Source: Polytrichum commune (taxonomy: Eukaryota > Streptophyta > Polytrichopsida > Polytrichales > Polytrichaceae). From it: 64,000 nt of DNA. The translations under genes were made by a program, and so were the position numbers. Under the pieces are notes generated by a model. That model made no database searches, was not told the origin of the DNA, and saw only the letters and a list, made by a program, of their open reading frames with translations. The stretch covers positions 35,836,001 through 35,900,000 of the forward strand of contig OX485804.1 of NCBI GenBank assembly GCA_950295325.1, written 5' to 3'. Of the stretch, positions 1-64,000 are shown in pieces (positions within the stretch are counted from its first letter, which is position 1; each line of letters starts with the position of its first letter).

Positions 1-632
1 TACTTTCACTTCTGAATTGTGAGCAGCACCCTGTGAGGAGAGAATTCTTCTTCCAAACATCCCAGTTCTTAGATCTCTCTTCATGGAGTTGAAAGCATCG
101 CTTCAATTTTTCCAGTCCTGTGATTCTGGCTGACTTTAGAGATAGTGCTCGGCCAGATGCTCCAATGGTTCCTGGCAATGTCGATAAGGTTTGGTTAAAG
201 AGGAGTCAAGTGTGTCATTTATGGTCGACCTTGAACCTACTTGTTGCATATATACAGATGTCGACTTAATTTCTATCCAGGTTTTGGGTGATACTCCAAA
301 ATCACCTAAGTAGCGATACAGTATTCCATCACCAACGTCTAAATTCAAATATCAACACTGAGTTCACATTGATTCAATGATCAATCACATCAAACTACCA
401 AACATAGGTTGCAAGTTTCTTGTTTTGTTGAGTTTCCTAAATTTATAGTTGCAAGACCTAAAAGGATGAAGTATGAGTTGAATCAATGTCGAATGAATAA
501 TTCCGAAATGAAGGGTATCTTGAGTAGTATCTTTACGAGTAAATGCTGATTGTGAGCCTAATCTTGGATGCTTCTTATACCGTAGATCCTGATATTGGGT
601 TAATTTCGTTGTGTTCGCAAAGCCGGGAAAAT
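1..632. other. UGT upstream region, no gene assigned
   Basis: No gene is recognised before the UGT start codon. A 70-residue open frame on the minus strand (136-348) looks like possible coding sequence (GDFGVSPKTW) but I cannot assign it to a family, and it has no clear splice partners. The UGT promoter must lie here, but I see no convincing TATA box. Confidence 0.4.
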
Positions 633-3600
633 ATGGCACCACAATCAGCACATTCAAACCGATCGTCACCGCATGTGATTCTGTTTGCGGGCCCAATGTA
701 CAGCCACTGTGTGCCCTACATGCTACTGGCAAGGAAGCTCTGCGATCTCGGTATCAACATTACTTACATGAACACAGAGAGCATCATCACCAACCTCACG
801 GTAATTAGTCTCGCCACGCCATGAACAAAGATTCAGAGGAATCGAGTGAGTCAACTGAGTAAAATAAGGATTCTGCAGTGAGTTGAAGGGTAGGCATGAC
901 GATGGTAAAGAAATAAATAAATTCAGAGTTGAATCCATCTTTGTCCACTTTTGCCTCCAAACAAGGAGATTACTTAGTGAGTCTCGATAAAGAACCAGAT
1001 TCAGCATCCTGAATCTGAATCTTACAACATCGTTAGGAGTAAATTCTACTCAAAGTGTGCTCGACTTATTCTTTTCCCGAGTGAACAGAAGAGTGCTGCT
1101 TAATACTGCTATGTGATAGTATTGGCCATCCTAGAACAGATTTTCCTTAAGTTCAGTGATCAATCTCAATGTCCTGTGGCTCAGCTTAGTGTGGTTCAGA
1201 TTTGTGGTAATTTTGTGAACCCGTGTCTCTGAATGCTCAGGCCATTGAGGGGGACACTTTAGGCGTGGACAATGGGAGGCTCCGAGTGGTGGCCATACCC
1301 AATGGCGAAGGTTACCAAGCAGACGACAGTTCCTTTGTTCTGATGAGCATGTCCGAGGAGAGATTATACTGTCACATTGAAGACTTTGTGCAAAGCTTGA
1401 TGGATTCTCAAGACTGGGCACCTCCCTGCTGTTTTATCTTTGACTCATTTGTAGGATGGGTGATGAAAATCACTGACCCTTTACAAATACCGGGGTAATT
1501 ATTGCTGACCCTATTCCGTGATTCTTCACAACTTTCCGCTGCTTAGTTTCATGTGTGTCTTGGCATGTGCTTGATTCGGTTGCTGAAAGTAGATATTCAT
1601 GCTGGTGCTTGATTGCCTTTTAAGACGAATTAACTGGAGGGTACAAATTGCTTGAAGGTTCTAATGGAGGAGATTTGAACGTGAGTTGTTGTGGCCTTCG
1701 CTATGTCTTAAGGCAGGTCATTGCATCTACTTTGGTGGTTGGCCAATAGCCTCAGTGAGGTCCATTGCATAGTGAACTTTATTAGTTGTTGGTCTCCTGA
1801 GCAAGTTGCTACAATTAGCCATAACATAGTGAATTTCTTGATATGTAAAGGCACTAGTTGCTCCTACGTTGAGGGATAAGCAAGTCGTTCCTTTGAGCCT
1901 TTATAACCTCAAGTTAACCTCAATCACTACATAGTGATTTTACCTTAAGACATAATTTAAGCATCTTAAATAAAGGAAAGTCTTTTATTTGTTGCTTATG
2001 AGAGAATTTTTTTTGTGCAGTTATATCTTCTGGACAACCACAGCAGCTAGTGTAGCATTGCTAATGCATGCACCGATTTTGCATGCTCAAGGAGTAATAC
2101 CAGTGGATCCTTCTGAGGCCAACAAGCTCAAGCCCATGGAGATTCCTTGCATTCCACCTCTACACCCATTACATTTTATTGTATCTCTTCAGAGACGCAA
2201 CCATGTTATGCACCAACTTTTAGTGGAACGTTCAAAACACATAATCGAAGCATCCGGGATCCTCATCAACTCACTTTATGAGTTAGAATCATCTGTGTTT
2301 GATGCCCTCCATGAACACTACCAAGTTGGCGCCAAATCCTCAAAGGTGTGCAACATCTCTATGGTCATTTTATTTTTTCAATTAATGCGTTTTCAAGTTA
2401 TCATTGTGGTAACTACACCTACAACTGTTCTTTTGAGTATATGAACACATTGACTATTATTTTATTAATTAAGTTTTGTCAAGTATTGTCGGTAATTGAA
2501 AAAGGATTTCAAGACATCTTTGCACACATATTTGTGCATTTAACCTGACACGTGAGTCCAAATTTTGGTGCCTTTATCAATTGCAGCTTCAGAGTATTAT
2601 CCCTATAGGCCCTTTGTTACGAGCTTCTATGTTTACTGAGGAAGTTTGTTATGAGACAAATGCAAGTGCTGTAAATACGGAAAAGTTGGATCCAGTCTTG
2701 CAATGGCTTGATAATCAGCCCAAATCATCTGTCATTTATGTTTCCTTTGGGAGCCTTGCTACTCTATCAACTTCTCAGATCATAGAATTGGCGATGGGTC
2801 TGGAAACCAGTGGACAACGCTTTATTTGGGTTGTGAGATCACCTTCTGATCTCACTCGTGTGGCAGCAAGTTCTGACGTTCACCAATATTTGCCCTCAGG
2901 TAGCTAACCTTTCCCTATATATACATTTTAATTATTTGTGACTACCTAGCAAAAATTAATAGTCTACTTTCTTGAAAACATTAAACTTTTGGCCCTGGTT
3001 TTTCTTACGTCAAGGTTTTATCTTATACCTCCTAGTTTTGTCTTATACTCCTATGGGAGGTAGCAATGGGGAATCATGGCCACGGCATCGAATTAAACGG
3101 GAGTTAGATTATCATCTAAAACCCCAACGAAGTGTTTACACCATCTTGTGTCAAAATTGAGGTCTTTAGCATACATAGTCTTCCCGTTAAGTTAGTGGGG
3201 ATATCGTGGACAATGTCTTTCTCCATGCAGATTGTTTGTGTATGCCCTATGGTCAAATGGCATGGCACCATTTGGCAATTGCCGCACGTATGATTTGTTA
3301 TCTATTTCGTTCTAGTTATTGGTTGCTTCCTATTATTGCTTGAACTCAGCATGTAACTTCAAAATCTTCAGCTCAACTAAATCTCTTTATTCTTATTCTG
3401 TAACTCTTGGTTACCTCATTTGTAAGTGTTGTCTGAACCTTGATACTTACAGGAATGATTGTTCATGTTTACAAAGCATTGAAGGTCAAATCATTGCAAC
3501 ACTATTGAAAACCATTGCACTTTCTTGCGCAGGCTTCACAGATCGGATACAAGGGCGTGGTTTTATTGTCACTGGGTGGGCACCCCAAGTACAAATACTA

Positions 3601-4473
3601 CACCACCCTGCCACTGGTGGATTTTTGACGCATTGTGGTTGGAATTCTGTCATAGAGAGCATCAGTGGCTGTGTGCCAATGCTCGCATGGCCGCTTCTAG
3701 CTGAACAAATGATGAACACTAGGTACAAGCTTAACCTATGCGAATGACTTCATGCATTCTCTAGTTTTACAACTTGAAGCAATGACCGGCAGCTAGTCAC
3801 AAGCCAAATAATTGAAATGTCCATGCCACCAGCAATCGTGTACCGAAACATTTACTTTGTTAGATTTCATTGGTACCGATTTCGTGGTATGACCCTTGTA
3901 TGTTAACATGCTTTTGTTTACCAAGTGGTCACTTCTAGACATCGTAAAGCCTACAACTTGGTGCATTAACTAACAACCATTCATGTCTATCCTACTTTAT
4001 CTTGCTCTCTAAACTACTTATTCCTGAAACCAACATTGTGTACACAATCGTACATTTGAGGTTTCAAATGTATGATGATGGTACATAGTGCTTGTTTTTA
4101 GGTTATGTGTTGGTTTTGGACAGGCCTACCTTATATCCTTGTGATTCGTTGAATGTTTCATAGCTAGGTTGGGTAACTTGCTCTTGGTGTTTTCCCCATG
4201 GACAGGTGGCTTGTGGACATGGTTGGAGTTGCTCTCAAAGTCCACGATGGCTTCGAGGACTTCTTCACTCGACAACAAGTGGAAAATGCTATAAGGCTTC
4301 TCATGTCCGATCAGAAGGGTCAAGCTTTGAAAAACAATGTAGTGCAATTAAGAGATACTCTCAAAAGAGGTCTTTCCGAATATGGTTCGTCTGAAAGGAA
4401 TATGAAAGAATTTGCAAAAAAATTGCACCATCCGATGGAGGTAAGGACTACAATTGGGCAAAAAGTAGAGTAG
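633..4473 (+). CDS. UDP-glycosyltransferase (family 1, plant UGT), six exons
   Basis: Predicted exons are 633-800, 1241-1494, 2021-2345, 2587-2899, 3533-3722 and 4206-4473. All introns are GT-AG, the frame is kept throughout, and the product is about 505 aa, the usual UGT length. Family 1 UGTs transfer a sugar from a UDP-sugar to a small acceptor in the cytosol. The N-terminal acceptor domain has the segment [13 protein letters not shown] holding the likely catalytic His, and [10 protein letters not shown] with the expected Asp. The donor domain has [11 protein letters not shown] and [11 protein letters not shown]. The PSPG box (about residues 369-412) begins WAPQ, contains HCGWNS and ends in LLAEQ; the final Gln is typical of UDP-glucose users. 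Exon joins such as [15 protein letters not shown] reproduce the family consensus. Five introns are unusual, because flowering-plant UGTs mostly have none or one. No breaks are seen, so it is probably functional. The substrate cannot be told from sequence. Confidence 0.9.
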
Positions 4474-5652
4474 ATGATGAGCTACAGTAACAGGAAGAAG
4501 ACAATTTGCAGCTACTCAAGGTGGCAGTGGAGCATAACTGATCCACGAATAGATAAAATTCGGAGGCTAGAAATGACATGCTCGTCATCCACAAAGAAGT
4601 TGTTGGAAATGCTCGTCACTTGAATAAATGATAATTAATGATAGCTAGATCTATTTTGGACAATTTGGATAGTTTGGATTTGACCTATGTGTCGATTGGC
4701 TCCTCGGATCAACCTTTCAAAGTTGATTGACATTGACAAAACTCATCATATTTGGATTACATCTCACATGTCCAAGATACAAATTTAATTAGAGTATTTT
4801 CAAAACCATCAATGTGTTCACCTTAGGGCATCCATATGTGCTACCAATCTAAGCCATTTCCCACCTTTTGCATGAGATAAGATCTCATCGAGTAATTGAT
4901 TATGGCCTTGCTCACACCTCATAATTTGTGAGAATATGGGACCACAAGTGGCATGGTACACCTACTTATAATGGCTTATCATGTGGTTTACTAAAGTGTA
5001 AATTGGCAAGTTCAGAATTCTACCTATATAATATTATTCCCACATGTGTTCAACAAGTTGAATTTGTAGCATGAATGTGCTCCATGTCAAGAAGCCTCAT
5101 TCGCATTCAAGGATTCATGATAGAAGGTAGCTTCTACAATATTGCCTTCCATCAAATCTAAAATTGAGATAGTACTTTAAAAAATCATAAAGATTATGGT
5201 GCCCATTTGGTGTTGTATTGTCATAATTCCCCACTTCATGCTTCATCAATAAATTGTTAAGTTTGTGATAATGGATAGTAGTTCTTGACATTTGAATAAT
5301 TGGATACAAATTCATTAAATAAACGTGTTATTTAATGAATATGCACAATTAGGTTGCTCCACACATAGACAGTCCATGCTATTTTGAATATTTATTATCA
5401 TGATAACATTATAAAAGAATTTATTTTCATTTTTTTGGATGCTATACGGATGAGTAGACAAAATCATAAGTTTTTGTAATTTGGTTTTGATCCAAGGTAA
5501 TTTGCATGAGTATAAAAGCAACCTAAATGCACATATTGGCCCTCTATGCATGACATGCATCGGACCTCGAATGACATGATGCTTGATTGTAGTACACTGT
5601 AGATAGTATGAATGACATATGTTGATGATGTATTATCCATAGAATACATGCA
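4474..5652. other. AT-rich intergenic region downstream of the UGT
   Basis: About 1.2 kb without a recognisable gene. It should hold the UGT 3' UTR and spacer DNA. Open frames on the minus strand (5115-5649) have no recognisable motif. Confidence 0.5.
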
Positions 5653-5654
5653 GG

Positions 5655-5814
5655 GCTGAAAAACACAATACTCTTCTAGAGAAAATCAAATCCCATGTCA
5701 AATTTTTCAAATGTAATTCTGATGTCCAAAGATACGAGGAACTGAAAAACCTTAAAGACTACTTGCATTACCACATTGCCTGCACAATGTACAAGTCCCA
5801 CCTTGCATCCGCAG
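5655..5814 (+). pseudogene. Left part of an old reading frame split by the hAT element
   Basis: A frame starting after a plausible splice acceptor (atacatgcag, ending 5653) reads AEKHNTLLEKIKSHVKFF and continues through NLKDYLHYHIACTMYKSHLA up to the insertion point. With one copy of the 8-bp duplication removed, it continues without a frame change at 20925 (AIIVDELCKKHINAKLLKF). I do not recognise the family. The reunited frame meets a TGA at 20999, so the gene was probably already decaying or was a repeat itself. Confidence 0.45.
5807..5814. repeat. Left target-site duplication of the hAT element (ATCCGCAG)
   Basis: Eight bases directly before the terminal repeat. They are identical to 20917-20924 directly after the other end. 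Eight bp is the diagnostic duplication length of hAT transposons. Confidence 0.95.
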
Positions 5815-5905
5815 CAGGGTTGTCTATCGCGACGTCATGACGGTGTCGTGCCGTCATGTCAGGTCGTGTCGTGACGGACCCCTCCGTCACGACACAATAG
5901 GGTCC
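5815..5905 (+). repeat. hAT left terminal and subterminal repeats
   Basis: The 13-bp terminal repeat is followed by several imperfect copies of GTCGTGACGG and CCGTCACGAC up to about 5901. Such subterminal repeats are the usual binding sites of hAT transposases. The segment gtcgtgacgg...ccgtcacgac can also fold as a hairpin. Confidence 0.85.
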
Positions 5906-6079
5906 ACGTAGGGTCAACATAGGGGGAATGGACTAGGGTGGGTAAAATACTTACCTTCTTGCCAAGGTGGCGTCCTATGTGGCAGAAAACGCCGACGTGG
6001 ATGTGCATATTTCCCTTGCCAAGTAAACCATTTTGCCATTGTGTTTAGGGTTCTGTTAAAATCAAAGTAGAAAAATATG

Positions 6080-6950
6080 ACTAAGGAGGGTGTGGGGCGG
6101 CCGGGGGCGGACGGTGGGGCGGACGGGAGAGGGGGGTGGTGCGGACGGCGGAGGGGGGTGGTGTGGACGGCGGAGGGGGGTGGAGCGGACGGACGGGGGG
6201 TGGTGCGGACGGGGGAGGGGGGTGGGGCGGACGGAGGGGGGTGGAGCGCACGGGGGAGGGGGGTGGAGCGCACGGGGGTGGGGCGGACGGAGGGGGGTGG
6301 AGCGCACGGGGGAGGGGGGTGGAGCGCACGGGGGAGGGGGGTGGAGCGCACGGGGGAGGGGGGTGGAGTGGACGGGGGAGGGGGTGGAGCGGACGGGGGT
6401 GGGGGTTGAGCGGACGGGGGTGGGGCGGAAGGGGGTTGGGAACGGGGGGGAGAACGCTGGAGTGGACGGGGGAACGCAGGGGCGGACGGGGGGAACGCGG
6501 AGGGCTCCGTCCGCCCCACGTTCCGCCGCCGTGCGTTCACGTTCCCACCCGTTTCCTAACATCTGCACCCGTTCCCTACCGCGTTCCCCCCAGTCCGCAC
6601 CCGTTCCCTCCCGTCCGCGCCCGTTCCCCCCCAGTCCGCACCCGTTCCCTTCCCGTCCGCCCCGCGTTCCCTTCCCGTCCGCCCCGCGTTCCCTTCCCGT
6701 CCGCCCCGCGTTCCCTTCCCGTCCGCCCCGCGTTCCCTTCCCGTCCGCCCACGTTCCCTCCCGTCCGCCCACGTTCCCTCCCGTCCGCCCCACGTTCCCT
6801 CCCGTCCGCGCGACGTTCCCCTCCCGTCCGCCCCATGTTCCCGTACGTTCCCTCCCGTCCGCGCTCCGTTCCCTTCCGTCCGCCCGAGTTCCCCTACGTC
6901 CGCCCCCTCGTTCCCTCCGTCCGCCCCCGCGTTCCCACGTTCCCCATACG
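6080..6950. repeat. GC-rich promoter-proximal array, copy 1
   Basis: The first half is G-rich on the plus strand (units like GGGGCGGACGGGGGAGG and GGTGGAGCGCACGGGGGAGG). From about 6500 it switches to C-rich units (CCCGTCCGCCCCGCGTTCCCTT, about 18-22 bp). The two halves are rough inverted complements, so the block is a giant imperfect inverted repeat. It ends about 60 bp before a TATA box and lies ahead of the kinase-like gene. Related blocks precede two other genes in the element. Long proline/arginine-rich open frames here are a by-product of the repeat composition. Confidence 0.85.
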
Positions 6951-7012
6951 TCCTTTTCGTGCCCCATGTCAAATCCGACCGGGATCCCATAATGATTGTG
7001 CTCCCCTTTGCC

Positions 7013-7020
7013 TATATAAA
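7013..7020 (+). promoter_or_regulatory. TATA box of the kinase-like gene (TATATAAA)
   Basis: A perfect TATATAAA lies between the GC-rich array and the ATG at 7246. This leaves a predicted leader of about 200 nt, which contains a short repeated CATTCACTCACTC motif. Confidence 0.7.
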
Positions 7021-7245
7021 GCCGCGGGGTTTTAGTTCCCCTCACTTTCCTCTCCTCCCACCACAAAGGGACCCGAGACCTTGTTGCCGTCCCAAGGACA
7101 GTGGCACCGCGCGGGTCTCAGGGGGTTTGGGAGGGCAGGGCAAATTGTGGGGGAACCCTCGCAAAAATTTTTCCAGATTCACGCACTCATTTCTACATTC
7201 ACTCACTCCTTTTTACATTCACTCACTCACGCGGTTTTTTTCACG

Positions 7246-9162
7246 ATGGAGGGGGAGGACATTGCTCCTTACCAAGACGAGGATACGAGGCTGCACCGTG
7301 CTTGGCTCCAAAGCACTGCACTTGCGCATACTGGAGAGGGTACGGGAAGCGAGGCCGGAAGTGGAAGCACTGCAGCACGTCCCCCACGTCCAGATCCTTT
7401 TCGGTTTGACGAAGAGTTCTTGGCAGTTGGCCATTCAGGAGGCAACCAAACACGTGGAAGCCGTGGAACACGTGGGAGTCGGGGAAACAGTGGACATAGA
7501 GGGAGAACAGGAAGGGGACCAAGCTCAGGCAGTTCCACCGATATAAATGCAGCCACTCATGGAGAGTCCGTGCCACCACGATCTCCGACACGGCGGACAT
7601 CAAGACCGGAGAGCCCTGCACGTGATGTACCTCAGGGTTCGGAGCATGGTGAAAGACGGGGACAAAAACGCCCAGCAATTTCGGAAGGGACGGAGGAGGG
7701 GTCCGGGGTTTCAGGTTCGCAATCGAGGAAAAGGAAAAATAGAGGCAAACGCGACCCGCGGATCGATGAGGCTCGAAACCATTGTAGGGTCGTGCTGTTG
7801 GAGTGGTTTAGAAATAACAGCATGGTTTATTTGGAAAAAAAATGCCTCAATGATGGTACAAAGGGGTTGGATTTGGTGAGGAACGATTTGATTCTTATTC
7901 TCACGGAAGCCACGGCTGGAGCGGAGTTTGAAGATGCTAGGGGCATGAGCGATTGGGGCACCTGGATTGAACAACAAGCCATGGAAGCAATCTACAATCC
8001 AACAATGGCATATGATGCTGTGCATCCTAGCGAGGGAAGTAGTAGTGGCAGGAAGTCCGAGCTGTACATGAAGCTAGAGAATTGGAAAAGAGGCGTAATA
8101 GCAGCAAAAGGAACATCCGCCCGCAACCTTCCCATTTTTATTGACAGGCAGATGGCAGACAACATTGCCACTCAGGGCCGGCAGGGTGTCATATGGTTGC
8201 CTAGGAATGCGGAGATCAAAGCCTTGGATAAGGAAATCTTCCAAGGGACCTTCGGAGTGGTGCGGAAAGTCGCAATTCATGGAGCATCATTCATCCCTAG
8301 CTGGATAGAGTGGGCTGGGAAGACCATGAAGGCCACGAATAGTTTGGAGAATCGAAAGGAACGTTCAGTTGAAGCATTGGCGTGTCCAGTAGATCATCCT
8401 GGGGTAATCAAGCTACAATACCTCAATATGAAAACATACGAATCCTATTCGATGTGGTGGAATGGAGGCTCCTTGAAAAATATGAGGATCTATGACTTCA
8501 GCGTTCCGGAAACCCACGAGCGCACAATCCTTCACATGCATGGGCCAGACTTTGAAGCACGGAAACGGTTGGTTGTATATCGAAGGCATCGAGCTTATTT
8601 GGCATGGGCTCTAATGTGCATTGTGGATGTAGTGCACAAGCATGACGTGTTGCACAATGACCTTAATCCCAACAATGTCATGCTGCATTTCCCACAAGAC
8701 CGTGAGAACACGGTTTACATTGGTGTGTGTGATTGGGGCATGGCATCCTGGGGAGGTGAAGACGCACCCTCCAACTATGGAAAAGATTCAGTGGATGAGA
8801 TGAACAAGCACAAAGCAAAATACAACTGTGCTGGTCCAGAATTATTCCATGTACGAGGGCAGCGTGGAACATCCACCTCTCCGGTGAGGATGGCTCGGAA
8901 ACATAGGCACACGTTTCTATCGGAGTCCTTCTCAGTGGGTGCTTTGGCAAAGAAGATTTATGCCAGGGATGCGACTTCCCCCTTGTTTCAGCTAAACAGT
9001 GATCCAAATGGCTTGAATATGCGGTTTGAGTTAGCATTGGATTCATTGACGAAGACCAATCCAGCGGAAATGTCAACCATCACACACGTAGTGAACATTT
9101 TGAAGTCCCCTCCATACAACATGGTTAACCCGACAATGTGCTTCCGTGACACTGCAAAATAG
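7246..9162 (+). CDS. Protein-kinase-like cargo protein of the hAT element
   Basis: A single-exon frame of 638 aa. I chose the ATG at 7246 because it follows the TATA box; the frame is open further upstream without an ATG. Residues 1-210 are low complexity, rich in Gly, Ser, Arg and Pro with basic clusters (RKRKNRGKRD). The C-terminal half looks like a divergent eukaryotic kinase. It has a glycine loop (QGTFGVVRKV, about 330), a possible VAIK-like lysine (AGKTMK), a helix-C Glu (RSVEALA), a catalytic loop HNDLNPNN (about 470-477, with Asp and Asn kept), DWG in place of DFG (about 496), GPELF for APE, and SFSVGALAKKI for the helix-F motif. All key catalytic residues are present, so phosphotransfer is possible. 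The substrate is unknown. It may influence host silencing or cell state to help the transposon, but that is inference. Confidence 0.8.
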   Translation: MEGEDIAPYQDEDTRLHRAWLQSTALAHTGEGTGSEAGSGSTAARPPRPDPFRFDEEFLAVGHSGGNQTRGSRGTRGSRGNSGHRGRTGRGPSSGSSTDINAATHGESVPPRSPTRRTSRPESPARDVPQGSEHGERRGQKRPAISEGTEEGSGVSGSQSRKRKNRGKRDPRIDEARNHCRVVLLEWFRNNSMVYLEKKCLNDGTKGLDLVRNDLILILTEATAGAEFEDARGMSDWGTWIEQQAMEAIYNPTMAYDAVHPSEGSSSGRKSELYMKLENWKRGVIAAKGTSARNLPIFIDRQMADNIATQGRQGVIWLPRNAEIKALDKEIFQGTFGVVRKVAIHGASFIPSWIEWAGKTMKATNSLENRKERSVEALACPVDHPGVIKLQYLNMKTYESYSMWWNGGSLKNMRIYDFSVPETHERTILHMHGPDFEARKRLVVYRRHRAYLAWALMCIVDVVHKHDVLHNDLNPNNVMLHFPQDRENTVYIGVCDWGMASWGGEDAPSNYGKDSVDEMNKHKAKYNCAGPELFHVRGQRGTSTSPVRMARKHRHTFLSESFSVGALAKKIYARDATSPLFQLNSDPNGLNMRFELALDSLTKTNPAEMSTITHVVNILKSPPYNMVNPTMCFRDTAK

Positions 9163-9225
9163 ATTTTTTTTGTTTTTTTTGCAACAATTTTGAATCATAC
9201 CAATTTTGTAACCGTTGGAGATGTA

Positions 9226-9231
9226 AATAAA
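9226..9231 (+). terminator. Poly(A) signal AATAAA after the kinase-like gene
   Basis: A canonical AATAAA lies about 65 bp after the stop codon and a T-rich stretch, consistent with the 3' end of the kinase-like transcript. Confidence 0.6.
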
Positions 9232-10251
9232 GCCATCATTTTTTCATACAAAACTTGTATATTGTATGAGGTTTATGGATCTTAGTGCAATGTTCATACT
9301 ACTCCATGAGGCCTTTGCTCCATAATCGAGAAGAAGTCTATGGGAGGCTAACCAAGGTTCTCGCCTCTCGTGAGGCCACATCCTTCTTTCGCATCGTTGT
9401 TATCACATCCATGTGCTAAGTTCAAGTTAACTATAGTTGTTTGTGATATGTCTTGAAAAAATGCAGTTACCTATATTTATTCTAATTTTGGTATGCCACA
9501 AAATGTAGTCAACTATAGTTATATCTAGTTAACTAAAGTTGAGCACAATATTGCAATAGTTATATCGGTTGTACACGTGATCCAAAACATCTCTAAATGT
9601 TATCTTTCTTCTACTCCCCACATATTGCACACTATAAATGTTAAACGTGTTAACAGTTAACAAAATGGTACTCCCTTCTTTGTAAATCTGACTCTATAAA
9701 CGTTAACGGATGAAATACAACCATAATATGGATGATAAAAACTACACATCCAGTTACATTGATTCATATTCACTCGTGATTTGTAAACTTGATATTGAAT
9801 AAAATTTTGATTGGGTGTGCAATTTTATGAATGGTATTCTCTCACAAGGAATCTTCACAATTGCTTATATTTATATTTATATAATTCACAATCACTTTTT
9901 TTTGGAAGTTTGGACATATTCTTGGCCGTCCAAGTTGAGAGGCCGTGCGATTGAGTGGCCCAACTTTGTTGATAGTCCAAAGAAATGAACTGAAAATAAC
10001 CAAGAAAATATAGTAAGGGTAGCCTTAGTTGGGCATAGTGTGAAGCCTCCAAAGGCCAAGCGCAAAGTCCAAACCTTTGGCCATGAACTCCCACGGCCTC
10101 TCGGCTTGGATGGCCAAAGTGTGAAGCCTCCAAAGGCCAATCCCAAAGTCCAAACTCAAAGGAGCATGCCACTTTATTCCTTGCTCAAAATAACCCCTCC
10201 AATCTAACGGCCAAGATCTTGTCAATGATTGATTATTTTAATGAAAAAAAA

Positions 10252-10320
10252 GTTCGGCCTCTCGACGGAAGTTTGGGTTGAGCATTTTGCTATACCCAAT
10301 CTTTGCTCGAGAGGCCGAAC
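10252..10320. repeat. Small foldback sequence
   Basis: The arms GTTCGGCCTCTCGA and its exact reverse complement are separated by about 41 bp. GGCCTCTCGG-like words recur through 9930-10420, so this is part of a locally duplicated patch rather than a separate mobile element. Confidence 0.6.
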
Positions 10321-11571
10321 TCTTGGCGCCATAACTTCCTAAAAGTGTTGCCACCTAGGCTCTTTTGGAGGCCACGTCCTTTGGACTTCGGCCTCTAGTG
10401 TGAAGGCCGAGAGGACGGACTTTGGGCATTTCAGCATTTTCATTGGTCCAAATGTTGAACCTCTCAAAGTTTGGCCATATTGTGAACCGGCCCTTATATT
10501 TGCAATACATGTCTTATTCTTTTTTTGGCACAAATTGAAAATTCAAATTGAAAATACAACCAACCCAGCCGAAACAGCGCAGCCTAAGTGGAAATCTAGA
10601 AATAATGCTCATTTGAGGCCTATCCTTCCAAGTAGGGACTAAGTTGGTACGGGTCACAATAAGACCTTTGACCCCCCAAATCAAATCAAATTTGTTAAGA
10701 ATGTCATGGTAGGCCACGTCCGGGGCTTTTTCCAAGTCCCTAAGCATCTGTTTCCATTCAATCCTCCCATACTCTGATTTGTAATACATGTCATAAAAGC
10801 TAATGCAATTATTGTTTTGAAGTCTACCATCAAATGATATGTAAGATCGTATGTTCACTTGTGGTTGGTTCTTTTTATGTACCAGTTTAAGCCAATACTA
10901 AAATAAAATAAACCTTATTCTATAAAATCTAATGACACTACCATACAAGTTAGTAGAGATGTTGTATATTTTTTAAAATTATTCTATATATTTACATAAC
11001 TACAACTTATAATTTTGTGAAGAATAATACATAATACAACAAAGTTCAAATCAATACCTCTTTTGTGCACTCACATATACTTATACGGATTTAGTATAGT
11101 GCACCCCCCCCAAATGATCACTAATGTAGGCCACATTAAATTTAAGCCCACACCAAATCCCTAGTTTAATATCAATGTGGACCATATTAATTTGTTTTTC
11201 TAGAATGTTCTAATTTGTGTAAGGTGTTGGTAAGATATCTTTATGAAGCCTATAGGAACTCGGGGGATGCACTCTACATTATGTTTGAGAATCACGTGCG
11301 TTCATGACCCCTTCTAAAAATCCCAATGTATACCATAAGTTATATGTCTAAGTAGAGATTGTGCCAACTTGAAGTAGTCCTCGCGATTTGCGAACGTTTA
11401 ACTTTCGTTGTAGGCATCGTAAAAAAAAGCGGGTGGGTTCGTTGGAAAGCTGGGAACCTAAACCCTCAAACCATGTATGGAAACACTTCTACATGAGTGA
11501 GAGAACAAAACAACGGCACATATGTGGTAGCAATTTGGAATGACGTAGGGTTTAGGGTTTAGGGGTTTAGG

Positions 11572-11875
11572 GTATATGAACCACAAAGGTTGAAGCACAA
11601 ATATGTGAATTGTCGAATGAAAGGGCAAGGGGATGCGTGTGGGTTGTGAAACCATACGAACCACTAAGGTTGAAGCTCAAATATGTGAATTGTTGAATGA
11701 AGATGGCATTCGGATGCCTAATATGCGTTGTGAAACCATATGGACCACAAAGGTTGAAGCACAAATATGTACTTTGTTGAATTAATATGACATTCGAATG
11801 CGTGTGGGTTGTGAAACTATACGAACCACTAAGGTTGAAGCTCAAATATGTGAATTGTTGAATGAAAGGACAACC
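11572..11875 (+). repeat. Tandem repeat of about 82 bp, nearly four copies
   Basis: Each copy reads like ACCACAAAGGTTGAAGCACA, then aatatgtgaattgttgaatg, then tgcgtgtgggttgtgaaacc, with alternating cacaaagg/cactaagg variants. A TTTAGGG-type run lies just before it (11546-11572). Open frames crossing it are repeat by-products. Confidence 0.8.
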
Positions 11876-12122
11876 CATCAAATATAGAAGCTTCAAAGAG
11901 GTTTCCAATGCGGGTGTCGGGGGACTTTTTCAAAAAGTGCAACTAACTTTTTGACTTCACCAACTTTCTTTTTATTCCTATTGTGTTGTCTTTATCCTAC
12001 CAACGAGAATTGGATCCTCTACATCTTGGATTACATCAAATATTGTATATTTCATAAAGTCCTTTGAGCTCAATATATAAGTAGAGCATTTAGACTCATA
12101 CATATAACGAGGGTAGAGTATC

Positions 12123-12673
12123 ATGGATAGGATGGGAGAGAAGAGAGACATGTTTGAGGGTCTAGGATGTGATGAGGAGATAGAAATTTTAGGTGAACCC
12201 GATATTCCATTCAATCCATCAACCGAGCGTGAGAGAGATGAGAGATGTGCTAGGGATCGATTTCGTGATGAGTATGTCATGACTCCCTTCTCACAATGTA
12301 CACAAGCTTGGCGGAGGAGGACCAACGACGATATGCGGACAACTTTGAGATCGATGCGGTGGAGAATGACAACACACAATGCGTGGGTGGAGATCTAAAT
12401 GATCTGATTGATTTGTGTGCGGATATTTTGGAAAAGCCCGGGGATGTGGATGTGGAGGAGACTTCAATCGACATTGAAGATGTCAAGGTAGCGGGAGAAT
12501 CTTCAAGGACTTTGCCTTTTCGTAAGAAGAGGAGAGGATTATCGCCTCATCGGCTACCATTGAAGGAACGGATGAAAGACCGAACGATTAGCTATGTTGA
12601 TTTACTTCGACCGAATCCTCTCCCAAAAATGGACCCTCGACGGAAGCCACAAGCATCTACGAGGTTACCATGA
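12123..12673 (+). pseudogene. Frameshifted small ORF inside the hAT element
   Basis: The frame from ATG 12123 (MDRMGEKRDMFEGLGCDEE...) runs to about 12290. The coding character then continues in another frame (SLAEEDQRRYADNFEIDAVE... to the stop at 12671-12673). Joined, it would be about 180 aa, acidic in the middle with a basic patch PFRKKRRG. No family is recognised. An AATAAA lies about 95 bp downstream. It may be a third cargo gene, or the 3' end of one, that has lost its frame. An unseen intron cannot be excluded. Confidence 0.45.
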
Positions 12674-13134
12674 CGGAAGTCAAGTTGACGGAATGAAGTG
12701 GAATATTAAATCGTGCATGGTTTGTTCATGTATGTGATTTATAAAGGGCATTTGTACCGTCGTCGCAATAATAAAGTCATTACTTGTACATCGTTGTCTC
12801 CATAGGGGTGATAATTTGTTGGTCATCATACTACATTGGTTATTTTGTTGCTTGAGGGATCCTTCATTAGTTTTGTGTGGATAAGTACACCGGTAATGAT
12901 ATTTAGTGTCACATATATTATTTGCAAAGGGCCTAAGTTAGATGGGGTGCGGATGGGGGGACGCGGGAATGTGCAGTAGAAATATTATTGCATATTCATG
13001 TAGAGGACTTCATTACCTATCCATGGATACCAAGAACTCATTTTTTGGACTTCATATGAATTTTTGAGAGCCAAAAAACCGAGACTATGTCCAAACTTCC
13101 AAAAAAAATTAAAAAGTGCAGATTCAAAGGAACT

Positions 13135-13617
13135 CGGGAGCGGACATATGGGAACGCTAGAGCGGACGCAGGGGAACTCTAAAGCGGACGTAGGGGAACA
13201 TGGGGCGGACTTATAGGAACGTTGGAGCGGACGTAAGGGAACATGGAGCGGACGGGGGGAAGCGGAAGGGGGGGGGGCGGGGGGGAGCGGACTGAGGGGA
13301 GCGGACGTAGGGAACGAGAGGGCGGACGGGGGCGGGAACGGGTGCGGACTGGGGGGAACGCGGGGGGCGGACGTAGGGGAACGGGTGCGGACTGGCGGGG
13401 ACGGGAGGGAACAGGTGCGGACTGGGGGGAACGCGGGCGCGGACGTAGGGGAACGGGCGCGGACTGGTAGGGAACGAGTGCGGACTGGAGGGGAACGCGG
13501 GGGGCGGACGTAGGGGAACGAATGCGGACGGGGGCGGAAACGGGTGCGGACTGGGAGGGGAACGGGTGCGGACGGGAGGGAACGGGTGCGAACAGGGTGG
13601 GAACGGGGAGCGGATGG
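13135..13617. repeat. GC-rich promoter-proximal array, copy 2
   Basis: Units such as GGGGAACGGGTGCGGACTGG and GGGGGGCGGACGTAGGGGAAC, of about 20-36 bp, repeat up to 5 bp before a TATATAAG. The same GCGGAC and GGGAACG words build the array at 6080-6950, in the opposite orientation over its second half. Confidence 0.85.
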
Positions 13618-13622
13618 AGGGG

Positions 13623-13630
13623 TATATAAG
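13623..13630 (+). promoter_or_regulatory. TATA box of the RING gene (TATATAAG)
   Basis: TATATAAG directly abuts the second GC-rich array. The ATG of the RING gene is about 440 bp downstream, so a 5' UTR intron or a long leader is likely. Confidence 0.65.
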
Positions 13631-14067
13631 TGGAGGGGACCACTTACATACCCCACTCCACTCCTTGTGGACGCCCGGACGACCCTCCTCTACTACAGAG
13701 TGCGGGGTTTAGCGGGGTGCTCGGAGGAGTTAAGGATCCTTTTTTTGGGATCCTTTTATACTTTTTTTACTGACCTGTTTGTGGGTGTGATCCACGTGGA
13801 CCCGTTCCCTTGTGACGTGGCATATTGCCTTTTTGGCATATTCCTTATGACGCGCCCAGTCAACTGGCCTCTGCGTGAGCGCTGGTAGCGGGGTGCTCGA
13901 AGGGTGTGCTGAATTTTTGTACTTTAATTTTTAACGACATTTTTGAACTAATTCCACAGCAACACTATTTTGAAGTGTATGCTTGGATGTTTTGTAGCAC
14001 TATTATGAAGTGCAATTAGTAATTTAAAAATTAGAGTTCTAGATTAGAATTAGAAACTACAATTTTG

Positions 14068-16371
14068 ATGGATCCGGCAAGTGAAGGATTTCCAGACATG
14101 GCAAGTGGAGGATCTGGAGACATGGCAAGTGGGGGATCAGGTTGTCACAGATCACATGTACGCAAGGCCGCTGGGTTGGAGTGGGATGTTTATGATGACA
14201 ACACCCAAAAAACCAGGGCAGGTTGGGAGAATATACCACAACCGTGGTCAGTGAAGACTGCAATGCAGTACGTGGGCTTCCCTCACTTTGATCGGTTGTG
14301 GCCAAGACCTTGTCACGAGCGACATTGCAAGGCCATCAGTGCGAGTTATATGCAGCTTGATGACGTGGAGGCAAAATGGAGATTCCTAACGATACTTAGA
14401 AGTATCTCCAATTTGGATAGATGGCCCAAGAGTGCAATTCCAAAGTCGGTGGCGTGTATGATGTATGCGGAGCACGTGTTGCGAGTTAGGGTGGATTGGT
14501 CAAGTTTGGCTACCCTGGATGGTCAAAAATTTGGGGGTATTGGAATTGCATTCACTAAATGCACAGTTCCAGATATTCCATACACTCCCGTTCCGGAGTG
14601 GTTCAGGAGGAATCCTCGACTAGTGGACGAGCTTGGGGCCCCAATTCCAGAGGGTCGGGAACCAAAAAAACCACGTAATCGTAAACGACCAGCCAATGAC
14701 GTGGAGATGGCCATCGAGGAGGCGTTTGAGCATATGGATGAGGGCATGGAAGCAAATGTCAAGGTCAACAACCTGATCAACGACGTGGTTAATGAGGTCC
14801 TAGACGAGGTAAACCTTGGTGAACATGGAGTGGACCCGACGGAGAGCAGAATGGAGGAATTGCGTAAGCAACATGCGTTGGAAATTCGTGAGTATAAAAC
14901 GATGATTTTCAAGTTGGAAAATCGAGTTGCAACACTTACGATGGGGGAGGCTAGCAGTTCAAGTAGTACACCAATTAACCTTCAGTCTTTGGAAGCAGAG
15001 AGGGACGCAGCTTTACAGGAGGCCAAGATTGCAAAGTCATAAGCTCTGGAGGTATGTATGAGGAATGAAGTAATGCGAGGAAAGATGGAGGCTTTGCAAA
15101 AGGAGGTGGTGGACATGCAACAACAACTTCAAGTGGTCAATGAAGTGGTTGTTGATCACGAAGCCAAGATTGGCGGACTGGAGGAGCAGAATGCAAGGTT
15201 GAAGAAATTTCTGTTGGATGCGATTGTGGAGCGCAAAAATATGAGGACAAGCACATTGCTTGCTATGGCCAAGGCTCATCAATTTGAAGCTGAATTTGAG
15301 AGCATCCAGAAAGAATGGAACCGCAATCAGAGAATGCGGAATATGATGCTCACGTCATGGCCAGAAGATGAGCAGATGTACCCTAGTAGGTGGGATAGGG
15401 ATAATGAGTGGACAATGCCAAGCGGGAGCATCGATTGGCGTCAAGTGACCGACCCAGATCACCATTGGGATGTGACCCAAGTGCATGAATATCCATTCCG
15501 CATGAGGGGTGAGTTGTTATGGCCAAATCCACATACAATGGTCTTCGACGGAACCGCATGTGCGATTTGCCAATGTCCATTTGGCCCAGAGGGATGCTAT
15601 CAAGTTGGATCATGTGGGGCCCAATTCCATCCACAATGTCTAATAGGGAATATGATCAAGAAACGCCAATGTCCTCATTGCAGATCACCCTTCCACCCTC
15701 GTTTGTACCTCCAATTTGGCCTTCGGGATTACATGCCTAACGACTGGGTATTAAAGCCGTGGGACTTTCCCTTCGATCTTCAAGAGTTTGATGGGGAGAA
15801 TCTTGAGTGGAGTTGGTTATACAATTGTGCCAAGGTTGAGCTATGGCACGAGAACAGAGATGGCGACTGGACACGGAATGCACGTCAAATTTTGTATGTT
15901 GCAGACGAGTTGTATCCCAACAAGCCCCCCGATCATGGCTTGAAAAGATTTTTGTACCAAACTCTTGAATGTCATTGGGATTCAACCAGCAGACAATTAA
16001 AGAGAGGCATTCATCCTCCTTGGTACAATGCAGCAGGTCTCGAATCAGTATCAGAGCATGATTTGGAAGAAGATGCAGATGACATGCCTACGGAACGGGA
16101 TCCGATATATGAATTGCAGTTAGAGGTGGGGTACCACAAGAACAGGCTGCAGTTGGCTGCAATTGATGCACTCTTGCATAGAGTTGCGGATGATGCGGTA
16201 TTGAGATGGCTAAATGGTGGGCCTAGACCACGTAATGCCGTTCCATTGTCTCCTGGTAGTCGTCCATACCTCACCCGTGGAACAACGCGAAGCATGGAAG
16301 CGGGGGAATCATCACGAGCACGACGAGGATCTACTTCAGCTAGAATAGACCTCGATTCATATTCGGATTAG
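14068..16371 (+). pseudogene. Coiled-coil/RING-finger cargo protein with one in-frame stop
   Basis: A single frame from ATG 14068 to the stop at 16369-16371 would give 767 codons, broken only by TAA at 15040-15042 (AKS*ALEV). The N-terminal 170 residues are an unrecognised folded-looking domain (WSVKTAMQYVGFPHFDRLW). Residues about 205-225 are basic (KKPRNRKRP), and about 225-430 form heptad-like coiled coil spanning the stop. Residues about 498-543 are a RING-type zinc finger: CAIC, then GC, SC, FHPQC and CPHC, with cysteine/histidine spacing of the RING/PHD class. RING proteins usually act as E3 ubiquitin ligases. The stop may be a recent nonsense mutation (CAA to TAA), a readthrough site or an assembly error. 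The frame is otherwise clean, which argues for recent function. Confidence 0.7.
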
Positions 16372-17067
16372 GCATTTTTGTACTATGTTTAGGAAGTTGT
16401 ATAGGAACGGATGAAGACTTTGGACACAATGAACATATTTCATGTTCAAAGTATATGTAATATAAAGAGGATTTACCGACAAGTTGTCATTTCTAAGATC
16501 GTGTAAAAGATAACATATGGATGCCACATGTTTTAATGTTATTCGAAACTTTTAAAAACTTACTTGAATATTAGTAATTCATATGATAGTCTAACCAAAA
16601 GTACTATTGACTACATAGTCAATATTGAATACCACATAAAGATATAATTATATAAAACGGATAGAAAGGTCCTCAAAAAGAGGATGTCACCAACGAAGCA
16701 TGTACAATCGAGCAATAGGGGATTGCAATATTTATAAAAGCATATTCTTTAAGAAGCTCAATAAATAAACATAAAAATCCATTCACAGTAAGAATTATAC
16801 AAAATAGTAATTAATAAAGGCATAACATGTTATTGGAGATTAATTGCAATGCTAAGTTGACAACCATATTATATTTTCAAAATTTTAAAAAACATGCAAT
16901 AAATAATTTTATTACTATAATAAAATGTTACTTCGAAGGTAACGTTCGCTTTGTGGTCTAAATGTCTTACCGAAGGCCCTAAGGTTGTAACTTGTATCAA
17001 TTTTGACGTAAGTAATAAATTATGGGAGTACGTGGGAGCACCGAAATACCACATTTGTGCAAAATCA
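16372..17067. other. AT-rich spacer between convergent RING and transposase genes
   Basis: No gene is seen. It should contain the 3' UTRs of two convergent transcripts. The sequence is strongly A/T-rich with short direct repeats only. Confidence 0.5.
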
Positions 17068-20000
17068 TTACGTTCGAATCCGTACTGTGGGATCATTTGC
17101 TTCGACACATCTTGGGTCCTCTTCAGACTCGTCTGTGCTGCAATCATCATCCGTTTGGGGAGTCGCGCTCCGAAGATGCAACTCTCGGTCACGTTGTGAG
17201 AAAATTATCTTCTTGGTCGGCCGGGAGCCCTCTGCATCCTGTATGCCATTTTCATCTAGATGTGGTCTACCCTCATCTTCATTGTAGTCTTCAGCAGTAA
17301 ACGGAAGCGATCTTCCCTGATACCTCTTCCTAGTACGTTTGACACCTCTTGTAGTTCTCTGACGCCCTCCACCCGTACCACGACTTGAGTGCACTTCATC
17401 TCTACTTCCATCTATAAAAACATCCCCCGTTGTACTTCCGCCTCCAACTCCAAGGCCACCTGTTCCATTGGATTGACTGTGTGGAAGTGAAACTGATGCG
17501 GATGGAATTGCAATTGGTATGTTCTCAACAACATGTCGATGAACAGATTGACGACGTGGCGCCTCTGTAGTAACATTTCTTGAAACATTGTGTATAGCAA
17601 CCAAAGTAGCACCCACCGCAGTTGCACGTGAAACACCCAATCTAGAAGTATTGGCAATACTTCGAGTGAGAGGACGACGTTGACCTTGTGCATGCACTTG
17701 CACCGTAGAGGTTGATGCAGTTCTTTGAAGAGCACGGAATCGAGTTGTAGGTATTTCAGGAACATTGGGCGTTTGATCTTCTATACGATGGTTGGATATG
17801 AGGGAGGCGTCCATGGATTCAGAATGTACTCGGGCTGGAAGTGGATCCTGTTGAACGTGCGTTGGCTCATTTGCGGGTAGTACATTGTCACCTTCACCAA
17901 AAGAAAGAGAATCGCTCCGAGGTTGCAAGGAATCTACTTCAATTCCTACATTCTCACTTGCCCCCATAGCAACATTATGGGCAGGGCGAAACCCTTGTCC
18001 AGTGTGGAGAGTTTCAAAAGGCGGTCCTCCAATAGACCCCTCGTGATCGTCATGCATTCCGTCGTTATGTTGGGGGACATCCGGTTCATCAAAATCAAAC
18101 ACCCCAAGGTTTCCATCACTATCATTGCCATCCTCATCTTCTGAATTATGATTCTCGGAATCGAGGTCATCCAAATCAAAGTCGATGTCATCAACATTGT
18201 TGTCATCATCATTTCCGGCCCTATCATTTGGATCTACGTCATCTTCGTTGTCATTTTCTTCGTCAAGGTCATCGTCAGAATGGACCTCATTCAATTCGTA
18301 CCATTGCGCAGGTCTTGGGCCCCTCCGATGTCGAATGAGCCTACTATTGGTATATATGTAGACGAGGTCCTCGGCACGACTATGCTTCAAGCGATTGCGA
18401 CTCTTGTTGTGAACATATGAGTACATGCTCCAATTGCGTTCACATGCGGATGCGGAACATACTTGTGCAAGGATACGTCTTGCTATTGTTTGGAGGGCTT
18501 TAGCTCCACCTCCCATTGCATCCCACCATTCATGGAGAGGTGCGGCATGCACGCTCGGGTCAGTAGAATCAGCAAAAGGCCCTCGATTTTCAAGGAAATC
18601 TTGGTACTGGTGGAGAATTTGGACATAAGTGTCCTCATCTTGAGCAAGCCTGCGAAGAACTCGATTTAGGATTGTCCTCGAATTCTCATCCTCATGGAGT
18701 GGGGCCCAACCACGTAGAAGCGGATTTAACATCGCTCCAGCCCAATGTAGATCATTCAACATCAACCTCCATCTATTTTGAAACGTTAGCATAGCATTTG
18801 CAGCAAGCTCAGGGCTTAAGCGAAATGGAGGTTTACTGAATCCACGAATATGGGTTTGTAAATCATGCATGACCCTCCAAGCCATTCCCATTGCAGGCGC
18901 CTTGCCATCAAATACACGAAGAGCTTTAACAACCGGGATCACCATATACAAGAAATTTTCGCACGTGTTCCAGAATCCATCAGAACGTATAAAGCTTCGC
19001 ACAGCAGAGCCCTTCATGTAAGAGGTGCGAGATCTCCTCCTCATATCACGCATTAGAGTAGGCCAATCCTCATCAACCACCATTCTTTCCAAAGCATTGC
19101 GTACTTGAAGAAGACGATCTATCATGATGAAGTTCGTTGCAAAACGGGTCTCTACAGGTAGGCGGAGTGAGAGATTTGGTGACAACCTCCGGAATATAGC
19201 TTGAGAAGCATGATGGTTTTTGATAAAAACACAAATATGGCGCGCCTTTTTTACCAACTTTTTCACCCATTCCTCCTTCCCCCAATCTTCTAAGAGGAGA
19301 TCTAGGCAATGCGCAGCACATCCTTGAAAATATAGATCGGGATTTGTTTGAATCAAGTCGCGAGCAGCGGAGGCCATAACTGGGGCATTGTCGGTGCAAA
19401 TCTGGACCACATTATGTCGACCAACCTTTTTCACAAATGGTTGAATTTGAGCAGCAACATATACATGATCCTTGTGATTTCCCGTGGTATCAATGGTACC
19501 CAAGAAAACATCTCCCTTTGTGCCGCATTGGAGAACGTTTAGGAGAGGTCGGTTTTGCACGTTGTCCCATCCATCACAACATATTGTAACACCGTATTTT
19601 TCAACGGAATTCCCCATCTTCTCCTTCACTTGCCTATTTAGGTCAACCTTTTCATCAGTTAACAACTTCGTACGGATGGCATTGTACGATGGTGGTGTGT
19701 AGGCTGGCATTCGATGACGGGCAGTTTCACGCACAGCATGAACAAATGCAGGATGTCTCACAATGTTGAAAGGAATGTTAGCTTCATAAAAAGCCGTTGC
19801 CCATGCTCTATCAAGGAGTTGTTTTGTTGACACATTGAACCCCTCCGTTATGTTGAGTTGACGTAGTTCACGAGGAGGTGTGCCATATATCACAACATCA
19901 GAATGTTGAGTGGATTGGGACATAAGCAAAGGCTCTGTTTCACTAATTACGGAGTCCGCTATAATAGGCTCCAGAGGTACAATATCTGGCACCGGAGAGT

Positions 20001-20265
20001 CCTCATTTACAATGCCTACATGTAAGGGCACAATGCCTCCGCAATGTTCAAACAAGACCCTAATATGCGGGGGTACCATCCTACATGTGGAAACATCACA
20101 AGCACCCCCTACAGGAGGTCTATAACCAAGGTGGGCCAACATTCTATTTCCTCGGTAAGATATGACGAACGGGCAAAACCTACATTTAACCTGCCTTTGT
20201 GATTTACCGGGAACCATCCCCTTATCCTCGTACCAATGATCCCATGCATCATTTCGGCGTGGCAT
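17068..20265 (-). CDS. hAT family transposase with a long acidic C-terminal tail
   Basis: A 1065-aa frame. I chose the start at 20265 (MPRRNDAWDHW) because the frame upstream passes through a likely 3' splice site (TTTGTATTTGCAG), implying a 5' UTR intron. Domains in order are a BED-type zinc finger (C28, C31, H45, C56/C61), a DUF659-like RNase H core with CCDGW (D231) and ICTDNA (D292), and the hAT C-terminal dimerisation region with SACERNWS (E609) and NKSRNRL. These give the D-D-E triad. It would cut and paste the 5815-20916 element. Residues about 650-1065 are a very acidic, low-complexity extension (runs of D/E/N), unusual for hAT transposases. There are no stops or frameshifts, so it appears capable of activity. 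Confidence 0.92.
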   Translation of the reverse strand: MPRRNDAWDHWYEDKGMVPGKSQRQVKCRFCPFVISYRGNRMLAHLGYRPPVGGACDVSTCRMVPPHIRVLFEHCGGIVPLHVGIVNEDSPVPDIVPLEPIIADSVISETEPLLMSQSTQHSDVVIYGTPPRELRQLNITEGFNVSTKQLLDRAWATAFYEANIPFNIVRHPAFVHAVRETARHRMPAYTPPSYNAIRTKLLTDEKVDLNRQVKEKMGNSVEKYGVTICCDGWDNVQNRPLLNVLQCGTKGDVFLGTIDTTGNHKDHVYVAAQIQPFVKKVGRHNVVQICTDNAPVMASAARDLIQTNPDLYFQGCAAHCLDLLLEDWGKEEWVKKLVKKARHICVFIKNHHASQAIFRRLSPNLSLRLPVETRFATNFIMIDRLLQVRNALERMVVDEDWPTLMRDMRRRSRTSYMKGSAVRSFIRSDGFWNTCENFLYMVIPVVKALRVFDGKAPAMGMAWRVMHDLQTHIRGFSKPPFRLSPELAANAMLTFQNRWRLMLNDLHWAGAMLNPLLRGWAPLHEDENSRTILNRVLRRLAQDEDTYVQILHQYQDFLENRGPFADSTDPSVHAAPLHEWWDAMGGGAKALQTIARRILAQVCSASACERNWSMYSYVHNKSRNRLKHSRAEDLVYIYTNSRLIRHRRGPRPAQWYELNEVHSDDDLDEENDNEDDVDPNDRAGNDDDNNVDDIDFDLDDLDSENHNSEDEDGNDSDGNLGVFDFDEPDVPQHNDGMHDDHEGSIGGPPFETLHTGQGFRPAHNVAMGASENVGIEVDSLQPRSDSLSFGEGDNVLPANEPTHVQQDPLPARVHSESMDASLISNHRIEDQTPNVPEIPTTRFRALQRTASTSTVQVHAQGQRRPLTRSIANTSRLGVSRATAVGATLVAIHNVSRNVTTEAPRRQSVHRHVVENIPIAIPSASVSLPHSQSNGTGGLGVGGGSTTGDVFIDGSRDEVHSSRGTGGGRQRTTRGVKRTRKRYQGRSLPFTAEDYNEDEGRPHLDENGIQDAEGSRPTKKIIFSQRDRELHLRSATPQTDDDCSTDESEEDPRCVEANDPTVRIRT

Positions 20266-20496
20266 GACTTTAACAAAACCTGCAAATACAAACAAGTTAG
20301 AGCAAGTAACTTTGATCGCATACTAGGTCCTGTTCAAGAGTGCCACAAGGGCAACCCTAATTCACAGTCACTAGATTGGACAAAGTATCCTCTGCATTCG
20401 GGTCTCACGCATTCAATCCTCACTCCTCAAAGGAGAATCAAAAGACTTGAGACACACTATGTCAGTGGAGGCAAAAATGGCACCTTGAACCCTCAA

Positions 20497-20502
20497 TTTA
20501 TA
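20497..20502 (-). promoter_or_regulatory. TATA box of the hAT transposase gene
   Basis: Read on the minus strand the site is CTATAAATT. It lies between the third GC-rich array and the transposase, the same order as at the two cargo genes. Confidence 0.6.
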
Positions 20503-20512
20503 GTATTCGAAT

Positions 20513-20690
20513 CGGACGGGGGAGCGGACGGAAGGGGGGGGGGGGAGCGGACGGGGGGGCGGACGGGGAAGCGGACGAGGGAGCGGACGGACGGGGGGGG
20601 GGCGGACGGGGAAGCGGACGGGGGGGGGGCGGACGGGGGCGAACGGGGGTTGGGAACGGAGGCGGACGGGGGGGGCGGACGGGCTCTAGT
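20513..20690. repeat. GC-rich promoter-proximal array, copy 3
   Basis: Repeats of GCGGACGGGGGGG and GGGGAAGCGGACG, the same words as the arrays at 6080 and 13135. It lies upstream of the transposase on its coding (minus) strand, just ahead of the TATA box. Confidence 0.85.
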
Positions 20691-20834
20691 AAATTTTTCC
20701 CCACTTTACCTTTACTTTGCTGACATGTCATCACACGTGGACATTGTAAATCCTACGTGTCAGAAATGGGTTAATGTAATTACACAAAAAAATCGGTAAA
20801 ATTCAAGTCCGTCAGGATAAAGACAGCATCCGGC

Positions 20835-20916
20835 ATAATGTCGTGACGGATACGTGTCGTGACGGCACGACATTATTTCGGGATTACCCTCCGTCACGAC
20901 ACAATAGACAACCCTG
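20835..20916 (-). repeat. hAT right terminal and subterminal repeats
   Basis: Ends ATAGACAACCCTG, the exact complement of the left end. It contains GTCGTGACGG twice and CCGTCACGAC once, matching the left subterminal motifs. Confidence 0.85.
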
Positions 20917-20924
20917 ATCCGCAG
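20917..20924. repeat. Right target-site duplication of the hAT element (ATCCGCAG)
   Basis: Identical to 5807-5814. The host frame split by the element resumes directly after it. Confidence 0.95.
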
Positions 20925-22369
20925 CTATCATTGTAGATGAACTATGTAAGAAGCACATCAATGCCAAGCTTCTAAAATTTGACGTGGCTGAGAAAGAGTG
21001 ACAAGAGGCAAAAAAAATGGCCTTTCCCTGATTTTTGTGGTACTTCTTGGGACCACACATTGGATGAATGGGTGAAGTTGTCGGTTGTTCTCTTGGAGAT
21101 CACAAAGTCTGATCCTCTGTCCCTTGAAACTCAGTGTCCCTACATCTTAAGACCTTTGTTGTATTTAGTTAGAACACTTGAAGGCTACAAACGTCCATTT
21201 GCTCATCCTACCAAGGGCTTGGACTTGCAATACATGCTCGACCTTATGTAAGGTAAAGATTACTCCGTTGCTTTATCCATGGTTGTGCGGAGTCTACCGC
21301 ATATGGTAAACTAAATTCCTTGGCATATATGAGGCGTTAAACACTTTTAGTGAACTTCATATTGACATTGTTGCTTTCATCGGCTACGATCCTTTGAATC
21401 AAGTCAATGTGGTGGAGAAAATCCAATCATTTATAAGAAGGATGGCACACAAATCTGTTGTTGATTTGGTTCTAATGCATCGTAACAAGCAACTCGTATA
21501 AATGTGGTACAAGGCCGACACAACTGAGCATCAAAGACAGAAATGCGAAGATGTAAATTATGTTGTCGTTTATATGTCATTTGCTATGTGCATGTTATTT
21601 GAGTAACAATCATTAGTTTTTTGCAACCCATATTCTATAATTAGTGTTCTGCAATCGTGTTCTACAATTAGTTTTTGCAAATCGTGTTCTACGTAAAATA
21701 TACTGTAATTAGTATTTTTAACAATGTTCTGCAATTAGTGTTCTACAATTAGTATTATGCTTATCGAATCTTGCAATTTATGTTTGCAAATCGTAGTTTA
21801 TAAATTGTGTTCTTCAAACAATCTACACTAATTATTATTTGGCCATTAATGTGGCAAATGTTTTCTTATTCATGTTGTATGTTCCTCCTTGATTTTCCAC
21901 GAAGACGTGGATATTGGGTCAATTATAGTTGGCGACCTCCACAAAAAAAAAACAAATGTTTACAGCTGCAGGCTCTCGAGGTGCAAGAAAAATTCATCCA
22001 TTTGAAATATTACAATTATATCTGAATTGAATTTAAGATATAGGATTGGAAGAACCAACAGAGGATATTGCAATAGATATTGCTTGTATTCGTTCATTGA
22101 TGGATGAATTTCCTGCAATGGATCCAAATATGTTTGGGTTCGTGGCCGAAGTACAAACAACCTTAAGTTTGAATAGTCTAGACAATATCCTAATACCATC
22201 GCAGCGGTCGTTTCAAGGACTCGACAAATCAACACTCAAGACATGGCCATGTCACAATTCAACAACGATCATTGTTTTCATGCCAAAAATTTTGCCACTT
22301 CCTCCATTTTTCACACACGAACTTCTTTATAGTATACACTCAAATAATCCATCATGTGAAGTCAAGTAA
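20917..22369 (+). pseudogene. Right part of the disrupted host frame and downstream decayed coding DNA
   Basis: The frame interrupted at 5814 continues to a TGA at 20999-21001 (DVAEKE*QEAKK). After it come discontinuous open pieces: KLSVVLLEITKSDPLSLE at 21076-21249, HIDIVAFIGYDPLNQVNVVE at about 21360-21500, and IDIACIRSLMDEFPAMDP near 22046-22369. They are separated by stops and shifts. I do not recognise the family. It could be an old gene or an old transposon ORF. Confidence 0.35.
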
Positions 22370-25300
22370 ACACTCATTGGGTTCCAAGCAAAATGGTTAA
22401 TTAGCACTTACATAATTCACAAATAACATATTCTAGATTCAAAAGCCTTGTGAATAAAAAAATTCTAATTAACCCTCTTAAATGTCTAATTAGTCCAACA
22501 TAAGTTTAATGGCCGTGTAATAGGCAACTTAAACCCTTCTAATATAGTTATACTACTAAAGATCAATATAAAGTGGCCTAAAATCTAATATGACATTTAA
22601 AAATTTCTAACTATTTGAGAGAAAAAATAAAATGAGAAGATTTTTGTGAGCTGCTTCACGAAAATGCTCATAAATTCTAGTAAAATTTCTTAGTATGGAA
22701 TGAAACTAATTAGACTAAAAAGATAACTTCAAGATCTACCAAAAATTATTAAAATCATAGAAATTGGATATTGTAGCAACCCGGGGTGAAGCTGCAAAGT
22801 GAGCAGTGCTAAAATAAAAGTTGTCTACGGAAATGCTTAAAACTTCTAGACAAAATTGTGGATTTCTATAAGATTAATTTTGTTAGACCTAAACTTTAAG
22901 AACTATCTATATATATAAAATATATTTAATCTAAACTTTGGATAAATATGTGATGATGTATTGAAGTTTGTTGTTTTTTTTTATCCAAAATCACTAACTA
23001 ATGTTATATTTTATAAAAACTAATTATGCTTTACCAACAAAAAAAAATGGATGAGAACGCAACTTTAACATAAAGATCAAAGACTAAATAAATTATAAGA
23101 AAACACATTTATTATATGATAAAAATACTTCATTCCATTCGAAAAAGTATTCACAGTCAATATTATGAGGTAATTAACAATGGGTTCTTTGATTAACGGT
23201 AATGTTGATCGAAGGCGGAAGTGGTTGGGGTTGAAAATGAAAGAAGCTAGGCTTGAAGGAATTACGACCTCCGAAGGTCGGAGACCGAGAAGAAGTGGAA
23301 GATTAAGAAAGATGCCTTAATCGAACTTCGACATCCCTGAAATAGGGTTGCCTCACGCGGCGGAATTAAGTTGTTTCTTCTTACATTGAATCCTCGTAGT
23401 TACTGTCGACCATTATCATTTAAATTTCATTTATTTTATTTTTAATACTGTTAAAAAATACTTGTCAAAATGGATATCACATCGTTGAGATAAATCAATT
23501 AAGTCAAGGGTCATCTTCGATCATCATTTATACCACTTATTTGATTATTTTAGCGCCTAATCATTTTGGATCATTGGAATATTCTAAGCCTTATCAACTA
23601 CTTACTTGTTAATTTAATTTAATCAAATTTAAAATAATCATCTAATAATCCATTGCCGTTTGTCTTTTTAGGATTATTCTACTAAGCTAATTTTCTAAAT
23701 CTAAATTTATCTAACCGACCTAATATTTTACTATCCAATTCTTATTTGCCACTAATACTATATTAATTTCATGAAAGAGTCAAAATAATCCTTTACACAT
23801 GCACACCAATATCACTTCGCGAAAGACCATGACAAGGTCCATGATTATCAAAAAATTCAATCATTAATGTTGGATGGAGGTCATTCTAATTCGCCGCCGC
23901 GTGTTTTCAATTTGTAAAACCATACTTGACATCAATGCATGATGGACATCAACAAGCGTGACAAAAAATTCAAATGATACAAGGGGACTGTCACGGAAAG
24001 TAAAACTGCTTCCGAGATTGTAAAATATGAAATTGAAACACGTAACATTATAAATGTACGTCCAATTATTTGGGACACGTTATTGGATGACGTTTTGATA
24101 AGAACGACTGACAAATCTAATGTACGATAAGTGTATTTTTGTTATTATTTGTTGGATACGTATCTATCCTTGTATTTTAAGATGAGTTTAGGGGCTGACT
24201 CATTCACTTATGTAATGCATGTTGGAAGAATTTCTGAACATGATTTATATATAAGCACGTAGGACCATGATAAACGATTTCGAATTTATATACCGTGGTG
24301 ATTACTTGAGTTTAGGGTGGGTGGGTGGGTGATGTGTTGCCGCAAACAATAATTTATGGAGAATTATCTAAGCACATGATGAATTGGATCAGAGCTTGGT
24401 TTAATTGTCATATTGAGGACATAAATAGCTATGTATATAATCCTTATCTAATTACTCTACTTAGTTTGCATGTGCGTAGCAAAAATTCGAATGGTGTAGA
24501 GGTTTACATAAAGTTCTTACATGACAAGTACAACGCATTTCCACCGTTGTACATAACAATACTAATAGTGTCTTATACATGTAGAAATCACTAGAGTGTA
24601 TATAAGCTAGGGGATCAAGGCTTCTTTCACTTTGATTCCATGCCAAGATCTTGTCTACACTCCAATGTGACTATACACACATTTCTTGTCAAGATGTGGG
24701 CTGCGAAAAGTGGTTGCGTAGAATGTTTGGACAAATGGTTGCAAGCACAGTCTTCACATGTGTGGATAGAACCATCTATATCCAAGTAGAATTACGGTTG
24801 GGCATGTGGTTTTTATGTCCTAAGAAACATCATGGACTTTGTAGAGGCTATGAGATATAGACCCCAATCATTGGGTGAGGTTAGTAATGACACTAAATAA
24901 TTAGGTTTGTAGTTAGTTAGTAGTATTGAATGACATCATACATAATGTAATTTGATTATTCTTCAAATATAAGATTGATTTGAAATATTTTTTATACATG
25001 AATTTAAGTTGAATTACAATAGAAGCAATGCAATCCGAACAATGACAATCATTTCGGACGTGTTGATTGGTGTTATTTAAGCTGGTTTACAAGATGAGAC
25101 TGCGTGGAACGTGAAGATCATAATAGCCTCATATGAGGATCCGTCCACAAGTGGAAGACAACAAAACAAACGAAGTCACAGAACGAGGAGGAAGGTCGAG
25201 ATGTTATGGATATAATGTAATTGTGCACACTATACAGTTAGATATTTTGACATTGGACAAGGTAGTTAATACAAAACATTACATATGTCAAAGTCAATTT

Positions 25301-25546
25301 GTATTGTAATACATTCATGTGCATCAATTTTTATGAAGTAAATTACTATCATACATTGGTGTCTTTCATCATTAAATTAAATTTGGGGGTCAATGTGAGA
25401 TAATTTTCTAGTAGCCAATAATTGAATTACATGAATGACAAGTAGGTTTTATTGATAATTTAATAAATATTAATATTTCGAGGTATTATAGGCTCCCAGT
25501 TGAGGAACACATACTGAAAACAAAGAAACCCTAAAGCCGTGAAATA
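22370..25546. other. AT-rich intergenic DNA
   Basis: About 3.2 kb with no recognisable gene, RNA or mobile element ends. Short frames (24325-24594, 24651-24860) have no motif. Confidence 0.5.
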
Positions 25547-25890
25547 TGAAGGACATTGCATTGGATGTGGAGGAACACTGAAGGACAATACATTGGATGT
25601 GTAAGAAACACTGAAGGACATTTCATTAAGTGTAGAGAAACACTAAAGGACACTCCATTAAGTATGGAGGAACACAAAAGAACACTACATTGGGTGGGGA
25701 GGAACTCTGTAGGACACTACATTGGGCATGGAGAAACTCTGAAAGACACTCCATTAAGTGTGGAGGAACACAGAGAGACACTGCATTGGATGTGGAGGAA
25801 CTCTGAAGGATACTATATTGGGCGTTGATGAACACTGAAGGACACTTCATTAAGTGTGGAGGAACATTGAAGGATATTGCATTGGATGTA
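25547..25890 (+). repeat. Minisatellite, about 32-bp unit, 10-11 copies
   Basis: Units read like GAAGGACATTGCATTGGATG then TGGAGGAACACT, with two alternating subtypes (cattggatg and cattaagtg). Copy-to-copy divergence is moderate. The apparent protein (RNTEGQYIGCVRNTEGHF) is a by-product. Confidence 0.85.
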
Positions 25891-26613
25891 AAGGTCATCA
25901 TTGACCCCACTTGCAGGACAATTGAAGGACACATGATGACAATGAAGGAATTCATGATCTTATATGGACATCATGTTCTATGAAAGGCCGTATAGGAATT
26001 ACTCTGAAATATAGTCAGGTACAAAAGTACATGAATACTATATAATATGCAAGGATTTTGTATGCCTTGCAACGACATCTCCAAGAAAGTTTGATGGCGT
26101 TTGAGAGAGTTGTTGTCCAACCTTTCAGGAAAGGAATTGATGGTGGGGGAGATTTCAATCGTGGCGACCCCCCGAGCAATCTATTGGTTTTGCTTCCCTT
26201 GTATGTGTCTCAAGTCTGCAAGTAAGTAGTCCTGGAGCACTGGATACTCATTGGCTGTCCACGTCAAGTCAAAATGAATGTCATGTGCTTTTGTCTTTGG
26301 TCCAACTTGCAATAACTGCTCTTGTGATAGGTCAATTGGATTTCTGGCATCTCCCAATGCTATATTGGTGATCACGTCATTGGAATCTTGAAAGTCAATT
26401 GGGATTGGGTCCGCGACCTTGTGTTCATTATTATATCAAGTTGGGGCCATTCACGATCAGGGTACTACTTTCGGGACAAAGGACTTAAGGACTTTGTCGC
26501 ATTGATCTTGGTTTTTATCATGATTTACTATTATTTGATCAATAAATTTTACATAAATAAGTAGATAGTTCATAAGCTTTATCAAGAAATATTTTTATTA
26601 TTATTTAATAATC

Positions 26614-26641
26614 ACCCTAAACCCTAAACCCTAAACCCTAG
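26614..26641 (+). repeat. Interstitial telomeric repeat (CCCTAAA)n
   Basis: About four tandem CCCTAAA units. Similar short runs occur at 11546, 38045, 39107, 39365, 51066, 51129, 52088, 52810 and 53538. The TTTAGGG type is the common plant telomere sequence. Confidence 0.8.
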
Positions 26642-27159
26642 GCCACACCAGTGGCATTTTTTTGCTATTTAGGTGTGCATTGGTGGTCAATTATTTCTTG
26701 TTATGTATCTTGGTACCTTGGTAAAAGTGTCATGTATCCATTCATATAAATTTTTTTGTCCAATTCTAATACTAGACGTTCCTTTTACGTGTGGCCGTGA
26801 GTATATGTATGTTTGGACATGTTTGGTGCCACATGTAAAGTTGGGCAATTGCTATTCAACACATATTTGGTTCTATTGGTACACACTTGAACGATGAATA
26901 TGAGGAAAAAATTTGGGATCGTTTCGATTGATTCTTGTTGTCCTTTTCATTCCTTGATCCTAAGGTGAACAATTAAGACAACACTCCTGAATGTCCTTTA
27001 AGGAATCAAAAGGATATCTTAGATGACCCTATTCCTTCTAAATTAACTTTGTCAATGTACTCGATATGGAGTATGAAATGTAGGTATGATCCAAAATATG
27101 CTTCACAATACAAATCTAAGCATACCAAGCATGTGAAGTTATCCAAAAAAATCCGTTTT

Positions 27160-29797
27160 CCGTTAAACAGCCAAAAGTAGTACCCTAACCGTGAATGGCC
27201 CCAGTTGTCGGATAGCCCAATCAACTGGGTCTTCGTCAACCTTGCACCTCCTACTGTACATTATGTCTCCAAGCATCTGAAGGACAATTGCCCTTTCAAC
27301 AACTGTAGATATCTTCTTAATTGTGTTCTCAACCCAAGACTTCTGGGCATGCCATAGACATAAGAAAATCCTGGCCTCTGGCCATACGATGTTGTGCAAG
27401 AAGAACACTAGTTTAAGGCACAAGATTGGTATAAGAGTGCGGGAAAAACATACATGGGACAATGAATATCAAAGAAAGGGAGGCAAGACCATGATTACCT
27501 CAAAGTGTTGAGTTCTGCCTGGGCATTGTCGACAATGATCGAAGAAGGGGTCCAATCTCCCTTGAGTGTGTGAACTCTATGTTGAAGTGCTTGAAGAACA
27601 AGATGCAAATCTTGTTCACGAATACATGATATGACAAAGAATGCCAAATGTATGTCATTTCTCCATTCATCAAATACCACGATTGTGTACAACGGATACT
27701 GTAGCACTGCCATGTGTGAATTAAATAAAGTATAAATTTTGCAATTAATACTGCCAATTTATGAATACACAAGTTAGTGAATGAATAACATGGAATGACA
27801 CAAATTTGGAAGTGCGAATACTAGATGCGATATGAAACACATTGAATGATATGAAATATTGATGAAGAACACTGAGGTATGGCTTACCTTAGTTTGGCTT
27901 GTCCCAAAAGTAGCATCAATAGACAAGGCACTTTTGTGTCCAAATTTCACCATCATCTCCAGTTGCCACTCATATTGGACGCCAAGAGTAAAAGGGGAGT
28001 TGTTTTATACTTGTGAAATAATGTCCAACAATGAGTGCTCTTGATAATAGAACACATTTTTAGGGTTCTCCATTACCCACATTTGCACGATGGCTGGGTC
28101 GGATGGATGTTTTTCCCAAAGCTCCTCCGCTTGCTTTCGACAGATGTTCCTCACGTCCAACGGCAACAAAATTGTATCGCGGGTGACAACACCATTGGAA
28201 AGGGCCAACTCTCGCACTCCCTTTGTGTGTTGTTGCATGATATGAGCGGGTGAGAGTCCAAATGCATGCATTTGAGCTATTTTCATCTTCAATTCTTTTG
28301 AAAGTCCAGCCCCTAAGGCATACCTAGTCCCACTAACCATTGTGCCATGGCAGAGCTCACCGTGGGTATTCAAGTGATCAATGTTCTCATATATCAACAC
28401 ACACAAAACACCATCGAGGTACGGTTGTTTTACAACAAAAGCCTGTTGAAACCCTCTCTTGATGGAGTTTCAAGCCAAGGTTTTTCCAATACACTTCACC
28501 TTTGCTATAGATGTTCGGTTCACATGAAAAGAATCATACTCAGGTACAACCTTCTTTCTTTGTTTTTTCTTTTGGGTAAGGGCAAGCCCAGTGACCTTGC
28601 ACCTGCATCTGCATTTGCGCTTTCTCATCCGCGATACGGATGCAAATGTAGGATACTGGCCCAATCACCCTGCTATACCCTAAAAGTGGATGTAAAATAA
28701 TACAGGAAGTGCAGAACTCCCTGCATTTCGGCGAGATATATATGCAGGGAGCCTGCTATTAGCTAAGGACAAACAACTTCATGGCAACTTTTAACTAAAG
28801 ACAGCTCAATATGGTAGGGCCGCAGAAAACTACAAATCAATCTAGAGGAAAACCCTGAGGTAGTAAGGTAGAATGAGTGGCAGTTTTGCCTGGGTCTGCA
28901 TCTGCATTTTGGGTGGAGGCCACTTTTCATTCCCGGATGCAGATGCAGACCTAGGAACGACTGGGCTTGCTCTAAGGAAGTTCTTCTTCCTTTTTGTGTG
29001 TATTTCAACAGTGTTTGCATGTCATGTGGCACAATTTTTGTCTTGTCTTTAGGACCAAAGTTGCATTTGTACCTGCTGGGCCGAATGAAGACGATGATCC
29101 AATGCATCAGTGGTGTATAATTTGTACATGTCGAAGGTGAGTAGTAATCATATTTGTAGTAAATATTGCGTTGAATGAAATATGGATGAAATTTGAATAT
29201 CATTAAGAATAACACAACATTCTAATGAAGGACATTGTGGAATGATATAGATACCTTGCACTAATTATATGTGTTTACAAAGGTGAATGTGAAATGCTCT
29301 AAAGACCAAGTCCCAATCCAATAATGAACCAACAAAAGCCTGAAGGACTTGGATTATCATGACAATTCAATATAATTGAGAATGACAAACCTCACAACCA
29401 TAACCGCACTATTTGCACGTGGGAACCTCAATGAATTGGCCAAGGTAACCCTTATGATTTCTTTGGTGAATTTGCAGGGATAAAGAGGGTGGTGTTGCTC
29501 TCCTTGAATGAAATCGTGAAGTCTACCCCAATAAATCATAGCCAACATCGACGTCTTGTATTTTCCCTTCCCATGCGTCATGTAATTTGCCCATACCAAG
29601 TCTTGGAAGCAAAATTCACCAAGAGGGGGTTTGGGACTCTCTCTCTCACATCTCCATGATGAGGTCATCATGCTTGGCCTAATCTGCAACAAGGTCAGTT
29701 TGGTGGAGGTCATCGTCCAGGTGCCATAGTGACTGAAGTCTGCCATTGTCATTGGACAAGGTTGATTACTTACAAGGTCATACCTTTGGGCCTCCAC
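27160..29797 (-). pseudogene. Decayed MULE-type transposase
   Basis: Exon-like pieces on the minus strand, in coding order, are 29797-29386 (MEAQRYDLVSN...GRLHDFIQGEQHHPLYPC), 28406-27893, 27713-27500 and about 27460-27240. The DDE core is visible: LSIDATFGTSQ (first Asp), YPLYTIVVFDEWRN, PSSIIVDNAQAE (second Asp), then LCLWHAQKSWVENTIKK, typical of the Mutator-like/FAR1 group. A possible C-terminal piece lies at 26181-26470. A TAA breaks the third piece from the second, and a 393-bp MITE (28580-28972) lies between the first and second. It is not expected to be active. Confidence 0.7.
28577..28975. mobile_element. PIF/Harbinger-like MITE, 393 bp, with TAA duplication
   Basis: The ends GGGCAAGCCCAGT and the complement of GAGCAAGCCCAGT (28580 and 28972) differ at one base, and each is flanked by TAA (28577-28579, 28973-28975). 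Subterminal words CTGCATCTGCATTT and its inverse recur. A 3-bp TWA-type duplication fits the Tourist/Harbinger class. No coding capacity. Confidence 0.75.
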
Positions 29798-30770
29798 CAG
29801 ATGAGGTGTGCAGATGAGAATTGAACTTGCTAATGTAGCCTAACCCTAAACTATGTGGACACAAATCTTTGAATCACTTGTATTGTCGGCACTCTATATG
29901 TGTATGAGCAAGCCCTAAACTCAGCATGTTTGTGGTGGCTGAGAGTTGGGTGTGATTCGGAGAGTTGTGCAAGCATCAAATTGCTAACATGCATCAGGAG
30001 AGAGTGGATCAAGCATCAAAATGACAGTGAATGTGGTGTTCTCTAAGAAACCATACTATCAATTCACATACCATATCACGCACAACACAGACTCGAGGTT
30101 ATAACCCAAAAAGACACGAAATACAACATTGGCTCCATAATATGAACCAAATCTCATATCCAGAAAAAAACGGCATGACATGAGCTAAATGACATGAGCT
30201 GCATGACATGAGCTCAATTCTAATATGCATGACACATGACATAACTTAGGGAAATGCCACTTTGTATGTCGCAGGTGTTGCTGTCTTTTTATTGTCCACT
30301 TGGACGGAGATGAACGAAAATGCGCTGGATGATTATTGTTGACGTCACCAATCGGGCAAGGGCTTTCTTCGTGGCTAGGCAGATTCTGACCTATCAGGGT
30401 CCCCCAGAACGACTCGTAGGGGGTAGCATATCGTTTGCCCAAGACAAAGGACACCACATCTTCAGTAACACTTAATTGATTTGAGGAAGGGTTTATCTAC
30501 ATTTACTAGATCAGCCAATGGTGTACAATGAAAGTAATCCACAATCGCTGGTATATTGATTGAAAAAGGAACTGGAAACATACAATGTGTTGGTGACTAA
30601 AATAAATTCCTACTCTAGTGTTCCACACAATTTTCACTGAGCAGAAGCAAATCTCATATATCTCCACCATTTAAATTTCAGAAATGCAACAAAATTTTAT
30701 CATGAAGAATGCACTTTCGATTCAAAATTGATTATTCAGCCCTTCATACAACCAAGTTCAGTGGTCTCAC
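29798..30770. other. Intergenic DNA, no gene seen
   Basis: No recognisable coding sequence. It contains short tandem runs of GACATGAGCTNNAT near 30176-30215. Confidence 0.5.
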
Positions 30771-31225
30771 CTATTGGCTCCAGAGACAGACATGCCCTAT
30801 AGTGCACCGGCAACCCTTTCTTGCAAACCTTGTGTCCCAAATGCCATTCATGCAACTTCGAGCCAAAGCAACCTGCACAACCAAGCCATTTAAAGTTTGA
30901 TGCCTGCCAGGCCATGCAAGAGCATAAGTTTCCAGCACATTGACAAACTAATTGCACTTGGCACATTCGAATTTGCAAGAATGCAGATACGTTTTTTTTA
31001 ACAAACTTCTACAAAAGATTCCCAGAAAAGTAGGATATCCAGATAGACTTTTAAGCAATACTAGGTGAGTTTTCCTATGGATAAGGAAAAGATATGTCAA
31101 TAAGTAGGCAAACTGACCAATGCGTCAACACCACCAGTTGTTGCAATGGCCTCTTGGTTTCTATCATCAAAAGAAAGATTCCACAATGCTCCAGCAGCTT
31201 CTTGTCTCAATTTACATCCAAGGGC
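30771..31225 (-). pseudogene. ARABIDILLO-like armadillo-repeat gene fragment
   Basis: Two exon-like pieces on the minus strand. The first (about 31225-31118) reads RQEAAGALWNLSFDDRNQEA then IATTGGVDAL and ends at a GTCAGT donor. The second (30872-30771) starts after GTGCAG with VALARSC, then, after a frame shift, TQGLQERVAGAL*GMSVS. Spliced, GGVDAL/VALARSC matches the armadillo repeats of ARABIDILLO F-box/ARM proteins, which act in root and development signalling. The conserved Trp codon has become TAG and a frame shift is present, so this copy is dead. Parts of the flanking DNA to 32620 may be its introns or other exons, but I cannot recognise them. Confidence 0.7.
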
Positions 31226-33180
31226 ATTCAGTTCAAAACTTACCAACCTCCTCCACCTCCACACAGAATGCATCACCTCACCTATCATTCAAAATCACCA
31301 AGGTCAAAAAAAGAACCACATGGATCAAGTGCAGTAGTCAATATTTTCTTAGCATTTTAGGCGTTGAGTCCTAAGGAAAAGGTTCATACATAACGCCTTC
31401 ATGAGTTGATCATGTGAGTTGCACTAGAGCTTCCATTGCTTCTGTTGTTGTCTCCATATGCTGCAAGACTTGCCAAAGCATATGGAGCCGGCCAAACAAG
31501 ATGGAAAAACGAATCACACTGTTGACATCTATTCAACTATTGAATCTAGAGCCACACATATTGAGAAGAACTTCTCACGGCCTGGGGCTCAATGTCACAA
31601 GTCGACTTCTTTCTCTACCAAAGAATAACCCACACTAGTAAATACACATGGATTGCTTCTTGAAAAAACTAGTCATTACTTGCAAGCTTCAATATTTCAG
31701 ACCCCAATCACACGCACTATGACATGAGAAACTCACTTTGATTTTATTCTCTCCAGGAACCTTCGTGAAGGTATTTAATCTTGCAATAATATCATCCATC
31801 GAAGTCGGCAATTACTGGTCCAGACAGGCAAGGCATAATTTTCCACAAGGAAGGTGAAATTGCTGAAAATGACACACCCTCTCCTCGGGCACCATTTCGG
31901 CTACCTTTTCTCCTAGATCCTGCATAGAATGAATAGTCCACCATGAGCAGAAGTAAATCAGCATTGTCCACAAAAACCAAGCGATAAAGAGACCACAGTA
32001 GCAAGGACCTTTGTAGGCACAATGTTCATGTTTATCTGTAACCCATTTAATAAGATTGCCACTAAGCAGGACACTATTGTGTGTTAGATCCTTCACATGC
32101 CAAAATGCATTTAGCAGCTCTTGACATGTCAAAATGAGTTTGACCTTCAATGAACCAATATAGAATGTACCTCTTACAAACCTCCACACTACCTTCAGGC
32201 ATACACCCAAAACGTACCAAACATGGAAGGTTTTGTACGTAAAACAACCAACTTTGGACCGAAAGTCATGTTTAGTTAAGAAAATAACTCTTAATGTATT
32301 CATGTATTTGACAAGACCATGTAGTTCAGGTTATTTCAAAATCGAAAGACCTTAAGATTGCAAAAAAATATAACCCTGCAAGGTTTCCAAAATATACCAA
32401 GAAATTTAGTGCATCATCAAGTCCAAAACGGGTTTTATTTTTTTAAACTCACTATGTTCATAGTCAATGCATGGTACATTTGTGGCCATCTTGCAGAATG
32501 CGATGGCTTTAGCTAATCCAGGAACAACTTTACCCCCTAAACAAATACATCCCAAAATGATTGGAATTTTGCAAATGTAGTTTACTCTACCAACAATTTT
32601 TGAATGATAGAGCAACCAAGAAAAATGTCCATAGAAGACAATCGATAAAACATCAATCTATAGCATGGACTTTATAATAACAAGTCAACTCAAAATGTAG
32701 GATGTTGAATAATTGTCACTTGTGAGTTTGAGGGTAAGTAGAGCCAAAATACAAAATGATATTAATGCAACAACCAAAGGGGGGTGATTTTTTTACAGCA
32801 AGAGGAATTTTCAATCCACCTATGATCTTGGCAAGCTTCATACATTTGATGCACAAAAACAAGTAACAAAAGATCCAGCAACATGCGCAAGAATGTGTAC
32901 CTATTTGAATTACATACTTCTATTTTAAGCCAAATGTACCATGAGTGATTATATCTTAAATTAACTCATGCTTCTAGTGCACTTGTTAAGTCAATTAAAT
33001 GCCTTAATGTTCTTGAGATTTTGGGTTCAAATGTAAATATGGATGCCCTTGGATACAAAATGTACAAACTTCATATTTTGCTCACTCATATTACATGTGA
33101 GTACACTTTTATTTTCTTCTTGACATAAGATTATGTAGTTATTATATTTTCAAAATCGTAAATACAAGATTTATAAAAAA
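31226..33180. other. Intergenic DNA or introns of the ARABIDILLO relic
   Basis: No supported gene. Minus-strand frames at 31792-32303 and 32406-32615 show no clear armadillo motif. The last 300 bp are very A/T-rich, up to the E1 terminus. Confidence 0.4.
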
Positions 33181-33219
33181 AACACTATATTCGTTAATTG
33201 GAGACTTTGGAAAGTCTCA
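33181..33219 (+). repeat. E1 left terminal repeat with hairpin
   Basis: AACACTATATTCGTTAATTG is followed by GAGACTTT-GG-AAAGTCTC, a perfect 8-bp stem. E2's left end has the same arrangement (GAGACT...AGTCTC). Confidence 0.75.
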
Positions 33220-33820
33220 AAATAAATTGGATCCGTAGTTTCGGATGCGAATATTGTGAACGTATCAAACATGGGGAACAATGGCAACATAATGTTTTAA
33301 AGATCCATATGTGATGAATATATATGTTTCTAAATATAGTAATTATTTGGTTGATAATAAAAAACTATGGCAACACAATATTCCAATGACACAAATTCAC
33401 AATTATTTGTATTTTTTATTCTGTATTGAACAAAATTAACGAATCTATAAATATCCATCTAATTTTACAACTATGGACTCTTGGATGCGTATCCCAAACA
33501 TAGAGGTCTTAGCCTATTGTGGTTGAATTGAACGACACATCCTAAACGCAACAATACTTAAAATAATTTGACAGTGTGCATAAGAGATTGCAAATTAGCA
33601 TTTGCAATATAATCATATAATTTAGGGTCCACATCCGTAAAAAAAAAATATAAAAAACATTTGGATTCCACATCCGTAAATCAATGCATCCATGCACTAT
33701 AATTGTAATATATAGAATTGCTATAAAATGTGTCTAATATAGTATTCGACCCCAATGTCATATATTTCATGAAAAACCAAGACACATTTCAAATATATTT
33801 TGTCCAAACCTACGTCAATA

Positions 33821-36800
33821 TCATTCACCATCTTCATCTTCAGCTTCATTTCCATTCTTGACATCGTTTTCTGCAGCAGCAATACGTGCCAAGTTGTCTT
33901 TGGCAAAATCTATATGTTTTTGGGGGATGGTCATTGTCTCAGTTTTGGAACCTTTGCGTGGTTTCCAAGCACAAAGTATGGTATCCGTGTTTATCCAAAT
34001 TGGTTCGTATGTTGAGTCCATTGTCCATTTGAAACCTTTTTTCGTGTCCCACCCTAAATATGTGCGGAGCACATTTTAATCTTTGGTGCTTGGACGGCAA
34101 TATTCCACCTCAATTTGACGAAAATTTGGGCTAGTTGGAACAAAATTTGGTGATGACAATGCTTTCACCAACCAAACCGGTTTTGGATGCTCCTCATCTC
34201 CAGGACATATGAGAACCATATAACCTTCGTAGCAATCAATAGCCACACGGAATGATGGAGCCGGACGATTACGAGCAGGGCCAACATAATGGTCGTCTGC
34301 CGCGAACTCTTCACGGACGTCCCCATTGTTGAAGAACATGGCCTCAGATTCCACGATTGTCACTCGGCTTTGTGGCCAAAAACCTTGTGTCAAACATGAG
34401 TGTCTATCGACATCGGGTGCTAGCAACGCTGAGCGGATGCGATCCCAATACGCAATCAATGGTTCGTAGGTATCCCGAACACGTCTTGTGATGTCTTCCT
34501 CGCACAAATCTTTCCAATACTGGATGAATCCAGATATACCTTTGATGATTTCTGGCCCATTCCTCATGGGGTTGGGTTTGCAAGGCTTCGGCTCCCCATC
34601 AGGTAGCATACATTTGCCATCTTCGTTTTGGCGCCAGACGAGTATCCCTTCCTCTGGACCCCAATTTGGGGAGGTACACAAAACTTTGAATTGCATGGCT
34701 GGCAGACCATCATCACGCATATAGAAACGGAATTGTTGAGCCTTGGTATGGCCCACTAAGCGATCACCTCCCTTAAGAATGAATGGTTTGATAAACGCTT
34801 TGAAATCAGACACTTCTTCAATCAAATGCGGGATGACTGGCACATTATCCAAATCCATGTACGATTTCATGAGAAGAGGAATTGTGGGAAAATCCTCCTC
34901 GTGCAACTTCATACTCCAACGTCCGAATGAAGCGTCAATGTCATCGTGCGTGTGGCCAACCATCAAAAAAGACACAAACACTTCTTTGAAAATGCCCTTG
35001 GCTACGAGTAATGACCAAAAACAAAATACGTATCGACATTTGTTGTCCTTGGCACAATTATCAAGTTGCACGTGTAGAGTTGGAGGCAAAGGTTTGGCAA
35101 GAACGGGTTGTTCAGGCGGTTCTTGCAGTGAAGATAGGCAAACCTCCTTCCCCTCTAGCACAGCCTCATAAATCGGTGTTGTTCCACATCCAACAAAAAG
35201 AGCACGAGAGGATGATGTTGGCGGACTCTCAAGATCTCGTAGAAGTTTTGCAAAAGACCCTACGGTATGATTGGCGTCACCAGGATAAAAATCCAAGCCA
35301 TAATGTGCATATTTCACGTCCACATGGCCATGTGCGATCATACCTACATTTAGGGACACACATGAAATAGTCACTCCAAAATCATATATATGAATGAAAT
35401 TCAAAATTTCCGCAAGCAAGCCAAAAAATGTACACTTACGGATGTACATCCGTAAATCTTAACAATGAGTATGTGGGCACGCAAAAAATAAATGTGAAAA
35501 CCAACAAACCTGTGACAGATATTGGAAGCTTGAAATATCCATCTGTAGCTTTTATTTTCCGTGCATAACAAGGGCATGCCGTCTTTGCATGGTCCATTTT
35601 GTCATGAATGATTGTCAAAACCTCATTCGGCCTCATTATCGATAATGCGCGATTCTTGTAGTAGTCTTGACGGTGTGCCTCCTGGTTGTTGACATGCTCA
35701 ATGTATTTCAGTTGATGTCTGTTGTGCGACTCAGTACCTATGGGATGTGCATCTCGAAGGCCTTTATATTTTTCACAAGCAGAACACCTGGCAAACTTAT
35801 CCCCGGGTCTCTTCGTAATGTATTCTGCGAATTGTTGATTTTTAATCACACTCAATTTTGACAACGAAATCGGCCCACATCCAGCCTTTTCGCCAACTTC
35901 ATTAACATCCATAAGTATGTTCTTCCATTTTGTCCCTGTAGGCAAAACCATCTGAACAACCTTTTCCCCCGACGGTAGAGTCCGCGTCTTGTGTGGCATC
36001 GCATCTGCCAATGGTATAATGATGGTTGATAGTGTTGCAGCCGCTTGGAGTGTTGCCTCCCTAGGTTTTTTTGTGCCAAAGTTGCCATGGAACCGAGAAC
36101 GGCGTCCTTGCATCGAATAGTTCCGGAACCTATAAAAATCTGCCTTTGAAACTGCATGTATAATGTACCATGCCTTGCAACATACCTCTACATTCTCCAA
36201 GGTCACAACCTTACGACTTTCGGCATCAAGGTGCATGTTGCGATGGACTTCAAGTTTCTTTGCAGATCGTATACGAAAGTCCGCGAGCCACATCTCTTGT
36301 CTCAAAGATTTGATTTTGTCACGGGAAAATAGTTGGCAACATCTCTTTGCACAACAGTCCTTTGTTGCTACGGACCTAATAGATGCGTCTCCCAATGTTT
36401 GATCTCGACGACGTTGTGTGGGTTCACGAGGCAAACGAACGGAATCATATTTACGGCGACCTATTCTAGGGCGCATTGTGGCGAACAAAGCCGATTGCAT
36501 TTGATCAAAACGGCGGGAATGATTCCACAAGCTAACACCATCATGAAGAACACTGCGCAACGGCCATCGACGAAGAGAGAATCTCCAACCAGTAGGCACC
36601 TCCAACGGATGTAAGGAATTCAAAATGCACACCCCCACATCTTCTTCCCCAAGGGGATTTGCATAAATACAATCCGTAGGATTCGAGTTCCAACAAACAC
36701 CATCCGCCACGGGGACGCCACATCCATTGAGTAGAACGACATCAAGATCAATCCACTGCTCCCGCGAATAACCCTCACATGGTGGAAGGAATTCATCCTC

Positions 36801-36914
36801 TACATTGGCGACACCAATTGTAGTATCTTGTTCCACGACAACTTCAAACTCGCTAGCATAGCTTGACGCTTCCGAAGAAAAATCAACCCAACTATCACCG
36901 ACGTTGGAATCCAT
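33821..36914 (-). pseudogene. E1 DUF7869-type transposase-like gene, one nonsense codon
   Basis: Exon 1 is 36914-35510 (start MDSNVGDSWVDF) and exon 2 is 35343-33821. They are joined across a GT-AG intron to give ...ISVTGMIAHGHVDVKYAH. TAA at 34076-34078 interrupts exon 2 (RPSTKD*NVLRTYLGWD); the frame then continues 83 codons to AEDEDGE. Conserved features shared with the E2 copy are a Cys/His-rich region (KDCCAKRCCQLF...DVCC/EVCC), IIHDKMDHAKTACPC, QLDNCAKDNKCRYVF and VGHTHDDIDASFGRW. The last two are the hallmark of DUF7869, which I take to be an RNase H-like integrase/transposase fold. Identity to E2 is roughly 60-70 per cent by eye, so the two are distinct families. Confidence 0.75.
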
Positions 36915-37058
36915 GGCCACTACAAGAAAGCCCAATGAAGAGTATGTCAAAATATCCCATTCAATAAATGTCATGGATAGCCCTAACGCTTATTATTATC
37001 AATGAAACACAATGTGAACACTAGTGGCTTTCATGGCTTGGAAACAAAGCTAGCATTG

Positions 37059-37908
37059 GTATACGAACGTGCGTCCGTATACCTCCATGTAACAACATCA
37101 GCAGCGCAAGCACACGCGCATACGGATACATTTATGTGTTCATAGGAGCGGAAAGGTGGAGGCAACAAAAACATCACTGGTTTATGGACGCGCATCCGTT
37201 AATCGGCTCGTGCACAGAGTTCAGTATCATGCTCAACCACAACAAAGGTATACGGACGCGCGTCCATAAACATCCGTATGACAAACATCAATGTAGTCCT
37301 AGACACAAGTTCAAGGAAGCAAGACGTCCTCAAAAAACGGCCATGTGTACACAGTCCTGACGACTCATGAAATTTGAAGAGGATTGAACACGGCCATACG
37401 CGCTTCCTAAAATGTTTAATCAATGTCAAAATATTTTACTATGACATAGGGTGATGTAGGCTAAGGGATGCGAGCTCCCAACCCTTCCTGACCGTACAAT
37501 CTCAGTGCGGTCTCAATCTACATGGCACATGGTCAACATTATGGTAACAAAGGTTTCCAGGTTTATGGACGCGCGCCCGTAAACCTCTGTGGACCTCATT
37601 TCTAGCATAAAGACAGTGCTCGATGGAATACACCTCTGTGGACATCATTACTAGCCTAAATACAATGTCCAACGCGCCAAGGGGTTTACGGTTTACGGAC
37701 GCGCGTCCGTAAACTTCCATGATAATATATTGTCATTGTGGTACTCTACACGACAGGTGGTGTAGGTGACCTACAGAACTATGGCACCAAAGGTATGCAG
37801 GTTTACGGACGCGCGTCCGTAAACCTCAACGTACATGAGTATTGGCTCAAACAAATAAAGGTTCAATGAACCAATATGTTTAAGGTTTACGGACGCGCGT
37901 CCGTAAAT
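37059..37908. repeat. E1 palindromes upstream of the transposase gene
   Basis: The unit is an 11-bp arm GTTTACGGACG, two bases (CG), then the reverse complement. Perfect 24-bp copies lie at 37691-37714 and 37801-37824, and a near-perfect copy at 37885-37908. Degenerate ones lie near 37059, 37178, 37249 and 37560. The surrounding sequence is not otherwise repeated, so the palindromes are the conserved part. Confidence 0.9.
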
Positions 37909-37914
37909 CTCCGT

Positions 37915-40900
37915 GATTTGCGGCGTTAAAATAGGATCATTGCACCAGAAATGATAACTGTCCGAAATTTAAAAAAAATCAGCACACTACTAGGAGAGTG
38001 CAACCCAAATACAAATTGTCTACCCTAATGGGCTCAGGATTTGGGGTTTAGGGTATAACATGATCTTTACCTGCACAAAATCTGTAGCAGGAGCACACTA
38101 CAAGAGCGCAACCCACAGCTGAGATGCAAAAAGAGTCCCGACGGTGGGGGGTGTCCCCTTAAGTACTGATCGCTTTCCCTTGGATCCGTTTTCCAACATA
38201 GGATACCAGCCACCAACTATGTCCTATAAATACAAACCTAGCATTACTACATTCCGTGTGCCAGCCTTACAATGGAATGTGTATTCATGTGGACAACATG
38301 CATAGACCATGAGTCCACATAATGACAAAGAGAAAGGCATCTATGTATTTGTGGTATACAACAAAGTAAATAGGCTAATATTATATGAGCAATAAACATT
38401 GTTGAGGGGTGGTTTATAGGATTGGAGTACATAATATGAAGAGTACATTTTAAAAAATGTAGACAAAAAATTATAGAATCTTGTGAAAAATCAACCACCA
38501 CAACAACAATAGTACATGGAGTATAAAAATACATGTAATCAAAATTAAATTAGCAACTACTTTATTGTTTTGCATACAATGTAATGGTATTGACCATAAT
38601 ATCATGCTATCTCCTCTCATCTTGCATTTAATATTATAATTACATTGGCCACCGCCTTACCATCCAACATGTTTAATGTACCCAACTATACACACCTATA
38701 CATAATTGTATTGATATCTGATACACAAACTTTGATTACCGTAAGGCCATGATAGTAGCACATCTATTGTCCTAGGTAACATGGGTTGCATTCAATTCAA
38801 TATTGTCAATTTGCTCTCTAAACCTTAGGGGCCCCTTCCGTACATCAACATTTACTTCAAAAAAACTAATTATACTAGCCTTCTTCATGTACTATACGTG
38901 AGGAAAAACATTTTTTAGTACCTCATGTACATTACCTACATTAATTATTACTCAAACAATACCAATTGTTGCTCCAAGTAACATTATTAGCCCAAAAAAA
39001 CATAATGGAGAGAAAGGAAGGGTAGGGTATCCACATAGTAATAAGGCAAGCAATATTAAGTTGGTGACGCAAGGGGGATACTCACATGTGTTCGTACGTG
39101 GTACCCTAAACCCTAAACCCTATAACCACCCAACCCTAAACAAGCATGTGGACATATAGGGGTGCAAGCATGGTTAACTGAACAACTCCTGATACATGTC
39201 AAGGCTTAAATGGAAAGTAATTCAAAACAAGCAAGCAAACAATTATACCAATTGTTGTTCTACGTAACACTATTAACCCATAAAATATAATGGACAGAAA
39301 GGGAGGGTAGGGTATCCAAATAGTAATAAGGCAAACAATATTAAGTCGGTGACACAAGGGGGATACCCTAAACCCTATAAACGACTCCCCACTCATGTCA
39401 AGGCCCAAAATTATCTAAAATAAAACCATAAACATTTCAAAAGTCAAGCAAATTTATGTTCACAAATTATACTTCAAGGCAGTAAGTGGTGAAAAAGTAG
39501 GTGACATAGAACAAAGATTTATCAAATTGTCAATGGCAATCCTAATTACCCTATATGCGTAACCTTACCTTTCATTTTTTTAATCTTTATTTGGCTGGGT
39601 AAAATATACCCCTTAGAGGCAAGTACAAGATTTAGCCGGGACTTGTTATCCTTTGATGTGACCTCAAGTTTATAATGAAATGAAGGGATACAATATGAAA
39701 ACAATTAAGCCTTCAAAACATTTAAGATCATCAAAGTGATGTTCTGAGTCATATTTATCCATTTGCTTTAAACCTTTACTTTTGAAGATAGGTTTTGAAC
39801 AACATTAACACAACCATACATGTCACCATCATGGAAACAAAACTCCAATATAAACAACAATTTGCTACTACTTATAGGCGATAATACAAGCTCTTGCCTA
39901 GGTTTGGAAGGATTGGATGAATCCTTAACGTTGTTTAATGTACAAGAGGGATGTAAATTCAACACCTACCCATGCCTTTTGTTTTAATGCAAGCTTAGAC
40001 CTATGTGCAGAGGGATTGAATTAACCCCTAACGTTGTTTAAGATTTTATAAGCATTTGATCTTAACCCATATTATCTCGATGTTTGGTTTTGTTAATTGT
40101 GTTTCAAATGTGCATAATTTAAATATCATTATTTATAATGATATTCGCATCAAAGCATCCCACGTGTCGAACTTCAATAAAGTTTTCAAGTTGCTATTGA
40201 TAGTATAATGTAGGGTTGAAAATCCCCTTACACAAATTATTGCGATAATTGAGGGATTCATAAGGGTGTAGGGGCAACGTTTCATGAGAATTTGTGGCCA
40301 ATGGGTAATGCAATTGTCCCAATTGCATTTGAATCCCACCTTTGTGAAAAAAAAATTATACTTAACTTAATCAAGAAGACATCCTTTATATTCAATATTA
40401 TTACTATTCTTAAAATATAAAGTCCCCTCCATACTTGCTACACTAGAAATGGTATAATTTAGTTTCACTCATTGTTTGGAGTTACAAAAGGCTTTATCTT
40501 TTTATTATTGATGTTATTTAATTGATGCCAATGACATAATATACAATGAATAGTTAATATAGCAATCCATAATTCTAAATATTAAGCAATACTACTTATA
40601 ATAGTTAGTGTACTAGTAATTTAAAGCCCGCTTACCTTCATATTACAACAAGTCCACAAAGAAAATCTTACACTTGAGTTACTCAACCTCAACCTATACT
40701 TCAGAATTATGTTTACTATTGGGCCTAGATGGTTATTATACATTGAGCATTGAGATTCCTTTATTTTTGGTTAGCAATTGTTTTTGGTATACGTTCTTGG
40801 ACTCAAGCAACATACAGTCCATCCTCTATAAATGTTAGGCTCTAGAATATAATGTTCCTAACATTTATTGTGAGTTGACATTGTAACAATTATAAAGGGA

Positions 40901-41280
40901 GCTTTTTGAATGCTTAACAAATTTCATTCATTACAATTATGAAGGGAGAGTTTTGCAAAATTATCAAACATAAAATATGTGTATCAATCACAATATAACC
41001 CATATTAATAATTTGATCACAAATTTGGTGGCTTTTGCCACTTTGGAAGGTTGTGACTCAATGTAATGGATGTCATCTCACAATATTGGATGTAGTTCGT
41101 AGGTTAACATTTATAAGTGGCAAATTAACAAAGAGGGGAATAAATTATTCTTAACATTTAACAAAGTTAACATTCTAGTTAGCAATATGAGAGGAGTACG
41201 AATTTGTTAACAAATACAATTATGAGTTAACATGTGGAAGTGTGACATTTATCGGGGTGGACTCTAGCACTCTAATATAG
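37915..41280. other. E1 central non-coding region
   Basis: No gene is seen. The stretch at 38125-38160 (ggtggggggtgtccccttaa) aligns with E2 51640-51660, where a minus-strand TATA box lies (TATAAAGG); in E1 the TATA is lost. The rest is AT-rich. Confidence 0.5.
38960..39375 (+). repeat. Direct repeat of about 115 bp in E1
   Basis: The segment around 38965-39080 (gggtagggtatcc, agtaataaggcaa, gcaatattaag) recurs at about 39253-39370 with a few changes. Both are followed by CCCTAAACCCTA-type runs. Confidence 0.75.
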
Positions 41281-42250
41281 ACCAATAGACATATGCCACG
41301 TAAGGGGAACGCGTGGCCTTTGGGCGCGGGGTGATGGGACGTCTAGGTAGGGGCGTTTGGGAGGGAGTGGATGCAACGTTTTGGGTTTAGGGTTTCGTGC
41401 ATTCGCCCTTGCCCTTTTTGCTTTCACCCTTTCACCCTTTCCTCCTTTCGCTCCTTTCCTCCTCCTGCATTCCTTTGTTGCTCGCCCTTGCTGGTCTTCC
41501 TTCTCCTCATTCTCCTTCTCCTTCATTCTCATTCTCATCCTCAATCTCCTTCTCCTTCATTCTTCTCCTCAATCTCCTTCTACTTGTTGTTTCTCATCCT
41601 TCTCCTCTTACTTGCTATTTCTCCTCTTTCTCCTTCTTGCTCTTGATTTGTTGCTTTGTGTCTTAGTTGCATAAGAACGCCAAGAGCTCTAGACAAGTGT
41701 TTTTTTCTTTCCTTCACTCCAAGATGTGTTGTTCCAGGTGCTTATTAGGTGATTTCAGTGTATGTTTTGATGCACAAGAGGGGGATTGTAAGATTGTAAG
41801 ATTGTAGCTGGTTTAGGGTTTCTAAGATAATGTATGTGAAGAAATCTGAGTATGTTTGTGAAGAAATTGAGTAGTTTTTTGCTTGCAGTCTCATTAGGAC
41901 ATAATTGGAGTAGTTTCAGTTGGAAGGGTTTTAGGGTTGGAGTAGTTTTAGTTGTTTCAGATTGCTCTTCCCTTCATATTGTAATTGTCTTCACTTCACT
42001 TCAATTCACTTTGTCCAAGTTCTAAGAAGTTTTGCTTTGTTCACTTCAATCTGATGTCAATGTTGAATCCAATTCAATCTTTGTAGTAGGGTTTTTTTGT
42101 GGGTTTGATGCATTTTAGGAGCAACACAAAGGTTAGTTGATTCTTGAATGTGCACATTGCATTTGCAGAGGTTTCTAACTTCAATTTTATTGTTAATTTG
42201 CAGTCTCTCCTAGCTGCAGCTGTGGTTTAGGAGCAAACATTGTACAAAGG
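41281..42250 (+). promoter_or_regulatory. E1 effector-gene promoter and pyrimidine-rich leader exon
   Basis: A moderately GC-rich block (41281-41400) is followed by a long CT-rich tract (41400-41640) and a leader ending at a GTAAGT donor (42251). E2 has the same arrangement (GC block, CT tract, leader, GT donor at 54989). Long frames here (41357-41674) are a by-product of the CT tract. Confidence 0.5.
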
Positions 42251-42511
42251 TAAGTGTTTCCTACAACATTGCAATTCTGAAATGATACAATCTTCTTAGT
42301 TTGTAGTGTAGATCTGCTATTGCAATGCAACACCTCATACATTCTAATCTGGAGTGCAAATCCATGTTGCATTCCAAGTTAAGATGAACATTGCACATGA
42401 ATGTAATACACAGAAAAAGTTCTTCCGAAAATTTCGGAACAATATCCAAAAACACATTAACAATAATTGTACAAAGTACTTAAATTCACAGTAATTAAAA
42501 AATGGTCTGAA

Positions 42512-43172
42512 GTTTACGGACGCGCGTCCGTAAACTTCAGGGAACCCTGGGAATAAGCATCGCAAATTGTGTGAACACATTAACAATAATTGTGCAAAGT
42601 AATTAAAATCACAGTAATGCCTGAAGTTTACGGACGCGCGTCCGTAAACTTCATGGAACCCTGGGAATAAGCATCGCAAATTGCAGAGATATTTCAAAAT
42701 AACTATTAATAAACTTGAGATATACAAAAATCTTGAGATATACTTGAAATCTAATAGATGACACATGTGCAGAGTTTACGGACGCACGTCCGTAAACTAA
42801 GCATAGAAAACATGAGAATCTTATAACATAATACATGCCATGGGTTTTCAAAATAAGTTCTACAAAATATACAAGTTCTACACAACAAAAACAAACATAT
42901 TTTCCAAAAATTTACGGACGCACGTCTGTAAACAAGGGCTACCTAAGAATAAAAAACCTATTATATTCCAAAAATATAGAAATAAAGACTTTTGGATGAT
43001 ATATCCGCATGAGTTTACGGACGCGCGTCCGTAAACTCTGCACATATATCGTGTATGAGATTCCTTTTAATAAGATATCCCTAGTTTACGGACATGTACT
43101 GTAACATAATACACGTGTAGAAACCACATTCTATATGAGCATGAACGCATAGGTTTACGACCGCGCGTTCGT
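42512..43172. repeat. E1 palindromes in the intron before the effector start codon
   Basis: Perfect copies of the arm GTTTACGGACG palindrome lie at 42512-42535, 42626-42649 and 43013-43036. 42774-42797 is perfect in the arms but has CA as the spacer, and 42910-42933 has CA plus one arm change. Weaker copies lie near 43083 and 43152. Confidence 0.9.
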
Positions 43173-43466
43173 AAGATAGGCTCTGCATCCCTTGACCATA
43201 ATACTGATTTATATATTTCACATTTGCAGATGGAATCTACAAAAAGACCAGCCATTGATATATTCGCAGAGCTTGTCCATCCTCCGCTTCCAAAAGCCAT
43301 CAAAGACATAAGCCACAACGACCATTACAAGCCACGCGAAGACATTGTAGATAACTAGACAGTTATCGTAGAAAAAGATGAAAAGAAGATATTTGCCCTT
43401 AGATTTGCCTATAAAATAAAAGTAGATATAGATGAAACCGAGAAGTGGATCAAGGTCAAAAGTTGG

Positions 43467-43979
43467 ACAGTAGACACGGGTAGATCACTCTAAGGCATTT
43501 TTGTGCACCACGTGCGGCTCGGGGGTTTTTTTGGGGGGGTTATTTACCTTCAAGGGCTGAATTAAAGCCTCCCTATAATTACTTAAATTTCAAAAATGGC
43601 CCATTTGTTTGCGCCCTTCCATTACTTATATTGTCCAAGTCACTGCAATTTTTTGTACTCTATATTCCTTTTAAGTAATTTTGGACAGACGGAAATCCCA
43701 ATCATCATCCATCCCCGTGAGTCCTAAACCCATTTACATACCATACTAAACATACCTTCTAGGATCCTTATCTTCAGCCCCTATATTAATTTTACAAAAA
43801 AATAATGGCCCACGTTTTATGTCCATCTAACTTACTTATAATGGGATTGTCTACATTTAATGGCCCCTTCATTATTTGGAATTCCTTTATAATTTTTATT
43901 TCAAATGATTTTAATCCTCTCTATATTATGCCGCACGTCGTTTTTAAAATGCACTAAGTGATCTACCCGTGACAGTAGA
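43467..43979. mobile_element. hAT-type MITE, 497 bp, in the E1 effector exon 1
   Basis: Ends CACGGGTAGATCACT (from 43475) and its inverse (to 43971, 13 bp exact), flanked by ACAGTAGA on both sides (43467-43474 and 43972-43979). An 8-bp duplication fits hAT. Removing the element and one duplication restores the frame exactly (KSWTVECAVAQGDYVVIDL), which aligns with E2 TGWEVASVQALGDYVDVIL. Confidence 0.9.
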
Positions 43980-46709
43980 GTGTGCGGTAGCCCAAGGTGA
44001 TTATGTTGTCATTGACCTTGAAAAGAAAAATGATAGGATCACATTCATTTTGCACGAGTTGTACCATCCGTTCAACAAAAATGAATGTGAGAATGCCAGC
44101 CCAGATGCGTCTTGTTTCAATATACAGAATGAATTCCAAGACTATGCATGCAATGCGCCCTGGACGGGTAAACGGCTTGGACGTCTTTTGAACAATGTGA
44201 CAAGAGTAATTGGGGCATTATTCGAAGCCAAGAAAGGAAAGGAGAAGAAAAAACCAATTCCTGAACGACCTAAATGTGTTCCTAAACACGTGCCAGAAGC
44301 CTCCAGACCCTCACAGAGTGGAGCATCAAGAGGGAGCAAGCAGGCCAGTAAACGCTCCCACTCACAGATGGAGTCGTCTGGGCTAACAGAGGGTCCAGAT
44401 GTGAGTTCCACTCTTACAGTCGCCCCACTTCTTAAGAAAGGACAACGCCCGGACGCCGAACTATCCACAAAGATTTTCTAAGAGTTCGACGAGAAGACAA
44501 AGGGCTGCTGGCCACTTGGCAGATATTTCACGTTTGATGTGGATGTCTACAAATGCCACAAGGGCACGGAGAGTATGAATACTCGTGCCAAAAAAAAGAC
44601 CGGGGTGTGGTGGCAAATGAATAACATTATGAACAACCCCAAATTTGATAGGCAGACCATATGTGTGACACCAAAGGATCCTGTGGTTGAAGTCACAGCA
44701 CAAAACTGGCCAATTCTCAAAGATGGAGAGTTCTACATAGTCGACGGCCAACATAGTGTGATGGCTGCAAAAACTCTCCTAGAGGACGATGAGTGGAAGA
44801 ACCCTTTGAAAGAGACAATCCGATACTGGAAGGCATTCGTCGTCCATTCCAAAGACTCGAACCAGCTCATCGCAATATCTGCCTTCATGAACCAAGGGAA
44901 TAAAGTGAGGCAGTTCGAGGCTTCATGGGCTGCCAACATCGTGGCTGGAAGGACCTTGTGGGTGGAGCACGATTGTCCCCCAAAAGAGAGGGAGAATGCA
45001 GTCATAAAAAATCCCAAATGGCAGGTATGTCTCAGTATAATTTTACGGACGCGCGTCCGTAAACTTCTTCCCATCTCCTTCCAAATTGAATTCTTTAATT
45101 CCTTCAATTTAAACTCTGCTGATTTCTTGTAATACTTGGCATTGCAGACATTCAGCAATGCCATCTTGACAAAGTTCTCCAGCATTGACTTGAAGACACG
45201 CGACATGAAGACGGTGCAGGAGCTGAAGGGAGAACTTAAGCTCATCACCGCCACAGAAGAGACATGGGCAATTTGGTTGCGCCTATTCGATGCCCACAAC
45301 AACGGAGACCTTATTAATCCGGATGCAGAAAACACGTACAAGAGCGACTCGAAGGTTAAGGTGCCACCTATCCTGAGAGAGTTCTTTCGTCCCCTCCAAG
45401 GATTGCTCGACTCCGAACTGTACAGAGCGGCACAACACATCCTATTGGAGACTCCGAGGAGGACACTGCCCTACCCCAAAATCTTTCTGAAGCAACCGAA
45501 GCACATGAAGTCTTCTACGTACCACATTAAGGAATGGTGCGAATACAGGAAGAAGAAGACCATGGCTATAAGGGAGATAAGCAAGCTGCTGCCCTCCCAC
45601 AACCTCACTAATACAGATGGGGAGATAATGTGGGAAAACTGGAGGACGCTCAAAGAGGAGTATCACATCAATGGGGTCTCCATGCGATCATTGATAAGAG
45701 GCGCATCTCCCTTCCTAGCCCAAAGATCTAGGAGGAACGAGAAGAAAGGGTCTATCGACGAAAGAGAGACGGCGTTGTACGTCCATTTCCTTGACAGAAA
45801 AAAGAAAGCAAAATTCGGAGGGGTCGCAAGATTCTGCACTGTTACAACGGCCTTGAAATTTGGCACATGGGACACACATGCTTCAAGAGCCTCTGTGAGA
45901 GATGACCCCCGGGGTTGTCCGTTCGCACTATTTGATTTCCGTGCATTTCCCGGATCTTGGAGACAAAACGCTAGCGGGACCGCTTTCTATGACAACTTCT
46001 TCAAGGCCTTCAAGAGCTATCGGTCGCCTGCCCTCTTCGAGCCAAATGTGTGGCTCTGGATCGTAGATCAAGAGAGGTCCGCGTCGGTCGTCCAGCTTTA
46101 CACATCGACGATGAACCTCCAGTACGATCTTTACCACAGCACATACATCCCCGCGAAGACGGAAGGGATCAATGTTATTGAAGAGGCAAGAGGGGCGAAG
46201 CAGGTCCGGGCTTTGGCACTTTATTTCTTGACACACAAGTCTTCACCAAGTGGGCAGATGCCTATTAAAGCGCAAAACGTGTTCAAGAAAGTATACTCGT
46301 TGTCACCACCACACCCAAAGGAGCTTGTCGCGGAGACTATGTATGCACTCTACCCGGCGTACGAGCTTCGAATGGATTTTTATATTGGAGTCTTGAAGGC
46401 TGTGACTGTGATGAGTGAAGCAGTTTACAACGTCTTCGGAGGCACCAAATTTGTTTACGCGGCATTGGTAAGTACTTGTATGCACCTCTTTCCATGCTCC
46501 ATCTGAATTGAAATTTTCGGCCGCGCGTCCGTAACATTGTCCACCACATATGCAGTGCAAATTTACGGCCGCGCGTCCATAAATTGCAGTGCTTCATGAT
46601 TATATTTGTCCTCATACTTGCTCGCAACAATGGAATGACTATAATTTCCTTGTTTTGGTGCAGATGCTTGGGTTGCAGGTAAATTCGTTTGTGGAGGCTC
46701 GCGACATGG

Positions 46710-46713
46710 ATGA
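46710..46713. repeat. Left 4-bp target-site duplication of E2 (ATGA)
   Basis: ATGA lies directly before the E2 terminus and again at 63489-63492 after the other end. Confidence 0.8.
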
Positions 46714-46755
46714 AACACTATATTCGTTAAATTGAGACTTTCTCTAGTCTCAAAT
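46714..46755 (+). repeat. E2 left terminal inverted repeat
   Basis: 28 bp identical to the complement of the right end, followed by an imperfect GAGACT/AGTCTC hairpin, like E1. Confidence 0.9.
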
Positions 46756-47244
46756 TAATATATGGATCAAACAACATTCCGTGTTCCGAAACTATATTGC
46801 GAACAATCTCAAATATATTATATGTTCTAATATCCCAAATCTATGGGGTGTGGACATAAGCACATATGGTAGAGCACTGAACACCAACTTCATCAACAAA
46901 AACACTTTGGGTAGAGCACTCCAAACTAGTTTCACCCAAGAAACATATAAAATGATTTCTATTATTAGCATGGTCAATAAAATATAGACATTGCAACATA
47001 CAAAGTACATGCAATAAATGCATTTTTCTTCAATGGAAAATTTAGTCCCAAACTTAATAAAAAAATGAACTTCACAACTGTATTGAAATATAGTAAATGG
47101 ATATTCATCCAACCCCAAACAATATAGCATTCGCAAGTTCTACCCAAACTTTGCCCCAAGTTTGAGGAGCACACATATGAGTAATATATATTCGTCGAAT
47201 TACATATTATACTATAATCATGCTAACACAATCCTACCAACTTC

Positions 47245-50200
47245 TCATTCAACGTGGGTTGCTTCTTCTGCGATCCGAGCAAGGTTGTCTTTTGCAAAAG
47301 TTATGTACTTTTGAGGGATGGACACTGATCCACTATGATTTTTCCGTGGTTTCCATGCTATGAATATGGAATCTGTATCTACCCAAGATGGACTGTGCTC
47401 AGAATCCACCTTCCACCGAAAGTTAGGGTTTGTATCCCAGCCTGTATAATGCCGAACAACATCTTCATTCCGTGCTGTCGGTCGGTAGTACTCTACTTGT
47501 ATTTGTCGAAAATGAGGGCTGGAAGTTACAAAATTTGGTTTGGACAAAGCTCTTGCCACCCACACTGGCTTTGCATATGTCTCATCTCCAGGACGCAAAA
47601 TGAGCATATAACCTTCATGACAATCCACTGCAATGCGGAAAGATGGTGGCGGACGACTACTAGCAGGCCCCACGTAATGGTCGTCCACATCAAACTCCTC
47701 TCGAACCTCTCCATTTCCCAAAAGACTAGCCTCCGAAACTTGTACGTTGACACGTGTTTGTGGCCAAAACCCATGCCTTAAAGTAAGGGGTGTATCTTGA
47801 TGAAGGTTTGCCAAAGCGCCACGAACACGTGTCCAATATTGTATCCAACTTCCGTAACGAAGCCAACACGATCCACCAACATCCGCTACCCTCAAACTCT
47901 CCCAATATTGTATGAAGCCTGATATGCCTTTACAAATGTCCTCCAAATTCTTCATGGGTATTGGTTTGCAAGGCTTAGGCTCTCCGTCAGGCAACATCGT
48001 CCTTCCCTCCCCATCAACACGCCATACAAGGAGACCCTCCGGCGGGCTCCAGTCTTGTGACGTGCACAACAACTTGTATTGCATGGCGGGGACACCATCG
48101 TCACGCACGTAGAACCGAAATTGTTGTGCCTTCGTATGTCCGATCAATCGGTGAGCTCCGCTTCGAATATACGGTTCTATAAATGCCTTGAAGTCTGGAA
48201 CCTCCTCGATCATATGGGGGATGACGGGAATGTTCTCCAAATCCATGTACGACTTCATCAACAATGGGATTGTCGGAAAATCCTCCTCGCGCAACTTCAT
48301 GCTCCACCGCCCAAAAGATGCATCGATATCGTCGTGCGTGTGGCCTACCAATAAAAAGGACACAAAAACCTCCTTGAAAATGCCTTTCGCAACCAATAAC
48401 GACCAATATGCAAAAACATATCTATTTTTATTGTCCTTCGCACAATTGTCCAATTGGACACGTAGAGTTGGGGGCAAATTCTTGGCTATCACATCTTCAC
48501 TTGGTGGCTCCGGCAAGGAGTGCACGCATACATCTCTTCCATCCAAGACCGCTTCATATAGAGGTGTTGATCCCGAGTTTTCAAATAACAATCTTGATGA
48601 ATAGGACGGCGGTTTCTCCAAATCACGTAAAAGCTTTGCAAATGGCCCTATTGTGTGGTTTGAATCCGCCGGATACAAATCAAGAGCATAATGAGCATAC
48701 TTGACATCACCGTGTCCATGTGCAATCATCCCTGCAAAGCCAACCCAATGGTTTAATATTCAACTATAACACCAAAAAATTCACATGGTGTACATCTATG
48801 GCCCCAAGTACAAACCTAAAGCACAAATTTGTGTTTAGGTAATGCAATGCAATTGTTATCGAAATCACCTGTAACCGATACAGGAAGCTTAAAAAGGCCG
48901 TCCGTGGCTTTGATTCGATTTGCAAAACATGGTGAGGCTGTTTTGGCATGGTCCATTTTGTCATGGATGATTGTAAGGACCTCCAAAGGCCTAGAGATGG
49001 ACAAAGCTCTATTTGTGTAGTAATCATTACGGTGTGCCTCTTGCATGTTCACATGCTTGAAATAGTTCATTTGATGTGCGACATAGGACTCTGTCCCCAT
49101 CGTGTGTGCATCTTGAAGGCGTTTCAACTTCTCGCATTTGGAACAACGGGCAAATTTGTCGCCTCGTCTTTTTGTGATGTATTCGCTAAAGTGAGATTTT
49201 TTTATTGCACTCAGTTTCGACAACGAAATAGGGTCCAACCCAGCCTTCTCGCCAACTGCGTTTACGTCCAACAATATGTCTTTCCATTTCGTGCCTGTAG
49301 GAAGAACCTTCTCCACAACCTTTTCACCGGTTGAGAGTGTGCGTGTTTTGTGCGGCATTGCATCGGCAAGGGGGACAATGATGGTTGCCAGAGTGGCTGT
49401 TGCTTGTCTCGTTGCTTCCTTTGGTTTCTTTAAGCCCGTATTCCCATGGTGACGAGACCGGCGTCCTTCCTTGGCATACGCGGCTTGTCTATAAAATTCC
49501 GCTTTCGACACACCGTGAATGGTGTACCATGCCGTACAACACACGTCTATGCTCTCAAGGGTGATGACCTTTCGACCCGCTCCGTTCACATGTATCGCCC
49601 TATGGACATCAAGCTTTTTGGTGGATCTTAGACGGAAATCTCCAAGCCACATTTCCTCGCGGATGGCCTTCAATTTATCCCTTGGGAACAATTGGCAACA
49701 ACGATGTACACAACAATCCTTTGTGGCAACTTCTCTAATAGACTCCTCACAGAGCAACCTTTGACGTTTACACTCATTTGCAGACGGAGTAGGACGTGTC
49801 AATGTATCGTACTTCCGTAGGCCTTTACGTGGCCGAATGTTTGCTTGGAGCTCCTGTTGGATTTGGATGTGTCGTCGCTCATGCTCATGCAAATTAACCC
49901 CATCAATTGTCACATTCCTCAATGGCCACCTTCGCAACGAGAACCTATGAGTTGGATTCACTTCGGAATGTACGAGTGATTCCAATATAACAACTCCAAT
50001 GTCCTCGGTGCCAAGGGGGTTTTCATCAATGCAATCTTGTGGATGTGTGTTACGACAAATACCCTCCGCCACAACAACTCCACTGTCATTAACAAGTACC
50101 ACATCCAAATTCACCCATGAAGCTCGTGAAAGCCCAGCACATTCCACAGTGGGGCAAGAAGGGGCAGATGGCGAAGGACTCCCCAAATGACCTTCATCTG

Positions 50201-50333
50201 CACTGTCACCAAAACTATCCTCCCCGACAATGTCTAGGTCATCCCCAGACGAAGAATGGGAGTTGCCCATGTCTTCAGAGAAGGCATCCCCTCTTCCACC
50301 AGCTCCCTCCATTTCGCCTACACACATGCACAT
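47245..50333 (-). CDS. E2 DUF7869-type transposase-like protein, intact
   Basis: Exon 1 is 50333-48869 and exon 2 is 48731-47245; the intron is GT-AG and the join reads LPVSVTG/MIAHGHGDVKYAHYAL. The product is about 980 aa. The N-terminal start is uncertain (MCMCVGEMEGAGG; an internal Met or an upstream 5' UTR intron is possible). Features: an acidic N-terminus (residues about 10-55), a Cys-rich segment KDCCVHRCCQLFPRDKLK, SIDVCCTAWYTIHGVSKAEF, PHKTRTLSTGEKVV, a CxxC pair in DKFARCSKCEKLK, IIHDKMDHAKTASPC, QLDNCAKDNKNRYVFAYWS, VGHTHDDIDASFGRWSMKL, then a C-terminal region with WKVDSEHSPSWVDTD. The acidic residues of the last motifs probably form the catalytic site of an RNase H-like nuclease that moves the element. 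No stops are present, unlike E1. Confidence 0.85.
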
Positions 50334-50511
50334 GAAACCTCAACAAACATGCACACCATGTAAGGGTTCAAAAGAATCAAATATCAAAAAATGCAAGACA
50401 TCATGATAAATGGGGACACCGAGGATAAAGACATTTGCAAAACAACTACAATGTGAACTCCCAATACTTTGCGCAAGTTCCAAAAAACATTTTGGGAGGG
50501 GGTTTGGGTCG

Positions 50512-51390
50512 ACCGACCCAAACCTTCTCATGGTCAACCTCCAGCCGGCCAAGATGGGGTTGGGGTTTGGGTCGGTCGACCCAAACATTGTATGTCAAGG
50601 GGTCGAGGGGTTTTGGTCAAGCCCGCCCACACTGGTCGAGGGGTTTGGGTCGACCGACCCAAACATTGTATGTCAAGGGGTCGAGGGGTTTTGGTCAAGC
50701 CCGCCCACACTGGTCGAGGGGTTTGGGTCGACCGACCCAAACCTGATCACGGTCAGGCTGAACCCACCCACACTCGTGGAGGGGTTTGGGTCGACCGACC
50801 CAAACCTGGTAAGGGTCAGGTTGAAACCCTCCCACACTAGTGGAGGGGTTTCGGTCGACCGACCCAAACCTGGTAAGGGTCAGGCTGAGACCCGCCCACA
50901 CTAGTGGAGGGGTTTCGGTCGACCGACCCAAACCTGGTAAGGGTCAGGCTGAAACCCTCCCACACTAGTGCAGGGTTTCGGTCGACCGACCCAAACCTGG
51001 TAAGGGTCAGGCTGAAACCCTCCCACACTAGTGGAGGGGTTTCGGTCGACCGACCCAAACCTGGTTTAGGGTTTAGGGTTAAACCCACCCACACTAGTGG
51101 ATGGGTTTCGGTCGACCGACCCAAACCTGGTTTAGGGTTTAGGGTTAAACCCACCTACACTAGTGGATGGGTTTCGGTTGACCGACCCAAACCTGGTTAA
51201 GGGTCAGGCTAAAACCCTCCCACACGAGTGGAGGGATTTCGGTCGACCGACCCAAACCTGTGTAAGGGTCAGGATGAAACCCTCCCACACGAGTGGAGGG
51301 GTTTCGGTCGACCGACCCAAACCTGTGTAAGGGTCAGGCTGAAACCCACCCACACTAGCGGAGGGGTTTGGGTCAACCGACCCAAACCTG
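50512..51390. repeat. E2 palindrome array upstream of the transposase gene, about 14 copies
   Basis: The unit is a 10-bp arm GTTTGGGTCG, two bases, then the reverse complement; the first is at 50512-50533. The copies lie within a larger tandem repeat of about 60-80 bp (gtcaggctgaaaccctcccacactagtggagg). Most spacers are AC; the second is GT. Several copies carry GTTTCGG in one arm. Frames across the array are by-products. Confidence 0.92.
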
Positions 51391-51653
51391 ATAAGAGTCA
51401 CACTAAAATCCTCAAAATCCGGCGGATAATGCGGCGGATAATCCGAAATCCCATATGATTTTGAGCTCATTGCAAAGTTCCCGGTGGGCTTCCATGCTGT
51501 GGATAGGTGCTCATGAACTTGCATGCTGTGGATAAGTGGTAATGAACGGCAGCATGCACGAACCTTGAAGTATAGCTCCGACTAAGAGTTCTCTCTACGA
51601 ATTCAATAGTGGGAGAAGAGCAAAAAAAGACAGAGTTTTGGGGGGTGCGTCCC

Positions 51654-51659
51654 TTTATA
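51654..51659 (-). promoter_or_regulatory. Candidate TATA box of the E2 transposase gene
   Basis: On the minus strand it reads GTATAAAGGG. It is followed by a leader of about 1.3 kb that includes the palindrome array, so the array would be transcribed as leader or leader intron. Confidence 0.5.
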
Positions 51660-54600
51660 CTATCCACCTCCGTTTCTCCGACTTCCTCATTGGATACCTT
51701 TCCCGCCTTGTTCTCCTGCAGCGGTTTTTTCAAACCTCCTGACATAATTCCCCGTTTTCTGTTTATAGTAGAAAATGCGCATCTATCAATGCCCCTCTCA
51801 TACCCCAGCCGTCATATGACTTAGTCTATGATATTTAATCTTTTTTTTTTGTCTTGTGTGGATATGACATACGCCGTTGGGAGGAAGGGTGGCGGCCACA
51901 TTAATTTTTTCAAGTATCATCAAGGTATATTTTAACCAATATGTAGACCCAAACACAACTCCATTCAATGCTTTCAAGTGTAAACCTATTTAGGTGGGGT
52001 TTGGGCCATTTGGAGGCTGCAATTATGAGAGAGTTTCCAAGGCTTGAGGCCATTGTCATGATGAATAGAATTATTTATTTGTCTCCCCTAAACCCTAAAC
52101 CCTAGAACCTTGCTCTATTATCTCGCATGCAAGAGTGGCAATGACGAACGTATGTGGACGTTGTTAAGGGGATACTAACTACCAATGTCCCTTTTTAGTT
52201 CAATATTTTAATGTTACTTGAATCCATCCTCAAGTTCACTTCAAGTTTACTAATGTGTGAGAGCAAAACATCGAAGATTGGACCCTAAACCCTTATAACA
52301 TCCACAAAATGAAATACGCATTGACTAAATACAAAACCAATTAGGATATCATGTTTAAACGTCCCATATAACATATTAACATGATCAAGATTGTATTTAC
52401 TATGACCTTCCGATTAGACTCTTCTTCATATTATGCAAACAATATCTGTTATATCTTCCTCCATTATCTAATACACGTGGAGAGAACAATGAATAACAAC
52501 ATGATGTTGTGCTTCTGCGATTTACTTTTACATGACATTCCATATATTAAATACATCATGAACGATGGTTTATTAGCGACTAATATGTGATTCCCTAAAG
52601 TGAGCGAAACATCCAAAGTTGGACCCCTAGCCCCTATTAACATCCACAATATTTCATGTTATTTGAATAAACACAAGACCAATCAATATATCGCGTTTAA
52701 ACGTCTCAAATAAATACAATATCGTCTTCACTATAACCTTCCTATAAGACTCTTCTCACGAGTAAGACAATGTTATACATTGACATTGGATAGATTAATA
52801 TGTTATAACCCTATCCCCTAAACCCTAAACACCAAAATTTAGTAGTGGTTCACTGATGCCCCCATATACAAACAACATCTATTTTAAACGTTCTTATTAA
52901 GTGTATCAAACACTAACTATCATATTGAGTGTAATTATCATATTCATTGTAGTGACACTACAACACTTTCATTGACTAGATAAAACTAAATTGGATATAT
53001 AGAGTTTGATACACTAAATATGAATGCATACACTAATTACCAATATCCCTATGACAATATGTAAGGTTATATCTAAGGGGTTTTATTCTACTTGGAGTCA
53101 AACATTGTGGTATAATTCAAACAATATATTGACAAAAGAGGTGCCAATATTATAAAACCTCATATACTAAAAGTCACTAAATATAATAGTTAATGCAATT
53201 ATTTAGACCCTCACATGAGGACTTATATTTTGAAAACAAGGAATTGATGCCATGACAAAGTTGAATATTTTGGCCAACTTTCAATTTGCGCTAATCAAAA
53301 GAACATATGTTGTTTGTAATGTGTGCACACAACATTGCTCCATCCTCAAGCATGCAAGTGTGACATTAACCTACGTATGTGGAAGTCATTAATGGAACCA
53401 TAAATCACAAATGACATTTGTGAGTTCATTCTTTCGTGAATTAGGATGTTATGATGACAATATACATTTGTATTGAGAACTACAAGCACCAAGGCCCTGT
53501 CATTTGACGTGTGTGCCATTCATTTATGGTTTGTGGTGTTTAGGGTTTACCGTTTAGGGTTTAGGCATCATCGAACAAAAAACTGAATGTTTAAATGGCT
53601 TCATATGATATGTGAAGTCCATGGGGTTGAAGTAGATACATTTGTTATCATTTTGTTTCTCCCATGTACTTCAAATTTGAGCTTCTAAGTACATATGTTA
53701 ATGTTCATTGTAATGCTACTTGTTAGGGTATCCATTGTAGTCTAGAGCTTTGTCCTCTACCAACAACCATCATAGAAATTAGAATACATAACCCAATACC
53801 CTTAACCATGTGAACGGTTACCATATTTATATTATTGCACCGTGTAATTGCCTTTGAAGATTGCAATATAATAATTATGAATTACTCCTCTTAGATTTTG
53901 TAACACTCTCATATGATTCCATACGACTACATTATTGAAATACCAAAACAAATAATGGCTACGATGTTATCAATTATCAATTCCAATGGGCGATCATTCA
54001 ATTCAACACCATTAAAATCAGAGTTGGCGATGGTGTAAATATTGTGCAACACCTTAGTCTATGTAGCTTTTTGAATGTTTTTGAATTGCCGGTAATGAAT
54101 ACCGGGTTAGAATGCCGGGGCCGGGCGGCCAAGAGAGGCGCCGACCCTCCTATGTCCCGCCCCTAGAGGCAAGGACAATGCCGAAGGCAATGTCCATAGG
54201 GTGCCATGTGTCAACACCAGAAGCCGCGCGGGCAACCACCTCCACCAAGGAGGTTTGGACACCTGGCAGGGTTTTGGCCCGCGAGGCTTCTGGGCCGTTG
54301 ATGGGCCCGAGAAATCGCATGGCCAGGATTGTCTGAAGGGGAACCCCTTCGGCTCTCCCCTTCTCTCCCCTCCTCTTTCTCTCTTTCTCGCTTTCCTCTC
54401 CCTCCGCGCGAAGCGCCGCCGCTTTCCATAGCGACGCGCCAAGCGATTGTGAGTTTGTCTTTTCGCATAGCTTCTTGCGCTCATTGGGTATTGCTTGGAC
54501 GCGCCGCTTCCCGCGAAGCGCCGCTTTCCTCTTTGTCTTTCTCTTCACTTCTTCCTTTGCATTCTTCTTCTCCTCTCTGGTCCTTCGAGTCCTCTTCTAG

Positions 54601-54871
54601 GATTATAGGCTTATTCTCTCTTCTTGATTCAGCGTGCACGCATTGAGTGAGTCCGGATCGCTTTAGTTGAGTGTCATTCATTTCTTATTGTAGAGTGGAT
54701 GCAGTGAGTGACATCAGAGTTTTGTTGTTGTTGTGGAGTGATTTCAGGTTGTTATTAGTAGTGATCAGAAGGCTTGCAAGAATCAGGGTGTTTGTGAGAG
54801 GGTTTCAGAGTGCTTGTGAGATTCATAGTGATTTTTAGGTGTTTTTGAGTGTTGATTTTTAGTGATATCAC

Positions 54872-54982
54872 AGAGTTTCTGGATTCTGGATCTAAGAATC
54901 AGCTTGTAAGAGCAGGTCACAAGAGTTTCTGGATTCTGGTTATAAGAATCAGCTTGTAAGAGCAGCTTACAAGAGTTTCAAA
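54872..54982 (+). repeat. Tandem duplication of about 52 bp in the effector leader
   Basis: GTTTCTGGATTCTGG, then taagaatcagcttgtaagag, occurs twice with few differences, followed by CAAG/GTATAT, a likely splice donor at 54989. Confidence 0.7.
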
Positions 54983-55170
54983 CACAAGGTATATCATTTC
55001 ACTCTACACAATTTGCTTCACTTCCTTTACGATCATGTTTCATATACAATGCATTGTATATGATGTTTAAATATTAAACATGCCTCTGGAAACTAAGTAG
55101 TTTCGGGAGGCGACCCAAACCCCAATTTAAAATGTAACGAAACATTTAAAATCAGCTTGAAAATTGATTA

Positions 55171-55642
55171 AATGTTTGGGTCGTTCGACCCAAACCCCAA
55201 TTCAAAATATAAAAAAACCCTTGAAACCATATTAAGAATTAATAAAATGTTTGGGTCGAGCGACCCAAACCACACAGCCTCATGTTTGGGTCGCTCGACC
55301 CAAACCTCAATTAAAAAAAAACTTGAAACCAGATTGAGAATTAATAAAATGTTTGGGTCGAGCGACCCAAACCACAGAGCCTCATGTTTGGGTCGATCGA
55401 CCCAAACCCCAATTTCAAATATACTGAAACACTAGAAATCAGCTTTAAAATTAATGAAATGTTTGGGTCGCTCGACCCAAACACTCTAGCCTCCACATTT
55501 AAAGAATACGAGCCACCAAGTGTTCAAGGTTTCGGTCGATCGACCCAAACCTTGAATTCGGGCTGGTCAATAAAATACATTTGTTCCATTTCCACCAAAT
55601 GTTAAATGCATTGTCGACTACTTTGGGTCGATCGACCGAAAC
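55171..55642. repeat. E2 palindromes in the intron before the effector start, about 8 copies
   Basis: The arms GTTTGGGTCG and their complement are kept while the two central bases vary (TT, AG, CT, AT). The same words flank the acceptor that precedes the ATG at 55670. This is the position occupied in E1 by 42512-43172. Confidence 0.9.
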
Positions 55643-55669
55643 TAATAGTTTTAATTTCTGGACTTACAG

Positions 55670-58600
55670 ATGGCCCCCAAGAAGAGACCTGGAGAAAGGT
55701 TCTTTATGCTCGCGCCAGACGTAATATGGCAGGAGTATGAAACCCCCCAGGACGACTCATACGTGCCCAAGGATGGGCTTGTCCTTGCGTGGTTAGTTCA
55801 GGTTGTAAAGGGCTCCCAGTTCAAGCTCCTATTCGTGGTAAAAGTAGGGACCCACGAGAACCACACTTGGACAACGTTGACAGGATGGGAGGTTGCGTCC
55901 GTCCAAGCCCTCGGGGATTACGTGGACGTAATTCTCGAGAACTCCGCCGTGCACAACGCCCACATGTTCATGCACCAGTTCTCCGAGTCATTCGACACTA
56001 TATACGCCAAGGAGTCATGCGTGGAGCCTGAAACAATTAAACCGGAGACAATTTTCATAGATGGCAATGTAACCAACACGAAGGTTGCAAGTAGGTTTAC
56101 AAAATTGAAACAGGCCATCACGGTCCTCAACAAGGCGCTGCAAAGTAAAGCCAAAACGCAGAAGCCTGTGAGGCGTAAGGCAACGGCGGAAGAAGGCGCA
56201 GGGTCGTCCAGACCCCAAACTGTGAGGATACCGTGTCCGGTCCCTGCAGACTCCAGACGGCCTAGCACTACAGGAACGCCGGCTGACAGCGAGACGCCCA
56301 CACCGTCCGGAAGCCGGCAGACGACCCCGTCGAAGAGGGCGAGAGAGTCCTCCGTCATGACCACCGAGCCAGTTTCCCCGGAGCTGCGGATGCCAAAACC
56401 TGGCCAAGAGGTGGATGCAGGCGAGATACAGAAAATCAATGATAACTTCGAGACGAAGTGCCTGCATTGCTTCTTCATGGGCAGGGACTTCAAGTTCGAG
56501 GTGAACATTGCACAGTGCCACCTTGCGCCACCTGAGAAGTGTGTCCGAGCCAAGGAGGACGCCTACGTCGACTGGATGGTCGCTCAGATCTTGGGAGGGC
56601 AATTCAAAGACGACAGGCAGACAATTGTTGTCATGCCGCAAGGGCTGAAGAGAATGCCGACGCCTGAAATGTGGCCGACAATATGCAAAGGCGACTTCTG
56701 GCTGATTGACGGCCAACACAGTGTGGAGGCGTCTAAAAAAATTCAGCTGATGACCGAGTGGGACGACCCCAACAACCAAAAGGAGAAGCTAAAGGTGTGG
56801 AAGACATTGGTGGTTTGGTCTGACAACGAGACCGTACTAACCGACATCTCACGCTTCTTCAACATGGAAAACAAGAAGAGGGCGTACCAGGCATCCTGGA
56901 TTCGGAACATCATGGCCTTGAGGGAGGTGTGGGAGTTTTACGGCAGGCCTCCCAAGGAAAGGGAGAATGCTAAAGACAAGAACCCAAAATGGGAGGTGAG
57001 TATGTTTGGGTCGATCAACCCAAACTCTTGAATTGTTTACCTTTTTTATTCAGGTTTATAGTTTGGGTCGATCGACCCAAACTCTTGAATTGTTTACCTT
57101 TTTTATTCAGGTTTATAGTTTGGGTCGATCGACCCAAACTCTTGAATTGTTTACTTTTTTTATTCAAGTTTATAGTTTGGGTCGATCGACCCAAACTCTT
57201 GAATTGTTTACCTTTTTTATTCAGGTTTATAGTTTGGGTCGATCGACCCAAACTATAACATTGTTTACTTTTTCTCGTCGTGTTTATAGTTTGGGTCGAT
57301 CGACCCAAACTATAACATTGTTTACTTTTTCTCGTCGTGTTTATAGTTTGGGTCGATCGACCCAAACTGTAACATTGCTTACTTTTTCTCGTGAGGTTTA
57401 TAGTTTGGGTCGATCGACCCAAACTCTTGCATTCGCAGTTTTCTCACGTGTGTTATTTACTTCATGTGCAGGACTTCAAATACCAGATGATCAACAAATT
57501 CTCCTCGATTGACAACGTTTCCCACAAGCAGAAGAAGTACAACGAGCTAAGAGGAGAAATTTATTTGATCACAGCGTCTGACTCCGTGTGGGGGAGATGG
57601 AAGAGTGTTTTCGAGAAACACGAGACGGGGGACCTCATGGATCCCGACACCGGCATGCTCTTCAATCAGACTGCGCGCTTCAAGCAGATGAAGCCTTTGG
57701 TGAGGGAGTTCTTCAGGGCTCTTCAAGGTCTCTCGGAGACAGAGATGGGAAAGACGGCGTCCCACATCCTTCACGTGCAGCCGACGGCGAAGAGATGTTG
57801 GGTCCACCCGAAGATCGTCTTCATCAAGCCCAAAATCTTCGTCCCTTCATGCTACACCATGAAGGAATGGACGGAGAATAGGAAAAAGAAGACGACCATC
57901 GTCCAGGAGCTGCACAAGCTGGTGCCGAAAAGGAAGCTCATAGTGGATGGAGAGGTCGACGAGGCGCACTGGAGGGCATTCAAAGCCGACTACAAGTTCA
58001 CCAGTGCGTCAATGGCGGCACTCATCAGGGAGGCGGGAGACGACTTCTTGAAGTCCAAGCTTGTGAAGGGGGGGAGGAACCGAGCGCTTCCCGAACACTC
58101 CGCGCGTGCCTTCTCCAACTTTATAAAGGAGAAGAAGATCGTCAGCTTCGAGGGCGACGCCTACTTCAACTTGGTCACCCTCGAGCCTCTCAAGATCCAA
58201 GGATGGCCGGGCTCTGATGCCAAGAAGGCTATCAGGACAAAAGCTGGGGACCGCTTCCCCTTCGGAATGATAGACTTCAGGAACATCCCTGGAGCCTCAT
58301 TCGAGGGGACAATGAGCACCCCATTCTACGAGCCGTTCTTCACAAAGTTTGTGGATTACGGCAGCCCCAAATTCAGGGAGGTCGACGTCTGGCTGTGGAT
58401 TGTCGAGGACAGGAGGGCAGAGCATGTGTACGAGATCGTGCGGAAATTGCAGCCAGAGTACGCCGTCTCAAAATCTCACTACGTTGCTGCACCGGCGGAG
58501 GGGGCGTACAGCACGCTGAAAGACAAGAAGACGAAGATCGTCAACGTGCTGTGCTTGTACTTTGTGTACAAAGCTGAGCTGCTTAAGGTGCCAAACCATC

Positions 58601-60673
58601 CCATAGCCAGGATGGAGAAGCTCTTCCAAGTCCAAGAAGGGTTGGGCACCAGCAGGAGCTTGTACGACGAGGCGAAGTACGCCAACTACCCCGCGGATGA
58701 GCTGCGCATGGAGTTCTACCTGCGGATGATGAGGACCCTCACGAAGAGAGGGGACTGCATCTTCAACGTCTTCGGGGGCTCCAAACCGGTTTTCGCAGCC
58801 ATGGTAAGCAAATAACCTGAAGGAACTATATGGACGGTTTGGGTCGAGCAACCCAAACTAGGACATGCATTGTTTGGGTCGAGCAACCCAAACTAGGGCA
58901 TGCATTGTTTGGGTCGCTTGACCCAAACTAGGGGCACGGTCTGTTTGGGTCGCTCGACCCAAACTAGGGGCACGGTCTGTTTGGGTCGCTCGACCCAAAC
59001 TAGGGGCACGGTCTGTTTGGGTCGCTCGACCCAAACTAGGGGCACGGTCTGTTTGGGTCGAGCGACCCAAACTAGGGCATGCATGGTTTGGGTCGCTCGA
59101 CCCAAACTAACTATTCTTATTTTGTTTTGGATGTCACTTTCCATTATTTGTTCATTTGGTGATACTAATAGTATTGATTCTGATTGTGCAGATGTCTGGG
59201 TTGAACATCTACTCCTATGTGAAGGATGCCGATGTTCAATTCTACAGGACCCAGAAGGCGCTGGCCAAGAGAATGGACATCCTCGACTGGATACCCGGAT
59301 CCTACGTCGAAGAGATCGTCGAGGGGGGCGAGAATCCTTTGGATATGGCGAGGCGAATCAACCCGGGTGAATTCGCCATGCGAGCCCCCGTTCAATTGCC
59401 AGAGCCGCTCATCGGGTTGCATCCGGGCAATCCCTCTATGGGAGCAGGTGGCGAGGTTGCGGAGGAGGGGGAGGAGGGGGAGGAAGAGGAGGAGGAGGAG
59501 GAAGCAGAGAAAGTGGAGGGGGAGGTGGAGGAAGGGGCAACAGGATTCACTCAAGAATCCGAGGCCCCTCAGCGGAAGAAGGTCATGCGGGCTGCAACGC
59601 CCCAGAGCAAGCTAGTACCCGTCCTAATGGTGGCCGACGCGAAGGACATGTATTCGAGGGACGCGACGGCCACCTTCAGGGAGCGGCGAATGCTGAAGGG
59701 GAAGAAGTTGTACGGGGACTATGCGGTGGAGGAGACGATCGCCATAAGCTCCGAGGACGAGGACGACATGGAGTTCGCGAAGAGGCTGAGGTCGGATCCT
59801 GCCTCCCCCACAGCGTTCGCCGGGATGGTGAGGGTGAAACCCGAGGTCCTCACCGTGGAGGAGGCCAACGCGAAGATGCTCCGGGACGAGGAGCAACGCG
59901 TCCGATTGCAGAAGGCCGCCGCCGAGGAGCCCTCGGTCCGCAACGAAGTCGCGGAGTTGAGGGCTCTCCTGTTGGAGCAGGAGCGGCAAAGGGCGATGAC
60001 CCCACCTCCGTCCCAAGCGGACCTGATCACGCAAGTGATCCAGGGCATGCTGGCGCAGGGATTGGTGATGGCTCCCCCGAGTTCATTCCCTCACTTGCCC
60101 GCAGGCTTCCCTCCACAGGATATCCGCCCGCGGCCGGCGCCGCAACAGTCCTTCAGCTTCGCGCATTTGCTGCAGCCGCACGCCCGCCCTTACGCGCCCG
60201 TCCAGCAGGTGGACGACCCCAACCTTTGGCGCGTCCCAAGAGCTTCCAGCCCGTTGGCACCCCCGCCGCTCCGGCCTCCCATCCTCTTGCCCCCACACCA
60301 CCAGCGGGACGACCCCCACATGTTTGGGTCGTCCGACCCAAACAGTGCCGACGTTGCAGCGTCCCAGAGCGACGCTCGCCAACCAGCAGGGTTTGGGTCG
60401 GCCGACCCAAACCCCGTCCCCGACCAGACCCCAGTGGACGAGCCCATGTTAGACGTTGAAGGCCCGCAAGGGCCTGGTGATACCTCTACTCCTAACCCAG
60501 TCGATGAACCAATGCATGATGCGCATGCGGAGGTTGGGTTGGGACAAAGGCATGACAGTCAGCCTTTGCAGGAGCAGGTTGCGGCTGACGTCGTCGTCGG
60601 AGGTGGCGGTGATAGAGGTGGGGCAGCGCACGCGGTGACGGCATCCACGTCGTCGATGCACGACCAAGGCGAG
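55670..60673 (+). CDS. E2 effector: DGQHS/ParB-like, methyltransferase-like and acidic linker
   Basis: Exons 55670-56995, 57472-58803 and 59192-60673, all with phase-0 GT-AG introns, give 1380 aa up to the next junction. The start MAPKKRPGERFF follows a TTACAG acceptor. Residues about 170-250 are basic/Ser-Pro linker. Around residue 347 lies FWLIDGQHSVEASKK, then FFNMENKKRAYQASW. This resembles the DGQHR/ParB-like nuclease fold, but Ser replaces the usual Arg. Residues about 700-886 hold FGMIDFRNIPGAS, DVWLWIVED, DELRMEFYLRMM, then GDCIFNVFGGSKPVFAAM (about 876), running into exon 3 (SGLNIYSYVKDADVQFY). The order is like beta-class DNA N4/N6 methyltransferases (motif IV first, FxGxG motif I last), but with degenerate motifs. 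ParB-like/methylase fusions are known in phages. Exon 3 then has an acidic run (about 59455-59530), a coiled segment and a Pro-rich tail. The exact function is unknown. Confidence 0.72.
57003..57423. repeat. E2 palindromes in effector intron 1, 8 copies in a 58-bp tandem array
   Basis: Each period of about 58 bp has one palindrome (spacer AT; the first copy has one arm change) followed by tttgtttaccttttttattc-like filler. Three later copies have a second filler type (ttactttttctcgtcg). Palindromes start at about 57003, 57061, 57119, 57177, 57235, 57289, 57347 and 57402. Confidence 0.92.
58838..59108. repeat. E2 palindromes in effector intron 2, 8 copies
   Basis: Spacers are AG, CT and others. 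Filler is taggggcacggtct in the middle four copies and tagg(g)catgcat in the outer ones. Two copies have an arm change (cgagcaacccaaac). Confidence 0.92.
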
Positions 60674-60716
60674 GTAATGCACTGACCCCACTCAGTTTGG
60701 GTCGGTTGACCCAAAC
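60321..60716. repeat. E2 palindromes inside coding exon 3 and in intron 3
   Basis: Two complete palindromes sit in the coding sequence (at about 60321, spacer TC, encoding FGSSDPN; at about 60390, spacer GC, encoding FGSADPN). One more with an arm change lies just after the exon 3 donor (60695-60716). The two coding copies keep both arms perfect. Confidence 0.85.
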
Positions 60717-61187
60717 TCCATGGGTCTTTGTCTTCTTGCCTTGGTCGTGTCCCCTAACTACCCTAAACTCACGGACACGTCGCCCCCCCGGCACTTGCGC
60801 CCTTCGCCACTTCCCCCCGACCATTCGTTCGTCCACATACCCCCCGGCTTGCGACGAAGTCTTCATCACGGCGGCCCGTCTCTTCAATTTTTGCTAGATG
60901 TAGAAGTAGGCTAGTTTGAACGCATCGTTCAACGCGGCTCCCCCCAATCAAGATGTACATAGAGCATTGTATACAATATAATCACCATTTTTTACTCCTA
61001 TATACTCGTATCCTGTGTTTGAATGTATGTTGTATGCTCTTGCCTCTCTTGTGTCCCTTGTTGCACCCCCTCCAAAATAAATCAAATGGTTTTGTGTTTG
61101 CACCGAGAACACTCGTTTCTTTAAATGCTTTGTTTGGACATAGCATGACATAAGTCGCCCACCGTTTTCTCTCGATCGTATCCGCAG

Positions 61188-62001
61188 GGCTCGGAGCATA
61201 GCGTAGCGGCTCCCCGACGCTCTTCTCCAAGGAGCAGAGAGGGCAGCGCGGCGGCGCCCCCAATTTTACCCGCCCCGCCCCCGCGGCCGAAGAAACGATT
61301 CCTGGTGTTAGACCTGAACGGGGTCCTCGTCCAATGCGTTCATTGCCCGAGGACCCCCACGGTGCCCTTTTGCAAGCCCGAGGACGCGAATTACGACGGC
61401 CCGCCCACGTTCATAAAGAGCAAGCTAGTTCACCTCCGCCCGTGGCTTCGGACCTTCCTCCAGATGGCCCAACAACGATGGTGGGTGGTCGTTTGGAGCT
61501 CCATGACGGCCGAGAACACCAATGCCGTCGTGGAGTTCATCTTCAAGGGCATCGAGCCCCCGTGCATGGTCCTAGCACAGGAAGCCTGTAGAATATTGTA
61601 CACACCGGACGGCAAAGTCGTCAAAAAACCAAACAACCCCGCTTCCCCCCAATACCTCAAGGTCTTGAAGCCCATTTTTTTGGGACCAGCGGCCGTCCTT
61701 GATAGGCGTCCCCTACGACGTCCGTCCCACCCGCGAGAACACGCTCATGGTGGACGACAGCGCCGCAAAGAACATGTTGAACCCGACGGCCAACCTCATA
61801 GTTTGCCCTACCTGGACGGTCGAGAAGGTCCGGGACCGATTTTTGTTAGACCTTGGTAAATACCTCCAGGCGCTCTGCGGAAGCGGACTGCCCGTAAACA
61901 ATTTTGTTAGGAACAATCCGATAGGCGAGAGATACTTGGATCCACGAGACCATTTGTACAGAGAGTTGTTATCTCACGCGAAATTTAACAAGCTCATTTG
62001 A
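61188..62001 (+). pseudogene. NIF/CTD-phosphatase-like (HAD) exon, apparent frameshift
   Basis: It is joined in phase 0 to the exon ending at 60673 (DQGE/GSEHSVAAPRR), so it appears to be exon 4 of the E2 effector gene. It encodes an NLI-interacting-factor-like phosphatase domain of the HAD superfamily: KKRFLVLDLNGVLVQC (motif I, with DLNG in place of DLDG), HLRPWLRTFL, WWVVVWSSMTAEN (motif II), then ENTLMVDDSAAKNMLNP (motif IV). The frame changes by one base between about 61670 and 61700. One extra T in the run at 61675-61681 would explain it, since the alternate frame reads FWDQRPSLIGVPYDV. This may be an assembly error or a real inactivation. Such domains act on phosphorylated RNA polymerase II tails, but the missing second Asp may lower activity. 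Similar DLNG forms occur in plants. Confidence 0.65.
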
Positions 62002-62022
62002 GACACTACGTGTGTTTGTATG

Positions 62023-62062
62023 TGTATGTATGTATGTATGTATGTATGTGTGTGTGTGCGCA
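62023..62062 (+). repeat. (TGTA)n / (TG)n microsatellite
   Basis: Five or six TGTA units followed by a (TG)n and GCGC run, in the non-coding stretch after the phosphatase stop. Confidence 0.9.
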
Positions 62063-62170
62063 CGCGCCCGTTCATTTTGTGTAATATATGCTTCATATGT
62101 ATCTTGATTTTCACGCGCTCTAGCAAACCCTCCTCCCTTGGGTTTTGTTTCGTTTCCTTTTTTGCGCCAG

Positions 62171-62973
62171 CGTTTGGAGCCCTCGATTGACATCGTCAGC
62201 GAGTCGGACTTGGGGAGCTTCTTCTACGAGACCGTCTACGACGCCGCGTCGACCATTGACTACTCCAAGGAGCCTCTTGACGCCGGCGTCGTCGATAGCC
62301 CCCCACCCAAGCAAATCTTCCGGCATTCTCCGTCCCCGTCGCCGCTCAAGGGCATAAATCGCAAATGCGTCCGGACATCCCCCTCTCCGCCCGGCGGCAG
62401 TAGTACACCTCAACGGCGGCTGCGGATGGACGCTCGGCCAACGAAGAGTGGAACCCTTCCTATTCCTTTGCGGGACGCATTGCCCCTCCTCGCCGACTCC
62501 AACGGGAACGCCCCCGGTGACAAGGTGAACCCCCCCCCCCCCAAACCTGGTTAACCGCGCATTACAATCATTTTGCACTTAAAAAATGAACGTGTGACAC
62601 GTTTGGGTCTTCCTCCCTAAACTAACACATGTGGTCTTGCATTGACGCGTTGCAGGTTGCTCCCACCCGTAAACCTATGCGGTCTAGTGCGTCCATCGAG
62701 TTCGAGCGTATGTACGCCATGACCAGAAATGCGAGACAATCCACTTCATCGTATTCGAATTCTTCGACGTATATTTCGGGCGGCCGACGGACTCCAAAAT
62801 GTGTTATGGATGGCGGTCACCCCAAGAATGGCTATAGTCGCGGGGCGGAGATTTTCAGGAATGTTGAAGCAATGCGAGCAAAAGAAGCTGCAGCAAAAGA
62901 AAAAGAGGCAAAAGAAAAAAAAACAAAAGAAAATGAAGCAAAAGAAAAAGAGGTAGTATCCGAGGCTAGATAG
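62171..62973 (+). CDS. Last exons of the E2 effector gene (uncharacterised)
   Basis: Exon 62171-62524 starts after TTTGCGCCAG (RLEPSIDIVSESDLGSFFYE) and ends GDK/GTGAAC. Exon 62656-62973 starts after GTTGCAG (VAPTRKPMRSSASIEFERMY) and ends in a Lys/Glu-Ala-rich helix (KEKEAKEKKTKENEAKEKE) and stop. Both joins are phase 0, as in the rest of the gene. How 62171 connects to the phosphatase exon is unclear, because the phosphatase frame reaches a stop at 61999-62001 and no good donor is seen before it. It could be a separate small gene. A degenerate palindrome (gtttgggtcttcctccctaaac) lies in the intron. No domain is recognised. Confidence 0.5.
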
Positions 62974-63112
62974 GCCATAGTAGGCGTAGGGTTTTGGGCC
63001 ATAGGCAAGAACATTTTGGGTCGCACTATCCAATGGATGTGTGGTGTTAGCATGATATGCATTTTACATGCCACACTTTGTATGTTTTTTTTTGCAATAA
63101 TATAAGTTAGAC

Positions 63113-63330
63113 ATGATTTCCCCTTCCATATGGTCTAAGGTTTGGAGTGCCTTATTGTGTGCATTAATATGAATGTTTTAAGATTTTCCCTTCAATAAGA
63201 TCTATGGTTTGGATTGCCCTACCTAAACCATATTCATACAAGCTCTCATATTTTGTGTGCATTAATATGAATGTTTTAAGATGTCCCCTTCAATTTGGTC
63301 TAAGGTTTCGATTGCCCACCCTAAACCATC
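63113..63330 (+). repeat. Subterminal tandem repeat near the E2 right end, about 2 copies
   Basis: A unit of about 100 bp contains TGTGTGCATTAATATGAATG, then TTTTAAGAT, cccttcaat, then ctaaggtttggattgcc. It resembles subterminal repeats used as transposase binding sites. Confidence 0.65.
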
Positions 63331-63446
63331 ACAAATATGAGTTATTAATGGGGTTCTTGGTCTAAACACCCGCTTCAAAGTGTTCGCATCTTACAACTTT
63401 CACCAATATGTGTTCCATTTATCCTTGTTCTTATTTCTATGAATGT

Positions 63447-63488
63447 CTCAAAATGCCCAAAAAGTCTCAATTTAACGAATATAGTGTT
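63447..63488 (-). repeat. E2 right terminal inverted repeat
   Basis: Ends ...AAAGTCTCAATTTAACG then AATATAGTGTT, the exact 28-bp complement of the left end. Confidence 0.9.
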
Positions 63489-63492
63489 ATGA
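63489..63492. repeat. Right 4-bp target-site duplication of E2 (ATGA)
   Basis: The same four bases as 46710-46713. Confidence 0.8.
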
Positions 63493-64000
63493 GGTGAATA
63501 CTCATAGGGTTCTTGCCTCCAAAATGGATATTGTGAGCCCAAAGTCGTGCACACATTTAGTCCTAGCCCTTTGAAATTTTTAGTTTATGTGCTTTGAAGT
63601 ATTATGTTACTTCACAAAAATATAAAAAGAGTGAATTGTTAGCCTTAGGAGTACAATGTTATAAGGGGCTTGAAGTGGAGAGGTTAGTGTGTTTTTACCT
63701 TAGGGAAGGATTTGAGTGAATAGGGATAGGTAGGGAGAACTTGGATTGAGTAGTTAGTGAGTAGTCTAGTACAAATGGATGGAGACAACCAAGGTGACTC
63801 AAGAGGCAAGTGCATTCGAATTGGGATGAATGGAGGATCACATTGAGCGCACAAGTGGACCACCTCATCGTGGCCACTTAATGGGGAAGGTCCAAGGAAG
63901 AATGCAAGGTGGAGGATAAGCAAATTCTAAAAGCACCAATCAAATTACGATTTAAGCATCGTGGTTTGAATTAAAGTGGTGAGTGACAATTTGGGAAGGT
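63493..64000 (+). pseudogene. Continuation of E1 effector exon 3 after E2
   Basis: With E2 removed, the E1 frame continues GAG-GTG-AAT: EVNTHRVLASKMDIVSPKS, ungapped against E2 exon 3 (QFYRTQKALAKRMDILDW). It reaches TGA near 63571 and then loses coding character. The E1 right terminus is not reached in this window. Confidence 0.7.

Follow-up and report, generated by a model that had tools for sequence, protein, structure and literature searches.

VANDAL21 and VANDAL6 of Arabidopsis are transposons in which a family-specific short motif is repeated in tandem within non-coding DNA, both ahead of the transposase gene and inside introns of accessory genes (PMC5735166, PMC10398659). As described for this group, the accessory protein is far less conserved than the transposase, the motifs of related families differ, and one of these motifs is also present in an unrelated transposon, AT9TSD1; the accessory VANC proteins are anti-silencing proteins, for which demethylation has been shown (PMC5735166, PMC10398659). 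In the En/Spm (CACTA) transposons, TnpA is an activator of Spm, and this activation correlates with demethylation (PMC10398659, citing earlier work). Eukaryotic proteins with the ParB fold are chiefly sulfiredoxins (Srx) according to a survey whose main text holds no occurrence of the terms 'transpos', 'plant' or 'moss' (PMC12704722).

In this paper, we have analysed a stretch of 64,000 nucleotides of the moss Polytrichum commune (hereafter the window), which holds two transposons, E1 and E2, each with its own short palindrome; a third family, E3, carries its own palindrome at matching places. To the knowledge of the original prediction, no plant transposon built in this way had been described, which has to be corrected, as VANDAL/VANC has this layout (PMC5735166, PMC10398659); the parts found here are new. 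As in VANDAL/VANC, family-specific arrays precede the transposase gene and occupy introns of the accessory gene (gene 2) in E1-E3, the accessory protein is more diverged than the transposase by protein identity, and the E2 motif, like that shared with AT9TSD1, is also present in another transposon backbone. The VANDAL motif as described, however, is non-palindromic and has one orientation (YAGTATTAY), whereas the sites here are perfect palindromes with 10-11-bp arms; the VANA transposase, which is of the MULE type, is replaced by a DUF7869 transposase with a 4-bp target site duplication (TSD); and instead of VANC (DUF1985/DUF287) a predicted ParB-type and FCP1-like protein is encoded. No Pfam match to DUF1985 or DUF287 was listed in exons 1-3 of gene 2 or in the 15 members of its alignment A2.

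Two nested DUF7869 transposons and their genes

E1 and E2, both of ~17 kb, are DUF7869 transposons flanked by 4-bp TSDs. E2 is complete (46714..63488, + strand, 16,775 bp) and is bounded by 17-bp terminal inverted repeats (TIRs), the inverted 17-mers starting at 46714 and 63472, and by the TSD ATGA (left 46710..46713, right 63489-63492). E1 is incomplete in the window because E2 is inserted inside it: its left part (33181..46713, + strand) begins with the terminal 17-mer AACACTATATTCGTTAA at 33181 and matches E1b, a second and complete E1 copy at C1:36951047 with the TSD ATGG on both sides, while E1 continues beyond 63488, its remainder picking up ~9.4 kb past the right end of E2. A perfect 4-bp TSD was found in 10/10 E2-family elements examined, i.e. 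E2 and the first nine of ~15 TIR pairs (14-18 kb, all on contig C1) picked from the first 100 TIR places. CACTA elements have a 3-bp TSD, TIRs whose first bases are CACTA, and subterminal motifs; membership in that group was rejected on the 4-bp TSDs of these ten copies and of E1b and on the TIR, AACACTATATTCG, which starts with AACACTA, and unlike En/Spm the arrays here are not subterminal. A scan of viral contigs gave six matches with the TIR, none with the E2 palindrome and no confirmed match with the transposase alignment.

Each family has the look of an autonomous DNA transposon of ~17 kb, in which two transcription units diverge. The candidate transposase of E2 is encoded on the - strand by a C-terminal exon (47248..48759) with conserved motifs and a DUF7869 domain (PF25273, E 3.6e-42) and by an N-terminal exon (48819..50339), an open frame 66% identical to that of E1; the corresponding exons of E1, also on the - strand, lie at 34076..35458 (DUF7869, E 2e-40) and 35436..36989 (open frame). 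No literature on DUF7869 was found.

Gene 2 is encoded on the + strand. In the structure model of E2 exon 1 (55670..56995), a PH-like region is predicted at aa ~11-160 and a ParB/Srx-type region, with the motif WLIDGQHSVEAS, at aa ~270-404. Exon 2 (57472..58803) has no significant family match and gave a low-confidence model (mean pLDDT 45.7), in which no helix-turn-helix (HTH) or C-terminal dimer domain was identified. Exon 3 (59192..60673) is followed by a downstream exon (61188..61700) with a NIF/FCP1-like phosphatase domain (PF03031, motif VLDLNGVL), whose frame breaks near 61690 in this copy and whose counterpart in E1b is 42% identical. Exons 1 (43975..45024, with one internal stop) and 2 (45151..46467) of E1 gene 2 are 32% and 35% identical to those of E2, respectively. 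Despite this divergence, gene 2 is under purifying selection, with a low dN/dS, and is more constrained than the transposase, while its dS is much higher; a faster rate of gene 2 is therefore not established, and its description as fast-evolving was dropped. The dN/dS values within E2 come from 10 usable pairs for exon 1 and 21 for exon 2, as gene-2 dS is mostly saturated and copies with indels or partial matches were dropped. Eight exon-1 loci, among the 95 of 1129 candidates that were scored, had an identical score of 933.7 bits, which suggests recent activity or spread. CpG ratios, which bear on DNA methylation, were inconsistent.

The original prediction had likened the elements to parS-ParB pairs, and the resemblance appears to be closer than analogy because gene 2 is predicted from its model to contain a ParB/Srx-type fold. 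The first nine chains retrieved by Foldseek with this model were all ParB/KorB, six of them belonging to entries for KorB, a plasmid repressor, and none reached an E of 0.001. At the sequence level no Pfam or NCBIfam ParB family matched gene 2 and PDB sequence searches gave nothing significant; a PHROG ParB-like family was found in 5/15 gene-2 members (best E 0.03), and the profile comparison of gene 2 with ParB was marginal, 3/100 column shuffles scoring as high (0/20 in a smaller run). With the ParB-parS, KorB and Noc CTPase-clamp systems of bacteria and plasmids the elements would share a predicted ParB-type fold, clustered perfect palindromes and long DNA stretches to serve. They differ in that no Pfam ParB match was identified, in that GQHS stands opposite GERR (the GxxR nucleotide-binding motif) in all 15 aligned exon-1 sequences, and in their eukaryotic transposon context. 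The site parS is 16 bp long. Srx, as surveyed, would share the fold class and the eukaryotic host with gene 2, but it is a small enzyme, whereas the domain here belongs to a large transposon protein beside palindrome arrays.

Palindrome arrays and the nature of the sites

Both palindromes exist as originally described (an 11-bp arm in E1 and a 10-bp arm in E2, each with a 2-base centre), and neither was found as an exact copy in the other element. The estimate of roughly 40 exact copies in E2, however, gives way to 25 sites with both arms exact, 38 with at most one mismatch and 41 with at most two. At this last threshold, 14 sites lie upstream of the transposase gene (50502..51387) and eight each upstream of the gene-2 ATG (55174..55642), in gene-2 intron 1 (57004..57424) and in intron 2 (58837..59107). 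Clusters were present in E2 at all four places where they had been claimed for both elements. An intron before the ATG of gene 2 is plausible from the sequence, AG preceding the ATG. Three further palindromes had been missed: those at 60322 and 60391 are in frame in coding exon 3, and that at 60695 lies just past it. This cluster is kept with its three sites in 10/10 E2-family copies; arrays occupy all five places in 8/10 copies and four in 2/10. The arrays are tandem with spacings of about 32-78 bp, and their copy number differs between elements. In E2-family copies they begin 3.8-5.3 kb inside the left end, and ~2.7 kb separates them from the right end, so that they are not subterminal; these positions led us to reject subterminal transposase sites.

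E1 holds six exact palindromes. The cluster upstream of its transposase gene (37059..37908) comprises two of them (37691, 37801) and five sites with 1-4 mismatches, and that upstream of gene 2 (42512..43176) comprises the other four (42512, 42626, 42774, 43013) and two sites with 2 and 5 mismatches. For the introns of E1 the word cluster is an overstatement, because intron 1 has a single copy with one mismatch (45041..45064) and intron 2 has two degenerate copies (46513 and 46561, spanning 46513..46584) with 4-5 mismatches.

The arms, which had looked selected, are constrained, whereas the centre and the flanks vary freely. Arm changes on one side only numbered 123 against 2 compensatory (pair-keeping) ones, a pattern of protein sites, and a hairpin or RNA structure was rejected on this ground. 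To judge from these substitution patterns, the palindromes look like the sites of a dimeric DNA-binding protein.

Family specificity and a second transposon backbone

In the genome (407.8 Mb), the E1 palindrome with its 11-bp arms has 847 matches per strand and that of E2 with its 10-bp arms has 9231; the genome count for the E3 palindrome is 2909, and the reversed-pattern controls had none. The three motifs differ, coexist in one genome and are nearly exclusive, and no lone palindrome was seen among the 50 listed for E1. The original prediction had named two observations that would count against it. One, random palindromes in other copies of a family, was not what we found, since one palindrome is common to 10/10 copies of the E2 family; furthermore, motif and gene-2 clade go together in three families and on a quick-type tree, which carries a long-branch warning. 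In this tree, the 36 labelled of 47 exon-1 sequences required five label changes (minimum 4; shuffled mean 8.8, 0/200 as low), the labels of palindrome type being assigned visually on translations of the beginning of intron 1, with 11/47 rows unlabelled and with L024, exon-2-only proteins and fragments (e.g. P0166, of E2 type) left out. Part of this tracking follows from linkage alone. Two of the unlabelled rows are P0165, which has an E2-type left half-arm but groups with E1/E3 (support 82), and P0145, which is truncated inside an arm of E2 type.

The other observation, palindromes abundant outside such elements, was partly made: among the first 100 E2 palindromes listed, 23 had no exact terminal 17-mer within 18 kb, and confinement of this palindrome to DUF7869 elements was rejected. 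The two outside clusters examined (apart from two smaller ones at C1:438279 and 462875-462971) belong to another transposon-like unit, whose adjacent gene is a candidate ParB-like gene by its DGNHR motif. Pfam gave nothing in this gene, 2/100 shuffles scored as high as its protein did against the gene-2 profile, and no DUF7869 was found in the stretches of this backbone that were read. At C1:475338, the flank preceding the array held neither a SWIM-like frame nor any recognisable gene.

Proposed mechanism and alternatives

We propose an operator-like role for the palindromes: they would be bound by a dimeric DNA-binding protein, for which the product of the element's own gene 2, with its predicted PH-like N-terminus, ParB/sulfiredoxin-type domain and FCP1-like phosphatase domain in the downstream exon, is the likeliest candidate. 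This protein would collect at the arrays, both those preceding the two genes and those within the introns of gene 2, and, once there, activate or protect (anti-silence) copies of its own family only; as E1, E2 and E3 differ in both protein and half-site, their control circuits would be kept apart. Activation or protection of a family through a dimeric ParB-fold protein that the element itself encodes and that attaches to the arrays is in our judgement fairly probable, its binding, dimerisation and anti-silencing or activating effect being inferred. Considerably more tentative is a ParB-parS-like device in a eukaryotic transposon, in which the protein would be recruited or loaded at the arrays and spread over the ~17-kb element to keep it open against silencing, the fused FCP1-like phosphatase domain would act on transcription, at least two different backbones with ParB-motif genes would have one palindrome in common, and families would diverge through joint changes of half-site and protein.

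The same sites and the same gene-2 binder might instead serve autorepression or copy-number control, like a KorB operator, which would agree with the placement of arrays before both genes and within the introns of gene 2 itself and with the share of KorB among the best Foldseek chains. We regard this as rather unlikely, as the high copy number and the signs of recent spread would fit an activator better and a repressor has no obvious need of dozens of sites and intron arrays. A role of host transcription factors, whose binding sites the elements would exploit in the form of the palindromes while gene 2 is unrelated to them, could explain why two different backbones have the E2 motif in common; three nearly exclusive motifs tracking gene-2 clades in one genome, the lack of lone E1 palindromes among those listed and the candidate ParB-motif gene of the second backbone make it quite improbable.

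Transposases or their helpers, such as TnpA of En/Spm, often bind repeated motifs within their elements, and the DUF7869 transposase might bind the palindromes as transposition sites; the internal position of the arrays and the second backbone, with the E2 motif and no DUF7869 in the stretches read, render this highly improbable. Finally, tandem arrangement, with the spacings given above, and varying copy number would agree with the arrays being by-products of tandem duplication or of hairpin-prone DNA or RNA (cruciforms, intron structure) with no cognate protein. Exact arms amid variable flanks, the excess of one-sided changes and the preservation in every copy of the partly coding cluster at the end of exon 3 speak against this, and we consider it remote.

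The results suggest that each family recognises its own DNA, as Arabidopsis VANDAL does with unrelated proteins. Detailed knowledge of sequence-specific self-recognition through a transposon-encoded protein comes from VANDAL in Arabidopsis, and the same layout appears to have arisen here with unrelated parts, on a scale of thousands of sites and with three natural specificities in one moss genome. Recent activity, if true, would make the system testable. If the ParB-type domain is the reader, this would be a DNA-site-linked use of the ParB fold in a eukaryote, and the three families would offer a test bed for the joint divergence of a palindrome and its reader.

Element structure and the two genes

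E2 lies within E1 as a complete element (46714-63488), whose inverted ends are 17 bp long and whose TSD is ATGA. Perfect 4-bp TSDs were found in all ten elements with E2 ends, i.e. E2 and nine copies on contig C1, and the 17-mer end has 594+589 occurrences in the 408-Mb genome versus none for its reversed control. The anatomy of E1 was taken from E1b, a second, complete copy of that family with the TSD ATGG at both sides and a right 17-mer that differs at one position. A second insertion of ~9.3 kb lies next to E2 inside E1, running from about window position 63532 to C2:35908839, with E1 picking up again near C2:35908840. Palindromes whose arms end in GCTGTCCC and ACTTCCAT are present in the E1 sequence and its extension, and were found again in L044, another TIR locus. 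A hAT-type transposase frame (DUF659 and Dimer_Tnp_hAT) lies on the minus strand at 17068-20322.

The minus-strand gene of the elements encodes DUF7869 (PF25273) with conserved acidic and histidine motifs, and is considered a transposase candidate because it sits between TIRs and has stayed conserved from family to family. Where an organism is named among its 120 listed relatives, it is a moss, Ceratodon purpureus or Physcomitrium patens (45-50% identity), which makes a moss the probable host. Our literature search found no paper on DUF7869, and no prior description of these elements among the top-ranked titles, most subscription journals being outside the literature covered. The plus-strand accessory gene, gene 2, has in E2 three exons in the same frame (55670-56995, 57472-58803 and 59192-60673), and the next exon (61188-61700), which encodes an NIF/FCP1-like phosphatase domain (E 8.6e-9), may be spliced onto it; the exon structure and splicing are a proposed reading of the sequence. 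The phosphatase exon is found in both the E1 and E2 families, and DLNGV replaces DxDx(T/V) in it. The E1b counterparts share 32-36% (gene-2 exons 1-2), 25% (exon 3) and 42% (phosphatase) identity with those of E2. The gene-2 family extends beyond these elements, as the distant exon-1 relatives P0016, P0174 and P0175 (26-33% identity) retain the [DN]GQHS motif. Eight exon-1 loci genome-wide have the same score against E2 (933.7 bits), suggesting that one subfamily has spread recently.

Gene 2 is more diverged than the transposase candidate. Between E1 and E1b, dS is 0.98 and 0.92 in gene 2 and 0.19 and 0.25 in the transposase, a roughly four- to fivefold difference in the same element pair. Within the E2 family, faster amino-acid change per synonymous change was not found in gene 2 relative to the transposase, the median dN/dS of gene-2 exons 1 and 2 being 0.073 and 0.078, compared with 0.159 and 0.216 in the transposase exons. 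It seems that the two modules did not share one history, perhaps because elements have exchanged them.

Palindrome arrays in three families

Palindrome clusters of varying copy number occupy all five places in eight of the ten E2-family elements: 5' of the transposase gene, 5' of gene 2, within each of the first two introns of gene 2, and around the junction of exon 3 with the intron after it. In one copy, L022, the intron-2 cluster is missing along with the greater part of exon 2 and intron 2, which a deletion has removed; another copy, L024, is without the cluster upstream of gene 2. Four elements carry an additional lone site, located between the first and second clusters. The exon-3-end cluster has three sites in all ten copies (60322-60716 in E2, the third at 60695), two of which fall within the gene-2 coding frame in E2. 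The original prediction had put the palindrome count of E2 too high. The E2-family elements contain 369 sites with at most four mismatches, 252 of them exact and a further 70 with a single mismatch. Information per column over 267 distinct sites is ~1.5-2.0 bits in the arms, ~0.35 in the centre and mostly <0.3 in the flanks, and changes of the CpG-deamination type are common in the variants. One-sided changes number 123 among these distinct sites, against two that keep pairing; compensatory changes are expected of a structured nucleic acid and are not needed for a protein site.

Eight further TIR sites were read 6 kb inward. L041 and L045 belong to the E2 family; L040, L043 and L046 carry a new palindrome, TTTACGAACG-NN-CGTTCGTAAA, that of the E3 family; and no E1, E2 or E3 motif was found within the 6 kb of L042, L044 and L047. 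L043 and L046 have the E3 palindrome 5' of the transposase gene; L048, which is the same locus as L043, has it 5' of gene 2 and where intron 1 begins. This copy has a stop in exon 1 and an interrupted exon 2, and E3 is described from its left end inward. Judged by sequence identity, E1 is the nearer relative of E3: the transposase exons are 74-87% and gene-2 exon 1 is 42% identical, as against 61-65% and 35% with E2. Over the ten inner positions, the E3 half-site is one base off that of E1 and further off that of E2. In L040 (C1:639000-645000) and at C1:644983-646099, the E3-type palindromes form arrays inside a TIR; no recognisable gene was found in the 6 kb read of L040, which is perhaps a non-autonomous derivative.

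Exact palindromes number 847 (E1), 9231 (E2) and 2909 (E3) genome-wide, with none for the reversed controls. The 50 listed E1 sites form eight clusters of 3 to 9 with no solitary site, and five of these clusters are at most 6 kb from a listed exact TIR. As originally predicted, each family has its own palindrome: in the sources counted, exact motifs are almost exclusive to their family, the single cross-hit being an E3-type site in E1b. The palindromes are real, functional-looking and family-specific.

A candidate reader of the palindromes

The original prediction was that palindrome type would follow the protein clade. A profile search for exon-1 relatives scored 7996 candidates, of which the best 50 were noted; many of their open frames extend into intron 1, so that translated palindromes appear shortly past the splice donor. 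By eye, 18 cases were labelled as the E2 type, one or two of them decayed; three have a variant that decodes, with some ambiguity, as GTTTCGGGCG; two have a GTTTCGGTCG-like type; and P0015, a close relative of E3, has the E3 type. Placed on a quick tree of 47 sequences, of which 36 are labelled, the labels require five changes (minimum 4; shuffled mean 8.8; none of 200 shuffles as low). The predicted co-variation is therefore present; because palindrome and gene are physically linked, it shows slow change under inheritance and does not demonstrate recognition.

Palindromes were predicted not to be abundant outside such elements. Of the first 100 E2 sites listed, 77 have an exact TIR no more than 18 kb away and 23 do not. 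A different transposon-like unit carries the E2 palindrome in ~32-bp arrays at C1:2151800-2162350 (L129, L132) and C1:477980-480300 (L131, L133). At C1:2154319-2159866, one flank contains a frame of 455 aa that weakly matches a SWIM zinc finger (E 0.076, short of the cut-off), with no DUF7869 found there, and the other flank, adjoining the second array, contains a frame with FFIWDGNHRF. After the array at C1:477745-478007 comes a two-piece relative of the latter frame, which is 82-83% identical and retains the motif; neither frame was found on the opposite flank of this array. A degenerate motif pattern, composed after both motif forms were known and applied to loci chosen for their arrays, matched 15 times in 245,415 residues (frames of at least 60 codons), 13 times in gene 2 and twice in the FFIWDGNHRF frame, with no match in the remaining sequence, which served as background. 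The E2 palindrome thus appears to be paired with a ParB-motif gene on each of two distinct backbones, an unexpected hint that the ParB-type protein may be the reader. The earlier likening to parS-ParB was apt.

Comparison with VANDAL and VANC

The original claim that no described plant transposon has this design was mistaken. In VANDAL21, tandem arrays of the VANC21 motif YAGTATTAY occupy introns of VANC and VANB and the DNA 5' of VANA, and VANA is conserved far more than VANC; VANC6 has different motifs, and these VANC6 motifs are also carried by the non-VANDAL element AT9TSD1 (PMC5735166). A further study describes re-silencing of the same non-coding regions by RdDM (PMC10398659). The moss elements match the layout features save for the palindromic form, and do not match the protein domains. 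As with VANC and VANA, the accessory gene is more diverged than the transposase, the likeness being weaker in that gene 2 diverges without a higher dN/dS. By analogy, the gene-2 protein would bind the palindromes and act in anti-silencing, and the moss system may work like VANC while being no VANDAL.
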